From Cherax quadricarinatus (lineage: Eukaryota > Arthropoda > Malacostraca > Decapoda > Parastacidae): a stretch of 64,000 nucleotides of DNA. The DNA lies in the NCBI RefSeq assembly GCF_038502225.1, contig NC_091323.1, positions 28,232,345 through 28,296,344 on the forward strand. The letters run 5' to 3'. Below are positions 1 through 64,000 of this stretch, piece by piece. Position 1 is the stretch's first letter. Each line of letters starts with the position of its first letter. The position numbers and the translations under genes were made by a program. Below the pieces are notes generated by a model, which saw nothing but the letters and a program-made list of their open reading frames with translations, was not told where the DNA came from and made no database searches.

Positions 1-2915
1 CCTCCAGCCCAGTCTCCACCCTTCCCTCCACCCAAGTCTCCACCCTTCCCTCCACCCAAGTCTCCACCCTTCCCTCCACCCCAGTCTTCACCCTTCCCTC
101 CACCCCAGTCTCCACCCTTCCCTCCACCCAAGTCTCCACCCTTCCCTCCACCCCAGTCTTCACCCTTCCCTCCACCCCAGTCTCCACCCTTCCCTCCACC
201 CAAGTCTCCACCCTTCCCTCCACCCAAGTCTCCACCCTTCCCTCCACCCCAGTCTCCACCCTTCCCTCCACCCCAGTCTCCACCCTTCCCTCCACCCAAG
301 TCTCCACCCTTCCCTCCCCCCCCGTCTTCACCCTTCCCTCCACCCCAGTCTCCACCCTTCCCTCCACCCAAGTCTCCCCCCTTCCCTCCACCCCAGTCTT
401 CACCCTTCCCTCCACCCCAGTCTCCACCCTTCCCTCCACCCAAGTCTCCACCCAAGTCTCCACCCTTCCCTCCACCCCAGTCTTCACCCTTCCCTCCACC
501 CCAGTCTCCACCCTTCCCTCCACCCCAGTCTTCACCCTTCCCTCCACCCCAGTCTTCACCCTTCCCTCCACCCAAGTCTCCACCCTTCCCTTCACCCCAG
601 TCTTCACCCTTCCCTCCACCCAAGTCTCCACCCTTCCCTCCACCCCAGTCTCCACCCTTCCCTCCACCCCAGTCTTCACCCTTCCCTCCACCCGTCTCCA
701 CCCTTCCCTCCACCCCAGTCTTCACCCTTCCCTCCACCCCAGTCTTCACCCTTCCCTCCACCCAAGTCTCCACCCTTCCCTCCACCCCAGTCTCCACCCT
801 TCCCTCCACCCCAGTCTCCACCCTTCCCTCCACCCCAGTCTCCACCCTTCCCTCCACCCCAGTCTCCACCCTTCCCTCCACCCAAGTCTCCACCCTTCCC
901 TCCACCCCAGTCTTCACCCTTCCCTCCACCCCAGTCTCCACCCTTCCCTCCACCCAAGTCTTCACCCTTCCCTCCACCCCAGTCTTCACCCTTCCCTCCA
1001 CCCAAGTCTCCACCCTTCCCTCCACCCCAGTCTCCACCCTTTCCTCCACCCCAGTCTCCACCCTTCCCTCCACCCGTCTCCACCCTTCCCTCCACCCGTC
1101 TCCACCCTTCCCTTCACCCAAGTCTCCACCCTTCCCTCCACCCCAGTCTCCACCCTTCCCTCCACCCCAGTCTCCACCCTTCCCTTCACCCAAGTCTCCA
1201 CCCTTCCCTCCATCCCAGTCTCCACCCATCCCTTCACCCAAGTCTTCACCCTTCCCTCCATCCCAGTCTAAACCCTTCCCTCCACCCCAGTCTCCACCCT
1301 TCCCTCCACCCCAGCCTCCACCCTTCCCTCCACCCCTGTCTCCACCCTTCCCTCCACCCCAGTCTCCACCCTTCCCTCCACCCCAGTCTCCACCCTTCCC
1401 CCCACCCCAGTCTCCACCCTTCCCCCCACCCGAGTCTCCACCCTTCCCTCCACCCCTGTCTCCACCCTTCCCTTCACCCCAGTCTCCACCCTTCCCCTCA
1501 CCCCAGTCTCCACCCTTCCCTCCACCTCAGTCTCAACCCTTGCCTCCACCACAGTCTCCATCCTTCCCTCCACCACAGTCTCCACCCTTCTCTCCACCAC
1601 AGTCTCTACCCTTCCCTCCACCAGTCTCCACCCTTCCCTCCACCACAGTCTCCACCCTTCCCTCCACCTGTCTCCACCCTTCCCTCCACCACAGTCTCCA
1701 CCCTTCCCTCCACCTGTCTCCACCCTTCCCTCCACCACAGTCTCCACCCTTCCCCCCACCCCAGTCTCCACCCTTTCCCCCACCCCACTCTCCACCCTTC
1801 CCCCTCCCCAGTCTCCACCCTTCCCTCCACCTCAGTCTCCACCCTTCCCTCCACCACAGTCTCCACCCTTCCCCCCACCTCAGTCTCCACCCTTCCCCCC
1901 ACCCCAGTCTCCACCCTTCCCCCACCCCAGTCTCAACCCTTGCCTCCACCACAGTCTCCACCCTTCCCCCCGCTACAGTCTCCACCCTTCCCTCCACCAC
2001 AGTCTCCCCCCTCCCTTCCACCAGTCTCTACCCTTCCCTCCACCACAGTCTCCACCCTTCCCTGCACCAGTCTCCACCCTTCCCTCCACCACAGTCTCCA
2101 CCCTTCCCTCCACCACAGTCTCCACCTTTCCCTCCACCAGTCTCCACCCTTCTCTCCACCACAGTCTCCACCTTTCCCTCCACCAGTCTCCACCCTTCCC
2201 TCCACCACATTCTCCACCTTTCCCTCCACCAGTCTCCACCCTTCCCTCCACCACAGTCTCTACCCATCCCTCCACCACAGTCTCCACCTTTCCCTCCACC
2301 AGTCTCCACCCTTCCCTCCACCACAGACTCCACCAGTCTCCACCCTTCCCTCCACCACAGTCTCCACCTTTCCCTCCACCAGTCTCCACCCTTCCCTCCA
2401 CCACAGTCTCCACCCTTCCCTCCACCACAGTCTCCACCCTTCCCTCCACCACAGACTCCACCTTTCCCTCCACCAGTCTCCACCCTTCCCTCCACCACAG
2501 TCTCCACCCTTCCCTCCACCACAGTCTCCACCCTTCCCTCCACCACAGTCTCCGCCACAGTCTCCACCCTTCCCTCCACCACAGTCTCCACCTTTCCCTC
2601 CACCACAGTCTCCACCTTTCCCTCCACCACAGTCTCCACCTTTCCCTCCACCACAGTCTCCACCTTTCCCGCCACCACAGAGTCCTCCCTTCCATCCACC
2701 ACAGTCTCCACCTTTCCCTCCACCACAGTCTCCACCCTTCCCTCCACCACAGTCTCCACCCTTCCCTCCACCACAGTCTCCACCCTTCCCTCCACCACAG
2801 TCTCCACCCTTCCATCCACCACAGTCTCCACCCTTCCCTCCACCACAGTCTCCACCCTTCCCTCCACCACAGTCTCCACCTTTCCCTCCACCAGTCTCCA
2901 CACTTCTCTATCAAT
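1..2915. repeat. 24-bp C-rich minisatellite (~120 copies)
   Basis: A tandem array with a 24-bp unit built on TCTCCACCCTTCCCTCCACC followed by a variable CAAG, CCAG or ACAG end. Shortened 22-bp units occur where CCCG or CCAG replaces the usual end. Up to about 1500 the variants are CCCAAG and CCCCAG; beyond that CCACAG takes over, so the array has a left and a right sequence domain. The top strand has almost no G outside one or two per unit, giving strong strand asymmetry. Open frames across it on both strands (up to 482 codons) come from the 24-bp period being a multiple of three and are not genes. The array runs off the left edge. Confidence 0.97.
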
Positions 2916-3409
2916 CATTCCGGTAGTTGACTTGAAATTCATCCATTTATCTGGGAGTCTCAAGTCACAGATAAGTGAAAAACATTGAGAGCCTTTTTGA
3001 GGACGAAATAAGGTGTGTTGAGCTCGAGGTCTCCTTAGATACCGTTGAGACGATATTCTTTTCGTCGTTTAATCTTCAGCAAGTTATCAGCTGAGAGAAA
3101 CTGACACGTTTCCTGGCGGAAAATGCAAGCAATTTACCTCTAATACCTGTGGAATTCTCTTACAATTTTAATCTTTTTTTATTGGTTGGGAACGTAATGA
3201 TGAGTTTCACCTTTGTAACTGCCTAGTGTAATGCAGTCTTTTGGAGGGGAGAAAAGAGCCCAGAATTGCCAACATCTTGCTGCTGATAAGATTGCATCCA
3301 GGGGTAATTAAGGGAGCTCCCATGTGCACTTCTTAAGAGTACGAAAACTTTTTCTTGGCTTTTATTGCTGCTTCTCTATTGTAGCGCAGGTTTGTGATGG
3401 TCCCGTTGC
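2916..3409. other. spacer without recognisable genes
   Basis: Mixed-composition sequence between the 24-bp array and a decayed repeat. No convincing ORF, RNA gene or mobile-element domain was seen. Confidence 0.6.
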
Positions 3410-3665
3410 TGTACCTGTGTCTGTCTTGATGTTACCCCTGTGTCTGCTTTGATGCTATTTGTGTCTCTTGATATTATCTCTGTGTCTCTCTTGATGTTAT
3501 CTCTGTATCTGTTTTGACGTTATTTCTTTGTCTGCCTTGATGTTATCTCTTTGTCTGCCGTGATGTTATCTCTATGTCTACCATGATGTTATCTCTATGT
3601 CTACCATGATGTTAGCTCTGTGTCTGTGTTGTTATTTCTGTGTCTGCTTTATTTTACCTCTGTGA
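3410..3665. repeat. degenerate ~23-bp repeat
   Basis: About ten imperfect copies built on TGATGTTATCTCTGTGTCT, with unit length varying from 20 to 24 bp. It is much more diverged than the other arrays and looks like an old minisatellite. Confidence 0.75.
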
Positions 3666-3939
3666 ATACCTTTATGTTACCAGATATGAACAGTTCCCCC
3701 TTTCTTCGTAGCTTTTATTTATCTACCCTGACACCAATGTTGTTGCGTACTTTTGAACTTTTTTCGCTTTTATTGATGTGTTTTATTAGGTGTGAACTCC
3801 TCACAGGAGAAGCTTACCCAAGTATTGGTCGAACCTTCTGTAAATTGTGTTGCTTGCTTCTGTGTTTAGGATCATGAATTCTGATCTTATGTCTGTAAGC
3901 TTCGTGCATATCGTCGATGTTATCCAGTTTACTTTTCCA

Positions 3940-4015
3940 GTTAGGATTTGACAATGGTCCAGCAGAGACCGAAACGTCGCCATGAGGTGAATTATTCCAG
4001 TCACTGTTTGGATTT
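3940..4015 (+). other. decayed hammerhead-like pLTR relic
   Basis: The segment has TTGACAA, a hairpin with GGTC and GACC arms, then GAAACGTC at 3971-3978. The order matches the core, stem II, GAAAC and GUC order of the motif repeated from 24.8 kb onward. The flanking stem I arms barely pair, so this is at best an old relic of a related element. It lies outside the main cluster. Confidence 0.35.
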
Positions 4016-4139
4016 TTTATTCATTATCCAATTTACACTGGCTTTTGGTGACTGGTTCCATGTTTACGCTTAGTTCATTCTCGTTTATGTTTTCTGCGAG
4101 TTTAATTGTTTATCACCGTCATCTGCGTATTTTCATTAT

Positions 4140-4375
4140 TGTACTTTCGTATTTACTGGGTTTACTTCCAACAGCCAGTTCTTCTCCCACTCTTCTTGTA
4201 AACAGTTCAGGTCATCCTGTAGTGTATGGCAGTCTTCCTCAGTGTTAGTTTTTCTCGTTAGTTTTGTGTTGTTATCTGCCAGCGTTTACACAGGGCGATC
4301 ATTTATATGTCGACCAGGAACAGTATGGGTCCCAGAACAGAGCTGTATGGGCCCCGCTGGCAGCAGCAGCAGCTT
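4140..4375 (-). pseudogene. decayed LINE reverse transcriptase fragment
   Basis: Read on the minus strand, this encodes a broken RT palm. SSVLGPILFLVDI and an in-frame stop stand where non-LTR elements have GSVLGPLLFLIYIND. ADNNTKL follows where FADDTKL is expected, then TEEDCHTLQDDLN and WEKNWLLEVNP, which match the RT thumb. The catalytic ADD has become ADN and stop codons are present. The DCxTLQxDLNxLQ pattern fits Jockey/I-type LINEs better than the CR1-like copies elsewhere in the window. It is a dead fragment; the clade is uncertain. Confidence 0.7.
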
Positions 4376-4689
4376 GATTCACCAGACAATTAGGAACGAA
4401 GAACAAAAGACACACGATGTAAAACAAGCTTTTATTATGAAAGCCTTACGCTATGTTAGACCTTTTATTAAGTCTCTGTTAAGTCATGATGAGGCTCTAC
4501 ACACAGTGTAACGTTGTCTCAACAATAGCTCGCCCAGCAACGTGTCTTTTCTTCACTATTGTCTCCATTGCGCCATTAGGATATAAACAGTAATATACTT
4601 GGAGAGGGTTTCGGGGGTCAACGCCCCCGCGGCCCGGTCTGTGCCCAGGCTTCATCTTACTGTTAGTGACAAAGAAATGTATACAATAT

Positions 4690-4790
4690 TCATCATGTAT
4701 TTCCTATCCGTTTTTGAACGAGAGGATACAAACGAAATCCCAGAAATCAATAATTATACAGCTCAGGACGAAAATAAATTATGCGATATC
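4690..4790 (+). pseudogene. CR1-like LINE RT linker relic
   Basis: The translation contains FLSVFEREDTNEIPEINNY followed by DENKL. The CR1-like LINE copy at 58.4-59.2 kb has FLSVFTQEDVNEIPVINNY followed by DEFKL in the region just before the RT palm. This is a short, diverged piece of the same LINE type, far from the others. Confidence 0.7.
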
Positions 4791-4799
4791 AAGTGTGGA

Positions 4800-5295
4800 C
4801 CCAGACCGAGAGTAGACGAACTCTCGAAACAGTTCACAGGCACAGGGAAGGGAAAAAGTGGGAGGTAGAGGTTATTTGCACAGGTCATCAGGGTGAAAAA
4901 TCTTCTCTGAGAGAAAGTTAACTTTGGGACGTGGGGAGTTGAAGAGTGCAGGAGTGGACGGAGGTAGAGAGGGGTACAAGTAGATAGGGACGAGTGGTAC
5001 TGAGTGGTTTCGAGGGAACCTGAGTGGTTCCCGAGGCACCTGAGTGGAGCAGAGTGCTACAAAGTACACCTGATTGAGACAAAGGAAGAATAGGAGACTG
5101 TGTTAAGGAGCATTTGGACGAAGACAAGCTGGCAGAGGGACAGAGTGGGAGTCAGTGGGACACATTACGAGTGAGTGGGACAAAGTAGCAGTGAATCGGA
5201 CAAAGAGTGTGAGAGGGACAAACTGGAGCTGGGATTTTTGAAGCAGAATTGGGATGTGAGAGGAGAAAAGTTACACCTTCAGACGAAATGTTGAG
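4800..5295. other. spacer, GA/GT-rich, no gene seen
   Basis: The sequence has irregular GAGTGGGACAAAGT-like reiteration (about 4980-5230) with no constant period. Small ORFs here lack recognisable features. Confidence 0.6.
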
Positions 5296-6355
5296 ACTGA
5301 TATATAACGTCTGTGTAGTGAGGGGCAGGCGAGTGAGTAGACAACATCACTGATATATAACGTCTGTGTAGTGAGGGCCAAGCGAGTGAGTAGACAACAT
5401 CACTGATATATAACGTCTGTGTAGTGAGGGCCAAGCGAGTGAGTAGACAACATCACTGATATATAACGTCTGTGTAGTGAGGGCCAAGCGAGTGAGTAGA
5501 CAACATCACTGATATATAACGTCTGTGTAGTGAGGGCCAAGCGAGTGAGTAGACAACATCACTGATATATAACGTCTGTGTAGTGAGGGCCAAGCGAGTG
5601 AGGAGACAACATCACTGATATATAACGTCTGTGTAGTGAGGGCCAAGCGAGTGTGGAGACAACATCACTGATATATAACGTCTGTGTAGTGAGGGCCAAG
5701 CGAGTGAGGAGACAACATCACTGATATATAACGTCTGTGTAGTGAGGGCCAAGCGAGTGAGTAGACAACATCACTGATATATAACGTCTGTGTAGTGAGG
5801 GCCAAGCGAGTGAGTAGACAACATCACTGATATATAACGTCTGTGTAGTGAGGGCCAAGCGAGTGAGGAGACAACATCACTGATATATAACGTCTGTGTA
5901 GTGAGGGCCAAGCGAGTGAGGAGACAACATCACTGATATATAACGTCTGTGTAGTGAGGGCCAAGCGAGTGAGGAGACAACATCACTGATATATAACGTC
6001 TGTGTAGTGAGGGCCAAGCGAGTGAGGAGACAACATCACTGATATATAACGTCTGTGTAGTGAGGGCCAAGCGAGTGAGGAGACAACATCACTGATATAT
6101 AACGTCTGTGTAGTGAGGGCCAAGCGAGTGAGGAGACAACATCACTGATATATAACGTCTGTGTAGTGAGGGCCAAGCGAGTGAGGAGACAACATCACTG
6201 ATATATAACGTCTGTGTAGTGAGGGCCAAGCGAGTGAGGAGACAACATCACTGATATATAACGTCTGTGTAGTGAGGGCCAAGCGAGTGAGGAGACAACA
6301 TCACTGATATATAACGTCTGTGTAGTGAGGGCCAAGCGAGTGAGGAGACAACATC
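5296..6355. repeat. 53-bp tandem array, 20 units
   Basis: Exactly 20 units of 53 bp occupy 1060 bp. Each starts ACTGATATATAACGTCTGTG and ends with GACAACATC. The first unit differs at a few bases (GGGGCAGGC for GGGCCAAGC). The rest are nearly identical except for a GTAGAC/GGAGAC switch that separates most early units from later ones and one GTGTGGAGAC variant near 5650. Such low divergence suggests recent expansion or homogenisation. Confidence 0.98.
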
Positions 6356-6371
6356 AACATCCAGAGTTCAC

Positions 6372-6452
6372 TTGAATAAATAAATAAATAATAATAGCAA
6401 CAACAACAACAATAATAATAGCAACATTAATAATTATAATAATAATAATTCT
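6372..6452. repeat. AAT/AAC-type simple repeats
   Basis: Adjoining AATA, AAT and CAA microsatellite tracts just after the 53-bp array. Confidence 0.9.
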
Positions 6453-7385
6453 GAGGTCATTGGAATATGGCTTGATAATCGAAAGAAATCGTGTATTCCG
6501 TCCTTGTGAGTGCTAGTGCCGTCACACGCGCACCTTTCAACGCCCCTTCGGAGGAGATTGACTTCTATGTATAAGAGTTTGCCGATTCTGTGAAACTAAT
6601 GAGAAAGGTAACAACCAGAGAGGGTAGGGACAGGTTCCAAGATAACTTGAACAGACTGCAGACGTGGTCAGGCAAGAGACTACTGGAATTACAATATAAA
6701 TGCAGAGTCAGTGTGAGTGGGACAGAGGATTAGATCAGAGAAGAATTACAGCATGGAAGGAGAGGTACTGCTGACAGCTTACTAGGAGTAAGAGCTTCAA
6801 AGGGAGCATCACACCCAGCATAGATTGCCTATGTGTTAGCTGTAGTCTGTTCTGGAGGTGACCATTGCTGCGGCCAGGTCTCTGAGCAGGCCTCCTAGTT
6901 GCTGGCCTGATCAGTTTTAGGGTGTTAGTGCTAGTCGCACGCAGTCCAGCGAAGGCACCGTGGCGAGACATCAGAAATTGACTTTAGGAACTTACCAAGT
7001 TCACGCATGAAGACAGACAGGAGCCTGGTGGTAATTCCCCTTATGTATGAAGGAAGTGTTGAAATGTCTTGGTCCCTTTACACTTCTTAGAAGAATCTTT
7101 TGAGTGTTCTGTTTCAGCAGGGAACCATACCTGATTAAATATGTAAAGTGTGTGTGTGTGTGTGTATGTACACTATAGCATACGTACGTGTACGCGACGG
7201 TGTGTGTACACGCGCCGACGTGAATCTGCAGATGTAGTATCTCGTTAGGGTTGTATTTAACCACCCGTAAGCAACGAACCTCTCCCTTTTACTCTTTGAG
7301 CATAAGGTTCACTTTCAAGTCCTTCCCTGAAGAGACAGTCAGTCTTGGGTGTTTCCCACAGGACGATAATTTACAAGGCTGAGTC
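6453..7385. other. spacer with a TG microsatellite
   Basis: Non-repetitive sequence with a (TG)n tract at about 7149-7166. Two small minus-strand ORFs (87 codons or fewer) show no domain or start context worth calling. Confidence 0.6.
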
Positions 7386-7692
7386 CCCTAAAGGTAGGTT
7401 CCTTGATGCTATTCTCAAGGTAGGTTCCTTGATGCTATTCTCTCAAGGTAGGTTCATTGATGTTCCTTCAAGGTATGTTCCTTAATACTCTCCCCTCAAA
7501 GTAGGTTCTTTGATGCACTGTTTCCTCAAGATAGGTTCCTTGATGATGTTGTTCCCTCAGGGTAGGTTCCTTAATGCTGTCCCCTCAAGGTAGGTTCCTT
7601 GATGCTGTCCCCTCAAGGTAGGTTCCTTGATGCTGTCCCTTCAAGGTAGATTCCTTGATGCTGTTCCCTCAAGGTAGGTTCCTTGATGCTGG
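7386..7692. repeat. ~28-bp tandem array, ~11 units
   Basis: Units are built on AAGGTAGGTTCCTTGATGCT followed by a variable GTCCCCTC or GTTCCCTC. Early copies are more diverged than the last five. Confidence 0.93.
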
Positions 7693-7830
7693 TGAGGGAG
7701 GGCTCTTGATCTAAGTAATTGGACCTGTTCTCCAATTCCTTAAATCAAGATTAGCGTTATTTCATGACAAGTATGTTGGGGATTAAGTACGACCATTGGA
7801 ACATCAGTGTGTTCAAAAATCGAGTTATGA

Positions 7831-9412
7831 TGCTGTAAGTAGGTGTGTAGGTAGGCTGTAAGTAGGTGTGTAGGTAGGCTGTAAGTAGGTGTGTAGGTAG
7901 GCTGTAAGTAGGTGTGTAGGTAGGCTGTAAGTAGGTGTGTAGGTAGGCTGTAAGTAGGTGTGTAGGTAGGCTGTAAGTAGGTGTGTAGGTATGCTGTAAG
8001 TAGGTGTGTAGGTAGGCTGTAAGTAGGTGTGTAGGTATGCTGTAAGGAGGTATGTAGGTATGCTCTAGGTAGGTGTAGGTATGCTGTAAATAGGTGTGTA
8101 GGTATGCTGTAAGTAGGTGTGTAGGTAGGCTGTAAGAAGGTGTGTAAGTAGATGTGTAGGTAGGCTGTAAGGAGGTATGTAGGTATGCTGTAAGTAGGTG
8201 TGTAGGTAGGCTGTAAGTAGGTGTGTAGGTAGGCTGTAAGTAGGTGTGTAGGTAGGCTGTAAGTAGGTGTGTAGGTATGCTGTAAGTAGGTGTGTGGGTT
8301 GGCTGTAAGTGGGTATGTAGGTAGGCTGTAAGTAGGTGTGTAGGTAGGCTGTAAGTAGGCGTGTAGGTAGGCTGTAAGTAGGCGTGTAGGTAGGCTGTAA
8401 GTAGGCGTGTAGGTAGGCTGTAAGTAGGTGTGCAGGTAGGCTGTAAGTAGGCGTGTAGGTAGGCTGTAAGTGGGTGTGTAGGTAGGCTGTAAGTAGGTGT
8501 GTAGGTAGGCTGCAAGTAGGCGTGTAGGTAGGCTGTAAGGAGGTATATAGGTATGCTGTAAGTAGGTGTGTAGGTAGGCTGTAAGTAGGTGTGTAGGTAG
8601 GCTGTAAGTAGGTGTGTAGGTAGGCTGTAAGTAGATGTGTAGGTAGGCTGTAAGGAGGTATGTAGGTATGTTGTAAGTAGGTGTGTAGGTAGACTGTAAG
8701 GAGGTATGTAGGTATGTTGAAAGTAGGTGTGTAGGTAGGCTGTAAGTAGGTGTGTAGGTAGGCTGTAAGTAGGTGTGTAGGTATGCTGTAAGTAGGTGTG
8801 TGGGTTGGCTGTAAGTGGGTATGTAGGTAGGCTGTAAGTAGGTGTGTAGGTAGGCTGTAAGTAGGCGTGTAGGTAGGCTGTAAGTAGGCGTGTAGGTATG
8901 TTGTAAGTAGGTGTGTAGGTAGACTGTAAGGAGGTATGTAGGTATGTTGAAAGTAGGTGTGTAGGTAGGCTGTAAGTAGGTGTGTAGGTAGGCTGTAAGT
9001 AGGTGTGTAGGTATGCTGTAAGTAGGTGTGTGGGTTGGCTGTAAGTGGGTATGTAGGTAGGCTGTAAGTAGGTGTGTAGGTAGGCTGTAAGTAGGCGTGT
9101 AGGTAGGCTGTAAGTAGGCGTGTAGGTAGGCTGTAAGTGGGTGTGTAGGTAGGCTGTAAGTAGGTGTGTAGGTAGGCTGCAAGTAGGCGTGTAGGTAGGC
9201 TGTAAGTAGGCGTATAGGTAGTCTGTAAGTAGGTGTGTAGGTAGGCTGTAAGTAGGTGTGTAGGTAGGCTGTAAGTAGGTGTGTAGGTAGGCTGTAAGTA
9301 GATGTGTAGGTAGGCTGTAAGGAGGTATGTAGGTATGTTGTAAGTAGGTGTGTAGGTAGACTGTAAGGAGGTATGTAGGTATGTTGAAAGTAGGTGTGTA
9401 GGTAGGCTGTAT
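7831..9412. repeat. 23-bp tandem array, ~68 units
   Basis: The unit contains GCTGTAAGTAGGTGTGTAG plus GTAG, 23 bp in all. Larger blocks of several hundred bp are themselves duplicated; the stretch with GGGTTGGCTGTAAGTGGGTA recurs near 8290, 8805 and 9030. Because 23 is not a multiple of three, three units make a 23-residue period, which explains the 588-codon minus-strand frame. It is not a gene. Confidence 0.97.
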
Positions 9413-10125
9413 GTTGTAAGTATGCTGTGTGTAGGTTTGGTGTATAAATGTGGGTAAAAGAACAGTTATTACTATTGTAGGAAAACGCTAAACCTGTAGG
9501 GGTCACACAGCAACTTGGGAATGTAAGGTAACCATGTTTGGTTCAGTGGAATGGATGATGGCACCACTTCCTTGGATCAAGAGTCCTTCAGCAGCATCAG
9601 GGCACCCCCCCCCACCCTCACCCTTGAAGGGTATGTGTACAACAGCTGTTCTGTTTTCATTAAATGTGAAAAATTTTGCAATATAGGACTATGACTTTTA
9701 TGATAATAGAATCTAAGGTTGAATACCACTTGCCGTCCTTAAACTGAGTATTAACCATGAAAATCAGGTAATATTACCCCTGTTATTGCAGCTGCAGAGC
9801 GAGGTAGTCTAAGAAAAATTAATATGGACCTTATGATAGTCGAATCTAAGGCTGAATATTATGTATGCGAAAGCATTCGATTATTATTATAATGTAGGTC
9901 ATTCTGGCTCTTATAAACCTAAGCTTTAAGGGTCAGTGTACTTAGCTGCCTTAATTAGTGGTAGGGAAATTGCGAAGAGGATCTGTGAGTGGAGGAGTGA
10001 GATGGTGGTTTGGGAGGGCATGGAGGAGTGGTGTGTTGGAGGTGTGGAGTTATATGTGGGGTGGGATGGAGTAGTAGTATGTGGGAGGGATGGAAGAGTG
10101 GCGTGTGGGAGGGATGGTGGATTGA
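9413..10125. other. spacer, no gene recognised
   Basis: AT-rich unique-looking sequence. A motif around GAATCTAAGG-TGAATA occurs twice, near 9710 and 9846, so a small ancient duplication is possible. About 10000-10120 is GGGATGG-rich. Confidence 0.55.
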
Positions 10126-10920
10126 GGACAAACAAGGTCGAGGCACTGACCTCGTCCCTGGCAACAAACAAGGTGGAGGCACTGACCTCGTCCCTGGCAA
10201 CAAACAAGGTGGAGGCACTGACCTCATACCTGGCAACAAACAAGGGGGAGGCACTGACCTCGTCCCTGGCAACAAGCAAGGTAGAAGCACTGACCTCGTC
10301 CCTGGCAACAAACAAGGTGGAGGCACTGACCTCGTCCCTGGCAACAAACAAGGTGGAGGCACTGACCTCGTCCCTGGCAACAAACAAGTTGGAGGCACTG
10401 ACCTCATCCCTGGCAACAAACAAGGTAGAGGCACTGACCTCGTCCCTGGCAACAAGCAAGGTAGAGGCACTGACCTCGTCCCTGGCAACAAACAAGGTGG
10501 AGGCATTGACCTCGTCCCTGGCAACAAACAAGATGGAGGCATTGACCTCATCCCTGGCAACAAACAAGGTGGAGGCACTGACCTCGTCCCTGGCAACAAA
10601 CAGGGTGGAGGCACTGACCTCGTCCCTGGCAACAAACAGGGTGGAGGCACTGACCTCGTCCCTGGCAACAAACAGGGTGGAGGCACTGACCTCGTCCCTG
10701 GCAACAAATAAGGTGGAGGCACTGGCCTTGTCCCTGGCAACAAGCAATGTGGAGGCACTGACCTCGTCCCTGGCAACAAGCAATGTGGAGGCACTGACCT
10801 CGTCCCTGGCAACAAGCAATGTGGAGGCACTGACCTCGTCCATGGCAACAAGCAAGGTGGAGGCACAGACCTCGTCCCTGGCAACAAGCAAGGTGGAGGC
10901 ACTGACCTCGTCTCTGGCAC
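10126..10920. repeat. 36-bp tandem array, ~22 units
   Basis: The unit contains GGAGGCACTGACCTCGTCC and CTGGCAACAAACAAG, 36 bp in all. The period is divisible by three, so several frames stay open on both strands (up to 370 codons, e.g. a VEALTSSLATNK period). Nothing marks any of these as a real protein. Confidence 0.96.
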
Positions 10921-10969
10921 CAGGCTTGAGAATCCAATTTAGTGCACCACAGCTCACCAAGATAATGAT

Positions 10970-13900
10970 GAAAGTTAGAGTTGATGGGGAAGAACGGGTG
11001 GTGGTGAGGGAAGAACGGTTGCTGATGGTGAGGAACGAGTGGTGGTGAGGGAAGAACGGTTGTTGATGGTGAGGAACGAGTGGTGGTGAGGGAAGAACAG
11101 TTGTTGATGGGGAGGAACGAGTGGTGGTGAGGGAAGAACGGTTGTTGATGGTGAGGAACGAGTGGTGGTGAGGGAAGAACGGTTGTTGATGGGGAGGAAC
11201 GAGTGGTGGTGAGGGAAGAACGGTTGTTGATGGGGAAGAACGGGTGGTGGTGAGGGAAGAACGGTTGTTGATGGGGAAGAACGGGTGGTGGTGAGGGAAG
11301 AACGGTTGTTGATGGGGAGGAACGAGTGGTGGTGAGGGAAGAACGGTTGTTGATGGGGAGGAACGAGTGGTGGTGAGGGAAGAACGGTTGTTGATGGGGA
11401 GGAACGAGTGGTGGTGAGGGAAGAACGGTTGTTGATGGGGAGGAACGAGTGGTGGTGAGGGAAGAACGGTTGTTGATGGGGAAGAACGGGTGGTGGTGAG
11501 GGAAGAACGGTTGTTGATGGGGAAGAACGGGTGGTGGTGAGGGAAGAACGGTTGTTGATGGGGAGGAACGAGTGGTGGTGAGGGAAGAACGGTTGTTGAT
11601 GGGGAGGAACGAGTGGTGGTGAGGGAAGAACGGTTGTTGATGGGGAGGAACGAGTGGTGGTGAGGGAAGAACGGTTGTTGATGGGGAGGAACGAGTGGTG
11701 GTGAGGGAAGAACGGTTGTTGATGGGGAGGAACGAGTGGTGGTGAGGGAAGAACGGTTGTTGATGGGGAAGAACGGGTGGTGGTGAGGGAAGAACGGTTG
11801 TTGATGGGGAAGAACGGGTGGTGGTGAGGGAAGAACGGTTGTTGATGGGGAGGAACGAGTGGTGGTGAGGGAAGAACGGTTGTTGATGGGGAGGAACGAG
11901 TGGTGGTGAGGGAAGAACGGTTGTTGATGGGGAGGAACGAGTGGTGGTGAGGGAAGAACGGTTGTTGATGGGGAGGAACGAGTGGTGGTGAGGGAAGAAC
12001 GGTTGTTGATGGGGAGGAACGAGTGGTGGTGAGGGAAGAACGGTTGTTGATGGGGAAGAACGGGTGGTGGTGAGGGAAGAATGGTTGCTGATGGGGAAGA
12101 ACGGGTGGTGGTGAGGGAAGAACGGTTGTTGATGGGGAGGAACGGGTGGTGGTGAGGGAAGAACAGTTGTTGATGGGGAGGAACGAGTGGTGGTGAGGGA
12201 AGAACGGTTGTTGATGGGGAGGAACGAGTGGTGGTGAGGGAAGAACGGTTGTTGATGGGGAGGAACGGGTGGTGGTGAGGGAAGAATGGTTGTTGATGGG
12301 GAAGAACGGGTGGTGGTGAGGGAAGAGCGGTTGTTGATGGGGAGGAACGGGTGATGGTGAGGGAAGAACGGTTGTTGATGGGGAAGAACGGGTGGTGGTG
12401 AGGGAAGAACGGTTGTTGATGGGGATTAACGGGTGGTGGTGAGGGAAGATCGGTTATTGATGGGGAGGAATGGGTGGTGGTGAGGGAAGAACAGTTGTTG
12501 ATGGGGAGGAACGGGTGGTGGTGAGGGAAGAACGGTTGTTGATGGGGAGGAACAGGTGGTGGTGAGGGAAGAACGGTTGTTGATGGGGAGTAACGGGTGG
12601 TGGTGAGGGAAGAACAGTTGTTGATGGGGAGGAACAGGTGGTGGTGAGGGAAGAATGGTTGTTGATGGGGAGGAACAGGTGGTGGTGAGGGAAGAACGGT
12701 TGTTGATGGGGAGGAATGGGTGGTAGTGAGGGAAGAACGGTTGTTGATGGGGAGGAACGGGTGGTGGTGAGGGAAGAACGGTTGTTGATGGGGAGGAACG
12801 GGTGGTGGTGAGGGAAGAACGGTTGTTGATGGGGAGGAACAGGTGGTGGTGATGGAAGAGCGGTTGTTGATGGGGAGTAACGAGTGGTGGTGAGGGAAGA
12901 ACGGTTGTTGATGGGGAGGAACGGGTGGTGGTGAGGGAAGAACGGTTGTTGATGGGGAGGAACGGGTGGTGGTGAGGGAAGAACGGTTGTTGATGGGGAG
13001 AAACGGGTGGTGGTGAGGGAAGAACGGTTGTTGATGGGGAGGAACGGGTGGTGGTGAGGGAAGAACGGTTGTTGATGGGGAGGAATGGGTGGTGGTGAGG
13101 GAAGAACGGTTGTTGATGGGGAGGAACGGGTGGTGGTGAGGGAAGAGCGGTTGTTGATGGGGAGGAACGAGTGGTGGTGAGGGAAGAACGGTTGTTGATG
13201 GGGAGGAACGGGTGGTGGTGAGGGAAGAACGGTTGTTGATGGGGAGGAACGGGTGGTGGTGAGGTAAGAGCGGTTGTTGATGGGGAGGAATGAGTGGTGG
13301 TGAGGGAAGAACGGTTGTTGATGGGGAGGAACGGGTGGTGGTGAGGAAAGAGCGGTTGTTGATGGGGAGGAACGGGTGGTGATGAGGGAAGAACGGTTGT
13401 TGATGAAGCGGGTGGTGGTGAGGGAAGAGCGGTTGTTGATGGGGAGGAACGGGTGGTGGTGAGGGAAGAACGGTTGTTGATGGAGAGGAATGGGTGGTGG
13501 TGAGGGAAGAACGGTTGGGGAGGAACGGGTGGTGGTGAGGGAAGAACGGTTGTTGATGGGGAGGAACAGGTGGTGGTGAGGGAAGAGCGGTTGTTGATGG
13601 GGAGGAACGGGTGATGGTGAGGGAAGAGCGGTTGTTGATGGGGAGGAACGAGTGGTGGTGAGGGAAGAGCGGTTGTTGATGGGGAGGAACGAGTGGTGGT
13701 GAGGGAAGAGCGGTTGTTGATGGGGAGGAACGAGTGGTGGTGAGGGAAGAGAGGTTGTTGATGGGGAGGAACGAGTGGTGGTGAGGGAAGAGCGGTTGTT
13801 GATGGGGAGGAACGTGGTGGTGAGGGAAGAACGGTTATTGATGGGGAGGAACGGGTGGTGATGAGGGAAGAACGGTTGTTGATGGGGAGGAACGGGTGGT

Positions 13901-16900
13901 GGTGAGGGAAGAGCAGTTGTTGATGGGTAGGAACGGGTGGTGGTGAAAGAAGAGCGGCTGTTGATGGGGAGGAACGAGTGGTGGTGAGGGAAGAGCGGTT
14001 GTTCATGGGAAGGAACGAGTTGTGGTAAGGGAAGAGCGGTTGTTGATGGGGAGGAACGAGTGGTGGTGAGGGAAGAGCGGGTGTGGATGGGGAGGAAAGA
14101 GTGGTGGTGAGGGAAGAACGGTTGTTGATGGGGAGGAACGAGTGGTGGTGAGGGAAGAACGGTTGTTGATGGTGAGGGAAGAACGGTTGTTGATGGGGAG
14201 GAACGAGTGGTGGTGAGGGAAGAACGGTTGTTGATGGGGAAGAACGGGTGGTGGTGAGGGAAGAACGGTTGTTGATGGGGAAGAACGGGTGGTGGTGAGG
14301 GAAGAACGGTTGTTGATGGGGAGGAACGAGTGGTGGTGAGGGAAGAACGGTTGTTGATGGGGAGGAACGAGTGGTGGTGAGCGAAGAACGGTTGTTGATG
14401 GGGAGGAACGAATGGTGGTGAGGGAAGAGCGGTTGTTGATGGGGAGGAACGAGTGGTGGTGAGGGAAGAACGGTTGTTGATGGGGAAGAACGAGTGGTGG
14501 TGAGGGAAGAACGGTTGTTGATGGGGAAGAGCGGGTGGTGGTGAGGGAAGAACGGTTGTTGATGGGGAGGAACGAGTGGTGGTGAGGGAAGAGCGGTTGT
14601 TGATGGGGAGGAACGGGTGGTGGTGAGGGAAGAACGGTTGTTGATGGGGAGGAACGAGTGGTGGTGAGGGAAGAACGGTTGTTGATGGGGAGGAACGAGT
14701 GGTGGTGAGGGAAGAACGGTTGTTGATGGGGAAGAACGGGTGGTGGTGAGGGAAGAACGGTTGTTGATGGTGAGGAACGAGTGGTGGTGAGGGAAGAGCG
14801 GTTGTTGATGGGGAGGAACGAGTGGTGGTGAGGGAAGAATGGTTGTTGATGGGGAGGAACGGGTGGTGGTGAGGGAAGAACGGTTGTTGATGGGGAAGAA
14901 CGGGTGGTGGTGAGCGAAGAACGGTTGTTGATGGGGAGGAACGAGTGGTGGTGAGGGAAGAACGGTTGTTGATGGGGAGGAACGAGTGGTGGTGAGGGAA
15001 GAACGGTTGTTGATGGGGAGGAACGAGTGGTGGTGAGGGAAGAACGGTTGTTGATGGGGAAGAACGGGTGGTGGTGAGGGAAGAACGGTTGTTGATGGGG
15101 AGGAACGAGTGGTGGTGAGGGAAGAACGGTTGTTGATGGGGAGGAACGAGTGGTGGTGAAGGAAGAACGGTTGTTGATGGGGAGGAACGAGTGGTGGTGA
15201 GGGAAGAACGGTTGTTGATGGGGAGGAACGAGTGGTGGTGAGGGAAGAACGGTTGTTGATGGGGAGGAACGAGTGGTGGTGAGGGAAGAACGGTTGTTGA
15301 TGGGAAGGAACGAGTGGTGGTGAGGGAAGAACGGTTGTTGATGGGGAAGAACGGGTGGTGGTGAGGGAAGAACGGTTGTTGATGGGGAAGAACGGGTGGT
15401 GGTGAGGGAAGAACGGTTGTTGATGGGGAGGAACGAGTGGTGGTGAGGGAAAAACGGTTGTTGATGGGGAGGAACGAGTGGTGGTGAGGGAAGAACGGTT
15501 GTTGATGGGGAGGAACGGGTGGTGGTGAGGGAAGAACGGTTGTTGATGGGGAGGAACGAGTGGTGGTGAGGGAAGAACGGTTGTTGATGGGGAAGAACGG
15601 GTGGTGGTGAGGGAAGAACGGTTCTTGATGGGGAAGAACGGGTGGTGGTGAGCGAAGAACGGTTGTTGATGGGGAAGAACGAGTGGTGGTGAGGGAAGAG
15701 CGGTTGTTGATGGGGAGGAACGAGTGGTGGTGAGGGAAGAACGGTTGTTGATGGGGAAGAACGGGTGGTGGTGAGGGAAGAACGGTTGTTGATGGGGAAG
15801 AACGGGTGGTGGTGAGGGAAGAACGGTTGTTGATGGGGAGGAACGAGTGGTGGTGAGGGAAGAACGGTTGTTGATGGGGAGGAACGAGTGGTGGTGAGGG
15901 AAGAACGGTTGTTGATGGGGAGGAACGGGTGGTGGTGAGGGAAGAACGGTTGTTGATGGGGAGGAACGAGTGGTGGTGAGGGAAGAACGGTTGTTGATGG
16001 GGAGGAATGAGTGGTGGTGAGGGAAGAACGGTTGTTGATGGGGATGAACGGGTGGTGGTGAGGGAAGAGCGGTTGTTGATGGGGAGGAACGGGTGGTGGT
16101 GAGGGAAGAACGGTTGTTGATGGGGAGGAACGAGTGGTGGTGAGGGAAGAACGGTTGTTGATGGGGAGGAATGAGTGGTGGTGAGGGAAGAACGGTTGTT
16201 GATGGGGATGAACGGGTGGTGGTGAGGGAAGAGCGGTTGTTGATGGAGAGGAACGGGTGATGGTGAGGGAAGAGCGGTTGTTGATGGGGAGGAATGGGTG
16301 GTGGTGAGGGAAGAACGGTTGTTGATGGGGAGGAACGAGTGGTGGTGAGGGAAGAACGGTTGTTGATGGGGAGGAACGAGTGGTGGTGAGGGAAGAACGG
16401 TTGTTGATGGGGAGGAACGGGTGGTGGTGAGGGAAGAGCGGTTGTTGATGGGGAGGAACAGGTGGTGGTGAGGGAAGAACGGTTGTTGATGGGGAAGAAC
16501 GGGTGGTGGTGAGGGAAGAACGGTTGTTGATGGGGAGGAACGGGTGGTGGTGAGGGAAGAGCGGTTGTTGATGGGGAAGAACGGGTGGTGGTGAGGGAAG
16601 AACGGTTGTTGATGGGGAGGAACGGGTGGTGGTGAGGGAAGAGCGGTTGTTGATGGGGAGGAACGAGTGGTGGTGATGGAAGAGCGGTTGTTGATGGGGA
16701 AGAACGGGTGGTGGTGAGGGAAGAACGGTTGTTGATGGGGAGGAACGGGTGGTGGTGAGGAAAGAGCGGTTGTTGATGGGGAGGAACGAGTGGTGGTGAG
16801 GGAAGAGCGGTTGTTGATGGAGAGGAATGGGTGGTGGTGAGGGAAGAACGGTTGTTGATGGGGAGGAACGGGTGGTGGTGAGGGAAGAACGGTTGTTGAT

Positions 16901-19900
16901 GGGGAGGAACAGGTGGTGGTGAGGGAAGAGCGGTTGTTGATGGGGAGGAACGGGTGATGGTGAGGGAAGAGCGGTTGTTGATGGGGAGGAACGAGTGGTG
17001 GTGAGGGAAGAGCGGATGTTGATGGGGAGGAACGGGTGGTGGTGAGGGAAGAGCGGTTGTTGATGGGGAGGAACGAGTGGTGGTGAGGGAAGAGAGGTTG
17101 TTGATGGGGAGGAACGAGTGGTGGTGAGGGAAGAGCGGTTGTTGATGGGGAGGAACGGGTGGTGGTGAGGGAAGAACGGTTATTGATGGGGAGGAACGGG
17201 TGGTGATGAGGGAAGAACGGTTGTTGATGGGGAGGAACGGGTGGTGGTGAGGGAAGAGCAGTTGTTGATGGGAAGGAACGGGTGGTGGTGAAAGAAGAGC
17301 GGCTGTTGATGGGGAGGAACGAGTGGTGGTGAGGGAAGAGCGGTTGTTCATGGGAAGGAACGAGTTGTGGTAAGGGAAGAGCGGTTGTTGATGGGGAGGA
17401 ACGAGTGGTGGTGAGGGAAGAGCGGGTGTGGATGGGGAGGAAAGAGTGGTGGTGAGGGAAGAACGGTTGTTGATGGGGAGGAACGAGTGGTGGTGAGGGA
17501 AGAACGGTTGTTGATGGGGAGGAACGGGTGGTGGTGAGGTAAGAGCGGTTGTTGATGGGGAGGAACGAGTGGTGGTGAGGGAAGAATGGTTGTTGATGGG
17601 GAGGAACGAGTGGTGGTGAGGGAAGAATGGTTGTTGATGGGGAGGAACGGGTGGTGGTGAGGGAAGAGCGGTTGTTGATGGGGAGGAACAGGTGGTGGTG
17701 AGGGAAGAGCGGTTGTTGATGGGGAGGAACGGGTGGTGGTGAGGGAAGAACGGTTGTTGATGGGGAAGAACGGGTGGTGGTGAGGGAAGAGCAGTTGTTG
17801 ATGGGGAGGAACGGGTGGTGGTGAGGGAAAAGCGGTTGTTGATGGGGAGGAACGGGTGGTGGTGAGGGAGAAGCGGTTCTTGATGGGGAGGAACGGGTGG
17901 TGGTGAGGGAAGAGCGGTTGTTGATGGGGAGGAACGGGTGGTGGTGAGGGAAGAACGGTTGTTGATGGGGAAGAACGGGTGGTGGTGAGGGAAGAAGCGG
18001 TTGTTGATGGGGAGGAACGGGTGGGGAGGAACGGGTGGTGAGGGAAGAGCGGTTGTTGATGGGGAGGAACGGGTGGTGGTGAGGGAAGAGCGGTTGTTGA
18101 TGGGGAGGAACGGGTGGTGGTGAGGGAAGAGCGGTTGTTGATGGGGAGGAACGGGTGGTGGTGAGGGAAGAGCGGTTGTTGATGGGGAGGAACGGGTGGT
18201 GGTGAGGGAAGAGCGGTTGTTGATGGGGAGGAACGGGTGGTGGTGAGGGAAGAGCGGTTGTTGATGGGGAGGAACGGGTGGTGGTGAGGGAAGAGCGGTT
18301 GTTGATGGGGAGGAACGGGTGGTGGTGAGGGAAGAACGGTTGTTGATGGGGAAGAACGGGTGGTGGTGAGGGAAGAGCGGTTGTTGATGGGGAGGAACGG
18401 GTGGTGGTGAGGGAAGAGCGGTTGTTGATGGGGAGGAACGGGTGGTGGTGAGGGAAGAACGGTTGTTGATGGGGAAGAACGGTTGTTGATGGGGAAGAAT
18501 GGGTGGTGGTGAGGGAAGAGCGGTTGTTGATGGGGAGGAACGGGTGGTGGTGAGGGAAGAGCGGTTGTTGATGGGGAGGAACGGGTGGTGGTGAGGGAAG
18601 AGCGGTTGTTGATGGGGAGGAACGGGTGGTGGTGAGGGAAGAGCGGTTGTTGATGGGGAGGGACGGGTGGTGGTGAGGGAAGAGCGGTTGTTGATGGGGA
18701 GGATCGGGTGGTGGTGAGGGAAGAACGGTTGTTGATGGGGAGGAACGGGTGGTGGTGAGGGAAGAGCGGTTGTTGATGGGGAGGAACGAGTGGTGGTGAG
18801 GGAAGAGCGGTTGTTGATGGGGAGGAACGAGTGGTGGTGAGGGAAGAGCGGTTGTTGATGGGGAGGAACGGGTGGTGGTGAGGGAGAACGGTTGTTGATG
18901 GGGAGGAACGGGTGGTGATGAGGGAAGAACGGGTTGATGGGGAGGAACGGGTGGTGGTGAGGGAAGAGCGGTTGTTGATGGGTAGGAACGTGGTGAAAGA
19001 AGAGCGGTTGTTGATGAGGAACGAAGAGCAGTTGTTGATGGGGAGGAACGGGTGGTGGTGAGGGAAGAGCGGTTGTTGATGGGGAGGAACGAGTGGTGGT
19101 GAGGGAAGAGCGGTTGTTGATGGGGAGGAACGAGTGGTGGTGAGGGAAGAGCGGTTGTTGATGGGGAGGAACGGGTGGTGGTGAGGGAAGAACGGTTGTT
19201 GATGGGGAGGAACGGGTGGTGATGAGGGAAGAGCGGTTGTTGATGGGGAGGAACGGGTGGTGGTGAGGGAAGAATGGTTGTTGATGGGGAGGAACGGGTG
19301 GTGGTGAGGGAAGAGCGGTTGTTGATGGGGAAGAATGGGTGGTGGTGAGGGAAGAGCGGTTGTTGATGGGGAGGAACGGGTGGTGGTGAGGGAAGAGCGG
19401 TTGTTGATGGGGAGGAACGGCTGGTGGTGAGGGACGAGCGAATGTAGATGGGTAGAAACGGGTGGTGGTGAGGGAAGAGCGGTTGTTGATGGGGAGGAAC
19501 GGGTGGTGGTGAGGGAAGAGCGGTTGTTGATGGGGAGGAACGGGTGGTGGTGAGGGAAGAGCGGTTGTTGATGGGGAGGAACAGGTGGTGGTGGGGGAAG
19601 AACGGTTGTTGATGGGGAGGACCGGGTGGCGGTGAGGGAAGAGCGGTTGTTGCTGGGGAGGAACGGGTGGTGGTGAGGGAAGAGCGGTTGTTGATGGGGA
19701 GGAACGGGTGGTGGTGAGGGAAGAACGGTTGTCGATGGGGAAGAACGGGTGGTGGTGAGGGAAGAGCGGTTGTTGATGGGGAGGAACAGGTGGTGGTGAG
19801 GGAAGAACGGTTGTTGATGGGGAAGAACGGGTGGTGGTGAGGGAAGAGCGGTTGATGGGGAAGAACGGGTGGTGGTGAGGGAAGAACGGTTGTTGATGGG

Positions 19901-21830
19901 GAAGAACGGGTGGTGGTGAGGGAAGAGCGGTTGTTGATGGGGAGGAACGGGTGGTGGTGAGGGAAGAACGGTTGTTGATGGGGAAGAACGGGTGGTGGTG
20001 AGGGAAGAACGGTTGTTGATGGGGAAGAACGGGTGGTGGTGAGGGAAGAACGGTTGTTGATGGGGAAGAAAGGGTGGTGGTGAGGGAAGAACGGTTGTTG
20101 ATGGGGAAGAACGGGTGGTTGTGAGGGAAGAACGGGTGGTGGTGAGGGAAGAACGGTTGTTGATGGGGAAGAACGGGTGGTGGTGAGGGAAGAACGGTTG
20201 TTGATGGGGAAGAACGGGTGGTGGTGAGGGAAGAACGGTTGTTGATGGGGAAGAACGGGTGGTGGTGAGGGAAGAGCGATTGTTGATGGGGAGGAACGGG
20301 TGGTGGTGAGGGAAGAACGGTTGTTGATGGGGAAGAACGGGTGGTGGTGAGGGAAGAGCGGTTGTTGATGGGGAGGAACGGGTGGTGGTGAGGGAAGAGC
20401 GGTTGTTGATGGGGAAGAACGGATGGTGGTGAGGGAAGAACGTATGGTGGTGAGGGAAGAGCGGTTGTTGATGGGGAAGAACAGGTGGTGGTGAGGGAAG
20501 AGCGGTTGTTGACGGGAAGGAACGGGTGGTGGTGAGGGAAGAGCGGTTGTTGATGGGGAAGAACGGGTGGTGGTGAGGGAAGAGCGGTTGTTGATGGGGA
20601 CGAACGGGTGGTGGTGAGGGAAGAGCGGTTGTTGATGGGGAGGAACGGGTGGTGGTGAGGGAAGAGCGGTTGTTGATGGGGAAGAACGGGTGGTGGTGAG
20701 GGAAGAGCTGTTGTTGATGTGGTGAGGAACGAGTGGTGGTGAGGGAAGAGCGGTTGTTGATGGGGAAGAACGGGTGGTGGTGAGGGAAGAGCGGTTGTTG
20801 ATGGGGAAGAACGGGTGGTGGTGAGGGAAGAGCGGTTGTTGATGGGGACGAACGGGTGATGGTGAGGGAAGAGCGGTTGTTGATGGGGAAGAACGGGTGG
20901 TGGTGAGGGAAGAGCGGTTGTTGATGGGGAAGAACGAGTGGTGGTGAGGGAAGAGCGGTTGTTGATGGGGAAGAACGGGTGGTGGTGAGGGAAGAGCGGT
21001 TGTTGATGGGGAAGAACGAGTGATGGTGAGGGAAGAACGGTTGTTGATGGGGAAGAACGGGTGGTGGTGAGGGAAGAACGGTTGTTGATGGGGAAGAACG
21101 GGTGGTGGTGAGGGAAGAGCGGTTGTTGATGGGGAGGAACGGGTGGTGGTGAGGGAAGAGCGGTTGTTGATGGGGAAGAACGAGTGATGGTGAGGGAAGA
21201 ACGGTTGTTGATGGGGAAGAACGGGTGGTGGTGAGGGAAGAGCGGTTGTTGATGGGGAAGAGCGAGTGATGGTGAGGGAAGAGCGGTTGTTGATGGAGAA
21301 GAACGGGTGGTGGTGAGGGAAGAACGGTTGTTGATGGGGAAGAACGGGTGGTGGTGAGGGAAGAGCGGTTGTTGATGGGGAGGAACGGGTGGTGGTGAGG
21401 GAAGAGCGGTTGTTGATGGGGAAGAACGGGTGGTGGTGAGGGAAGAGCGGTTGATGGGGAAGAACGGGTGGTGGTGAGGGAAGAGCGGTTGTTGATGGGG
21501 AGGAACGGGTGGTGGTGAGGGAAGAGCGGTTGTTGATGGGGAAGAACGGGTGGTGGTGAGGGAAGAGCGGTTGTTGATGGGGAAGAACGGGTGGTGGTGA
21601 GGGAAGAGCGGTTGTTGATGGGGAAGAACGAGTGGTGGTGAGGGAAGAGCGGTTGTTGATGGGGAAGAACGGGTGGTGGTGAGGGAAGAGCGGTTGTTGA
21701 TAGGGAAGAACAGGTGGTGGTGAGGGAAGAACGGGTGGTGGTGAGGGAAGAGCGGTTGTTGGTGGGGAAGAACGGGTGGTGGTGAGGGAAGAGCTGTTTT
21801 TGATGGGGAAGAACGGGTATTGCTGGGGAA
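10970..21830. repeat. 41-bp tandem array, ~265 units (10.9 kb)
   Basis: The unit includes GAACGGTTGTTGATGGGGA and GAACGRGTGGTGGTGAGGG, 41 bp in all. The top strand is almost free of C (about two per unit). Variants (GGAAGAGCGG or GGAAGAACGG, GAGGAACG or GAAGAACG) occur in local blocks. Rare variants at 13.8-14.1 kb recur at 17.1-17.45 kb, so a larger segment was duplicated. Three units make a 41-residue period, and a 1641-codon minus-strand frame (12426-17351) runs through it without a start context or domain. Indels and truncated units become common after about 18000. Confidence 0.98.
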
Positions 21831-21892
21831 ACGAGTGAAAGTTGGGGTTTGAGATTTTAATACTTCATCATGATTTTTTATCTCCTATGTGC

Positions 21893-23822
21893 GGGTTATT
21901 TGTGTGTTCCAGTGCACTGTAGCCCCTGTTTGTGTGTTCCAGTGCACTGAAGCCCTGTTTGTGTGTTCCAGTGCACTGAAGCCCTGTTTGTGTGTTCCAG
22001 TGCACTGAAGCCCTGTTTGTGTGTTCCAGTGCACTGTAGCCCTGTTTGTGTGTTCCAGTGCACTGTAGCCCTGTTTGTGTGTTCCAGTGCGCTGTAGCCC
22101 TGTTTGTGTGTTCCAGTGCACTGAAGCCCTGTTTGTGTGTTCCAGTGCACTGAAGCCCTGTTTGTGTGTTCCAGTGCACTGTAGCCCTGTTTGTGTGTTC
22201 CAGTGCACTGTAGCCCTGTTTGTGTGTTCCAGTGCACTGTAGCCCTGTTTGTGTGTTCCAGTGCACTGTAGCCCTGTCTGTGTGTTCCAGTGCACTGAAG
22301 GCCTTTTTGTGTGTTCCAGTGCACTGTAGCCCTGTTTGTGTGTTCCAGTGCCCTATTGCCCTATTTGTGTGTTCCAGTGCACTGAAGCCCTGTTTGTGTG
22401 TTCCAGTGCACTGTAGCCCTGTTTGTGTGTTCCAGTGCACTGTAGCCCTGCTTGTGTGTTCCAGTGCACTGTAGCCCTGTTTGTGTGTTCCAGTGCACTG
22501 TAGCCCTGTTTGTGTGTTCCAGTGCACTGTAGCCCTGTTTGTGTGTTCCAGTGCACTGTAGCCCTGTTTGTGAGCTCCAGTGCACTGTAGCCCTGTTTGT
22601 GTGTTCCAGTGCACTGTAGCCCTGCTTGTGTGTTCCAGTGCACTGTAGCCCTGTTTGTGTGTTCCAGTGCACTGAAGCCCTGTTTGTGTGTTCCAGTGCA
22701 CTGTAGCCCTGTTTGTGTGTTCCAGTGCCCTATTGCCCTATTTGTGTGTTCCAGTGCACTGTAGCCCTGTTTGTGTGTTCCAGTGCACTGTAGCCCTGTT
22801 TGTGTGTTCCAGTGCACTGTAGCCCTGCTTGTGTGTTCCAGTGCACTGTAGCCCTGTTTGTGTGTTCCAGTGCACTGTAGCCCTGTTTGTGTGTTCCAGT
22901 GCACTGTAGCCCTGTTTGTGTGTTCCAGTGCACTGTAGCCCTGTTTGTGAGCTCCAGTGCCCTGTAGCCCTGTTTGTGTGTTCCAGTGCACTGTAGCCCT
23001 GCTTGTGTGTTCCAGTGCACTGTAGCCCTGTTTGTGTTCCAGTGCACTGTAGCCCTGTTTATGTGTTCCAGTGCACAGTAGCCCTGTTTGTGTTCCAGTG
23101 CACTGTAGTTCTGTTTGTGTGTTCCAGTGCACTGTAGCCCTGTTTGTGTGTTCCAGTGCCCTATTGCCCTGTTTGTGTGTTCCAGTGCACTGTAACCCTG
23201 TTTGTGTGTTCCAGTGCACTGTAGCCCTGTTTGTGTTCCAGTGCACTGTAGCCCTGTTTGTGTGTTCCAGTGCACTGTAGCCCTGTTTGTGTGTTCCAGT
23301 GCACTGTAGCCCTGTTTGTGTGTTCCAGTGCACTGTAGCCCTGTTTGTGAGCTCCAGTGCACTGTAGCCCTGTTTGTGTGTTCCAGTGCACTGTAGCCCT
23401 GTTTGTGTGTTCCAGTGCACTGTAGCCCTGTTTGTGTTCCAGTGCACTGTAGCCCTGTTTGTGTGTTTCAGTGCACAGTAGCCCTGTTTGTGTTCCAGTG
23501 CACTGTAGCCCTGTTTGTGTGTTCCAGTGCACTGTAGCCCTGTTTGTGTTCCAGTGCACTGTAGCCCTGCTTGTGTGTTCCAGTGCACTGTAGCCCTGTT
23601 TGTGTTCCAGTGCACTGTAGCCCTGTTTGTGTGTTCCAGTGCACTGTAGCCCTGTTTGTGTTCCAGAGCACTGTAGCCCTGTTTGTGTGTTCCAGTGCAC
23701 TGTAGCCCTGTTTGTGAGCTCCAGTGCACTGTAGCCCTGTTTGTGTGTTCCAGTGCACAGTAGCCCTGTTTGTGTGTTCCAGTTCCCTATTGCCCTATTT
23801 GTGTGTTCCAATGCCCTATTTT
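21893..23822. repeat. 29-bp tandem array, ~66 units
   Basis: The unit is built on GTTTGTGTGTTCCAGTGCAC followed by TGTAGCCCT, 29 bp. A 27-bp variant lacks one TG. CTGAAGCCC variants cluster in the left third. Long minus-strand frames (EHTNRATVHWNTQTGLQCTG-like period) result from the repeat and are not genes. Confidence 0.97.
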
Positions 23823-24838
23823 GCCCTTTTGTTGATTATGCTAATGATTTATTGTTGCATTTCTTCCCTGCATGTGTAGTCACTAAGCGCTGATTTTGCC
23901 CACTAATGTTGTGGGGTTGCAGGAGCGATGACACACCAGAGGTCAATTTCAAGTATCTGTTTTTGTGGGTGTTGAGATCCGGTTCATTAATTTTTAATAT
24001 GAAAAAAATACCACCGTCAGAATAAGAAATTAAACTTGCATATCTTTAGAGGAATTGTAATTTCTTCCATTTTAAAATTTATTCGCTGCTAGATTAAAAT
24101 CTAAGTTCCTGGGTCCTGCCTCTTAACCTACAGTCAGCCTGCAGTATCTTGTTCTAAGCCTCTTTGGGGTCTTTCATATTTACTCTTTTCCAGTTCGAAC
24201 TCCCTTTCTTATTGCCTTTTGAATGAACTATTTCAAACATCCCTGTGATTAACCGGGGTTTGTGCTAATAGTTATGCCGTCTTGTCTGTCCCTCTCTCGT
24301 TAAACAGTCTCTACCTATCCATACTTTCAATACCTCCCGTTTAAGAGCTGTTATTCTGTCTCAGCTAATTTAGAAGCCCAGTCCTACCACCTGGGTGAGA
24401 GCTGCTGAAATATGACACATGTGCAGCGTTAGAATATTTTCTTGCTGAAACGCTTCGCCACGAATAGTGTCTTCAGTTCTGAACATACAGAAGCAACATC
24501 AAAATCATTTGCAGCAACAGCGGCAGCCAAAACGAAAGGAACACCCTTAGCAACTGTAGCTGGAGCAGAAACAGCAACAATAACAACAGTAACATGAAAG
24601 AAGGCAATAATTTACAACGGCTGATACAGTAATGGCTACAACCATCCCGCACATCACCTCAATGTGTAGAAAAAAGACATAGAAGACCAAGTTGTGATAT
24701 TTGTACGAGCATGTGACTTGCCATCCGTCTTTATTACCCTGATAAGTTTTTTTGGAGGTTAGTGCCATGGGCGCTGTAGGGCCGTGTAGGACGTGGTGAG
24801 TGAGCGGCTTGTAGCCCATACCGTAGTAGGTGGGATAG
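23823..24838. other. spacer between the tandem arrays and the PLE region
   Basis: Unique-looking sequence with a short CAGCAAC/CAACAATAAC-rich stretch at 24500-24600. A 108-codon minus-strand ORF (24547-24873) has hydrophobic stretches but no recognisable domain and runs into a transposon, so it is not called. Confidence 0.55.
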
Positions 24839-26016
24839 CAGTAACTGGTGTGGTAGGTAAGACACAAAGGCAACAGTTAGGCAACTTTATTCCGAAATGT
24901 TTCGCCTACACAGTAGGCTTCTTCAGTCGAATACAGAAAGTAGGCAGGCACAGTAGAGATGTGAAGACGATGTAATCAGTCCATCACCCTTGAAGTCGTA
25001 GAATTTGAGGTTGTCAGTCCCTCAGCCTGGAGAGTTCAGTTCCATAGTCAGGAACTATCTGAAGATCAAGCGACAGTGCGGAGACTTAAATACTGTCGGA
25101 AGGAGAGGTGCATAGTAGTAGTAGTAGTAGTAGTGAGAATGTAGCCACTGATAGGTCAGGTCCCTCTCAGATCCAACAGTTCTCACTTGAAAGGGTTGTC
25201 CAAGGTGTTTTCTGTACCAAGAGGCCATGTGTTGCAGTGTCTGACAAGATGAACATCAAAATGGTATAAAATACCGACAGGTTGGTAGGTAAGACACAAA
25301 GGCAACAGTTAGGCAACTTTATTCCGAAACGTTTCGCCTACACAGTAGGCTTCTTCAGTCGAATACAGAAAGTAGGCAGGCACAGTAGAGATGTGAAGAC
25401 GATGTAATCAGTCCATCGCCGCGAAGTCGTGGGGTGGGTTGTCGGTCCTCGGCCTGGAGGTTCGGTTCCGCAGACTATGGAACTGAACTCTCGAACTGGC
25501 TGACAACACTGACTTCAAGTAATCGGGCTTTGATCTTTACATCTCTGCAATGCCTGCTACTCTGTGTTCGACTGAAGCCTATGAATGTGAGCAAAAAACT
25601 TGTTGAGTTGCTAATATTGCGTACCAACCTGTCGGTATTACATACCATTTGACCTGTTCATCTTGTCGAACACTATTTTATCAACCTGTGGCCTGAGCAG
25701 CTACCAGCAGACAACTGCTGGTATTGGATCTGAAGGACCTGTCGTGGCTATTCTCACCTGCTACTGCTACTATCCTCTCCGACAGTATTGAAATCTCACA
25801 TATCCTGATCTCAGATGGCTGACTATGGGACTGAGCTCTCAGGCTGACTGACCTCAAGTACCGCTTCAAGGTGATGAGCTGACCACATCGTCTTCTATCT
25901 CTGTATTCGACAACTGCATGTAGGCAACAATTCAGGGTAAAGACCTTACATGTTGTATGTCTTACCTACCAACCTGTCGGTATTTTATACCATTTTGATG
26001 TTCAGTAACTGGTGTG
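24839..26016 (+). mobile_element. PLE family A fold-back insertion with 14-bp TSD
   Basis: An insertion of about 1150 bp (24853-26002) lies between two copies of CAGTAACTGGTGTG (24839-24852 and 26003-26016). Its left part is two head-to-tail minus-strand pLTR copies about 430 bp apart, each with a hammerhead-like motif (about 24890-24934 and 25323-25362). The first has GAAACA in place of GAAACG. The right part is in plus orientation and ends with the tail hairpin (TGTCGGTATTTTATACC) and GATGTT. The left end begins GTAGGTAAGACA and lacks the tail. Confidence 0.85.
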
Positions 26017-26429
26017 TTGGGGGTTAGGAAAGATGAGAGCTTCGCTCTCTTCCTCGCTCCCTTTTCATCTTTTTTCATTTTCCTATTTCCCATCTTCTAA
26101 CCTTTCCTTCTCTTTATTATCCTCTTCTCCACTCCTCCTAATCTTCATATTTAATCATAATTTTACTATTATAAGGAACCTAACATACGAGGTTGGTGAG
26201 TAATTAAGTGACCAAAACGCCCAGCAAAGTCTATATATTAATAGAATTTATAAATGTTGTGTTCCATTAGAAGTAGGAAGCAGCGCTTCTCGATATTTAT
26301 GGAGAAAAATGACATACAGTATAATAAATTTATATTTTATTTGCTGGTTAGTAGTTTTATAGATTTTAAAATTATATACATAGAAACAGTGATAAGTAGA
26401 GCTCTCCAACACAGTAGAACACAGTTCTG

Positions 26430-26763
26430 TAACACAGGTAGGTTGGAGCATTACTTTTCCTGTGGTATTTGGTTACAGATAAAATGGTATACAACAGCAA
26501 GGCAGTAAATGTAAACTTTAAATCAATAGTGTGGCCATTTTCCACGACGGCTTCAGCGGTGGAATTGCTGTGTCGCCTTCGGGAGAGACGCCGCCGTCAG
26601 ATAGGTCGTCCAGAGTTGCCTTACTGAACAACGCGAAGAAACGAGGATAATTTCCAGGTTTCTCAAGATCAAGCTCTGCATCATGTACCTGGTAACTGGG
26701 CGAGAGTAGAGTCCAATATAATATTGAGGATAACACTAAGTAAGTTACTAGGCAGGAGAACAT
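26430..26763 (-). pseudogene. broken paralog of a small membrane-protein gene
   Basis: The reading frame from ATG at 26761-26763 gives 81 codons starting MFSCLV, with a hydrophobic N-terminus and then EKPGN, DDLSDG and SPEGD. It is clearly related to the genes at 53527 and 42095. After SPEGD about 13 bp are missing compared with the 53.5-kb copy, shifting the frame and ending the protein at 26518. In the other frame the homology continues (EAVVENGHTIDLKF) with a second deletion inside the membrane segment. The copy therefore cannot make the membrane anchor. A TATA box lies ~85 bp upstream. Confidence 0.75.
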
Positions 26764-26847
26764 GCTGATGACTCTCCACTCGTTACTCGGAGATATGATT
26801 CAACAGGAATGTGTATCAGAAGTATGTGTATCCACACGAACAAATTT

Positions 26848-26857
26848 CCTTATATAC
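26848..26857 (-). promoter_or_regulatory. TATA box upstream of the broken paralog
   Basis: Minus-strand GTATATAAGG, about 85-95 bp before the ATG at 26763. The two intact paralogs also have a TATA box in a comparable place. Confidence 0.5.
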
Positions 26858-26904
26858 GTACTTGCTCCCAGCCCATCTTAGTGAGGCGAGTTTTGTCACA
26901 TGAT

Positions 26905-26990
26905 TGATTTCTATAGTAGTAGTAGTAGTGGTTGTAGTAGTACTGGTGGTGGTGGTACTAGTAGTAGTAGTAGTAGTAGTAGTAGTTGTT
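26905..26990. repeat. TAG/GGT microsatellite
   Basis: Interrupted (TAG)n with a short GGT stretch. Confidence 0.9.
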
Positions 26991-27124
26991 GTTGTAATGA
27001 TAGAAGAAAAAATATGTTTATCAAGAAAATGAATTACATTTGTTGCTTCAGCTTCACGTCTCCAATAGATGGAATAACTTATTACCCTACATCCCTAACT
27101 AAAAGATATACATGTTAAGCTTGT

Positions 27125-27350
27125 ACAAGAATGGTATACAATACCGAGAAGATGAAAACTGAGACACATGTGCAACATCTGGGTGTCTTTATTGTAGACG
27201 TTTCGCCATCCAGTGGCTTTATCAATACAAATTCTAGGACATAATTTGAAGACAGTAGAACTATCTACAAAAGATGAGGAAATCAGTCCCTCAGCCTTGG
27301 AGTTGGTGTGTAGAACACCGTAGTCGTGAAGATTCTTCACAACTACGGTG
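27125..27350 (-). mobile_element. PLE family D pLTR fragment
   Basis: Minus-orientation D pLTR with tail (ATGGTATACAATACCGA) and a hammerhead-like motif at about 27193-27231, ending in the conserved GAGGGACTGATT-type block. The end near 27350 abuts LINE sequence. Confidence 0.75.
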
Positions 27351-28068
27351 ACTACCTTGATGAAGGAATTACAAGTGACATGAGTAAATTTTGTGATGAA
27401 TGGTTTGAAAAACCGACAAGTTGAAGATTGAGACACTTATACAACATATGGGACTGATGAAGCCACTGTGTGGCGAAACGTTTCCTGAATAAAGATTCCC
27501 ATATGTTGATGAACATCAAAATGGTATACAATACCGACAGGTTGTTAGGTAAGACACATATGCAACAGTTAGACAACTTATGTATAAGTGTCTCAATCTT
27601 CAACTTGTCGGTTTTTCAAACCATTCATCACAACTGTCAGACACTGCAGCATCATGGGATCTTGTTACAAAGAATTCTTCAACACTTGTCCAACCTTTGG
27701 ACGAAGACCTACTTCGACTAGTGGATGGTACCACTATGACCCCGCCTCCGCCTGCTTCACCTCACCTCACTACAGTATATAAGCCACGCCTACGGCCCTA
27801 TGCTGTACATTCTACAAGATTGATGGACTGAACACATCGACTCCAGGCTGAGGGACTGATTACCTCAAACTCTTCCTCTCCTTACGCCTTTCTACTTTGT
27901 ATTGGACTGATGAAGCCACTGTGTGGCGAAATGTTTCCTGAATAAAGATTCCCATATGTTGTATAAGTGTCTCAATCTTCAACATGAACAAATTTGTTGA
28001 TGATACAAAGATAGGCCATGTCATTCATTCTGAGGAGGATTCCAATGAACTCCAGGAGGATTTAGGCA
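27345..28068 (+). mobile_element. CR1-like LINE RT piece split by a family B PLE insertion
   Basis: The plus-strand LINE text (GACTACCTTGATGAAGG, then ACATGAGTAAATTT) stops near 27392. It resumes near 27985 with GATGATACAAAGATAGG, the FADDTKIG box (here VDDTKIG), then SEEDSNELQEDL. The inserted block, about 27393-27984, is family B pLTR sequence with A pieces. It carries hammerhead-like motifs at 27451-27485 and 27904-27938 (the latter with GAAATG). An AAATTTGT-like repeat flanks the insertion. The LINE part matches the RT copy at 57.1-58.5 kb. Confidence 0.7.
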
Positions 28069-28912
28069 AGATGTGGAATAAGACACTTATGTACAGTTCA
28101 GGACATTTATTAAAGGAAACGTTTCAACACGAGTGGCTTCTTCAGTCCTAATACATGCGACACTTCACCTGACTCCTGCCACTATATATATGCGTTTTCT
28201 TTTAGTTTTCTCTGTATTAGGACTGAAGAAGATTGATGGACTGACCACATCGACTCAAGGCTGAGGGACTGATTACCTCATTCTCTTCCTGTTCTTCAAG
28301 TTTATCCTTTGCTTGCCCAACCTTTGGACGACGACCTACTTACACAAGTGGCAGGTCCCACTGTGATCCCGCCTCCTCCTGCTTCAACTCATCTGACTGC
28401 AGTATATAAGCCACCTCTCTGGCCCTATGCTGCACTTCCTACAAGAGTGATGGACTGAACACATCGATTCCAGGTTGAGGGACTGATTACCTCGAACTCC
28501 TCCTCTCCTTATCCATTTCTTCTTTGTATTGGACTGATGAAGCCACTGTGTGGCGAAACGTTTCTTCAATAAAGATTCCCATGTGTTGCACAAGTGTCTC
28601 AATTCTTCAACTTGTCGGTTTTCAAAACCATTCACCACATTGTCCTTTGTATGGACTGATGAAGCCACTGTGTGGCGAAACGTTTCCTCAATAAAGATAC
28701 CTAACTGTTGAACATTAAAATGGTATACCTAACTGTTGCATATGTGTCTTACCTAACAACCTGTCGGTATTCTATACCATTTTATTGTTCATACCCAAGA
28801 GTTGCACATGTGTCTAATTTAACAACCATTCATCCACAAGGACTGAAGAAGCCACTCGTGGCGAAACGTTTCCTTTAATAAATGTCCTGAACTGTACATA
28901 AGTGTCTTTTTC
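28069..28912. mobile_element. mosaic of PLE pLTR pieces (C, B, G, A)
   Basis: Joined fragments of several pLTR families. Hammerhead-like motifs occur at about 28117-28155 (minus, C type, stem II broken by CAACACG), 28531-28565 (B, stem I GGA with UCU), 28653-28687 (B/G) and 28839-28874 (C, stem I AGGA with UCCU). B tails with TGTCGGTTTTCAAAACC occur near 28613. A TATATAAG promoter box sits near 28402. Confidence 0.7.
28697..28738. other. 14-bp tail-only micro-insertion between 14-bp direct repeats
   Basis: ATACCTAACTGTTG occurs at 28697-28710 and again at 28725-28738. Between them lie only 14 bp (AACATTAAAATGGT), the exact end of the family A tail. See findings. Confidence 0.6.
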
Positions 28913-29142
28913 CACATGTCAGCTATAATTAATTCTAATAATTTACGAACTATAGACGTCAGGCTTATTGAACGGTAATTTGAAGAAATGGACTTATCCC
29001 CTGACTGAATATCAAAATGGTATACAATTAGCCATCTTCCACATCTCAGGCACAACACCAGTAAGGATGGACGCGTATACGAATGGTATATAATACCGAC
29101 AAGATGAGAGTAAGACACATATGCAACATCTGGGTATCTTTA

Positions 29143-29182
29143 TTGTAGACGTTTCGCCATCCAGTGGCTTTATCAATACAAA
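29143..29182 (-). ncRNA. hammerhead-like motif, family D (inverted copy)
   Basis: Minus-strand counterpart of the motif at 29520, in the inverted 5' pLTR of the D element. Stem I TTGTA/TACAA and stem II GCCA/TGGC are intact. Confidence 0.6.
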
Positions 29183-29381
29183 TTCTAGGACATAACTTGA
29201 AGACAGTAGAACTATGTACAGAAGATGAGGTAATCAGTCCCTCAACCTAGGAGTAGGTGCGAACAGCACCATAGTCGTGGAGATTCTGAAGCAGAAGAAA
29301 GAATCCTGGCGCTTATATAGTAACGTCAGGTGAAGCAGACGAGGGCAAATTCACTGGTAGGCGGGATTCACCTGACGTTAC

Positions 29382-29389
29382 TATATAAG
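29382..29389 (+). promoter_or_regulatory. TATA box, family D pLTR
   Basis: TATATAAG after CGTTAC; the same box recurs at 29797-29804 in the next pLTR copy. It sits about 135 bp before the hammerhead-like motif, placing the motif in the transcript. Confidence 0.6.
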
Positions 29390-29519
29390 CGCCAGGATTC
29401 TTTCTTCTGCTTCAGAATCTCCACGACTATGGTGCTGTTCGCACCTACTCCTAGGTTGAGGGACTGATTACCTCATCTTCTGTACATAGTTCTACTGTCT
29501 TCAAGTTATGTCCTAGAAT

Positions 29520-29558
29520 TTGTATTGATAAAGCCACTGGATGGCGAAACGTCTACAA
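29520..29558 (+). ncRNA. hammerhead-like motif, family D
   Basis: In order: stem I arm TTGTA; core TTGATAA; one A; stem II arms GCCA and TGGC around CTGGA; GAAAC; GTC; and the second stem I arm TACAA (5 bp pair perfectly). Compared with the canonical hammerhead core CUGAUGA, positions 3 and 8 are U and A, which keeps the 3-8 pair. The cleavage triplet would be GUC. Stem III would be a single C-G plus A-U with no loop, so cleavage in cis as a monomer is doubtful and a dimeric form is more likely. AATAAA follows directly. Confidence 0.7.
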
Positions 29559-29934
29559 TAAAGATACCCAGATGTTGCACATGTGTCTTACTCTCATCTT
29601 GTCGGTATTATATACCATTCGTACACAACTTGTCAGACACTGCAACATCATGGAATCTTAATTCTGAGGACATGTACATAACCTTCACGACTACGACAAC
29701 TACTACAACTAACCCATCTCTTTGGGAAGGACCTACTTCCACTGGGGAATCCCGCCTACCAGTGAATTTGCCCTCGTCTGCTTCACCTGACGTTACTATA
29801 TAAGCGCCAGGATTCTTTCTTCTGCTTCAGAATCTCCACGACTATGGTGCTGTTCGCACCTACTCCTAGGTTGAGGGACTGATTACCTCATCTTCTGTAC
29901 ATAGTTCTACTGTCTTCAAGTTATGTCCTAGAAT

Positions 29935-29973
29935 TTGTATTGATAAAGCCACTGGATGGCGAAACGTCTACAA
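29935..29973 (+). ncRNA. hammerhead-like motif, family D, second tandem copy
   Basis: Same sequence as at 29520, exactly 415 bp downstream. Cleavage at both would release a 415-nt unit. Confidence 0.7.
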
Positions 29974-30214
29974 TAAAGATACCCAGATGTTGCACATGTG
30001 TCTTACTCTCATCTTGTCGGTATTATATACCATTCGTACACAACTTGTCAGACACTGCAACATCATGGAATCTTAATTCTGAGGACATGTACATAACCTT
30101 CACGACTACGACAACTACCTCTACAACTAACCCATCTCTTTGGGAAGGACCTACTTCCACTGGGGAATCCCGCCTACCAGTGAATTTGCCCTCGTCTGCT
30201 TCACCTGACGTTAC

Positions 30215-30222
30215 TATATAAG
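30215..30222 (+). promoter_or_regulatory. TATA box of the pLTR driving the gag-like ORF
   Basis: TATATAAG, identical to the boxes at 29382 and 29797. Here the sequence departs from the pLTR after CTTCTGCTTC and enters a 5' leader for the ORF that starts at 30346, ~125 bp away. Confidence 0.6.
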
Positions 30223-30291
30223 CGCCAGGATTCTTTCTTCTGCTTCACAGTCCGATCATACAGTTGCTCTACACCGCAAGAAGCCTCTCTT

Positions 30292-30308
30292 CGACCCCGT
30301 CGGGGTGT
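30292..30308 (+). promoter_or_regulatory. GC hairpin in the gag leader
   Basis: ACCCCGTCGGGGT can form a perfect short hairpin about 40 bp before the ATG. The family A gag element has the same TTCGA-YCCCCGTCGGGG block in its leader (45396-45412, minus) even though the surrounding leader differs. Confidence 0.5.
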
Positions 30309-30345
30309 AGAATTTATATTCTACAAACGTGATATCCTTTTCACA

Positions 30346-31884
30346 ATGCTGTCGAATCGTGTGAAAATCAAGCCTGTGAATGGTGCAATAAATGACTCCT
30401 CGAAGTTAGCTTTAGCTACCGTCGTTAGGACCTGCCTGCAGGTCAAATTTACGGCAATCCACTCTCTGAAAGACTCCTTCATTGTCGTCTGCACAGATGA
30501 CACGGAAGCACTAAAACTAATGGACGACTCTTCAATCAGGACCCTACAAACACAACAATTCACTCTATCCCCGTCTCCATTCTTGAAGTCGAAACGTTCG
30601 GTCTTTGTGAAAAGACTTGACAATATCGTCACCTCTCTCTCTACTGAAGCACTGAAGACATCTATTGAGGAACAAAACACGTGGGCCTCGGTAGACAGCA
30701 TCTCAAAGATCCCCAACGCCACATCAATGCTAAAGATTACATTCTCAGACATCTCCATGGCTGCCCAAGCTCTCTCTGACGGTCTGGCCATCTCATATTA
30801 CCACATTCACCCAAGTCATATAGAACAAGAACGTTTCACATACATCTCCCACTGCTGGACCTGCTACTCCTATAATCACACCACCAAGGACTGCCCCATC
30901 AAGAATAAGAAGTTTTGTTCAAAATGTGGGAATGATGGACACGATTTCAGATCCTGCACCATTACTACAACACCAACATGTCTTAACTGCAAGGGTAATC
31001 ATCATACCCTTGCAGCTAAGTGCCCACTCAGGAAAGAAATCATATTGAAGAAAACTAAAGTTCTGAAGAAGACCTCCAATTCACCGACATATGCTGCAAT
31101 AACCAAACCACAAACCGACGCCATCAAGACTCTACACGCTAATCTACAGGCACCATCGCCCAGCAACTCCCTCTCTCCACTCCCCGACGGTGCTCCTTCC
31201 AAGGTGCTGTACTGCATGGTGTATGCACACCTTGCAAACGCAGCAAGCCCCGGCACTTTCAACACCACTATTAACGAACTATTCCGTCTGAACAACATGC
31301 CTGCCTTCAATTTTCCGGAATCCACACCTTCAGAAGACATCCTCAAGATCCTTCCCAACGTCCTGAACTTTACTGCACCTACAGACCTGTCTCCTGCCCA
31401 AGCAACTGCTCCTGTAACTTCTATAACCACTTCCACCGCTGACAACGTTGATCAAGTTGCCTCAACCACCGCCTCCCACCTCTCCCAGCCTGCTGTTACA
31501 CAACCATTACACCTCACAGCTGCTCCTGTCGAACCTCAGTCACCTGCTACCACCATTGTAGATTCTCCCAGTGAATCCACTCCAGAAGAGGAAGATAACG
31601 ACGACTCCAGTAAACCCTCATGGGAAAACCTTACCTTTTACACTTCTCCTTCAAATACTGACACCATGACCTGTACTGAACTCTACAAAAGCCTCGGTGC
31701 TGGAACAGTCAAGTATGCATGTGAATCACCGCTTCACTTCACACTCACCCAAGTTCTTGAGTTCATCAAGCCTCTACGTTTCACCTTCAGCAACAAGGCT
31801 AAATTATACCACCTATCTAGAAGCAGCTTCAAAAAGTTTGAAAATGGCTCCATTGCTAACCTGCCTCCTCAGTTACTCCTATAA
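30346..31884 (+). CDS. gag-like zinc-knuckle protein of PLE family D (512 aa)
   Basis: Intact ORF starting MLSNRVKIKP. Residues 170-226 hold three zinc knuckles: C170-X2-C173-X4-H178-X4-C183, C191-X2-C194-X4-H199-X4-C204, and a third starting C212-X2-C215 and ending C226. The N-terminal ~165 residues alternate hydrophobic and basic segments (KSKRSVFVKRLD) as in the RRM-like ORF1 proteins of Jockey-type LINEs. A Pro/Thr/Ser-rich linker leads to a conserved C-terminal block (LTFYTSPSN...MTCTELYKSLGAG...KLYHLSRSSFKK). By family it should bind element RNA and form an RNP. It lies between D pLTRs with a TATA box 125 bp upstream and has a 511-aa homolog at 43816-45351. No RT follows. It could be ORF1 of a two-ORF PLE or a captured LINE gag. 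Confidence 0.75.
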   Translation: MLSNRVKIKPVNGAINDSSKLALATVVRTCLQVKFTAIHSLKDSFIVVCTDDTEALKLMDDSSIRTLQTQQFTLSPSPFLKSKRSVFVKRLDNIVTSLSTEALKTSIEEQNTWASVDSISKIPNATSMLKITFSDISMAAQALSDGLAISYYHIHPSHIEQERFTYISHCWTCYSYNHTTKDCPIKNKKFCSKCGNDGHDFRSCTITTTPTCLNCKGNHHTLAAKCPLRKEIILKKTKVLKKTSNSPTYAAITKPQTDAIKTLHANLQAPSPSNSLSPLPDGAPSKVLYCMVYAHLANAASPGTFNTTINELFRLNNMPAFNFPESTPSEDILKILPNVLNFTAPTDLSPAQATAPVTSITTSTADNVDQVASTTASHLSQPAVTQPLHLTAAPVEPQSPATTIVDSPSESTPEEEDNDDSSKPSWENLTFYTSPSNTDTMTCTELYKSLGAGTVKYACESPLHFTLTQVLEFIKPLRFTFSNKAKLYHLSRSSFKKFENGSIANLPPQLLL

Positions 31885-31997
31885 CTCCCATATGTGTTCT
31901 ACCCTCTGATGTGACCTAGCCTGCTGCCAGCTACTCAAGATTCAAGACTTCAACTACAACAAGTTCAATGCAACAGTCCCTGCTATTCCTGTTCTCA

Positions 31998-32130
31998 AGT
32001 CTGCCCCACGATCGCCTTAGCTGCTGGGTTAAGCCCTGGCTCTATTTCTCTTACTAAGAACACTCCTCTCCAGAGCTATTCTTCATCTGTCCCGTCTTCC
32101 CCGCTCATCCCATTGGGATCTTACCTAAAC
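31998..32130 (+). other. conserved 3' noncoding block after the gag ORF
   Basis: The stretch from CGATCGCCTTAGCTGCTGGG to GATCTTACCTAAACTTG recurs at 35973-36097 and, on the minus strand, at about 43405-43530 in the family A gag element. By eye the A and D versions differ at about 8 of 118 positions, far less than the proteins do. Confidence 0.65.
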
Positions 32131-32255
32131 TTGTTTGCTTTAGTGTTCACAGCATCGTGGTGGAGGAGAGTCTGTTTGCTTTGCTTTGCTTTGCTCTTCT
32201 GCTTACTCCCTCTCTCCACTCCCCGACGGTCCTCCCTCAAAGGTGCTGTATTGCA

Positions 32256-32614
32256 TGGTGTATGTGGAAAAAGACACTTATGTACAGTTCAGGACATTTA
32301 TTAAAGGAAACGTTTCGCCACGAGTGGCTTCTTCAGTCCTAATACAGAGAAAACTAAGAAAACACACATATATATAGTGGTGGGAGTCAGGTGAGGTGAA
32401 GCGTGGGTAGAGGTGGTGGTAGTAGTAGTAGTAGTAATGGAACTAAGGAGGTGAGGTTAGAGAGGGACCTGCTGGCATCAAGTAACACCAGTTCCCAGGA
32501 TGGGTAATATCCTCTTGCTTAGTAATTTTGAAATACTGTAACTACCGGATTTTTGCTTTATAGTGTTACTGACAGAAATTAGTGCAGCTTCAATGCATTT
32601 TCTCCTGGTGTATG
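32256..32614 (-). mobile_element. 5'-truncated PLE family C insertion with endonuclease C-terminus
   Basis: Inserted into the second gag copy between TGGTGTATG at 32256-32264 and 32606-32614. On the minus strand it reads the last ~42 residues of a GIY-YIG endonuclease (RRKCIEAALISVSNT... ending at 32478), a noncoding stretch with ACTATATATATG, and a C hammerhead-like motif (32305-32340; stem I AGGA/TCCT). It then has AATAAATGTCC and GTGTCTTTTTCCAC. No tail hairpin is present at either end. Confidence 0.75.
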
Positions 32615-33747
32615 CACACCTTGCAAACGCAGCAAGCCCCGGCACTTTCAACACCACTATTAACGAACTATTCCGTCTGAACAACATGCCTGCCTTCAAT
32701 TTTCCGGATTCCACACCTTCAGAAGACATCCTCAAGATCCTTCCCAACGTCATGAACTTTACTGCTCCTGCAGACCTGTCTCCTGCCCAAGCAACTGCTC
32801 CTGTAACTTCTATAACCACTTCCACCGCTGACAACGTTGATCAAGTTGCCTCAGCCACCGTCTCCCACCTCTCCCAGCCTGCTGTTACACAACCATTACA
32901 TAAGAACATAAGAACATAAGAACGAAGGAACACTGCAGAAGGCCTACTGGCCCATGCGAGGCAGGTCCAAGTCTCCTACCGGCTTATGCCAATGCACCCA
33001 ACCTAGTCAGGTCAGGTCACATTGACTTAAGGGGGGAACACGGCAACCGACCTGGTAGCACAAGCTATCAGGTCTAACTCACACCCACCCACATCTACTC
33101 ATGTATTTATCCAACCTATTTTTAAAGCTACACAACGTTCTGGCCTCTATAACGGTACTTGGGAGTTTGTTCCACTCATCCACAACTCTATTACCAAACC
33201 AGTACTTTCCTATATCCTTCCTGAATCTGAATTTTTCCAACTTAAAACCATTGCTGCGAGTCCTGTCTAGGCTAGATATTTTCAGCACACTATTTACATC
33301 CCCTTTATTTATTCCTGTCTTCCACTTATACACCTCAATCATATCCCCCCTAATTCTACGTCTTTCTAGAGAGTGCAGTTTCAGGGCCCTTAGTCTATCC
33401 TCATAGGGAAGGTTTCTGATACATGGGATCATCTTTGTCATCCTCCTTTGTACATTTTCCAGAGAATTTATATCCATTCTGTAATATGGTGACCAAAACT
33501 GTGCAGCATAATCTAAATGAGGCCTAACCAAGGATGTATAGAGTTGAAGAACAACCTGAGGACTCCTATTATTTATGCTTCTTGATATGAAGCCAAGGAT
33601 TCTATTAGCTTTATTGCGAACACTTATGCACTGTTGTCTTGGTTTCAGATTACTGCTAACCAGAACTCCTAAATCTTTTTCGCAATCCGTAATATTAAGA
33701 TCTACATTGTTAGGTAAGACACATATGCAACAATTAGACAACTTTAT

Positions 33748-33788
33748 TCCGAAACGTTTCGCCTACACAGTAGGCTTCTTCAGTCGAA
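33748..33788 (-). ncRNA. hammerhead-like motif, family A (minus)
   Basis: Stem I TTCGA with TCGGA (5 bp, one G-U); core CTGAAGA; one A; stem II GCCTAC/GTAGGC with loop TGT; GAAAC; GTT. AATAAA follows. Confidence 0.65.
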
Positions 33789-34514
33789 TACAGAAAATAG
33801 GCAGGAACAGTAGAGATGTGAAGACGATGTAATCAGTCCATCACCCTTGTAGTCGTAGAATTTGAGGTTGTCAGTCCCTCGGCCTGGAGAAGTTCAGTTC
33901 CATAGTCAGGAACTATCTGAAGATCAAGCGACAGTGCGGAGACTTAAATACTGTCGGAAGGAGAGGTGCAGAGTAGTAGTAGTGAGAATGTGACCACTGA
34001 GAGATCATGTCCCTCTCAGATCCAACCCTTCTCACTTGAAAAGCTTGTCCAAGGTGTTTTCTGTACCAAGATGCCATGTGTTGCAGTGTCTGACAAGATG
34101 AACATCAAAATGGTATACAATACCGACAGGTTGTTAGGTAAGACACATATGCATATGTGTCTTACCTAACAACCTGTCGGTATTGTATACCATTTTGATG
34201 TTCATCTTGTCAGACACTGCAACACATGGCATCTTGGTACAGAAAACACCTTGGACAAGCTTTTCAAGTGAGAAGGGTTGGATCTGAGAGGGACATGATC
34301 TCTCAGTGGTCACATTCTCACTACTACTACTCTGCACCTCTCCTTCCGACAGTATTTAAGTCTCCGCACTGTCGCTTGATCTTCAGATAGTTCCTGACTA
34401 TGAAACTGAACTTCTCCAGGCCGAGGGACTGACAACCTCAAATTCTACGACTACAAGGGTGATGGACTGATTACATCGTCTTCACATCTCTACTGTTCCT
34501 GCCTATTTTCTGTA

Positions 34515-34555
34515 TTCGACTGAAGAAGCCTACTGTGTAGGCGAAACGTTTCGGA
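34515..34555 (+). ncRNA. hammerhead-like motif, family A (plus)
   Basis: Same motif as at 33748 in the opposite arm of the inverted repeat. Confidence 0.65.
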
Positions 34556-36235
34556 ATAAAGTTGTCTAATTGTTGCATATGTGTCTTACCTAACAACCTG
34601 TCGGTATTGTATACCATTTTGATGTTCAAGATCTACATTATTTAGTTTATATGTGGCATGGTTATTGTCCTGTCCAACATTTAGAACTTTGCATTTGTCT
34701 ATATTAAACTGCATCTGCCACTTCTCCGACCACTGCATCAGTCTATTCAAATCTTCCTGGAGTGCTCGAATGTCCTCGTCAGAATGAATTCGACGGCCTA
34801 TTTTGGTGTCGTCGGCAAACTTGCCGATGTCGCTCTTTATGCCCTCATCTATGTCGTTTATGTAGATTGTGAACAGCAGGGGGCCCAACACTGACCCCTG
34901 TGGAACACCGCTCGTGACGCTTCCCCACTCAGATTTCTCCCCATTTATGCAAACTCTCTGCTGCCTATTTGTCAACCATGCCTCTATCCAGGAAAAAATT
35001 TCTCCTCCTATTCCATGTGCTTTAATTTTCCTCAATAGTCTCTGATGTGGGACCCTGTCAAAAGCCTTACTGAAGTCCATATACACAATATCATATTCAT
35101 TACCATGATCTACCTCCTCAAATACCTTAGTGAAAAAAGTTAATAAATTCGTAAGGCAGGAACGCCCCTTTGTAAAACCATGCTGAGATTCGTTGATTAA
35201 TTTATGCTTTTCAAGGTGGCTACGAACTGCCTCGGCAATTATTGATTCCATAAATTTTCCCACTATGGAGGTTAGGCTTATTGGTCTATAGTTCGAAGCT
35301 AAGGACCTGTCACCTGTTTTGAAAATAGGTATCACATTTGCCATTTTCCACTTATCTGGCACCATGCCAGTTTGTAGTGATATGTTGAAAAGATTAGCCA
35401 AAGGTGTGCTAAGCTCCTCTTTACATTCCTTTAGAACCCTTGCATACAGTTCATCAGGGCCTGGGGATTTGTTAGGTTACACCTCACAGCTGCTCCTGTC
35501 GACCCTCAGTCACCTGCTACAACCATTGTAGATTCTCCCAATGAATTCACTCCAGAAGAGGAAGATAACGACGACTCCAGTAAACCCTCATGGGAAAACC
35601 TTACCTTTTACACTTCTCCTTCAAATACTGACACCATGACCTGTACTGAACTCTACAAAAGCCTCGGTGCTGGAACAGTCAAGTATGCCTGTGAATCACC
35701 GCTTCACTTCACACTCACCCAAGTTCTTGAGTTCATCAAGCCTCTACGTTTCACCTTCAGTAACAAGGCTAAACTATACCACCTATCTAGAAGCAGCTTC
35801 AAAAAGTTCGAAAATGGCTCCATTGCTAACCTGCCTCCTCAGTTACTCCTATAACTCCCATATGTGTTCTACCCTCTGATGTGACCTAGCCTGCTGCCAG
35901 CTACTCAAGATTCAAGACTTCAACTACCACAAGTTCAATGCAACAGTCCCTGCTATTCCTGTTCTCAAGTCTGCACCACGATCGCCTTAGCTGCTGGGTT
36001 AAGCCCTGGCTCTATTTCTCTGACTAAGAACACTCCTCTCCAGAGCTATTCTTCATCTGTCCCATCTTCCCTGCTCATCCCATTGGGATCTTACCTGAAC
36101 TTGTTTGCTTTGCTTTGCTCTTCTGCTTCAGGATCTCCACGACTATGGTGCTGTTCGCACCTACTCCTAGGTTGAGGGACTGATTACCTCATCTTCTGTA
36201 CATAGTTCTACTGTCTTCAAGTTATGTCCTAGAAT

Positions 36236-36274
36236 TTGTATTGATAAAGCCACTGGATGGCGAAACGTCTACAA
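36236..36274 (+). ncRNA. hammerhead-like motif at the 3' end of the D element
   Basis: D-type motif (TTGTA/TACAA stem I, GUC triplet) 37 bp before the element's end at 36311, with AATAAAGATACC between. Confidence 0.65.
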
Positions 36275-36388
36275 TAAAGATACCCAGATGTTGCATATGT
36301 GTCTTACTCTCAAGGATGGACGCATTAAACACGCTCAGTAATGTGATGAAAGGAAATAAATGGTATAAAATACCGACACAATGGCAAT

Positions 36389-36597
36389 ATAAACACAAAT
36401 GTAAAGTAAAAGGACACAAGTGCAACTAATGTGACATTTATTGTAGCAACGTTTCGCTCTCCAGGAGCTTTATCAAGCTTGATAAAGCTCCTGGAGAGCG
36501 AAACGTTGCTACAATAAATGTCACATTAGTTGCACTTGTGTCCTTTTACTTTACATATTGTCGGTAATTCTACCAACTTTATTACATAAACACAAAT
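36389..36597. mobile_element. family E insertion (185 bp) in the end of the F element, 12-bp TSD
   Basis: ATAAACACAAAT flanks 36401-36585. The insertion is an almost perfect palindrome: GTAAAGTAAAAGG on the left, its complement on the right, two overlapping hammerhead-like motifs (about 36445-36478 minus and 36475-36514 plus) and the tail (TGTCGGTAATTCTACC then TTATTAC) at the right end only. Confidence 0.9.
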
Positions 36598-36619
36598 GCA
36601 GTATAATGTGATCCTTTAT

Positions 36620-36658
36620 TGACTACGTTTCGCCCACACAGTGGGCTTTTTCAAGTCA
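36620..36658 (-). ncRNA. hammerhead-like motif, family F
   Basis: Stem I TGAC/GTCA; core TTGAAAA (U3, A8); one A; stem II GCCCAC/GTGGGC with loop TGT; GAAAC; GTA. The cleavage triplet GUA is allowed by the GUH rule. Confidence 0.65.
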
Positions 36659-36827
36659 CAAACAGAACTACCTGGGGTGGAAGGAACGCGAGTATTTATA
36701 GTCCGGCTGAGGTCAGGTGAAGAATGCTGCATCTGATGATGTACCGAGTGGGGCTATAGAGTCTAAAAACTTGGGTAGCTTGGAAAGGAGATTGGATAAG
36801 TTTGTGAGCAGACCTTCTACAATGTTC

Positions 36828-37025
36828 TTATGTGGGATAGCGATGAAGAAGTTTCTTGGCAAGTGGTTCAGCTATGTTATAGAAGCCACTATTCTGGTTA
36901 AAGTTGTCGGATATAGAAATAAGTGATGATTCCAGGATTCTTCGGTATTGAGTGTTGTCTTCTGTGGCGATAAGTCTTGAGTTTCTGTAGTTTATCAAGT
37001 GGTTGTGTGAATTACGGTGTTGTAC
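36828..37025 (-). pseudogene. PLE family F GIY-YIG endonuclease C-terminus
   Basis: Minus-strand frame VQHRNSHNHLINYRNSRLIA, then RRILESSLISIS and a stop at 36828. This is the C-terminal part of the PLE endonuclease, with the Gln-His-Arg block and the RRxLE segment that carries the catalytic Glu. The GIY-YIG start is missing because the element is truncated at the fold-back point. The same end, in plus orientation, is at 51125-51343. Confidence 0.7.
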
Positions 37026-37208
37026 GCTATCCCACATAAGAACATTGTAGAAGGTCTGCTCACAAACTTATCCAATCTCCTTTCCAAGCTACCCAAGTTT
37101 TTAGACTCTATAGCCCCACTCGGTACATCATCAGATGCAGCATTCTTCACCTGACCTCAGCCGGACTATAAATACTCGCGTTCCTTCCACCCCAGGTAGT
37201 TCTGTTTG

Positions 37209-37247
37209 TGACTTGAAAAAGCCCACTGTGTGGGCGAAACGTAGTCA
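37209..37247 (+). ncRNA. hammerhead-like motif, family F (plus arm)
   Basis: TGAC/GTCA stem I and GTA triplet as at 36620, followed by AATAAAGGATC. Confidence 0.65.
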
Positions 37248-37363
37248 ATAAAGGATCACATTATACTGCATTTGTGTTTATATTGCCAATGTGATGAAAG
37301 GTTTGAAAAACCGACAAGTTGAAGATTGGCTCAATAATGGCTGACCAAGTTCCATCTTGCATT

Positions 37364-37527
37364 CTTTAAGTAAAGTAAAAGGACACAAGTGCAACTAATG
37401 TAATGGCTTGATAAAGCTCCTGGAGAGCGAAACGTTGCCACAATAAAATGTCACATTAGTTGCACTTGTGTCTTTTTACTTTACATATTGTCGGTAATTC
37501 TACCAACTTTATTACATTCTTTAAGTA
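37364..37527. mobile_element. family E insertion (~140 bp) in LINE, ~12-bp TSD
   Basis: ATTCTTTAAGTA lies at 37364-37375 and 37516-37527. The inside holds one E hammerhead-like motif (37404-37440, stem I TGGC/GCCA) and the tail at the right end. The last three TSD bases are ambiguous with the element's own GTA start. Confidence 0.8.
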
Positions 37528-37639
37528 CCTTGGAAAACAACTCGTCGGGTCCCGGGGACTTATATTGCTTCAGTTTGTCTATCTGATAACCATGTCCCTT
37601 GTGACAGTAATATTAGTTAATTTTAATTCATCAGGAACT

Positions 37640-38455
37640 GTCTACAGCTTTATACATCATTAATTTACAGCTTTATATTACGGAATGGACATAAATTCGT
37701 TAGAAAACATTCGGCGTAGAATGATTAAATTAATACATAGCATTAGAAATATGAAGTATGAAGAACATAAGAATGGAGGAACACTGCAGAAGGCCTACTG
37801 GCCCATGCGAGGCAGGTCCTTATCAAAACGACTACTAAGAACATAAGAAGAACATAAGAACGAAGGAACACTGCAGAAGGTCTACTGGCCCATGCGAGGC
37901 AGGTCCAAGTCTCCTACCGGCTTAAGCCAATGCACCCAACCTAGTCAGGTCAGGTCACACTGACTTAAGGGAGGAACACGGCAACCGACCTGGTAGCACA
38001 AGCTATCAGGTCTAACTCACACCCACCCACATCTACTCATGTATTTATCCAACCTATTTTTATTAAAGCTACACAACGTTCTGGCCTCTATAACTGTACT
38101 TGGGAGTTTGTTCCACTGATCCACAACTCTATTACCAAACCAGTACTTTCCTATATCCTTCCTGAATCTGAATTTTTCCAACTTAAAACCATTGCTGCGA
38201 GTCCTGTCTAGGCTAGATATTTTCAGCACACTATTTACATCCCCTAAGCTTCCCTAGAAATAACTCCCGTAGTCATGACACCAATCAAACCCAGAAGAGA
38301 GATTGAAGACTCTTAAACTACACTCGTAAAACGAAGAATGAGGGGAGACAAGATCGAAGCGTACAAGTGGAAGATGGGTATTAACAAAAGGCATATAAAT
38401 GAGGTTTTGAGGCTATCCCTCCAAGAGAGAACCCGCAATGATGGATTCAAATTAG
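37640..38455. mobile_element. nested LINE 3' ends and RT scraps
   Basis: 37681-37770 (plus) reads MDINSLENIRRRMIKL, a piece of the RT connector. 37770-37842 and 38255-38290 (minus) are the 3' UTR of one LINE subfamily, split by a second LINE 3' end (37843-38254) that includes the last ~70 codons (38017-38229) ending RLDKYMSRCGWV. 38336-38455 (plus) reads RMRGDKIEAYKWKMGINK, another RT C-terminal piece. Confidence 0.75.
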
Positions 38456-39078
38456 CCACGAGTGGCTTCTTCAGCCCTAATACAGAGAAAACTAAGAAAT
38501 CACGTATAAACATAAAATGGTATAAAATACCGACAGATTGTTAGGTAAGACACATATGCAACAGTTAGGTATCTTTATTTCGAAACGTTTCGCCTACACA
38601 GTAGGCTTCTTCAGTCGAGTACAGAAAAGTTGATAGAAGCAGAAGATACTTGAAGACGATGTATTCAGTCCATCACCCTTAAAGTTTTGAGGTGGTCAGT
38701 CCCTCAGTCTGGAGAAGAGCATTGTTCCGTTGTCTGAAACAATATGAAGTTGAAGTGACAGGATGGAGCCTTATATAGTGCCAGGAGGTGAGACGTGGGT
38801 TGCTTTGGGAGGGCAGGTCCCTCTCAAACCCAGCCGTTCTCACTAGTAGAGGTTGTCGAAATTGATGGTCTGTACCAAGATACTCTTGTGTTCATTCCGA
38901 CTTTAAGGGTGATGGACTGATTACATCGTCTTCACATCTCTACTGCTCCTGCCTACTTCCTGTACTCGACTGAAGAAGCCTACTGTGTAGGCGAAACGTT
39001 TCGGAATAAAGTTGCTTAAGTGTTGCCTATGTGTCTTAACAACCATCCTGTCGGTATTGTATACCATTTTGATATTCA
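38456..39078. mobile_element. PLE pLTR mosaic: C scrap and inverted family A pair
   Basis: A C scrap (38456-38515) is followed by a minus A pLTR with tail (38516-38895; motif about 38579-38618) and a plus A pLTR end (38896-39078; motif 38965-39004). The two A halves come from different A subfamilies, since the join near 38893 is not a palindrome centre. Confidence 0.7.
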
Positions 39079-39190
39079 GTCCAATACAAAGTTGAAATCG
39101 GTAAGGATTGATGGACTGAACACATCGACTCCAGGCTGAGGGACTGATTACCTCATACTCCTCCTCTCCTTACGCCTTCCTCTTTGAGGA

Positions 39191-39364
39191 AATGGTATGG
39201 TGATACCGACAAGATGTGGAAAAAAGACACTTATGTACAGTTCAGGACATTTATTAAAGGAAACGTTTCGCCACGAGTGGCTTCTTCAGTCCTAATACAG
39301 AGAAAACTAAGAAAACACACATATATATAGTGGCGGGAGTCAGTTGAGGTGATGCGTGGGTAGA

Positions 39365-39395
<31 letters not shown>

Positions 39396-39835
39396 ATGGA
39401 ACTAAGGAGGTGAGGCAAGAGAGGGACCTGCTGGCATCAAGTAACACCAGTTCCCAGGATGGGTAATATCCTCTTGCTTAGTAATTTTGAAATACTGTAA
39501 CTACCGGATTTTTGCTTTATAGTGTTACTGACAGAAATTAGTGCGGCTTCAATGCATTTTCTCCTTCTTAAGTCGTCTTCTTTAATAACTAGTTTAGCTT
39601 CATTGAATTTCATGAGGTGTCCAACATCGTCTCTATGTTGAACACATGCGTTTTTGCGGTCATCATTTCTGCAAGCATTTTTGTGTTCTGCTATCCTAAT
39701 GTCCAGAGTTCTGGCTGTTTCCCCTACATATACTTTGTCACACCCCCCACATGGTATAGTGTAGATTCCTGCACTTGTGCCAGAATCATGCTTGGGTTTT
39801 TGTATCAGGTTCCTAATAGTAGTTGAAGACGATGG
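39191..39835 (-). mobile_element. PLE family C copy with endonuclease and pLTR
   Basis: Minus orientation. From right to left it has the GIY-YIG endonuclease (ends 39437), a TAG microsatellite, ACTATATATATG, the hammerhead-like motif at 39258-39293, AATAAATGTCC, GTGTCTTTTTTCC, and the tail with GGTATCACCATACC. This is the clearest physical link in the window between PLE coding sequence and the ribozyme-like module. Confidence 0.8.
39258..39293 (-). ncRNA. hammerhead-like motif, family C
   Basis: Stem I AGGA/TCCT (4 bp); core CTGAAGA; one A; stem II GCCAC/GTGGC with a two-base TC loop; GAAAC; GTT. Confidence 0.65.
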
Positions 39836-39850
39836 AGTCGATGTGTTCAG
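39437..39850 (-). pseudogene. GIY-YIG endonuclease domain of a Penelope-like element
   Basis: The frame holds GIYTIPCGGCDKVYVGETAR (GIY and YVG in the usual spacing, with the conserved Arg), then IRIAEHKN, NACVQHRDDVGH and RRKCIEAALI, where the Glu after CI fits the catalytic Glu. The CxxC pair and later His residues could bind zinc, as seen in PLE endonucleases. It ends LPILGTGVT with a stop. The RT that should precede it is missing: the frame runs left into unrelated A/B repeat sequence, so the ATG at 39946 is not native. In a live element this nuclease makes the nick for target-primed reverse transcription. Confidence 0.85.
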
Positions 39851-40640
39851 TCCATCAATCCTTACCGATTTCAACTTTGTATTGGACTGAATATCAAAAT
39901 GGTATACAATACCGACAGGATGGTTGTTAGGACACATAGGCAACACTTAAGCAACTTTATTCCGAAACGTTTCGCCTACACAGTAGGCTTCTTCAGTCGA
40001 GTACAGGAAGTAGGCAGGAGCAGTAGAGATGTGAAGACGATGTAATCAGTAGTTGAAGAGCTGGTAGATATTTTAGCCAGAAGAAGCCACTCGTGGCGAA
40101 ACGTTTCCTTTAATGGTTTAGAAAGACACGTAAGCAAACACTATAACATATTTATTAGAAAACGTTTCGGTCCTGGGACCTGTTATAGTGTTTGCTTACG
40201 TGTCTTTCTAAACCAACTTGTCGGTATTTATTACCAAGGTTTATACCGTTTCCTTTAATAAATGTCCTGAACTGTACATAAGTGTCTTTTTCCACACCTT
40301 CCTCTTTGTATTGGACTGATGAAGCCACTGTGTGGCGAAACGTTTCCTGAATAAAGATTTCCATATGCTGCATAAGTGTCTCAATCTTCAAGGAGAGGAG
40401 AAGTTTGAGGTAATCAGTCCCTCAACCTGGAATCGATGTGTTCAGTCCATCACTCATTTTCCTACAAGAGTGATGGACTGAACACATCGATTCCAGGTTG
40501 AGGGACTGATTACCTCAAACTTCTCCTCTCCTTACCGATTTCAACTTTGTATTGGACTGATGAAGCCACTGTGTGGCGAAACCTTTCTTCAGTAAAGATT
40601 CCCATGTGGTTAGGTAAGACATATGCAACAGTTAGGTATC
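39836..40640. mobile_element. PLE pLTR mosaic (A, H, C, B pieces)
   Basis: Short pieces: A minus with tail and motif (39959-40001); a C motif lacking CUGA (40079-40112); a distinct 'H' pair with GGTCC/GGACC stem II and AATAAATATG (about 40105-40245); C plus (40248-40296); and B plus with motifs at 40313-40347 and 40554-40588 (the latter GAAACC, so broken). An inverted B stretch lies around 40390-40510. Confidence 0.65.
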
Positions 40641-41890
40641 TTTATTTCGAAACGGTCAGTCCATCAATCTTGAATAGATTGATGGACTGACCACATCGAC
40701 TCAAGGTTGAGGGACTGATTACCTCATTCTCCTCCTGTTCTTCAAGATTCTCCTTTGTATGGACTGATGAAGCCACTGTGTGGCGAAACGTTTCCTCAAT
40801 AAAGATACCCAAGAGTTGCACATGTGTCTAATTTATCAACATGTCGGTTCTCTGAACCATTCATTTACAAACTCTTGGGTATCTTTATTGAGGAAACGTT
40901 TCGCCACACAGTGGCTTCATCAGTCCATACAAAAGAGAATCTTGTAGATGAATGGTTCAGAGAACCGACATGTTGATAAATTAGACACATGTGCAACTCT
41001 TGGGTATCTTTATTGAGGAAACGTTTCGCCACACAGTGGCTTCATCAGTCCATACAAAGGAGAATCTTGAAGAACAGGAGGAGAATGAGGTAATCAGTCC
41101 CTCAACCTTGAGTCGATGTGGTCAGTCCATCAATCTTGAATAGAATACGGCATACGTGCTGAGAAGGAGCTTATAAACCGTTGGCAGGAGAGGTGCAGCA
41201 GTCATAGGTCGTGTAACATTTGTTCAATGTTGAAGTAGGTCGTGCCCAAGAATTAGGCAAGCGAAGAATTCCCAAGTATTAAGATCCCAAGAAGTTGCAG
41301 TGTCTGACAGGTTTGTAGATGAATGGTTCAGAGAACCGACATGTTGATAAATTAGACTTTTCTGTACTTGACTGAAGAAGCCTACTGTGTAGGCGAAACG
41401 TTTCATAATAAAGATACCTAACTGTTGCATATGTGTCTTACCTAACAACCTGTCGGTATTTTATACCATTTTAATGTTCAACTCTTGGGTATCTTTATTG
41501 AGGAAACGTTTCGCCACACAGTGGCTTCATCAGTCCATACAAAGGAGAATCTTGAAGAACAGGAGGAGAATGAGGTAATCAGTCCCTCAACCTTGAGTCG
41601 ATGTGGTCAGTCTATCAATCTTGAATAGAATATGGCATATGAGCGGAGAAGGAGCTTATAAACCGTAGGCAGGAGAGGTGCAGCAGTTGTAGATGGTGTC
41701 ACATTTGTTCAATGTGGAAGTAGGTCGTGCCCAAGGGTTAGGCAAGCGAAGAATTCCCAAGTATTAAGATCCCAAGAAGTTGCAGTGTCTGACAGGATTG
41801 TAGATGAATGGTTCAAAGAACCGACACGTTGATAAATTAGACACATGTGCAACTGTTGGGTATCTTTATCAACGTGTCGGTTCATTGAAC
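40641..41890. mobile_element. PLE family G pLTR cluster
   Basis: Plus and minus G copies share the tail TGTCGGTTCTCTGAACC, TTTATAAG boxes (e.g. 41170-41178 minus) and hammerhead-like motifs at 40761-40795 (plus), 40891-40926, 41017-41051 and 41501-41536 (minus). A truncated A piece (about 41358-41480, motif 41368-41405 with TGA/TCA stem I) sits inside one G copy. The right end has a variant tail, TGTCGGTTCATTGAACC, which keeps the pairing. Confidence 0.7.
40761..40795 (+). ncRNA. hammerhead-like motif, family G
   Basis: Stem I GGA/TCC; core CTGATGA; one A; stem II GCCAC/GTGGC with TGT; GAAAC; GTT. AATAAAGATACCC follows. Confidence 0.6.
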
Positions 41891-41904
41891 CATTCATCTA
41901 CACT

Positions 41905-41942
41905 ACTACTACGTACTACTACGTACTACTACTACTACTAGT
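41905..41942. repeat. CTA microsatellite
   Basis: Interrupted (ACT)n tract just upstream of the promoter of the 42.1-kb gene. Confidence 0.9.
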
Positions 41943-41997
41943 GTGGGATACCAAGTACTTCAGTCACCCCGCCCACTGTGCGTGGCATGAGTAAAAG

Positions 41998-42005
41998 TAT
42001 AAAAG
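41998..42005 (+). promoter_or_regulatory. TATA box of the 42.1-kb gene
   Basis: TATAAAAG 90 bp before the ATG, preceded by a CCCCGCCC box at about 41967. The sequence lacks pLTR features, so this looks like a host promoter. Confidence 0.6.
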
Positions 42006-42094
42006 AGCCGTGTGACTGTTATCCTGGATACTTACCTGGCACAGGCGATACCATAATCATTGTCACATAGAACATTGGTGAAGAACCATAAACC

Positions 42095-42445
42095 ATGTTA
42101 TCGTTTCTACTAACTTGGTTTTCTTCAAATGATAAGGCATGGGAAATCAAGGAATCTGGAAATCATTCACTCAGCCTCCCTCGATTATTCACATTATTGA
42201 ACAGCACGACATTGGACGACGTACTTGACGTTGCCACCTCTCCTGAAGGTGATGCCCAGACCGCAACCAACTCTTCCACTATAGCTGTCGTGGATAATAA
42301 ATCAAGTATGGATTCACATTTCTCCTATGCCGTGGTGTACTTACTATTTGCGTTTTCTGCCTTGCTGTTTCTTATCGGCTTAGCTATCGCAAACTGCCGC
42401 AGGAAGATGATACAGGAGCATGGTCGCAGGTCCACGCTAAACTAA
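42095..42445 (+). CDS. small single-pass membrane protein, paralog 2 (116 aa)
   Basis: The product is not recognised. The start ATG follows an AACC context 90 bp after a TATA box. Residues 1-11 (MLSFLLTWFSS) are a short hydrophobic start; about 15 residues of the signal-like region present in the 53.5-kb copy are missing. Residues ~20-70 are polar and acidic, with N-glycosylation sequons (NHS, NST, NSS) and the shared pattern PRLF...DD...SPEGDAQT. Residues ~77-99 form a strong membrane segment followed by CRRK, giving an outside-in type I topology. It has the same layout as the 53527-53904 gene. No intron or neighbouring gene is seen. Function unknown; a lineage-specific family is possible. 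Confidence 0.6.
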   Translation: MLSFLLTWFSSNDKAWEIKESGNHSLSLPRLFTLLNSTTLDDVLDVATSPEGDAQTATNSSTIAVVDNKSSMDSHFSYAVVYLLFAFSALLFLIGLAIANCRRKMIQEHGRRSTLN

Positions 42446-42600
42446 GCCCCACTAACTCAACGATTCTGACACACCTGTCCAAAGCACTGACTTCCATTGT
42501 ATAATATAATATCAAAATCTGTAATAGTCAAATATATTCTACCTGTTGTACAGGCGAAAAGGTTCGTCATTAAAGACTCCCTAATGTTCAGAGGTGTTTT

Positions 42601-42754
42601 ATTTATAGAATTGAAAGTTAAGACACATGTGCAACATCTGGATATCTTTATTGTAGACGTTTCGCCATCCAATAAAGATATCCAGATGTTGCACATGTGT
42701 CTTAACTTTCATATTGTCGGTATTTTATACCTTTCTTGCACAATTTATAGAATT
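42601..42754. mobile_element. family D mini-insertion (130 bp), 12-bp TSD
   Basis: ATTTATAGAATT flanks 42613-42742. The insertion is a short palindrome (GAAAGTTAAGACAC on the left) that keeps only the inner half of the D motif (GTAGACGTTTCGCCATCC) and has a tail at the right end only. Confidence 0.85.
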
Positions 42755-42960
42755 GTCGGTATTTTACGCCATTAATAACGTGAAGAAGTAGCTTGAGGTG
42801 ATCAGTCCCTCAGCCCGGGGATGTGAGAAGGGTTGGGGAATTTTCCACCTATTTTTTTTATATTGGACCGATTAAGCCATTGGCTTGCAAAACATTTCCA
42901 CAGTAAAGATTCACAGATATTATGTCAAAGTGCTGCGAAATGTGAAGTTCAGATTAAGTT
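42755..42960. other. decayed pLTR remnant
   Basis: A second tail-like GTCGGTATTTTACGCC stands at 42754-42770. About 42875-42906 has a rotted motif (CCGATTA, GCCATTGGC, AAAAC) followed by AGTAAAGATTC. The remnant is older than its neighbours. Confidence 0.45.
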
Positions 42961-43206
42961 CCTATAGATCCGTGAATTACTTATTAACGTAGCCGAGCGG
43001 TCAGGCACTAGTAATTCTGTCATTCCCGTCTGTGTTCCACCTATACCTTCAGACTTGCAGGATAGTGTTCCGTTGCCTCAAGTGTCCGGGGACACTCAGA
43101 CTGCCTTGAGTGCACAGCCTATCCCTGCAATTGAACATTAAAATGGTATAAAATACCGACAGGTTGTTAGGTAAGACACATATGCAACAGTTAGGTATCT
43201 TTATTA

Positions 43207-43243
43207 TGAAACGTTTCGCCTACACAGTAGGCTTCTTCAGTCA
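43207..43243 (-). ncRNA. hammerhead-like motif, family A variant
   Basis: Stem I is TGA/TCA in place of the usual CGA/TCG, a compensatory change inside family A. The rest matches other A motifs. Confidence 0.65.
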
Positions 43244-43404
43244 GGTACAGAAAAGTTGATAGAAGCAGAAGATACTTGAAGACGATGTAATCAGTCCATC
43301 ACCCTTAAAGTTTTGAGGTGGTCAGTCCCTCAGTCTGGAGAAGAGCATTGTTCCATAGTATGAAACAATATGGAGAAGAAGTAACGAACGAACGAACGAA
43401 AGTT

Positions 43405-43720
43405 CAGGTAAGATCCCAAATGGGATGAGCGGGGAAGGCGGGACAGACGAAGAATAGTGCTGGAGAGGAGTGTTCTTAGTAGTAGAAATAGAGCCAGGGC
43501 TTAACCCAGCAGCTAAGTCGATCGTGGGACAGACATTGAGAACACACATAGCAGGCTCTTCTGTTGGGACTCCGGTGGGTGAGTGGGGAAGTGTGGACAG
43601 ACGATGAACAGTCGTGAGAGGAAGGTCTTGAGTTGTAGAATAAAGAGCCAGGGCTAAACCCAGCTGCGTGGCACTGCGAGGCAGTGTAGAGAGGGCATGT
43701 TGAGGACATAGAGGAGAGAG
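43405..43720 (-). other. conserved 3' noncoding block of the gag element, duplicated
   Basis: 43405-43530 (minus) nearly matches the block after the family D gag ORF, including GATCTTACCTGAACT and GCTGGGTTAAGCCCTGGCTC. A second, more diverged copy of the same block follows at about 43560-43690. Confidence 0.6.
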
Positions 43721-43815
43721 CAGACTGCAGACAGTGCTCGCTGACTGATATGCTTCAGGCTGAGGTGAAGAGCTGGTTTGGACGTCAGGTGTTGGGAAGG
43801 GTGTTGTGTGTTTGG

Positions 43816-45351
43816 CTACACTTCGCTGGTGATGGAGCCACTCTTGAGTCTTTTGAAGTCTCTCTTGGACATGTGGAATAGTTGCATTCTGAGGTTGGAG
43901 CAGTTCAGATTCGTCACGAGGTAAGATAGTGCGTTTTCAAAAGGAATTTGGTGAGGTTTGGTGCAGGTGTACTTAACAGCTCCTTCTTTCATTAAGTGGA
44001 GCATATCAGCTGCGCTCATTTCGGTTGGGAGGTTGGGGGTGGTGTAGAAGGTTAGAGACCCATTAAAGGCTTGGCTTAGGTAACGGTTGCGTGTGGTTTC
44101 TTCTTCGACTACTACTTCGTCGTTGTCCGAGGGTTGTTCATAATGTTCTGGTACTATTTCGTCTTCTGTGACTGTGTTGAGAGGAGGCAGGGAGTGTTGG
44201 TCGGTTGTGATTTGTTGGGCTGGTGGTGGGTGGTGAGAGGTGGCAGTAGACGGTGGTGTTGGTTCTGGAGTAGAGTCTTGGTCAGAGATACGAGTAGGAC
44301 CAGGGGTTGAGGTGAAGTTAACAATATCTGGAATTAGCTTGAGGAGGTCTTGTGATGGAGGCGAGTCTGGAAAGTTGAAGTTTGGCATGTTGTTTAGGCG
44401 AAACAGTTCATTGATTGTCGTGTTGAATGAGCCAGGGTTTGCAGCATTATTAAGGTGTGCATACATCATACAGTATAGCACCTTGGATGGAACAGCGTCA
44501 GGAAGAGCAAGGAGGGACTGGCTGGGTGGAGATGATTGTTGTGTAGCTTGAAGGAGTTCGGTGGTATCTGATTGAATTTTTGCAATGGCGGCGTATGTTG
44601 GCGATTTAGGGTTGTTCTTCTTGGTTTCTTCAATGATTTTCTTAGACAGGACTTCTTTACGTAGAGGGCATTTTGCTGCAAGGGTGTGGTGAGTACCCTT
44701 GCAGTTGAGGCAGGTAGGAGAGGTAGTGGTAGTAGAACATTCCTTGAAGTCATGGCCGTCTTTACCGCAGTTTGTGCAGTACTTTTTCCCTTTCAGAGGA
44801 CAGTCAGGCGTTGAGTGGTGATAGGAGTAGCAGGTCCAGCATGGCGAGATGTGGGCGAAACGTTCGGGTTCTATGTGACTTGGATGGATATGATAGTAGG
44901 AGATAGCTAGGCCGTCAGACAGTGCTCTAGTAGCCATCTCGATGTTGGAGAAGGTTAGCTTGATCATTGTAGAGGCGTTGGGGATTTTGGTGATATGTTC
45001 AATCGACGCCCAGGTATTTTGTTCCTCGATAGAGGTCTTGAGATCCTCAGTCGATAAAGAAGTGACGAGTTTGTCCAGCCGTTTGACGAAAACGGAACGT
45101 TTCGCCAGCAAAAAAGGTGAAGGGGAGATGGTGAACTGTCGGTCTCTGAGGGTTTTCATAGAAGTGTCGGCGATCAGCTTTGAGGCTTCATGATCGTCAG
45201 TACAGACGACGATGAATGAGTCTTTCGTCGAGTGGATGGCTGTAAATTTAACCTGTAGGCAAGTCTTTACAACGGCAGCAAGGGCAAGTTTAGTAGAGTC
45301 ATTTATTACTCCACTGTTGGGTTTGATCCTTACACGGTTTGCAAGCATCAT
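43816..45351 (-). CDS. gag-like zinc-knuckle protein of PLE family A (511 aa)
   Basis: Intact ORF starting MMLANRVRIKP. The second Met aligns with the family D start (MLSNRVKIKP), so the start may be at 45348. The three zinc knuckles are all present (CWTCYSYHHSTPDC, CTNCGKDGHDFKEC, CLNCKGTHHTLAAKC). The N-terminal and knuckle regions are highly similar to the D protein. The linker is unrelated and acidic (EDEIVPEHYEQPSDNDE), and the C-terminal block is recognisable (LTFYTTPN, LFHMSKRDFKRLKSGSI). Two full-length, independently diverged ORFs in different pLTR families suggest selection on the protein. Expected role: RNA binding in the element's RNP. Confidence 0.75.
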   Translation of the reverse strand: MMLANRVRIKPNSGVINDSTKLALAAVVKTCLQVKFTAIHSTKDSFIVVCTDDHEASKLIADTSMKTLRDRQFTISPSPFLLAKRSVFVKRLDKLVTSLSTEDLKTSIEEQNTWASIEHITKIPNASTMIKLTFSNIEMATRALSDGLAISYYHIHPSHIEPERFAHISPCWTCYSYHHSTPDCPLKGKKYCTNCGKDGHDFKECSTTTTSPTCLNCKGTHHTLAAKCPLRKEVLSKKIIEETKKNNPKSPTYAAIAKIQSDTTELLQATQQSSPPSQSLLALPDAVPSKVLYCMMYAHLNNAANPGSFNTTINELFRLNNMPNFNFPDSPPSQDLLKLIPDIVNFTSTPGPTRISDQDSTPEPTPPSTATSHHPPPAQQITTDQHSLPPLNTVTEDEIVPEHYEQPSDNDEVVVEEETTRNRYLSQAFNGSLTFYTTPNLPTEMSAADMLHLMKEGAVKYTCTKPHQIPFENALSYLVTNLNCSNLRMQLFHMSKRDFKRLKSGSITSEV

Positions 45352-45395
45352 GAAGGAGTAAGTCAGGCGCTGGTACGATGACTATAGGTTCCCCT

Positions 45396-45412
45396 CCCCG
45401 ACGGGGATCGAA
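45396..45412 (-). promoter_or_regulatory. GC hairpin in the family A gag leader
   Basis: Minus-strand TTCGATCCCCGTCGGGG, the same block as in the family D leader, ~45 bp before the ATG. Confidence 0.45.
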
Positions 45413-46261
45413 GGAACACTTCTTGAGGTGAGGAGCGACTGTGTCTTACGATGATGTGTTTGGAGTGACAGGATGGAGCTTTTTATAGCGCCAAGAGGTG
45501 AGACGTAGGCCACTAGGAGAGGTAAGAACTCAGATGTTGAGAGATCAGGTCCATCCTGTCACTTCTTCTCCATATTGTTTCATACTATGGAACAATGCTC
45601 TTCTCCAGACTGAGGGACTGACCACCTCAAAACTTTAAGGGTGATGGACTGATTACATCGTCTTCAAGTATCTTCTGCTTCTATCAACTTTTCTGTACTT
45701 GACTGTGTAGGCGAAACGTTTCATAATAAAGATACCTAACTGTTGCATATGTGTCTTACCTATCCCTGCAATGACTGCTAGTTCGAGTAGTAGTTTCTCC
45801 ACGGGGGATGCCTTGTCAGAAAACGATTACTTGCAACTAGTAATGCCATCTCTTGTTGATGTGACATGCTGTCTGCAGAAAGACGTCTCTGTTACAGCTA
45901 GTGTTCTCACTAGAGTGTCTGTTGTTGTTCCTAATGTTCCAGATGGTGATCCCATCCTAGCTGACAGTAATCAGTTCATTGTAAGAAGTTATTTCTCGAG
46001 TAACTTTCACATGTTAACGTTTGTAAGTGTAGTTTCTTTATAGCTGATACCTCGTGTCACTGTGTGCGACTCAGATTGAATATCAGCATTGTTCACCGTG
46101 TTCATTTCTTTTCTCCTGTGCTTGCAGTTTGAGATAGTAGATTCGTTCTCCCTTGCTCATATTGCGTGTCATAGCGTTAATTTTTTCAACCGGGGGGAGT
46201 CATCCACTCCACCGAGTTTGTTCTTTCCTCCAGTAAGGAAGAACTGTTACCTTTATTCTAG

Positions 46262-46720
46262 AACAAACAGCCTACTGGAAGGTTAGCCAGATGGACCTTG
46301 ACTATCCAAGAGTTCAATCCCACTTTTGAAAATTTACCTGGCAAGTCGAATGTAGTCGCAGATGCTTTATCGCGACACGTTAGTGTAGTTACTGCAGATC
46401 CTCCATTTACTGTCGAGGATGTCAAAAAAGCCCAAAGAACCGATCCCTTGTGTTCTGGTGTGATTCGATTCCTGCTCCAGGAAGATCTTATTCTTACTGT
46501 GAAGCCACCAGCACCCATTAGTGACTTTGTAACGAGCCAAGAATTACTGTATCGAATAGTTGAGTTGAGTACTCCTAGCAGACGAATTAGTAATTCCACA
46601 GTCACTAGTGATTGTAGCTGTATCTTTTGTAGATACTCATTCAGACTGTCCTCAGTCAAGGCATGTGTTAGCCATTGCAGAGGAATTCAATCCTCCCAGA
46701 GATGATAACCATTCTGCATA
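46262..46720 (+). pseudogene. gypsy RNase H end and following linker
   Basis: The frame reads ARWTLTIQEFNPTFENLPGK, then NVVADALSRHV, the hallmark end of Ty3/gypsy RNase H, and then PFTVEDVKKAQRTDPLC and ELLYRIVELST, leading towards the integrase zinc finger. The frame is lost near 46570, where the fragment shifts (homology continues as HVLAIAEEFNPP in another frame). No intact integrase follows. Confidence 0.75.
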
Positions 46721-47169
46721 TGTAAACCTAACCCTCGCAGAATTGGGTTTAAATGTACATAGTCTGCATAATTAGATGTCCGAGATGAATGAAATTATCA
46801 ACTGTGTGTTTTGTCATTAGTTGATCAGTTGTCAGAAATTTTCGTGTTCACGTTCCCTCCGTATTCTGAGAATTTGACAGTAATAGTCTGAGTGCACCGG
46901 ATGCTTTTGCTGTTAATTTCACCTTGTATATATATATATTTATTCTTCCTCAGAATCCGTAGAGTGTATGAATACAGATCGATCGATCAATTCCATCCAT
47001 ATTGTACAATGATTTGTTCTTATAGTTGTAATGCATTACGTTAAAACTCATTACGTTAACACCCATTACGTCAAAATCATGTTGTACCATCCATTAGTTC
47101 TAAGTTATATATGAATTTGTTATTGTATAGAATCAGCCCAGATCCGCCTGCCTGTTCAGCCTATAGTAT

Positions 47170-47478
47170 AGTAGTGTATGTCGGGACGACATACGTATCA
47201 TGACCGAGCTGTCAGCATAGTTGCTGATCCCTGTATTCCCTGTATTGTATAGCATAGCATAGTAGTATCATCCATGTGCTTTAGATACGAGATCCCTTGT
47301 AGGCCTGTGGCTTTGTGTGACGTCACGGGATGCACATGTGCAGGCTCATACCTCTGCCCCGGCCTCACTCGGCGGCAGACCATCCAGGCGTAGACAGGCA
47401 AGGCACTGGGCTCCATTCCTCATCTCAGTCTGACAATATAGCTACCATCCTACAAGTGTGTCTACTTTCAACCTGCGA
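47170..47478 (+). repeat. candidate gypsy LTR
   Basis: The segment begins near a perfect 8-bp inverted repeat (GTATGTCG-GGA-CGACATAC at about 47176-47194) and contains GCATAGCATAGTAG and a GC-rich GTGACGTCACGGG block. It lies after the gypsy pol relic. No second LTR was found in the window, so the borders are not fixed. Confidence 0.4.
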
Positions 47479-47539
47479 TATCTCCATTTAAGAACCCTTA
47501 TGATAATTACACAAGTGTCTCAAGCTTCAAGTTCTATAC

Positions 47540-47670
47540 TGTTTAGCTTATATAGTACACAGGAAGTGAAATATAAATTAGTTAGAAAACATTCAGAGAA
47601 GAATGACAAAATTAATCCATTGCATAAGAAATCTTCCATAAGACGAAGAATGAGGGAAGACATAAGAAAG
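47540..47670 (+). pseudogene. CR1-like LINE RT scrap
   Basis: AGTTAGAAAACATTCAGAGAA and the following AGAATGACAAAATTAATCC match the LENIQRRMTKLI connector of the LINE RT. Stop codons and frame changes are present. Confidence 0.6.
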
Positions 47671-47924
47671 TAGGAACACTGCACTGCCTACTTTCTGTAT
47701 TCGACTGAAGAAGCCTACTGTGTAGGCGAAACGTTTCGGAATAAAGTTGCCTAACTGTTGATAAATTAGACACATGTGCAACTCTTGGGTATCTTTATTG
47801 AGGAAACGCCACTGTGGCGAAACGTTTCCTCAATAAAGATACCCAAGAGTTGCACATGTGTCTAATTTATCAACATGTCGGTTCTCTGAACCATTCATCT
47901 ACTTGCCTAACTGTTGCCTATGTG

Positions 47925-47985
47925 AAACCATACCCCGGCCGGGATTGAACCCGCGGTCAGAGAGTCTCAAAACTCCAGCCCGTCA
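47925..47985 (-). mobile_element. tRNA-derived SINE fragment
   Basis: The minus strand reads GGTTCAATCCCGGCC, a good RNA polymerase III B box, preceded by GAGTTTTGAGACTCTCTGACC as in the anticodon-to-variable region of a tRNA-like head. The A box and tail are absent. It is embedded in pLTR pieces. Confidence 0.65.
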
Positions 47986-48478
47986 TGTTGCCTATGTGTC
48001 TTACCTACCAACACTGCAAGTCCTTCACAAATCCAGCCCAACCCACTTTGGTAGATAAGACACATTGGCAACTTTATTCCGAAATGTTTCGACTACACGG
48101 TAGGCTTCTTCAGTTAAATACAGAAAGTATGCAGGAACCGTAGAGATGCGAAGACGATGTAATCAGTCCATCACCCTTGAAGTCGTGATGAATGGTTTGA
48201 AAAACCGACAAGTTGAAGATTGAGACACTTATGCAGCATATGGGAATCTTTATTCAGGAAACGTTTCGCCACACAGTGGCTTCATCAGTCCAATACAAAG
48301 AGGAAGGCGTAAGGAGAGGAGGAGTATGAGGTAATCAGTCCCTCAGCCTTTAGTCGATGTGTTTAGTTCATCAATCTTGTAGAATGTACAGCATAGGGCC
48401 GTAGGCGTGGCTTATATACTGTAGTGAGGTGAGGTGAAGCAGGCGGAGGCGGAGTCATAGTGGTACCATCCACTAGTC

Positions 48479-48569
48479 CTAAGAACATAAGAACGAAGGA
48501 ATACTGCAGAAGGCCTACTGGCCCATGCGAGGCAGGTCCAAGTCTCCTACCGGCTTAAGCCAATGCACC
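48479..48569 (-). mobile_element. 91-bp LINE 3'-end stub inside a B pLTR
   Basis: Only the terminal ~90 bp of the CR1-like 3' UTR (ending in plus-strand AAGAACATAAGAACG) is inserted between ACTAGTC and GAAGTAGG of a B copy. Intact B copies (27.7 kb) have these two strings adjacent, so no target duplication is visible. Confidence 0.75.
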
Positions 48570-49800
48570 GAAGTAGGTCTTCGTCCAAAGGTTGAACAAG
48601 TGTTGAAGAATTCTTTGTAACAAGATCCCATGATGCTGCAGTGTCTGACAGTTGTGATGAATGGTTTGAAAAACCGACAAGTTGAAGATTGAGACACTTA
48701 TGCAGCATATGGGAATCTTTATTCAGGAAACGTTTCGCCACACAGTGGCTTCATCAGTCCAATACAAAGAGGAAGGCGTAAGGAGAGGAGTATGAGGTAA
48801 TCAGTCCCTCAGCCTGGAGTCGATGTGTTCAGTCCATCAATCTTGTAGAATGTACAGCATAGGGCCGTAGGCGTGGCTTATATACTGTGAAAAACCGACA
48901 AGTTGAAGATTGAGTGAGGTGAAGCAGGCGGAGGCGTAAGGAGAGGAGTATGGGTCATAGTGGTATGTGTTCATCCACTAGTCGCATAGTAGGTCTGTAG
49001 TGAGGTGAGGTTCGTCACAGTCGAAGTAGGTTGAACAAGTGTTGAAGAATTCTTTGTAACAAGATCCCATGATGTTGCAGTGTCTGACAGTTGTGATGAA
49101 TGGTCTGACAGAGTGAACAATAAAATGGTATAAAATACCGACAGGTTGTTTACGTAATACACATATGCAACAGTTAGGTATCTTTATTTCGAAACGTTTC
49201 GCCAGTCGAGTACAGCAAAGTTGATAGAAGCTATCGGTATTTTATACCATTTTATTGTTCACTCTGTCAGACACTGCAACACAAGGGTATCTTGGTACAG
49301 ACTTGGAACCACTTCAACAACCTCTACTAGTGAGAATGGCTGGATTTGAGAGGGACCTGACCTCTCAATGTCTACATTCTTACTCTACTAGTGACCTACG
49401 TCTCACCTCCTGGCGCTATATAAGGCTCCATACTATCACTTCAACTCCATATTATTCCAGACAATGGAACAATACTCTTCTCCAGACTGAGGGACTGACC
49501 ACCTCAAAACTTTAAGGGTGATGGACTGATTACATCGTCTTCAAGTCTCTTCTGCTTCTATCAACTTTGCTGTACTCGACTTAAGAAGGCTACTGTGTAG
49601 GCGAAACGTTTCGAAATAAAGATACCTAACTGTTGATAAATTAGACACATGTGCAACTCTTGATGTTCATCTTGTCAGACACTGCAACACATGGCATCTT
49701 GGTACAGAAAACACCTTGGACAGAAGAAGCCTACTGTGTAGGCGAAACGTTTCGGAATAAAGTTGTCTAACTGTTGCATATGTGTCTTACCTAACAACTC

Positions 49801-51124
49801 TTGAGTACCTTTATTAAGGAAACGTTTCGCCACACAGTGGCGAAGCTTGTAGAATAGAAGGAGAATGAGGTAATCAGTCCCTCAACCTTGAGTCGATGTG
49901 GTCAGTCCATCAATCTTGAGTAGAATACGGCATATGAGCGGAGAAGGAGCTTATAAACCGTAGGTAGGAGAGGTGCAGCAGTCATAGGTGGTGTCACATT
50001 TGCCAATGTGGAAGTAGGTCGTGCCCAAGGGTTAGGCAAGCGAAGAAAACTCCTTGGACAACTTTTTCAAGTGAGAAAGGTTTGATCTAAGAGGGACGTG
50101 TCCTCTCAGTGGCTGCTTTCTCACTACTACTACTCTGCACCTCTCCTTCCGACAGTATTTAAGTCTCCGCACTGTCGCTTGATCTTCAGATAGTTCCTGA
50201 CTATGGAACTGAACTTCTCCAGGCTGAGGGACTGAAAACCTCAAATATACGACTTTAATGTGGCAAAAGACACTTATGTACAGTTCAGGACATTTATTAA
50301 AGGAAACGTTTCGCCACGAGTGGCTTCTTCAGTCCTAATACAGAGAAAACTAAGAAAGGTAAGACACATATGCAACAGTTAGGTATCTTTATTTTGGAAC
50401 GTTTCGCCTACACAGTAGGCTTCTTCAGTCGAGTACAGAAAAGTTGATAGAAGCAGAAGATACTTGAAGACGATGTAATCAGTCCATCACCCTTAAAGTT
50501 TTGAGGTGGTCAGTCCCTCAGTCTGGAGAAGAGCATTGTTCCATAGAATGAAACAATATGGAGATGAAGTGACAGGATGGAGCCTTTTTATAGCGCCAAC
50601 AGGTGAGACGTAGGTCACTAGGAGAGGTAAGAACTCAGATGTTGGAAGGACAGGTCCCTCTCAAATCCAGCCGTTCTCACTAGTAGAGGTTGTAGAAGTT
50701 GATTGTAGGTCTGTACCAAGATACCCTTGTGTTGCAGTGTCTGACAGATTGAACATTAAAATGGTCTTCAAGTATCTTCTGCTTCTATCAACTTTTCTGT
50801 ACTCGACTGAAGAAGCCTACTATGTAGGCGAAACGTTTCGGAATAAAGATACCTAACTGTTGCATATGTGTCTTACCTAACAATCTGTCGGTATTTTATA
50901 CCATTTTAATGTTCACTGATTACATCGTCTTCACATCTCTACTGTTCCTGCCTACTTTCTGTATTCGACTGAAGAAGCCTACTGTGTAGGCGAAACGTTT
51001 CGGAATAAAGCTGCCTAACTGTTGCCTATGTGTCTTACTTACCAACCTGTCGGTATTGTATACCATTTTGATATTCATTGTTTGTAATGGCTTGATAAAG
51101 CTCCTGGAGAGCGAAACGTTGTCT
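49801..51124. mobile_element. PLE pLTR mosaic (G, A, C, A, E pieces)
   Basis: G minus (49801-50040, motif missing its core arm), A promoter part (50041-50260; TATTTAAG at ~50155), C minus (50262-50356; motif 50301-50335), A minus pLTR (50360-50770; motif 50396-50432), A plus ends (motifs 50801-50840, with TAC-TAT-GTA stem II, and 50963-51004), and an E plus motif (51085-51124) fused directly to the F endonuclease sequence. Confidence 0.65.
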
Positions 51125-51343
51125 GACGACACAAGGAATGTCTGCGTACAACACCGTAATTCACACAACCACTTGATAAACTACAGAAATTCAAGACTTA
51201 TCGCCACAGAAGACAACACTCAATACCGAAGAATCCTGGAATCATCACTTATTTCTATATCCGACAACTTCAACCAGAATAGTGGCTTCTATAACATAGC
51301 TGAACCACTTGCCAAGAAACTTCTTCATCGCTATCCCACATAA
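51125..51343 (+). pseudogene. PLE family F GIY-YIG endonuclease C-terminus (plus copy)
   Basis: Frame DDTRNVCVQHRNSHNHLINY, then RRILESSLISIS and LAKKLLHRYPT with a stop. It lacks the GIY-YIG core, being 5'-truncated at a junction with an E pLTR. Confidence 0.75.
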
Positions 51344-51512
51344 GAACACTGTAGAAGGTCTGCTCACAAACTTATCCAATCTCCTTTCCAAGCTACCCAA
51401 GTTTTTAGACTCTATAACCCCACTGGGTACATCATCAGATGCAGCATTCTTCACCTGACCTCACCCGGACTATAAATACTCGCGTTCCTTCCACCCCAGG
51501 TAGTTCTGTTTG

Positions 51513-51551
51513 TGACTTGAAAAAGCCCACTGTGTGGGCGAAACGTAGTCA
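51513..51551 (+). ncRNA. hammerhead-like motif, family F
   Basis: TGAC/GTCA stem I, TTGAAAA core, GCCCAC/GTGGGC stem II, GTA triplet; AATAAA 1 bp after the stem I arm. It lies 170 bp after the endonuclease stop. Confidence 0.65.
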
Positions 51552-51600
51552 ATAAAGGATCACATTATACTGCATTTGTGTTTATATTGCCATTGTGTCG

Positions 51601-52104
51601 GTATTTTATACCATTTATTTCCATTAGTTGCACATGTGTCCTTTTACTTTACATATTGTCGGTAATTCTACCAACTTTATTATAACATTTGGGTATCTTT
51701 ATTGTAGACGTTTCGCCATCCAGTGGCTTTATCAATACAAATTCCAGGACATAACTTGAAGACAGGAGAACTATGTACAGAAGATGAGGTAATCAGTAAT
51801 GAGGTAATCAGAATCTCCACGACTATGGTGCTCTTCGCACCTACTGCTAGGTTGAGGGACTGATTACCTCATCTTCTGTACATAGTTCTCCTGTCTTCAA
51901 GTTATGTCCTGGAATTTGTATTGATAAAGCCGTGGAAATATAAACACATGTGTAGTATAATGTGATCCTTTATTGACAACGTTTCACCCACACAGTGGGC
52001 TTTTTCAAGTCACACACAGATCTGTGTGTTCACAGCATCGAACACGATGCTGTGAACACTAACTCCAAGGCCGAGGGACTGATTACCTCATCTTTTGTAT
52101 ATAG
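51601..52104. mobile_element. PLE pLTR mosaic (E, D, F pieces)
   Basis: E end (51610-51685), D minus (51690-51800; motif 51702-51741), D plus cut inside the core after TTGATAAAGCC (51800-51932), F minus end (51940-52025; motif 51974-52011 with GTT and a G-U closing stem II), then D-like sequence that is the target of the next insertion. Confidence 0.65.
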
Positions 52105-52137
52105 TTCTACTGTCTTGAACATTGAAATGGTATAAAA

Positions 52138-52360
52138 TACCGACAGATTGTAAAGTAAAAGGACACAAGTGCAACTAATGTGACATTTATTGTGGCAACG
52201 TTTCGCTCTCCAGGAGCTTTATCAAGCCATTACATAATGGCTTGATAAAGCTCCTGGAGAGCGAAACATTGCCATAATAAATGTCACATTAGTTGCACTT
52301 GTGTCCTTTTACTTTACATATTGTCGGTAATTCTACCAACTTTATTACTACCGACAGATT
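52138..52360. mobile_element. family E insertion (199 bp) in the tail of an A element, 12-bp TSD
   Basis: TACCGACAGATT, part of the A tail itself, is duplicated at 52138-52149 and 52349-52360. The E palindrome inside has two motifs (52193-52229 minus; 52237-52276 plus with GAAACA) and an E tail at the right end. Confidence 0.9.
52193..52229 (-). ncRNA. hammerhead-like motif, family E
   Basis: Stem I TGGC/GCCA; core TTGATAA; one A; stem II GCTC/GAGC around CTGGA; GAAAC; GTT. In the 36.4-kb E element stem I is AAGC with GCTA/GCTT, again paired. Confidence 0.65.
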
Positions 52361-52830
52361 GTTAGGTAAGACACATATGCAACAGTTAGGTATCTTTATT
52401 TCGAAACGTTTCGCCTACACAGTAGGCTTCTTCAGTCGAGTACAGAAAAGTTGATAGAAGCAGAAGATACTTGAAGACGATGTAATCAGTCCATCACCCT
52501 TAAAGTTTTGAGGTGGTCAGTCCCTCAGTCTGGAGAAGAGCATTGTTCCGTTGTCTGAAACAATATGAAGTTGGTACAGACCATCAACTTCGACAACCTC
52601 TACTAGTGAGAACGGCTGGGTTTGAGAGGGACCTGCCCTCCCAAAGCAACCTACGTCTCACCTCCTGGCACTATATAAGGCCCCATTCTGTCACTTCAAC
52701 TTCATATTGTTTCAGACAACGGAACAATGCTCTTCTCCAGACTGAGGGACTGACCACCTCAAAACTTTAAGGGTGATGGACTGATTACATCGTCTTCAAG
52801 TATCTTCTGCTTCTATCAACTTTTCTGTAC

Positions 52831-52869
52831 TCGACTGAAGAAGCCTACTGTGTAGGCGAAACGTTTCGA
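52831..52869 (+). ncRNA. hammerhead-like motif, family A (TCGA form)
   Basis: Stem I TCGA/TCGA with perfect pairing; other parts as in family A. Confidence 0.65.
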
Positions 52870-52916
52870 AATAAAGATACCTAACTGTTGCATATGTGTC
52901 TTACTTCTACTGTCTT

Positions 52917-53008
52917 CCTATTATGTCCTATTATCTGTATTGATAAAGCCACTGGATGGCGAAACGTCTACAATAAAGATATCCAGATGTTGCACATGTG
53001 TCAACTTT
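52917..53008 (+). mobile_element. family D pLTR end
   Basis: Continuation of the D copy split by the A insertion; hammerhead-like motif 52936-52973 with GTC triplet, then AATAAAGATATCC. Confidence 0.65.
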
Positions 53009-53330
53009 CATGTAGGAAAGTATTGGTTTGGAAATAGGGTAGTTGATGAGTGGAACAGTCTACCTAGTTGGGTTATTGAGGCTAAAACCTTGGGTAATTT
53101 CAAATATAGGTTGGATAAATACATGAGTGAGAGGGGTTGGATTTGAGTGGGACTTGCATATGAGAGTGGATAGAGTTATCAGAGCTTATTTCTTGGATGA
53201 CATTGAAAATTGGGTTGGGCAAATGTTTTGTTAGTGGGATGGATTGTAAAGGACCTGCCTAGTATGGGCCAACAGGCATGCTGCAGTGTTCCTCCTTTCT
53301 TATGTTCTTATGTTCGTATAGGTTTGAAAG
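53009..53330 (+). mobile_element. CR1-like LINE 3' end
   Basis: Encodes GKYWFGNRVVDEWNSLPSWV and RLDKYMSERGWI with a stop, followed by a 3' UTR with GGCCAACAGGCATGCTGCAG and the terminal CTTATGTTCTTATGTTCG repeats. A third LINE subfamily by its 3' UTR. Confidence 0.8.
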
Positions 53331-53467
53331 AGGTTAGACAAATATACGAGTGAGAAGGGTTGGATTTTACAGGACCTGCCTATCTTGATGCAGTGTTCCT
53401 CCATTCTTGCGTGATAGACTTGTAATTTGACACCTGAGTCATATGCTGAACCTCACTTGGGAGCCAG

Positions 53468-53475
53468 TATATAAT
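53468..53475 (+). promoter_or_regulatory. TATA box of the 53.5-kb gene
   Basis: TATATAAT about 55 bp before the ATG at 53527. Confidence 0.5.
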
Positions 53476-53526
53476 GAAGGCCTATTCTTGCTTCCGCACT
53501 CTCATCAGAGTGGAGACTCAGTAACC

Positions 53527-53904
53527 ATGTTCTCATGTCTAGTAAGTTTTTTGCTGTTATCGTCAACATTACACTGGACTTTGCTCTCGCCCAGTCACCA
53601 GGTACAGGATGCAGAGCTCGGTCTTGAGAAACCTGGAAATTATTCATTCATACCTCGTCTCTTCGTGTTGTTCAATAAGCCAACTCAGGACGACTTATCT
53701 GACGGCAATTACTCTCCTGCAGGAGACGACGCACAAACCATCAGCAACTCCATCTCTGAAGCCGTCGTAGAAAATGACCCAACTATTGATTTAAAGTTTG
53801 CATTCGGTATGACGTACTTAACATTGATAATAGCTGCCTTGATGTTCTATACTATTTTATCTATAGTCCAATACCGTAGGAGATTATTGTTACACCCATG
53901 TTAA
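53527..53904 (+). CDS. small single-pass membrane protein, paralog 3 (125 aa)
   Basis: The product is not recognised. I chose the ATG at 53527 (MFSCLVSFLL) because the broken 26.7-kb copy starts with the same MFSCLV and because a TATA box lies just upstream; an ATG at 53443 in the same frame would precede the TATA box. Residues 1-20 look like a signal peptide. About 22-88 are an acidic luminal or extracellular part with GNYS, PRLFVLF, DDLSDG, SPAGDDAQT and AVVEN. About 91-115 are a membrane segment, followed by YRRR. The 42.1-kb copy shares the layout and key strings. The frame has no intron. It could be a host gene family spread by local duplication; no family name is offered. Confidence 0.65.
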   Translation: MFSCLVSFLLLSSTLHWTLLSPSHQVQDAELGLEKPGNYSFIPRLFVLFNKPTQDDLSDGNYSPAGDDAQTISNSISEAVVENDPTIDLKFAFGMTYLTLIIAALMFYTILSIVQYRRRLLLHPC

Positions 53905-54915
53905 TGCAGAAGAAAGCCATTCACTACTGCGTTGGACAGCTGTATCCTACTGAGTCGAAAAAAGATCTGTATTTCACTGTATGTATGTATGTATAATGTT
54001 TGCCAAGACCATAGTCCTGGCACGGGTCCCAATCTATGTATTTCACTGTGATGGAGAGTTGTATTCTACTGTGGTAACGATGCACACATGGAATTATAGG
54101 CAATCCTTTATTGGCACCGTTTCTTCCAGATAGGATTCCACGTAATTGAATACGTTAGATTACCATCGTGACGGTGCTTCATACCCACGCACGTCAACGT
54201 TCAACAGTATTTAGTTTTTCTTTGTTAGGTAAGACATTTTAATGTTCAGTTTTTCTTTGTTTAATAACGCTGAAATTTATTAAAATGTATATTATTAATA
54301 AAATGTGAATCTATTATATATCTTTTCCATTCTTATTTATACTTATATATTCTCTTCATAAATATATATAAATAATTGTAGTGTGGCATCACGGGGAAGC
54401 ATCACCGTCACTTAATAGAAGACTTGGCTTGCTCAGAGACTGACGTTTTCCACTGGTTGAGGTGTGACTGTTGTGTTGATGTGCATGAATGGTAGTCACC
54501 TTTGTGTGGCCACACGCAATTCATCGTATGCACCAAAGCCTGGCTGATCTGGAACTGACCTAGGGAAGCTATCAAGTTCCTGCTTTAAGATAGCCATTTG
54601 GCAATGCCCTTTATGAAGGATGTTGAAAAGTCTCGGTCTCCTTATGCCTATCGAGTTTTTTTTCTGACTAACATATGGCTCTCAGATGCAGCTCTGATAG
54701 TAAACTCTTGTTGAGCTCCAACATTATACATGGTTTGTGATAGTTGCTTTGAAATTAAAGACACATGTGCGATACTAGGAAACTTTATTAACGATGTGTT
54801 TCGTCAGTAGATTCCTAGTGTTGCACATCACTGATGTTATGGTTCTTGAGGAGTGGGAGGTGAGGTATTTTGAAAAAAACATGACGTCAGATGGATACAT
54901 CCTGAATGAAATATA
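53905..54915. other. AT-rich spacer
   Basis: No gene recognised. It contains a TGTA microsatellite near 53975, (TA)n-rich sequence at 54360, and a faint pLTR echo at about 54760-54830 (AGACACATGTGCGA, AACTTTATTAACG, TGTTTCGTCAG). Confidence 0.55.
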
Positions 54916-54934
54916 AAGTGTTTCTGTGTGTATT

Positions 54935-56152
54935 GCATATTTGTCTTACCTAACAACCTGTCGGTATTTTATACCATTTTAATGTTCAATCTGTCAGACA
55001 CTGCAACACAAGGGTATCTTGGTACAGACCTGCAATCAACTTCGACAACCTCTACTAGTGAGAACGGCTGGATTTGAGAGGGACCTGACCTCCCAACATC
55101 TGAGTTCTTACCTCTTCTAGTGACCTACGTCTCACCTCTTGGCGCTATATAAGGCTCCATCCTGTCACTTCATCTCCATATTGTTTCATACTATGGAACA
55201 ATGCTCTTCTCCAGACTGAGGGACTGACCACCTCAAAACTTTAAGGGTGATGGACAGATTACATCGTCTTCAAGTCTCTTCTGCTTCTATCAACTTTTCT
55301 GTACTCGACTGAAGAAGCCTACTGTGTAGGCGAAACGCTTCGAAATAAAGATACCTAACTGTTGCATATGTGTCTTACCTAACAACTTGTCGGTATTTTA
55401 TACCATTTTAATGTTCAATCTGTCAGACACTGCAACACAAGGGTATCTTGGTACAGACCTACAATCAACTTCGACAACCTCTACTAGTGAGAACGGCTGG
55501 ATTTGAGAGGGACCTGACCTCCCAACATCTGAGTTCTTACCTCTTCTAGTGACCTACGTCTCACCTCTTGGCGCTATATAAGGCTCCATCCTGTCACTTC
55601 ATCTCCATATTGTTTCATACTATGGAACAATGCTCTTCTCCAGACTGAGGGACTGACCACCTCAAAACTTTAAGGGTGATGGACTGATTACATCGTCTTC
55701 AAGTCTCTTCTGCTTCTATCAACTTTTCTGTACTCGACTGAAGAAGCCTACTGTGTAGGCGAAACGTTTCGAAATAAAGATACCTAACTGTTGTGATGAA
55801 TGGTTTGAAAAACCGACAAGTTGAAGATTGAGACACTTATGCAGCATATGGGAATCTTATTCAGGAAACGTTTCGCCACACAGTGGCTTCATCAGTCCAA
55901 TACAAAGAGGAAGGCGTAAGGAGAGGAGGAGTATGAGGTAATCAGTCCCTCAGTCCTGATGGACTGAACACATCGACTCCAGGCTGAGGGACTGATTACC
56001 TCATACTCCTCCTCTCCTTACGCCTTCCTCTTTGTATTGGACTGATGAAGCCACTGTGTGGCGAAACGTTTCCTGAATAAGATTCCCATATGCTGCATAA
56101 GTGTCTCAATCTTCATACCTAACTGTTGCATATATGTCTTACCTAACAACAG
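54935..56152 (+). mobile_element. tandem family A pLTR pair with a B insertion
   Basis: Two direct A pLTR copies ~429 bp apart (motifs near 55304-55345, GAAACGC variant, and 55733-55772). Each has tail, TGTCAGACACTGCAACAC, TATATAAGG (55146-55154; 55575-55583) and the GAGGGACTGACCACCTC block. The second is interrupted by a B insertion and ends CTTACCTAACAAC, directly before LINE sequence. Confidence 0.8.
55780..56128 (-). mobile_element. PLE family B fold-back insertion in an A pLTR, 14-bp TSD
   Basis: ATACCTAACTGTTG flanks 55794-56114 (321 bp). The left end has the B tail (GGTTTGAAAAACC), the right end none. Motifs at 55864-55897 (minus) and 56039-56073 (plus; stem I GGA/TCC) lie in the two arms. 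The internal part is deleted down to the GAGGGACTGATTACCTC block. Confidence 0.9.
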
Positions 56153-56965
56153 GATAAGTGTAAGGTACTTGCCCTTGGTAATGAAAATAACCCTCGAAGC
56201 TATAATCTAGGTGAAGTAGAGGTTGGTCGTACAGAATGTGAAAAAGACCTGGGAGTCATGGTAAGCAGAAATCTAAAGCCAAGACAGCAGTGCCTTAGTG
56301 TGCGCAACAAGGCCATCAGATTACTTGGATTTATCTCAAGAAGTATAAGTAACAGAAGTCCAAAACTTATTTTACAGCTCTATACATCACTAGTGAGGCC
56401 TCATTTAGATTATGCTGCTCAGTTTTGGTCCCCTTACTACAGGATGGACATAGACTCATTAGAGAACATACAGAGAAGAATGACTAAAATGATTTACTGT
56501 GTAAGGAACCTCCCGTATGAAGATAGACTTAAAGCCTTAAATCTCCACTCTCTGGAGAGGCATAGAATGAGGGGAGATATCACTGAAGTGTATAAGTGGA
56601 TGACGGGCATGAACAAGGGAGACATTAATAAAGTACTGAGGGTGTCGAACCAGGTAAGAACCAGGAATAATGGATTTAAGTTGGATAAATTTAGATTTAG
56701 AAAGGACATAGGTAAGTACTGGTTTTCTAACAGAGTTGTAGATGCGTGGAACAGTCTTCCCAGTGGGGTGATAGAGGCTAGGACCTTGGGTAGCTTTAAG
56801 AAGAGACTGGACAAATATATGAGTGGGAGGGGCTGGGTTTGATTGGTGTCAAGGGGTACGGGAGTTATTTCTTGAGTAGCTTTAGGTAGATGTCGTTTTG
56901 ATAAGGACCTGCCTCGTATGGGCCAGTAGGCCTTCTGCAGTGTTCCTACATTCTTATGTTCTTAA
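56150..56965 (+). mobile_element. CR1-like LINE 3' part, plus strand
   Basis: 5'-truncated in the RT thumb (DKCKVLALGNENNPRSYN). The frame stays open through EKDLGVMVSRNLKPRQQC, RPHLDYAAQFWSPYYRMDI and KYWFSNRVVDAWNSLPSGV to the stop after RLDKYMSGRGWV (56842), then a 3' UTR ending CTTATGTTCTTA. It abuts tail to tail a minus-strand copy of the same LINE. Confidence 0.85.
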
Positions 56966-57075
56966 ATCCATTATTCCTGGTTCTTACCTGGTTCGACACC
57001 CTCAGTACTTTATTAATGTCTCCCTTGTTTATGCCCGTCATCCACTTATACACTTCAGTGATATCTCCCCTCATT

Positions 57076-57552
57076 CTACGCCTCTCCCTCTTCATACGGG
57101 AGGTTTCTTACGCAGTAAATCATTTTAGTCATTCTTCTCTGTATGTTCTCTAATGAGTCTATGTCCATCCTGTAGTAAGGGGACCAAAACTGAGCAGCAT
57201 AATCTAAATGAGGCCTCACTAGTGATGTATAGAGCTGTAAAATAACTTTTGGACTTCTGTTACTTATACTTCTTGAGATAAATCCAAGTAATCTGTTGGC
57301 CTTGTTGCGCACACTAAGGCACTGCTGTCTTGGCTTTAGATTTCTGCTTACCATGACTCCCAAGTCTTTTTCACATTCTGTATGACCAACCTCTACTTCA
57401 CCTAGATTATAGCTTCGAGGGTTATTTTCATTACCAAGGGCAAGTACCTTACACTTATCCACATTAAACTTCATCTGCCATTTTTCAGACCAAGACATTA
57501 ATTTGTTCAAATCGTCCTGGAGTTCATTGATATCCTCCTCAGAGTGAATTAT
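57076..57552 (-). pseudogene. LINE RT thumb and connector, after the PLE insertion
   Basis: Continues the RT with GRIIHSEEDINELQDDLNKL, WSEKWQMKFNVDKCKVLALG and EKDLGVMVSRNLKPRQQC to NLPYE. A frame change near 57085 leads into RMRGDITEVYKW. Nearly identical to the plus-strand copy at 56150. Confidence 0.8.
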
Positions 57553-58389
57553 ACGGCCTATCTTTGAAGAATTGAGACACTTATGCAACACATGGGAATC
57601 TTTATTGAAGAAACGTTTCGCCACACAGTGGCTTCATCAGTCCAATACAAAGTAGAAATGGGTAAGGAGAGTAGAAGTATGAGGTAATCAGTCCCTCAAC
57701 CTGGATTCGATGTGTTCAGTCCATCACTCTTGTAGTAAGTGCAGCATAGGGCCAGAGAGGTGGCTTATAAGCCACCTCTCTGGCCCTATGCTGCACTTAC
57801 TACAAGAGTGATGGACTGAACACATCGAATCCAGGTTGAGGGACTGATTACCTCATACTTCTACTCTCCTTACCCATTTCTACTTTGTATTGGACTGATG
57901 AAGCCACTGTGTGGCGAAACGTTTCTTCAATAAAGATTCCCATGTGTTGCATAAGTGTCTCAATTCTTCAACTTGTCGGTTTTCAAAACCATTCATCACA
58001 TCTGTCAGACACTGCAACATCATGGAATCTTGGTACAAAGACTTCAACGCTTGCCCAAACCTTTGGACGATGACCTACTTACATTAGTGGCAGGTCCCAC
58101 TAAGATCCCGCCTCCTCCTGCTTCAACTCATCTCACCGCAGTATATAAGCCACCTCTCTGGCCCTATGCTGCACTTACTACAAGAGTGATGGACTGAACA
58201 CATCGAATCCAGGTTGAGGGACTGATTACCTCATACTTCTACTCTCCTTACCCATTTCTACTTTGTATTGGACTGATGAAGCCACTGTGTGGCGAAACGT
58301 TTCTTCAATAAAGATTCCCATGTGTTGCATAAGTGTCTCAATTCTTCAACTTGTCGGTTTTCAAAACCATTCATCACGGCCTATCTTTG
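57553..58389 (+). mobile_element. PLE family B2 fold-back insertion in the LINE RT, 14-bp TSD
   Basis: ACGGCCTATCTTTG flanks 57567-58375 (809 bp). The left arm is minus-oriented, starts GAAGAATTGAGACAC and has no tail. The right arm holds two direct pLTR ends. Motifs are at 57609-57642 (minus), 57893-57926 and 58270-58303 (plus), with stem I GGA/TCT (one G-U). TATATAAG is at 58142-58149. The right end has the tail GGTTTTCAAAACC and then ATTCATC. The RT was cut just after FADDTKIG. Confidence 0.9.
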
Positions 58390-59640
58390 TATCATCAGCA
58401 AATTTACTCATGTCACTAGTAATCCCTTCATCAAGGTCATTAATGTAAATTGTGAACAGGAGAAGGCCTAAAACTGATCCTTGTGGAACGCCACTAGTGA
58501 CTAATCCCCATTCATATTTCACTTCATTAATGGTAACTCTCTGCTTTCTATTGGTAAGCCATGCCTCAATCCATGCTAGAACTTTACCTCCTATACCGTG
58601 AGCTGCCACTTTTCTTAAGAGTCTCCTGTGAGGTACTCTGTCGAAGGCTTTACTAAAATCCAAATAAACAATATCATATTCCTTATCACTGTCAACTGCC
58701 TCAAATGTTCTATTGAAGAACGTCAGTAAGTTTGTCAGACAGGAACGACCTCTCGTGAATCCATGCTGAGATTCATTTATCAAGTTATGCTCTTCAAGGT
58801 GACTTCTGATAATGTCAGCTATAATTGATTCTAATAACTTGCCCACTATAGATGTCAGGCTTATTGGACAGTAATTTGAAGGAGTGGACTTATCCCCTGA
58901 TTTGAATATAGGAACCACATTAGCCATCTTCCACAACTCTGGCACAACACTGGTAAGGATGGACGCATTGAATATACTCGTTAATGGCTGACTAAGCTCC
59001 ATCTTGCATTCCTTAAGTACCCTTGAAAACAACTCATCGGGTCCCGGGGACTTATTTTGTTTCAGTTTGTCTATCTGTTTAATAACCATGTCCCTCGTGA
59101 CAGTAATATTAGTTAACTTAAATTCATCAGGAACTAAATAATTGTTAATTACTGGAATCTCATTTACATCTTCCTGTGTAAAAACTGACAAAAAAATAGT
59201 CATTAAATAAGGAACACATTTCCAGTTCATTATCCGTCAGCTGTCCATTCCCAGTTTTCAGAGGTCCTACTTTTTCCTTCACCTTCGTCCTATACACTTG
59301 AAAGAACCCCTTTGGATTAGTCTTTGATTCATTAGCAACTCTAATTTCATAGTCACGTTTAGCCTTTCTAATCGCCTTTTTTACTTCTCTTTTAAGCTGA
59401 ACATATTGGTCAGTAAGGTTAACCTCTCCTCTTCTGATGCGCCTATAAATTTCCCTTTTCTCCCCTAATAGATGCTTTAGCCTCCTGTTAACCCATTTGG
59501 GATCGTTATTATTAGACCTAATTTCTCTCTGGGGAATGTATATACTCTGGGCACTGTGTACATTATTAAGAAAACAATCATAAAAGCAGATCCCTTCATA
59601 TTCATAAGTATGATTATCGTCAATAAATTCATTAGCTAGA
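58390..59640 (-). pseudogene. LINE RT domain (frameshifted)
   Basis: The linker (WVNRRLKHLLGEKREIYRRI, KAIRKAKRDYEIRVANESK, GFFQVYRTKVKEKVG) is followed by the palm: VVPIFKSGDKSTPSNYCPIS (Cys where Arg is usual), LDFSKAFDRVPH, GVPQGSVLGLLLF (Leu for Pro) with YINDL, and the catalytic FADDTKIG. A run of seven A (plus strand, about 59191-59197) shifts the frame between the linker and FLSVFTQEDVNEI. With the PLE insertion this makes the copy dead. Confidence 0.85.
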
Positions 59641-59645
59641 TAACC

Positions 59646-60557
59646 TCAATCAAGATTAGACAGATGTTCCCTAAGTCCATTATAATCGGCAGAACGAAAA
59701 TCAGGGATTTTTACTGTATTATCATTATTCTTGCATTCCCAATTAATGCTAAAAGTGATGGATTTGTGATCACTTGCGCCAAGCTCTTCAGGGATCTCCA
59801 GATTATTCACGAGTGTTTCCTTATTTGACAAGACTAGGTCTAGCAAATTATTACCCCTGGTAGGCTTAGTTACGCTCTGTTTCAGAAAACAGTCCTGAAC
59901 TGTTTCCATAAAGTCACTGGACTCTAGATTACCTGTCAAAGAATTCCAGTCAATTTGACTAAAGTTAAAGTCCCCTACTATGACTATGTTACTGTGTCCA
60001 GAATCCCTAACAATTTCGTCCCAAAGAAGTCTCCCTCTATCGTGATCCAAGCCTGGAGGTCGGTATATTACACCTAGAATTAGTTTTTCTTGACCCTCCA
60101 CAAACTCTACCCAAACAGACTCTGTTACTGCTCCATCTATTTTTATACCTGTTTTTATGCAACAATTAATATTTTCTCGAACATACAGTGCAACTCCTCC
60201 CCCCTTCCCATTACATCTATCCACATTGAACAACTTAAATCCCTGAATATTACACTCAGCAGTCATATCCCGACTCTTTAAATCATACCACGTTTCAGTT
60301 AATGCAATGATATCAAAGTTCCCAGCACATGCTACCAAACGTAGTTCATTAATTTTATTTCTTGCACTTCGACTGTTAGCATAAAATACCATCATATGTT
60401 TTTTCTTTTGCACATTTTTCCTATTCATCTTTGTTTTTACACAATTTCTGAAATTATCATTACCCAGAGTTACTCCATGACAGTTACTATTAAGATTCTT
60501 AATATCAGAGCATAAGTCAATATATCCATACTCATTATTTATCATTTCTAAACCCAT
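59646..60557 (-). pseudogene. LINE EEP (APE-type) endonuclease domain
   Basis: The frame carries IIALTETWYD, GGGVALYVRENI, LGVIYRPPG, VGDFNFSQIDW, SVTKPTRGNNLLDLVLSN and GASDHKSI, which are the metal- and substrate-binding motifs of APE-like LINE endonucleases (Glu in TETW, Asp-x-Asn in GDFN, SDH at the end). It should nick target DNA for target-primed reverse transcription. The ORF ends at TGA (59646-59648), where the continuing frame (GYLANEFI) suggests a former TGG. All catalytic motifs look intact. Confidence 0.88.
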
Positions 60558-60571
60558 ACTTCTAACTAATC

Positions 60572-61412
60572 CTAGTTTAAAGTCCTAACAACCCTCTCAA
60601 CTGAGTTAGCAAGAAAACCCACACCTGCCCTGGATAAGTGAACCCCATCCCTGGCATACATGTCATTTCGGCCATAGAAGTTGTCCCAGTTGTCAATGAA
60701 TGGTATTGCATTATCCTTACAGTGTTTATCCAGCCAACAATTAATACCAATTGCTCTGGACAACCATTCATTACCAACACCTCTTCTTGGCAAAATGCCA
60801 CATATAACAGGGCGCCCCCCCCTTCTTCCTAATTATGTCTATAGCTGTCCTGAACTTTCTAACTAAATCCTCACTTCTACGCTTGCCTACATCATTGCCT
60901 CCAGCACTGAGGCAAATAATAGGATTGATCCCATTACCGTTCATGATGTTGTCAAGCCGGCTAACAATGTCCTCCATCCCAGCCCCAGGAAAGCATACCC
61001 TTTGTCTCCTACTCCTGTCCTTCAAGCAGAATGCCCTATCCATGTATCTAACCTGGCTATCCCAAACAACAACAATATTCTTACCTTCCTTGTTGTCGTT
61101 CGTCGTGACGATCCCAGTAGTCGACTCACATTCGTCGGGTAGCACCGAGAATGCGTTGGAGGTTTCCACAGGAGTTTCCACAGCAGTCTCTTTCTTCTTC
61201 ATCGTTTATGGCTTTCCATTCGTCTTTTTGATCATCAACTTCGTCGTCCCCTGCTGTCCAGCCACTGACCACGATCCCTTCTTGACCTGAGGACTCGAAA
61301 CAGGAGGACTACTACGAATCCTCTTGTTTTCCTCTGTCAATCGCCGTATCTCCATCTTCGCTGCCCTCAATTCTTCCTTAAGTTGCTGGTAAAGTTGCTC
61401 GATGGAGGGCAT
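60572..61412 (-). pseudogene. LINE ORF1 with coiled coil and SGNH esterase-like domain
   Basis: Starts MPSIEQLYQQLKEELRAAKM, a charged heptad-rich stretch typical of a coiled coil. An in-frame TAA at 61206-61208 interrupts it. The next part has VWDSQVRYMDRAFC, where the SGNH block I normally has GDS (here WDS), and ICLSAGGNDVG (block III). A frame change at the C8 run 60815-60822 follows, then the end with ARDGVHLSRAG (block V Asp and His). CR1-clade ORF1 proteins carry such esterase domains. At least two breaks and one damaged active-site residue mark it as inactive. Confidence 0.8.
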
Positions 61413-61519
61413 CTTGGTTCAGTCCACGGGAGCAAACAAGACACTTCTTCACAGAGTTAAGTACAGGTCAACTAAAATGCCAAGAACAATGGGCTAGTAA
61501 CTCCTTTCCCTGTACAGAT

Positions 61520-61950
61520 TACTAAAAAGAAGAAAATTGTCATAGTGGGATGTCTGAATGTGCGTGGATGTTGCGCGAATGATAAGAAAGAGATGATTGT
61601 GGATGTTATGAATGAAAAGAAGCTGGATGTCCTGGCTTTAAGTGAAACAAAGCTGAAGGGGGTGGGAGAGTTTGAGTGGAGAGGAATAAATGGGATTAGG
61701 TCAGGGGTTTCAAATAGAGTTAGAGCTAAAGAAGGAGTGGCAATAATGTTGAAGGATAAGCTATGGCAGGAAAAGAGGGAGTATAAATGTATTAATTCAA
61801 GATTTATGTGGAGTGAAATAAAGGTTGGATGTGAAAAGTGGGTTATCGTAAGTGTATATGCACCTGGAGAAGAGAGAAGTGTAGAGGAGAGAGAGAGGTT
61901 TTGGGAATTGTTTGAGTGAGTGTGCGAGGAGTTTTGAACCAAGTGTGACA
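61520..61950 (+). pseudogene. endonuclease fragment of a second LINE type
   Basis: 61545-61919 reads MGCLNVRGCCANDKKEMIVD, LDVLALSETKLKG, EGVAIMLKD and VIVSVYAPGEE, an EEP endonuclease N-terminus of a different LINE type (SETKLKG rather than TETWYD). It continues in another frame as ECARSFEPS and then joins CR1-like RT sequence. Confidence 0.75.
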
Positions 61951-62990
61951 TTAGAGCACTCCAGGATGATTTGAATTGACTCATGCAGTGGTCGGAGAAG
62001 TGGCAGATGCAGTTTAATATAGACAAATGCAAAGTTCTAAATGTTGGACAGGAAAATAACCATGCCACATATAAACTAAATAATGTAAAGTAAAAGGACA
62101 CAAGTGCAACTAATGTGACATTTTTAATGTCACATTAGTTGTCCTTTTACTTTACATATTGTCGGTAATTCTACCAACATTATTACAAACTAAATAATAT
62201 AGATCTTAATATTACGGATTGCGAGAAGGATTTAGGAGTTCTGGTTAGTAGTAATAAAAAACCAAGACAACAGTGCATTAGTGTTCGCAATAAAGCTAAC
62301 AGAATCCTTGACTTCATAGCAAGAAGTATAAATAATGGAAGTCCTCAGGTTGTTCTTCATCTCTATATATCCTTGGTTAGGCCTCATTTAGATTATGCTG
62401 CACAGTTTTGGTCACCGTATTGCAGAATGGATATAAATGCACTGGAAAACGTACAAAGGAGGATGACAAAGTTGATCCCATGTATCAGAAACCTTCCCTA
62501 TGAGGATAGACAGGGCCCTGAATCTGCACTCTCTAGAAAGGCGTATAATTAGGGGGGATGTGAATGAGGTGTATAAATGGAAAACAGGAATTAATAAAGG
62601 GGATGTAAATAGAGTGCTAAAAATATTTAACATAGACAGGACTCGCAGCAATGGCTTTAAATTGGAAAAATTCTGATTCAGAAAGGATATAGGAAAGCAC
62701 TGGTTTGGTAATAGAGTTGTGGATGAGTGGCACAAACTCACGAGTACCGTCATAGAAGCTAAGACGTTGTGTAGTTTTAAAAATAGGTTGGATAAATACA
62801 TGAGTGGGTGTGGGTGGGTGTGAGTTGGACCTGATTAGCTTGTGCTACTAGGTCGGATGCACTGCTCCTCTCTTAAGTGACGTGTCTGACCTCACTAGGT
62901 CAAGGCTTAAGCCTGTGGGAGAATTGGAGCTGCCTCGCATAGGCCTGTAGGCCTGTTGCAGTGTTCCTTCTTTCTTATGTTCTTATATAT
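61951..62990 (+). mobile_element. CR1-like LINE 3' part, plus strand, decayed
   Basis: Starts ALQDDLN in the RT thumb and runs through KPRQQCISVRNKANRI, RPHLDYAAQFWSPYCRMDI and KNRLDKYMSGCGWV. Several stops and small indels are present (e.g. near 62508 and 62672). The 3' UTR ends at GTTCTTATAT. An E element interrupts it. It is the oldest of the large LINE copies by eye. Confidence 0.8.
62073..62198. mobile_element. minimal family E insertion (102 bp), 12-bp TSD
   Basis: AAACTAAATAAT flanks 62085-62186. The insertion is a bare palindrome (GTAAAGTAAAAGG on the left, its complement on the right) with the E tail at the right end. The hammerhead-like part is absent, so this is the smallest complete insertion unit with a clear TSD. 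Confidence 0.9.
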
Positions 62991-64000
62991 ACCGTACGAA
63001 ATAGGCTGAACTCCCCTACAGACTGGACTTATCCATAAATCTTTTTATGGATAGATAAACATATTTTCCATTGACAGTGATGTAAAAGAAATATTTTTGA
63101 CCAAACTTAGAAACTTCACATAACTAACAGTTTTTTTAACCAAATTTCACTCCAGGCTGAAGGACTGACAGTCTCAAATCTACGACTTCAAGGGTGAAGG
63201 ACTGATTACATCGTCTTCACATCTCTACCGCCTACTGTGTAGGCGAAACGTTTCGGAATAAAATAGCCTAACTGTTTCCCATGTGTCTTATCTGCCAAAT
63301 TCTACTAAATATTTATTTAATATTACTTATAATAAATACCACAATTTTTTCGTTATGTTCAGATTGATTTCCGCAGATGCAACACACACACAGACACACG
63401 CACACGCATGTATTGATATATATTAAAATATTATTGAATGCTGAAAAGGCCCTGCCATGCAGCTCTCACCGGGGCCTCCACAGCACGACGCTGCAGATAC
63501 ACTGACCAGAAATATTACCTCATTCCCCAGGTCGTGAAAGGTCGCGCTGGGCCGGGCTTGACCCTGTTCGTGTCGATATTGCCACCGACACACAACTACC
63601 GTTTAATGACTCGGAGATAACAGGCTGGTGCCCAGGGGAGTGTTAACAGAAGGGCGTGTAAAGCTCCGGACCCTTTATAGTTAGCCAGTTATCTATTTTT
63701 GTACTTACTGTACTTCATTACACCCTGGATACGTTACATTAGCCGAGCCGTATCTGCCTCCTCGGCGGCACACTTCTCATTTTGTGGTAGAAGCTGTAGG
63801 GAAAAGACCCCAGCGAGAGATAAGAGGGATACGAGGAAGGGAATTTCGGAGAGAGACACGAGAACTACACATTAAATGAGACAGAAAGGGTAATGAAAGA
63901 AGTCAGTAATATACAGTATGTGATAACAAGAGATGAGCAAATCTGGCGATTGAATGAACACAAGGGACAAGTAATGAGGGCACGTGGGAGCTGCTGAGAA
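62991..64000. other. right-end spacer with one A pLTR scrap
   Basis: About 63150-63300 is a plus-strand A end (GCCTAC/GTAGGC hairpin, GAAACGTTTCGG, AATAAAATAG) whose CUGAAGA core is lost. A CA-rich tract lies at about 63381-63408. No gene is recognised in the rest; the 60-codon ORF at 63438-63620 has no support. Confidence 0.55.

Follow-up and report, generated by a model that had tools for sequence, protein, structure and literature searches.

Here we describe a dense population of hammerhead-like RNA motifs in a 64-kb stretch of DNA (the window), together with the repeats in which they lie. A covariance model trained on the window's own hammerhead copies (model R2) returned 66 matches at E ≤ 1 (63 at E ≤ 0.001) spanning positions 24,884–63,264, so that a preliminary description of about sixty such motifs over 24890..63262 was correct in both number and extent. 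The matches sort into seven types (A–G), of which type A subdivides further (subtype A2). The same description had distinguished at least six diverged families, and the seven examples that it cited, representing types A–G, are all among the R2 matches.

Type A is found at 34510..34562, 38960..39012, 47695..47747 and 50959..51011 on the + strand and at 24884..24936, 25316..25368, 33741..33793 (a cited example) and 39954..40006 on the − strand, together with a 5'-truncated copy (49711..49763, +), a decayed copy (48071..48123, −) and a decayed type A-like copy (63223..63264, +; E 0.00041). Subtype A2 lies at 41362..41414, 49570..49622, 50797..50849, 52825..52877, 55299..55351 (ACGC in place of ACGU) and 55728..55780 (all +), and at 38572..38624, 43198..43250, 50386..50438 and 52393..52445 (all −), with decayed A2-like copies at 45693..45732 (+; E 0.0082) and 49181..49215 (−; E 0.002). 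Type B occupies 27444..27494, 27897..27947, 28524..28574, 40306..40356, 56032..56082 (a cited example), 57885..57935 and 58263..58313 (+), and 48248..48298, 48717..48767, 55855..55905 and 57600..57650 (−); two further copies, at 40547..40597 (+) and, B-like, at 42858..42908 (+; E 0.007), are decayed. Type C is present at 28833..28882 (+), 40068..40117 (+; 5'-truncated), 28106..28155 (−; decayed stem II), 32297..32346 (−), 39250..39299 (−; a cited example) and 50293..50342 (−). Type D, with U3–A8, is located at 29515..29565 (a cited example), 29930..29980, 36231..36281 and 52930..52980 (+) and at 27185..27235, 29136..29186 and 51695..51745 (−). Type E includes two halves of an inverted pair (36436..36486, −; 36469..36519, +), U3–A8 copies at 37398..37448 (+) and 52185..52235 (−; a cited example), the inverted partner of the latter at 52232..52282 (+), and a copy without AATAAA at 51082..51132 (+). 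Type F (U3–A8) is found at 37203..37255 and 51507..51559 (+) and at 36612..36664 (a cited example) and 51966..52018 (−). Type G lies at 28646..28696 and 40754..40804 (+; a cited example) and at 40883..40933, 41008..41058 and 41493..41543 (−), with a rearranged copy at an inverted junction (47795..47838, +) and a partial match within a type G copy (49821..49841, −; E 0.00098). Tandem arrays of non-autonomous units occupy 29367..30249 (+; type D, ~415 bp per unit) and 54933..55793 (+; subtype A2, ~429 bp per unit).

The elements carrying type C are autonomous, encoding a reverse transcriptase (RT) with a C-terminal GIY-YIG-like domain. Their 763-residue open reading frame (ORF) matches RVT_1 (E 7.8e-11) and, at residues 654–728, GIY-YIG (E 0.0045; 17.7 bits, below the Pfam cut-off of 22.6). 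In the window, an open frame at 39440..39946 (−), upstream of the type C hammerhead at 39250..39299, contains a C-terminal GIY-YIG-like piece of such an element (E 0.00059; 20.5 bits, below the same cut-off), and has a relative (P0001) with 97% identity over 76%. The RT ORF also gave weak matches in the PDB to telomerase RT (E 0.006–0.008), behind group II intron-like RT (E 2.3e-5). One type C hammerhead is flanked by two tandem copies of the RT element, one 5'-truncated and one full; tandem copies are spaced 2,559 bp apart, and the hammerhead repeat falls between them. A second follows an inverted copy, 131 nt past its stop codon. Inverted pairs and truncations were also seen among the hammerhead-bearing copies. 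Pseudo-LTRs, tandem and inverted copies and 5' truncation, which are named as features of Penelope-like elements (PLEs) (PMC3846280), are thus all present. Since type C lies in the terminal repeat that accompanies an ORF combining an RT with a GIY-YIG-like end, the elements are best taken as Penelope-like, which supports the earlier proposal that these are PLE hammerheads. Types A, B, D and G reside in short elements with similar 5' and 3' ends and no ORF, which are best read as internally deleted derivatives; types E and F are relatives.

The anatomy of the motif was examined on a strict set of copies. The pattern NTGANNA-(8–30)-GAAACG occurs 55 times on the two strands of 24,001–64,000, where 30 dinucleotide shuffles gave 1.6 on average, and 56 times in the whole window; removal of four chance or rearranged matches left 52 copies (27 distinct). 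The hammerhead core (C3U4G5A6N7G8A9 ... G12A13A14, A15.1–U16.1, H17) is found with C3/G8 in 36 of the 52 and with a compensated U3/A8 in 16, mixed combinations being absent, and with one inserted base throughout; since the scan itself demanded TGA, A9 and GAAACG, these letters are no independent test of the core. The order given in the preliminary description (stem I arm, core, one A, hairpin, GAAAC, GUH, AATAAA) holds: the base after A9 is an A in 52/52 copies, and AATAAA lies at most 18 nt away in 49/52. A contiguous stem I of at least three pairs and a stem II of at least four pairs are each present in 51/52. The UH dinucleotide is UU in 41, UC in 7, UA in 3 and CU in one, and G was found at position 17 in none of 96 distinct copies once the array L287, some units of which have GUG, was left out. 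Stem III consists of 2 bp of self-complementary ACGU; it has no loop, and a monomer is unable to form it.

Among 26 distinct window copies, 9 of the 12 hammerhead pairs vary on both sides, and the covariation score is 0.423 against 0.150 for shuffled and 0.035–0.113 for slid alignments, so the covariance whose absence had been proposed as grounds for rejection is present. Covariation is seen in both stems, I and II, and at the 3–8 pair of the core. Of five covariation measures, one, the number of further pair types, did not exceed expectation (17 against 15.7 shuffled, with 161 of 500 shuffles reaching 17). In a non-redundant set of 51 copies drawn from the window and the genome, 147 of the 204 cells for stem I pairs 1–4 are paired (72%, compared with 35–42% when slid); pair 4 is weak (69 of 2,000 shuffles reach it) and the outer pairs 5–6 are without support in this set.

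Positions 3 and 8 switch together across the genome. U3–A8 accounts for 61,261 exact pattern matches, C3–G8 with the extra A for 114,055, and the mixed forms C3–A8 (3,396) and U3–G8 (2,277) for 5,673, or ~3% of 180,989 copies. Only 46 C3–G8 copies lack the extra A (A10), which is close to fixed. The chance that the 3–8 covariation reflects one old double change passed to types D, E and F is a little short of even; such a history would be compatible with a hammerhead fold, and would make the switch statistically weak evidence for a catalytic one. The copies share descent, types D and E have a CUGGA loop in common, and old C3–A8 copies with type D ends (L280, L314 and L315, fetched because they are C3–A8) might be intermediates. 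However, stems I and II covary as well, mixed forms are rare, and even a single event would still be compensatory at the right place.

A chance or low-complexity likeness to a hammerhead within abundant repeats might be suspected from the low Rfam scores. No match reached the Rfam gathering score in the window, and a scan of 40 kb gave no hammerhead match at E ≤ 10; when Hammerhead_3 was aligned to a 131-nt stretch containing the type G example at 40754..40804, it matched core to core with exactly one A inserted (14.5 bits against a cut-off of 48.5). Against such an origin, which we regard as very improbable, stand the covariation across diverged types, the 183,103 exact matches genome-wide compared with 2 for the reversed pattern, and the controls. 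Model R2 found 4 matches at E ≤ 1 (best E 0.11) in 719,667 bases from 87 of 232 bacterial and viral loci, all chosen for containing the bare pattern, and none of 231 pattern matches in the bacterial and viral collections had stems I and II of at least four pairs each. As the Rfam hammerhead models did not detect this form in the window, counts of such ribozymes may be too low wherever annotation depends on those models.

On the anatomy, covariation, type C family link and near-fixed extra A observed here, the motifs are probably hammerhead ribozymes of the minimal type I form, carried by Penelope-like retroelements of a large genome that is itself probably crustacean, and we infer their catalysis, dimeric mode and purpose of cutting. 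Stem I would close on the flanks and stem II would be the hairpin, around a core of CUGANGA or the compensated UUGANAA followed by A10 after A9, with stem III apparently shrunk to ACGU and cleavage predicted after GUH, 3–6 nt before AATAAA. ACGU is unable to fold back on itself; the active form is therefore expected to involve either two paired hammerheads, in cis (neighbouring copies in one transcript) or in trans, or help from the element's own protein. Predicted monomer folds contain exactly stems I and II only in types A, C and E, additional pairs draw in core bases in B, D and G, and F has a shifted stem I; z-scores range from −0.4 to −3.7 across the seven types, one being below −2. For 6 of the 7 types, the predicted co-folds of two copies exchange stem II rather than pairing through ACGU. 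Both the additional A and the absence of a loop in stem III had been noted as departures that may require a dimer; the latter does give a reason for one, the former does not. The CChMVd (+) viroid hammerhead has a full stem III. It also has an extra A between A9 and G10.1, with moderate loss of rate (PMC3705267), so that A10 is not unprecedented. A stricter version, in which A10 and loopless ACGU silence single copies and only paired copies in one transcript cut, in competition with polyadenylation over the same few nucleotides, strikes us as unlikely; under it, the paired GACUGANNA hairpins that lie upstream would act as one more cis element of these elements.

Among 129 informative insertions, 5' ends are not concentrated at the predicted cut: 71 fall within −60..+45 of it, 1 within 2 nt and 4 within 5 nt, which indicates that cleaved RNA is not the usual template. 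This lack of clustering would fit a fold that is retained so that the element's protein can recognise it, in template binding or in priming, with catalysis vestigial or dispensable, as would the report that ribozyme mutants of an Anolis PLE left in vitro insertion unaffected and that cleavage needed protein (PMC11167929). We nevertheless consider such a role doubtful as the explanation, because the conserved unpaired core letters, the GUH rule and the 3–8 compensation fit catalysis and not a simple binding hairpin.

The ~183,000 matches, with two compensated core types, a near-fixed insertion of known effect and short non-autonomous units, provide natural material for tests of dimeric or protein-assisted cleavage by the proposed ribozyme. 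The same genome also allows the use of cleaved RNA by insertions to be tested, a prediction that fails on the 129 ends.

The closest relatives are the minimal type I PLE hammerheads (Cervera and De la Pena 2014; Lunse et al. 2017), which, according to PMC6155905 and PMC7761336, also lie in terminal repeats without helix III, are said to lack loop–loop contacts and have been proposed to cleave as dimers. The hammerheads here are marked by a nearly fixed A10 and by C3–G8 and U3–A8 forms that coexist in one genome. In the Anolis Poseidon element PAc, a PLE hammerhead lies at the start of the ORF region, its C3–G8 pair has been probed by a double mutant, and the ORF begins at stem II (PMC11167929), whereas in the present elements the ATG that starts the following tandem copy is 86 nt downstream of the matched motif. 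CChMVd (+), which shares A10, is a viroid and not a retroelement (PMC3705267). Covariation of C3 and G8 to U3 and A8 is described for several natural hammerheads, and such pairs have been proven active (PMC3088659); several examples there compare with tens of thousands of matches in one genome here. Metazoan non-LTR retrozymes resemble the present units in being short, non-autonomous and tandem with type I hammerheads; those described in PMC7229834 carry the canonical type I form, whereas the ~380–430-bp units here carry the loopless PLE form and PLE-like ends. Precedents thus exist for PLE hammerheads lacking helix III, for an inserted A10 and for U3–A8; what is unusual is the scale and the presence of two core changes.

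Short repeats crowd the right-hand 40 kb of the window, and many of them carry a 50-nt hammerhead-like motif whose parts follow a constant order: a stem I arm, then CUGANGA or UUGANAA, a single A, a 12–15-nt hairpin, GAAACGUH, the other stem I arm and AATAAA. Between positions 24,001 and 64,000, a regular expression for this motif matched 55 times, against a mean of 1.6 in 30 shuffles. Four of 56 regex matches (at 3948, 42102, 47798 and 49801) were dropped before counting, leaving 52 strict copies; those at 47798 and 49801 lie in or beside places later matched by R2, a covariance model built from all but one of the 27 distinct strict copies. R2 matched the window 66 times at E ≤ 1 (63 at E ≤ 0.001), confirming the motif field and fixed order claimed in the preliminary description, all seven of whose cited examples are among these matches. 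No curated Rfam hammerhead scored above threshold in the window; an Rfam scan of 40 kb at E ≤ 10 gave 36 matches, 35 to microRNA families and one to a CRISPR repeat, and many of these sit on inverted copies of the same elements, which are of the Penelope-like (PLE) type. Bacterial, archaeal and viral collections were rejected as a source of relatives, their pattern matches looking like chance.

Most of the first 24 kb is occupied by satellite arrays (1–2906, 5296–6356, 7832–9411, 10980–21829 and 21899–23814; for example, 41 bp × 265 and 53 bp × 20). An isolated motif-like sequence at 3948–3976 (plus strand; UUGACAA-T-GGTC...GACC-GAAACGUC) lies outside the repeat field, lacks stem I and AATAAA, has no R2 match and is probably a chance resemblance. 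Remnants at about 40113–40230 (minus strand; GGTCC...GGACC GAAACGTTTTCTAATAAA), broken within stem II and in an inverted arrangement, may represent an eighth type. Other retroelement pieces in the window are an open reading frame (ORF; 30184–31884, plus strand) with CX2CX4HX4C zinc-knuckle letters seen by eye and no Pfam match, and two RVT_1 pieces on the minus strand (34586–35476, and 58361–60584 with an endonuclease domain upstream).

The motif is a hammerhead by covariation. Across 26 distinct window copies the hammerhead structure forms pairs in 88.6% of cells, 9 of its 12 pairs have changed at both positions, and covariation scores 0.423, compared with 0.150 for shuffled and 0.035–0.113 for slid structures; in one of five covariation measures, further pair types, the shuffles were not exceeded. 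The copy at 36469–36519 was excluded from alignment A1, its left arm being part of its inverted partner. Among 51 non-redundant copies from the window and genome, stem I pairs 1–4 form in 147 of 204 cells (72%, versus 35–42% slid) and stem II pairs 3–5 lie above all 2,000 shuffles; in stem I, support is weak for pair 4 (69 of 2,000 shuffles reach the observed value) and absent for pairs 5 and 6. Because the copies share descent, these figures overstate independence. Position H17, immediately before the predicted cut, is U, C or A in all 96 distinct copies and G in none. Both this count and the 51-copy test leave out a small tandem array elsewhere in the genome (C1:100258850–100259250), whose 32-bp units have a hammerhead-like core and stem II (TTGACRA A GCTCTACACAGAGC GAAACGTR) and, in some cases, GUG.

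The hammerhead interpretation is supported. At core pair 3–8, 36 of the 52 strict window copies are C3–G8, 16 are U3–A8 and none is mixed. Genome-wide exact-pattern counts are 114,055 (C3G8), 61,261 (U3A8), 3,396 (C3A8) and 2,277 (U3G8), with 183,103 matches when any base is allowed at position 3; calculated from these counts of the four forms, about 42,000 and 41,000 of the mixed ones would be expected if the two positions were independent. At face value the 51-copy set contradicts covariation here (30 of 51 copies paired, against a mean of 35.7 in shuffles), but it is unfair for this pair, as C3–A8 and U3–G8 copies were deliberately fetched, and the genome counts are the fair sample. Old type D-like C3–A8 copies (loci L280, L314 and L315) offer a lead that G8 may have changed before C3, although they were fetched for being C3–A8 and are thus biased for this question.

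The extra A after A9 (A10) is present in all 52 strict copies. For the C3–G8 form, 114,055 genomic matches carry it and 46 do not; many of these 46 share stem II with a common type and look like scattered single losses. Rfam Hammerhead_3 aligns core to core with type G, A10 being an insertion, at 14.5 bits (cut-off 48.5).

In GAAACGUH, stem III consists of A15.1–U16.1 and C15.2–G16.2 and is loopless. ACGU is self-complementary, so that pairing is possible between two copies and impossible within one. Passages in PMC6155905 and PMC7761336 describe PLE hammerheads without helix III and propose dimer cleavage. Co-folding two copies gains 5.9–9.9 kcal/mol across the seven types; in six of seven the gain comes via stem II swapping, and the GAAACGUUUC palindrome is paired only in type A. 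Co-folding was rejected as proof of a dimer and does not single out the ACGU form. Predicted monomer folds match the model exactly only in types A, C and E of the seven.

Upstream of a type C motif lies a GIY-YIG piece (39,440–39,946, minus strand) below the Pfam cut-off. A genome search with a relative of this piece scored at least 150 matches out of 56,107 first-look candidates, and several of these lay in open frames of about 789 residues. One 9.5-kb locus, L328, holds two 763-residue ORFs on opposite strands and one 5′-truncated tandem copy. The ORF matches RVT_1, with a C-terminal GIY-YIG-like match below cut-off; its sequence also matches group II intron-like and telomerase reverse transcriptases weakly. 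One type C motif lies between the truncated and full tandem copies, with the ATG of the full copy 86 nt downstream, and another lies 131 nt past the inverted copy's stop codon. The type C motif thus sits in the repeats of a reverse transcriptase ORF with a GIY-YIG-like C terminus, which supports the PLE assignment made earlier. The ORF has 358 relatives at E ≤ 1e-10 (7,991 candidates scored); the 120 listed include named proteins of Amphibalanus, Oratosquilla, Penaeus and Cherax quadricarinatus, the last with 90% identity across 60% of the query, which makes a decapod near Cherax the probable host. An ORF adjoining the autonomous element (L328 7481–8278, plus strand) has coiled-coil and GDSL/SGNH esterase-like matches; esterases of this type are also mentioned for rotifer Terminons in a passage of PMC6431247.

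Units of types A, B, D and G measure roughly 380–430 bp and are built alike: TGTCAGACACTGCA close to the 5′ end, then a TATA box, GACTGANNA hairpins (one or two), the hammerhead, AATAAA and, at the 3′ end, the hairpin TGTCGGT...ACC. In the autonomous type C element, TGTCAAGACACAGTACTAGTG stands immediately 5′ of the ATG and the 3′ end is of the same kind; its repeat lacks the GACTGANNA hairpin. Given these similar ends, the four short types most plausibly represent PLEs that have lost internal sequence and were moved in trans. Of the 16 TGTCA(A)GACAC sites in the window, 13 fall within 70 nt after a TGTCGG, the pattern that head-to-tail arrays would give. The GACTGANNA hairpins, upstream of the hammerhead, have GACTGANNA as their loop and 4–9-bp stems (including GAGG/CCTC and GATG/CATC) and are often paired, with starts 28–38 nt apart (24973–25019, minus; 27826–27870, 34427–34480 and 40685–40730, plus; and others). 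At least four stem pairs form at 66 of the window's 113 GACTGANNA sites, the remainder including hammerhead cores; across 85 distinct contexts, the stem is paired more often than in shuffles, though only weakly so at pair 4. The 3′ terminal hairpin is conserved at unit ends (for example, 34599–34621, 27606–27627, 40842–40864 and 36559–36577), and its inner letters vary yet match (ATTGTAT, TTTTCAA, TCTCTGA and AATTCT). Type E recurs as inverted pairs of hammerheads, head to head and 30 bp apart, in the window (36436–36519) and elsewhere in the genome (C1:5524/5554, 4617925/4617955, 4910546/4910576 and 7411792/7411822), as if the palindrome itself were spreading, or forming at one spot.

Transcripts of tandem units would carry at least two hammerheads each, and two that paired could both be cut immediately 5′ of AATAAA, which would release RNA of unit length and leave the upstream piece without its poly(A) signal. 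The 5′ ends of 129 informative insertions showed no pile-up at the predicted cut; this set excludes copies truncated by the edge of a locus and, out of 151 places, the 22 that start at the reference's own end. One end lay within 2 nt and four within 5 nt, whereas the local density of 71 ends in 106 positions would give about 3 and 7; the ends were taken from BLAST extension, with a possible error of a few bases. Three of those four were at −4, at CGTTTC. A cut-site pile-up was thus rejected, and the spread of the 5′ ends argues against cutting having a simple part in producing the template. For an Anolis element, sections of PMC11167929 report that ribozyme mutants had no effect on insertion in vitro, that cleavage was protein-dependent and that no cellular reads started or ended at the cut. 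Together with the spread-out ends, these results suggest that most inserted copies derive from uncut RNA.

Rotifer Penelope elements, as described in part of PMC3846280, have inverted repeats, 5′ ends that are palindromic and, within the terminal repeat, a TATA box; the TATA box is shared with the A, B, D and G units. A10 is likewise shared with the (+) hammerhead of the viroid CChMVd, in which, according to a passage of PMC3705267, the insertion moderately slows cleavage. We claim no novelty for A10 or U3–A8 among PLE hammerheads. This kind of hammerhead is already known; the present case is unusual in its scale, in an A10 that is almost fixed, in having two compensated cores side by side and in its short PLE-derived units.
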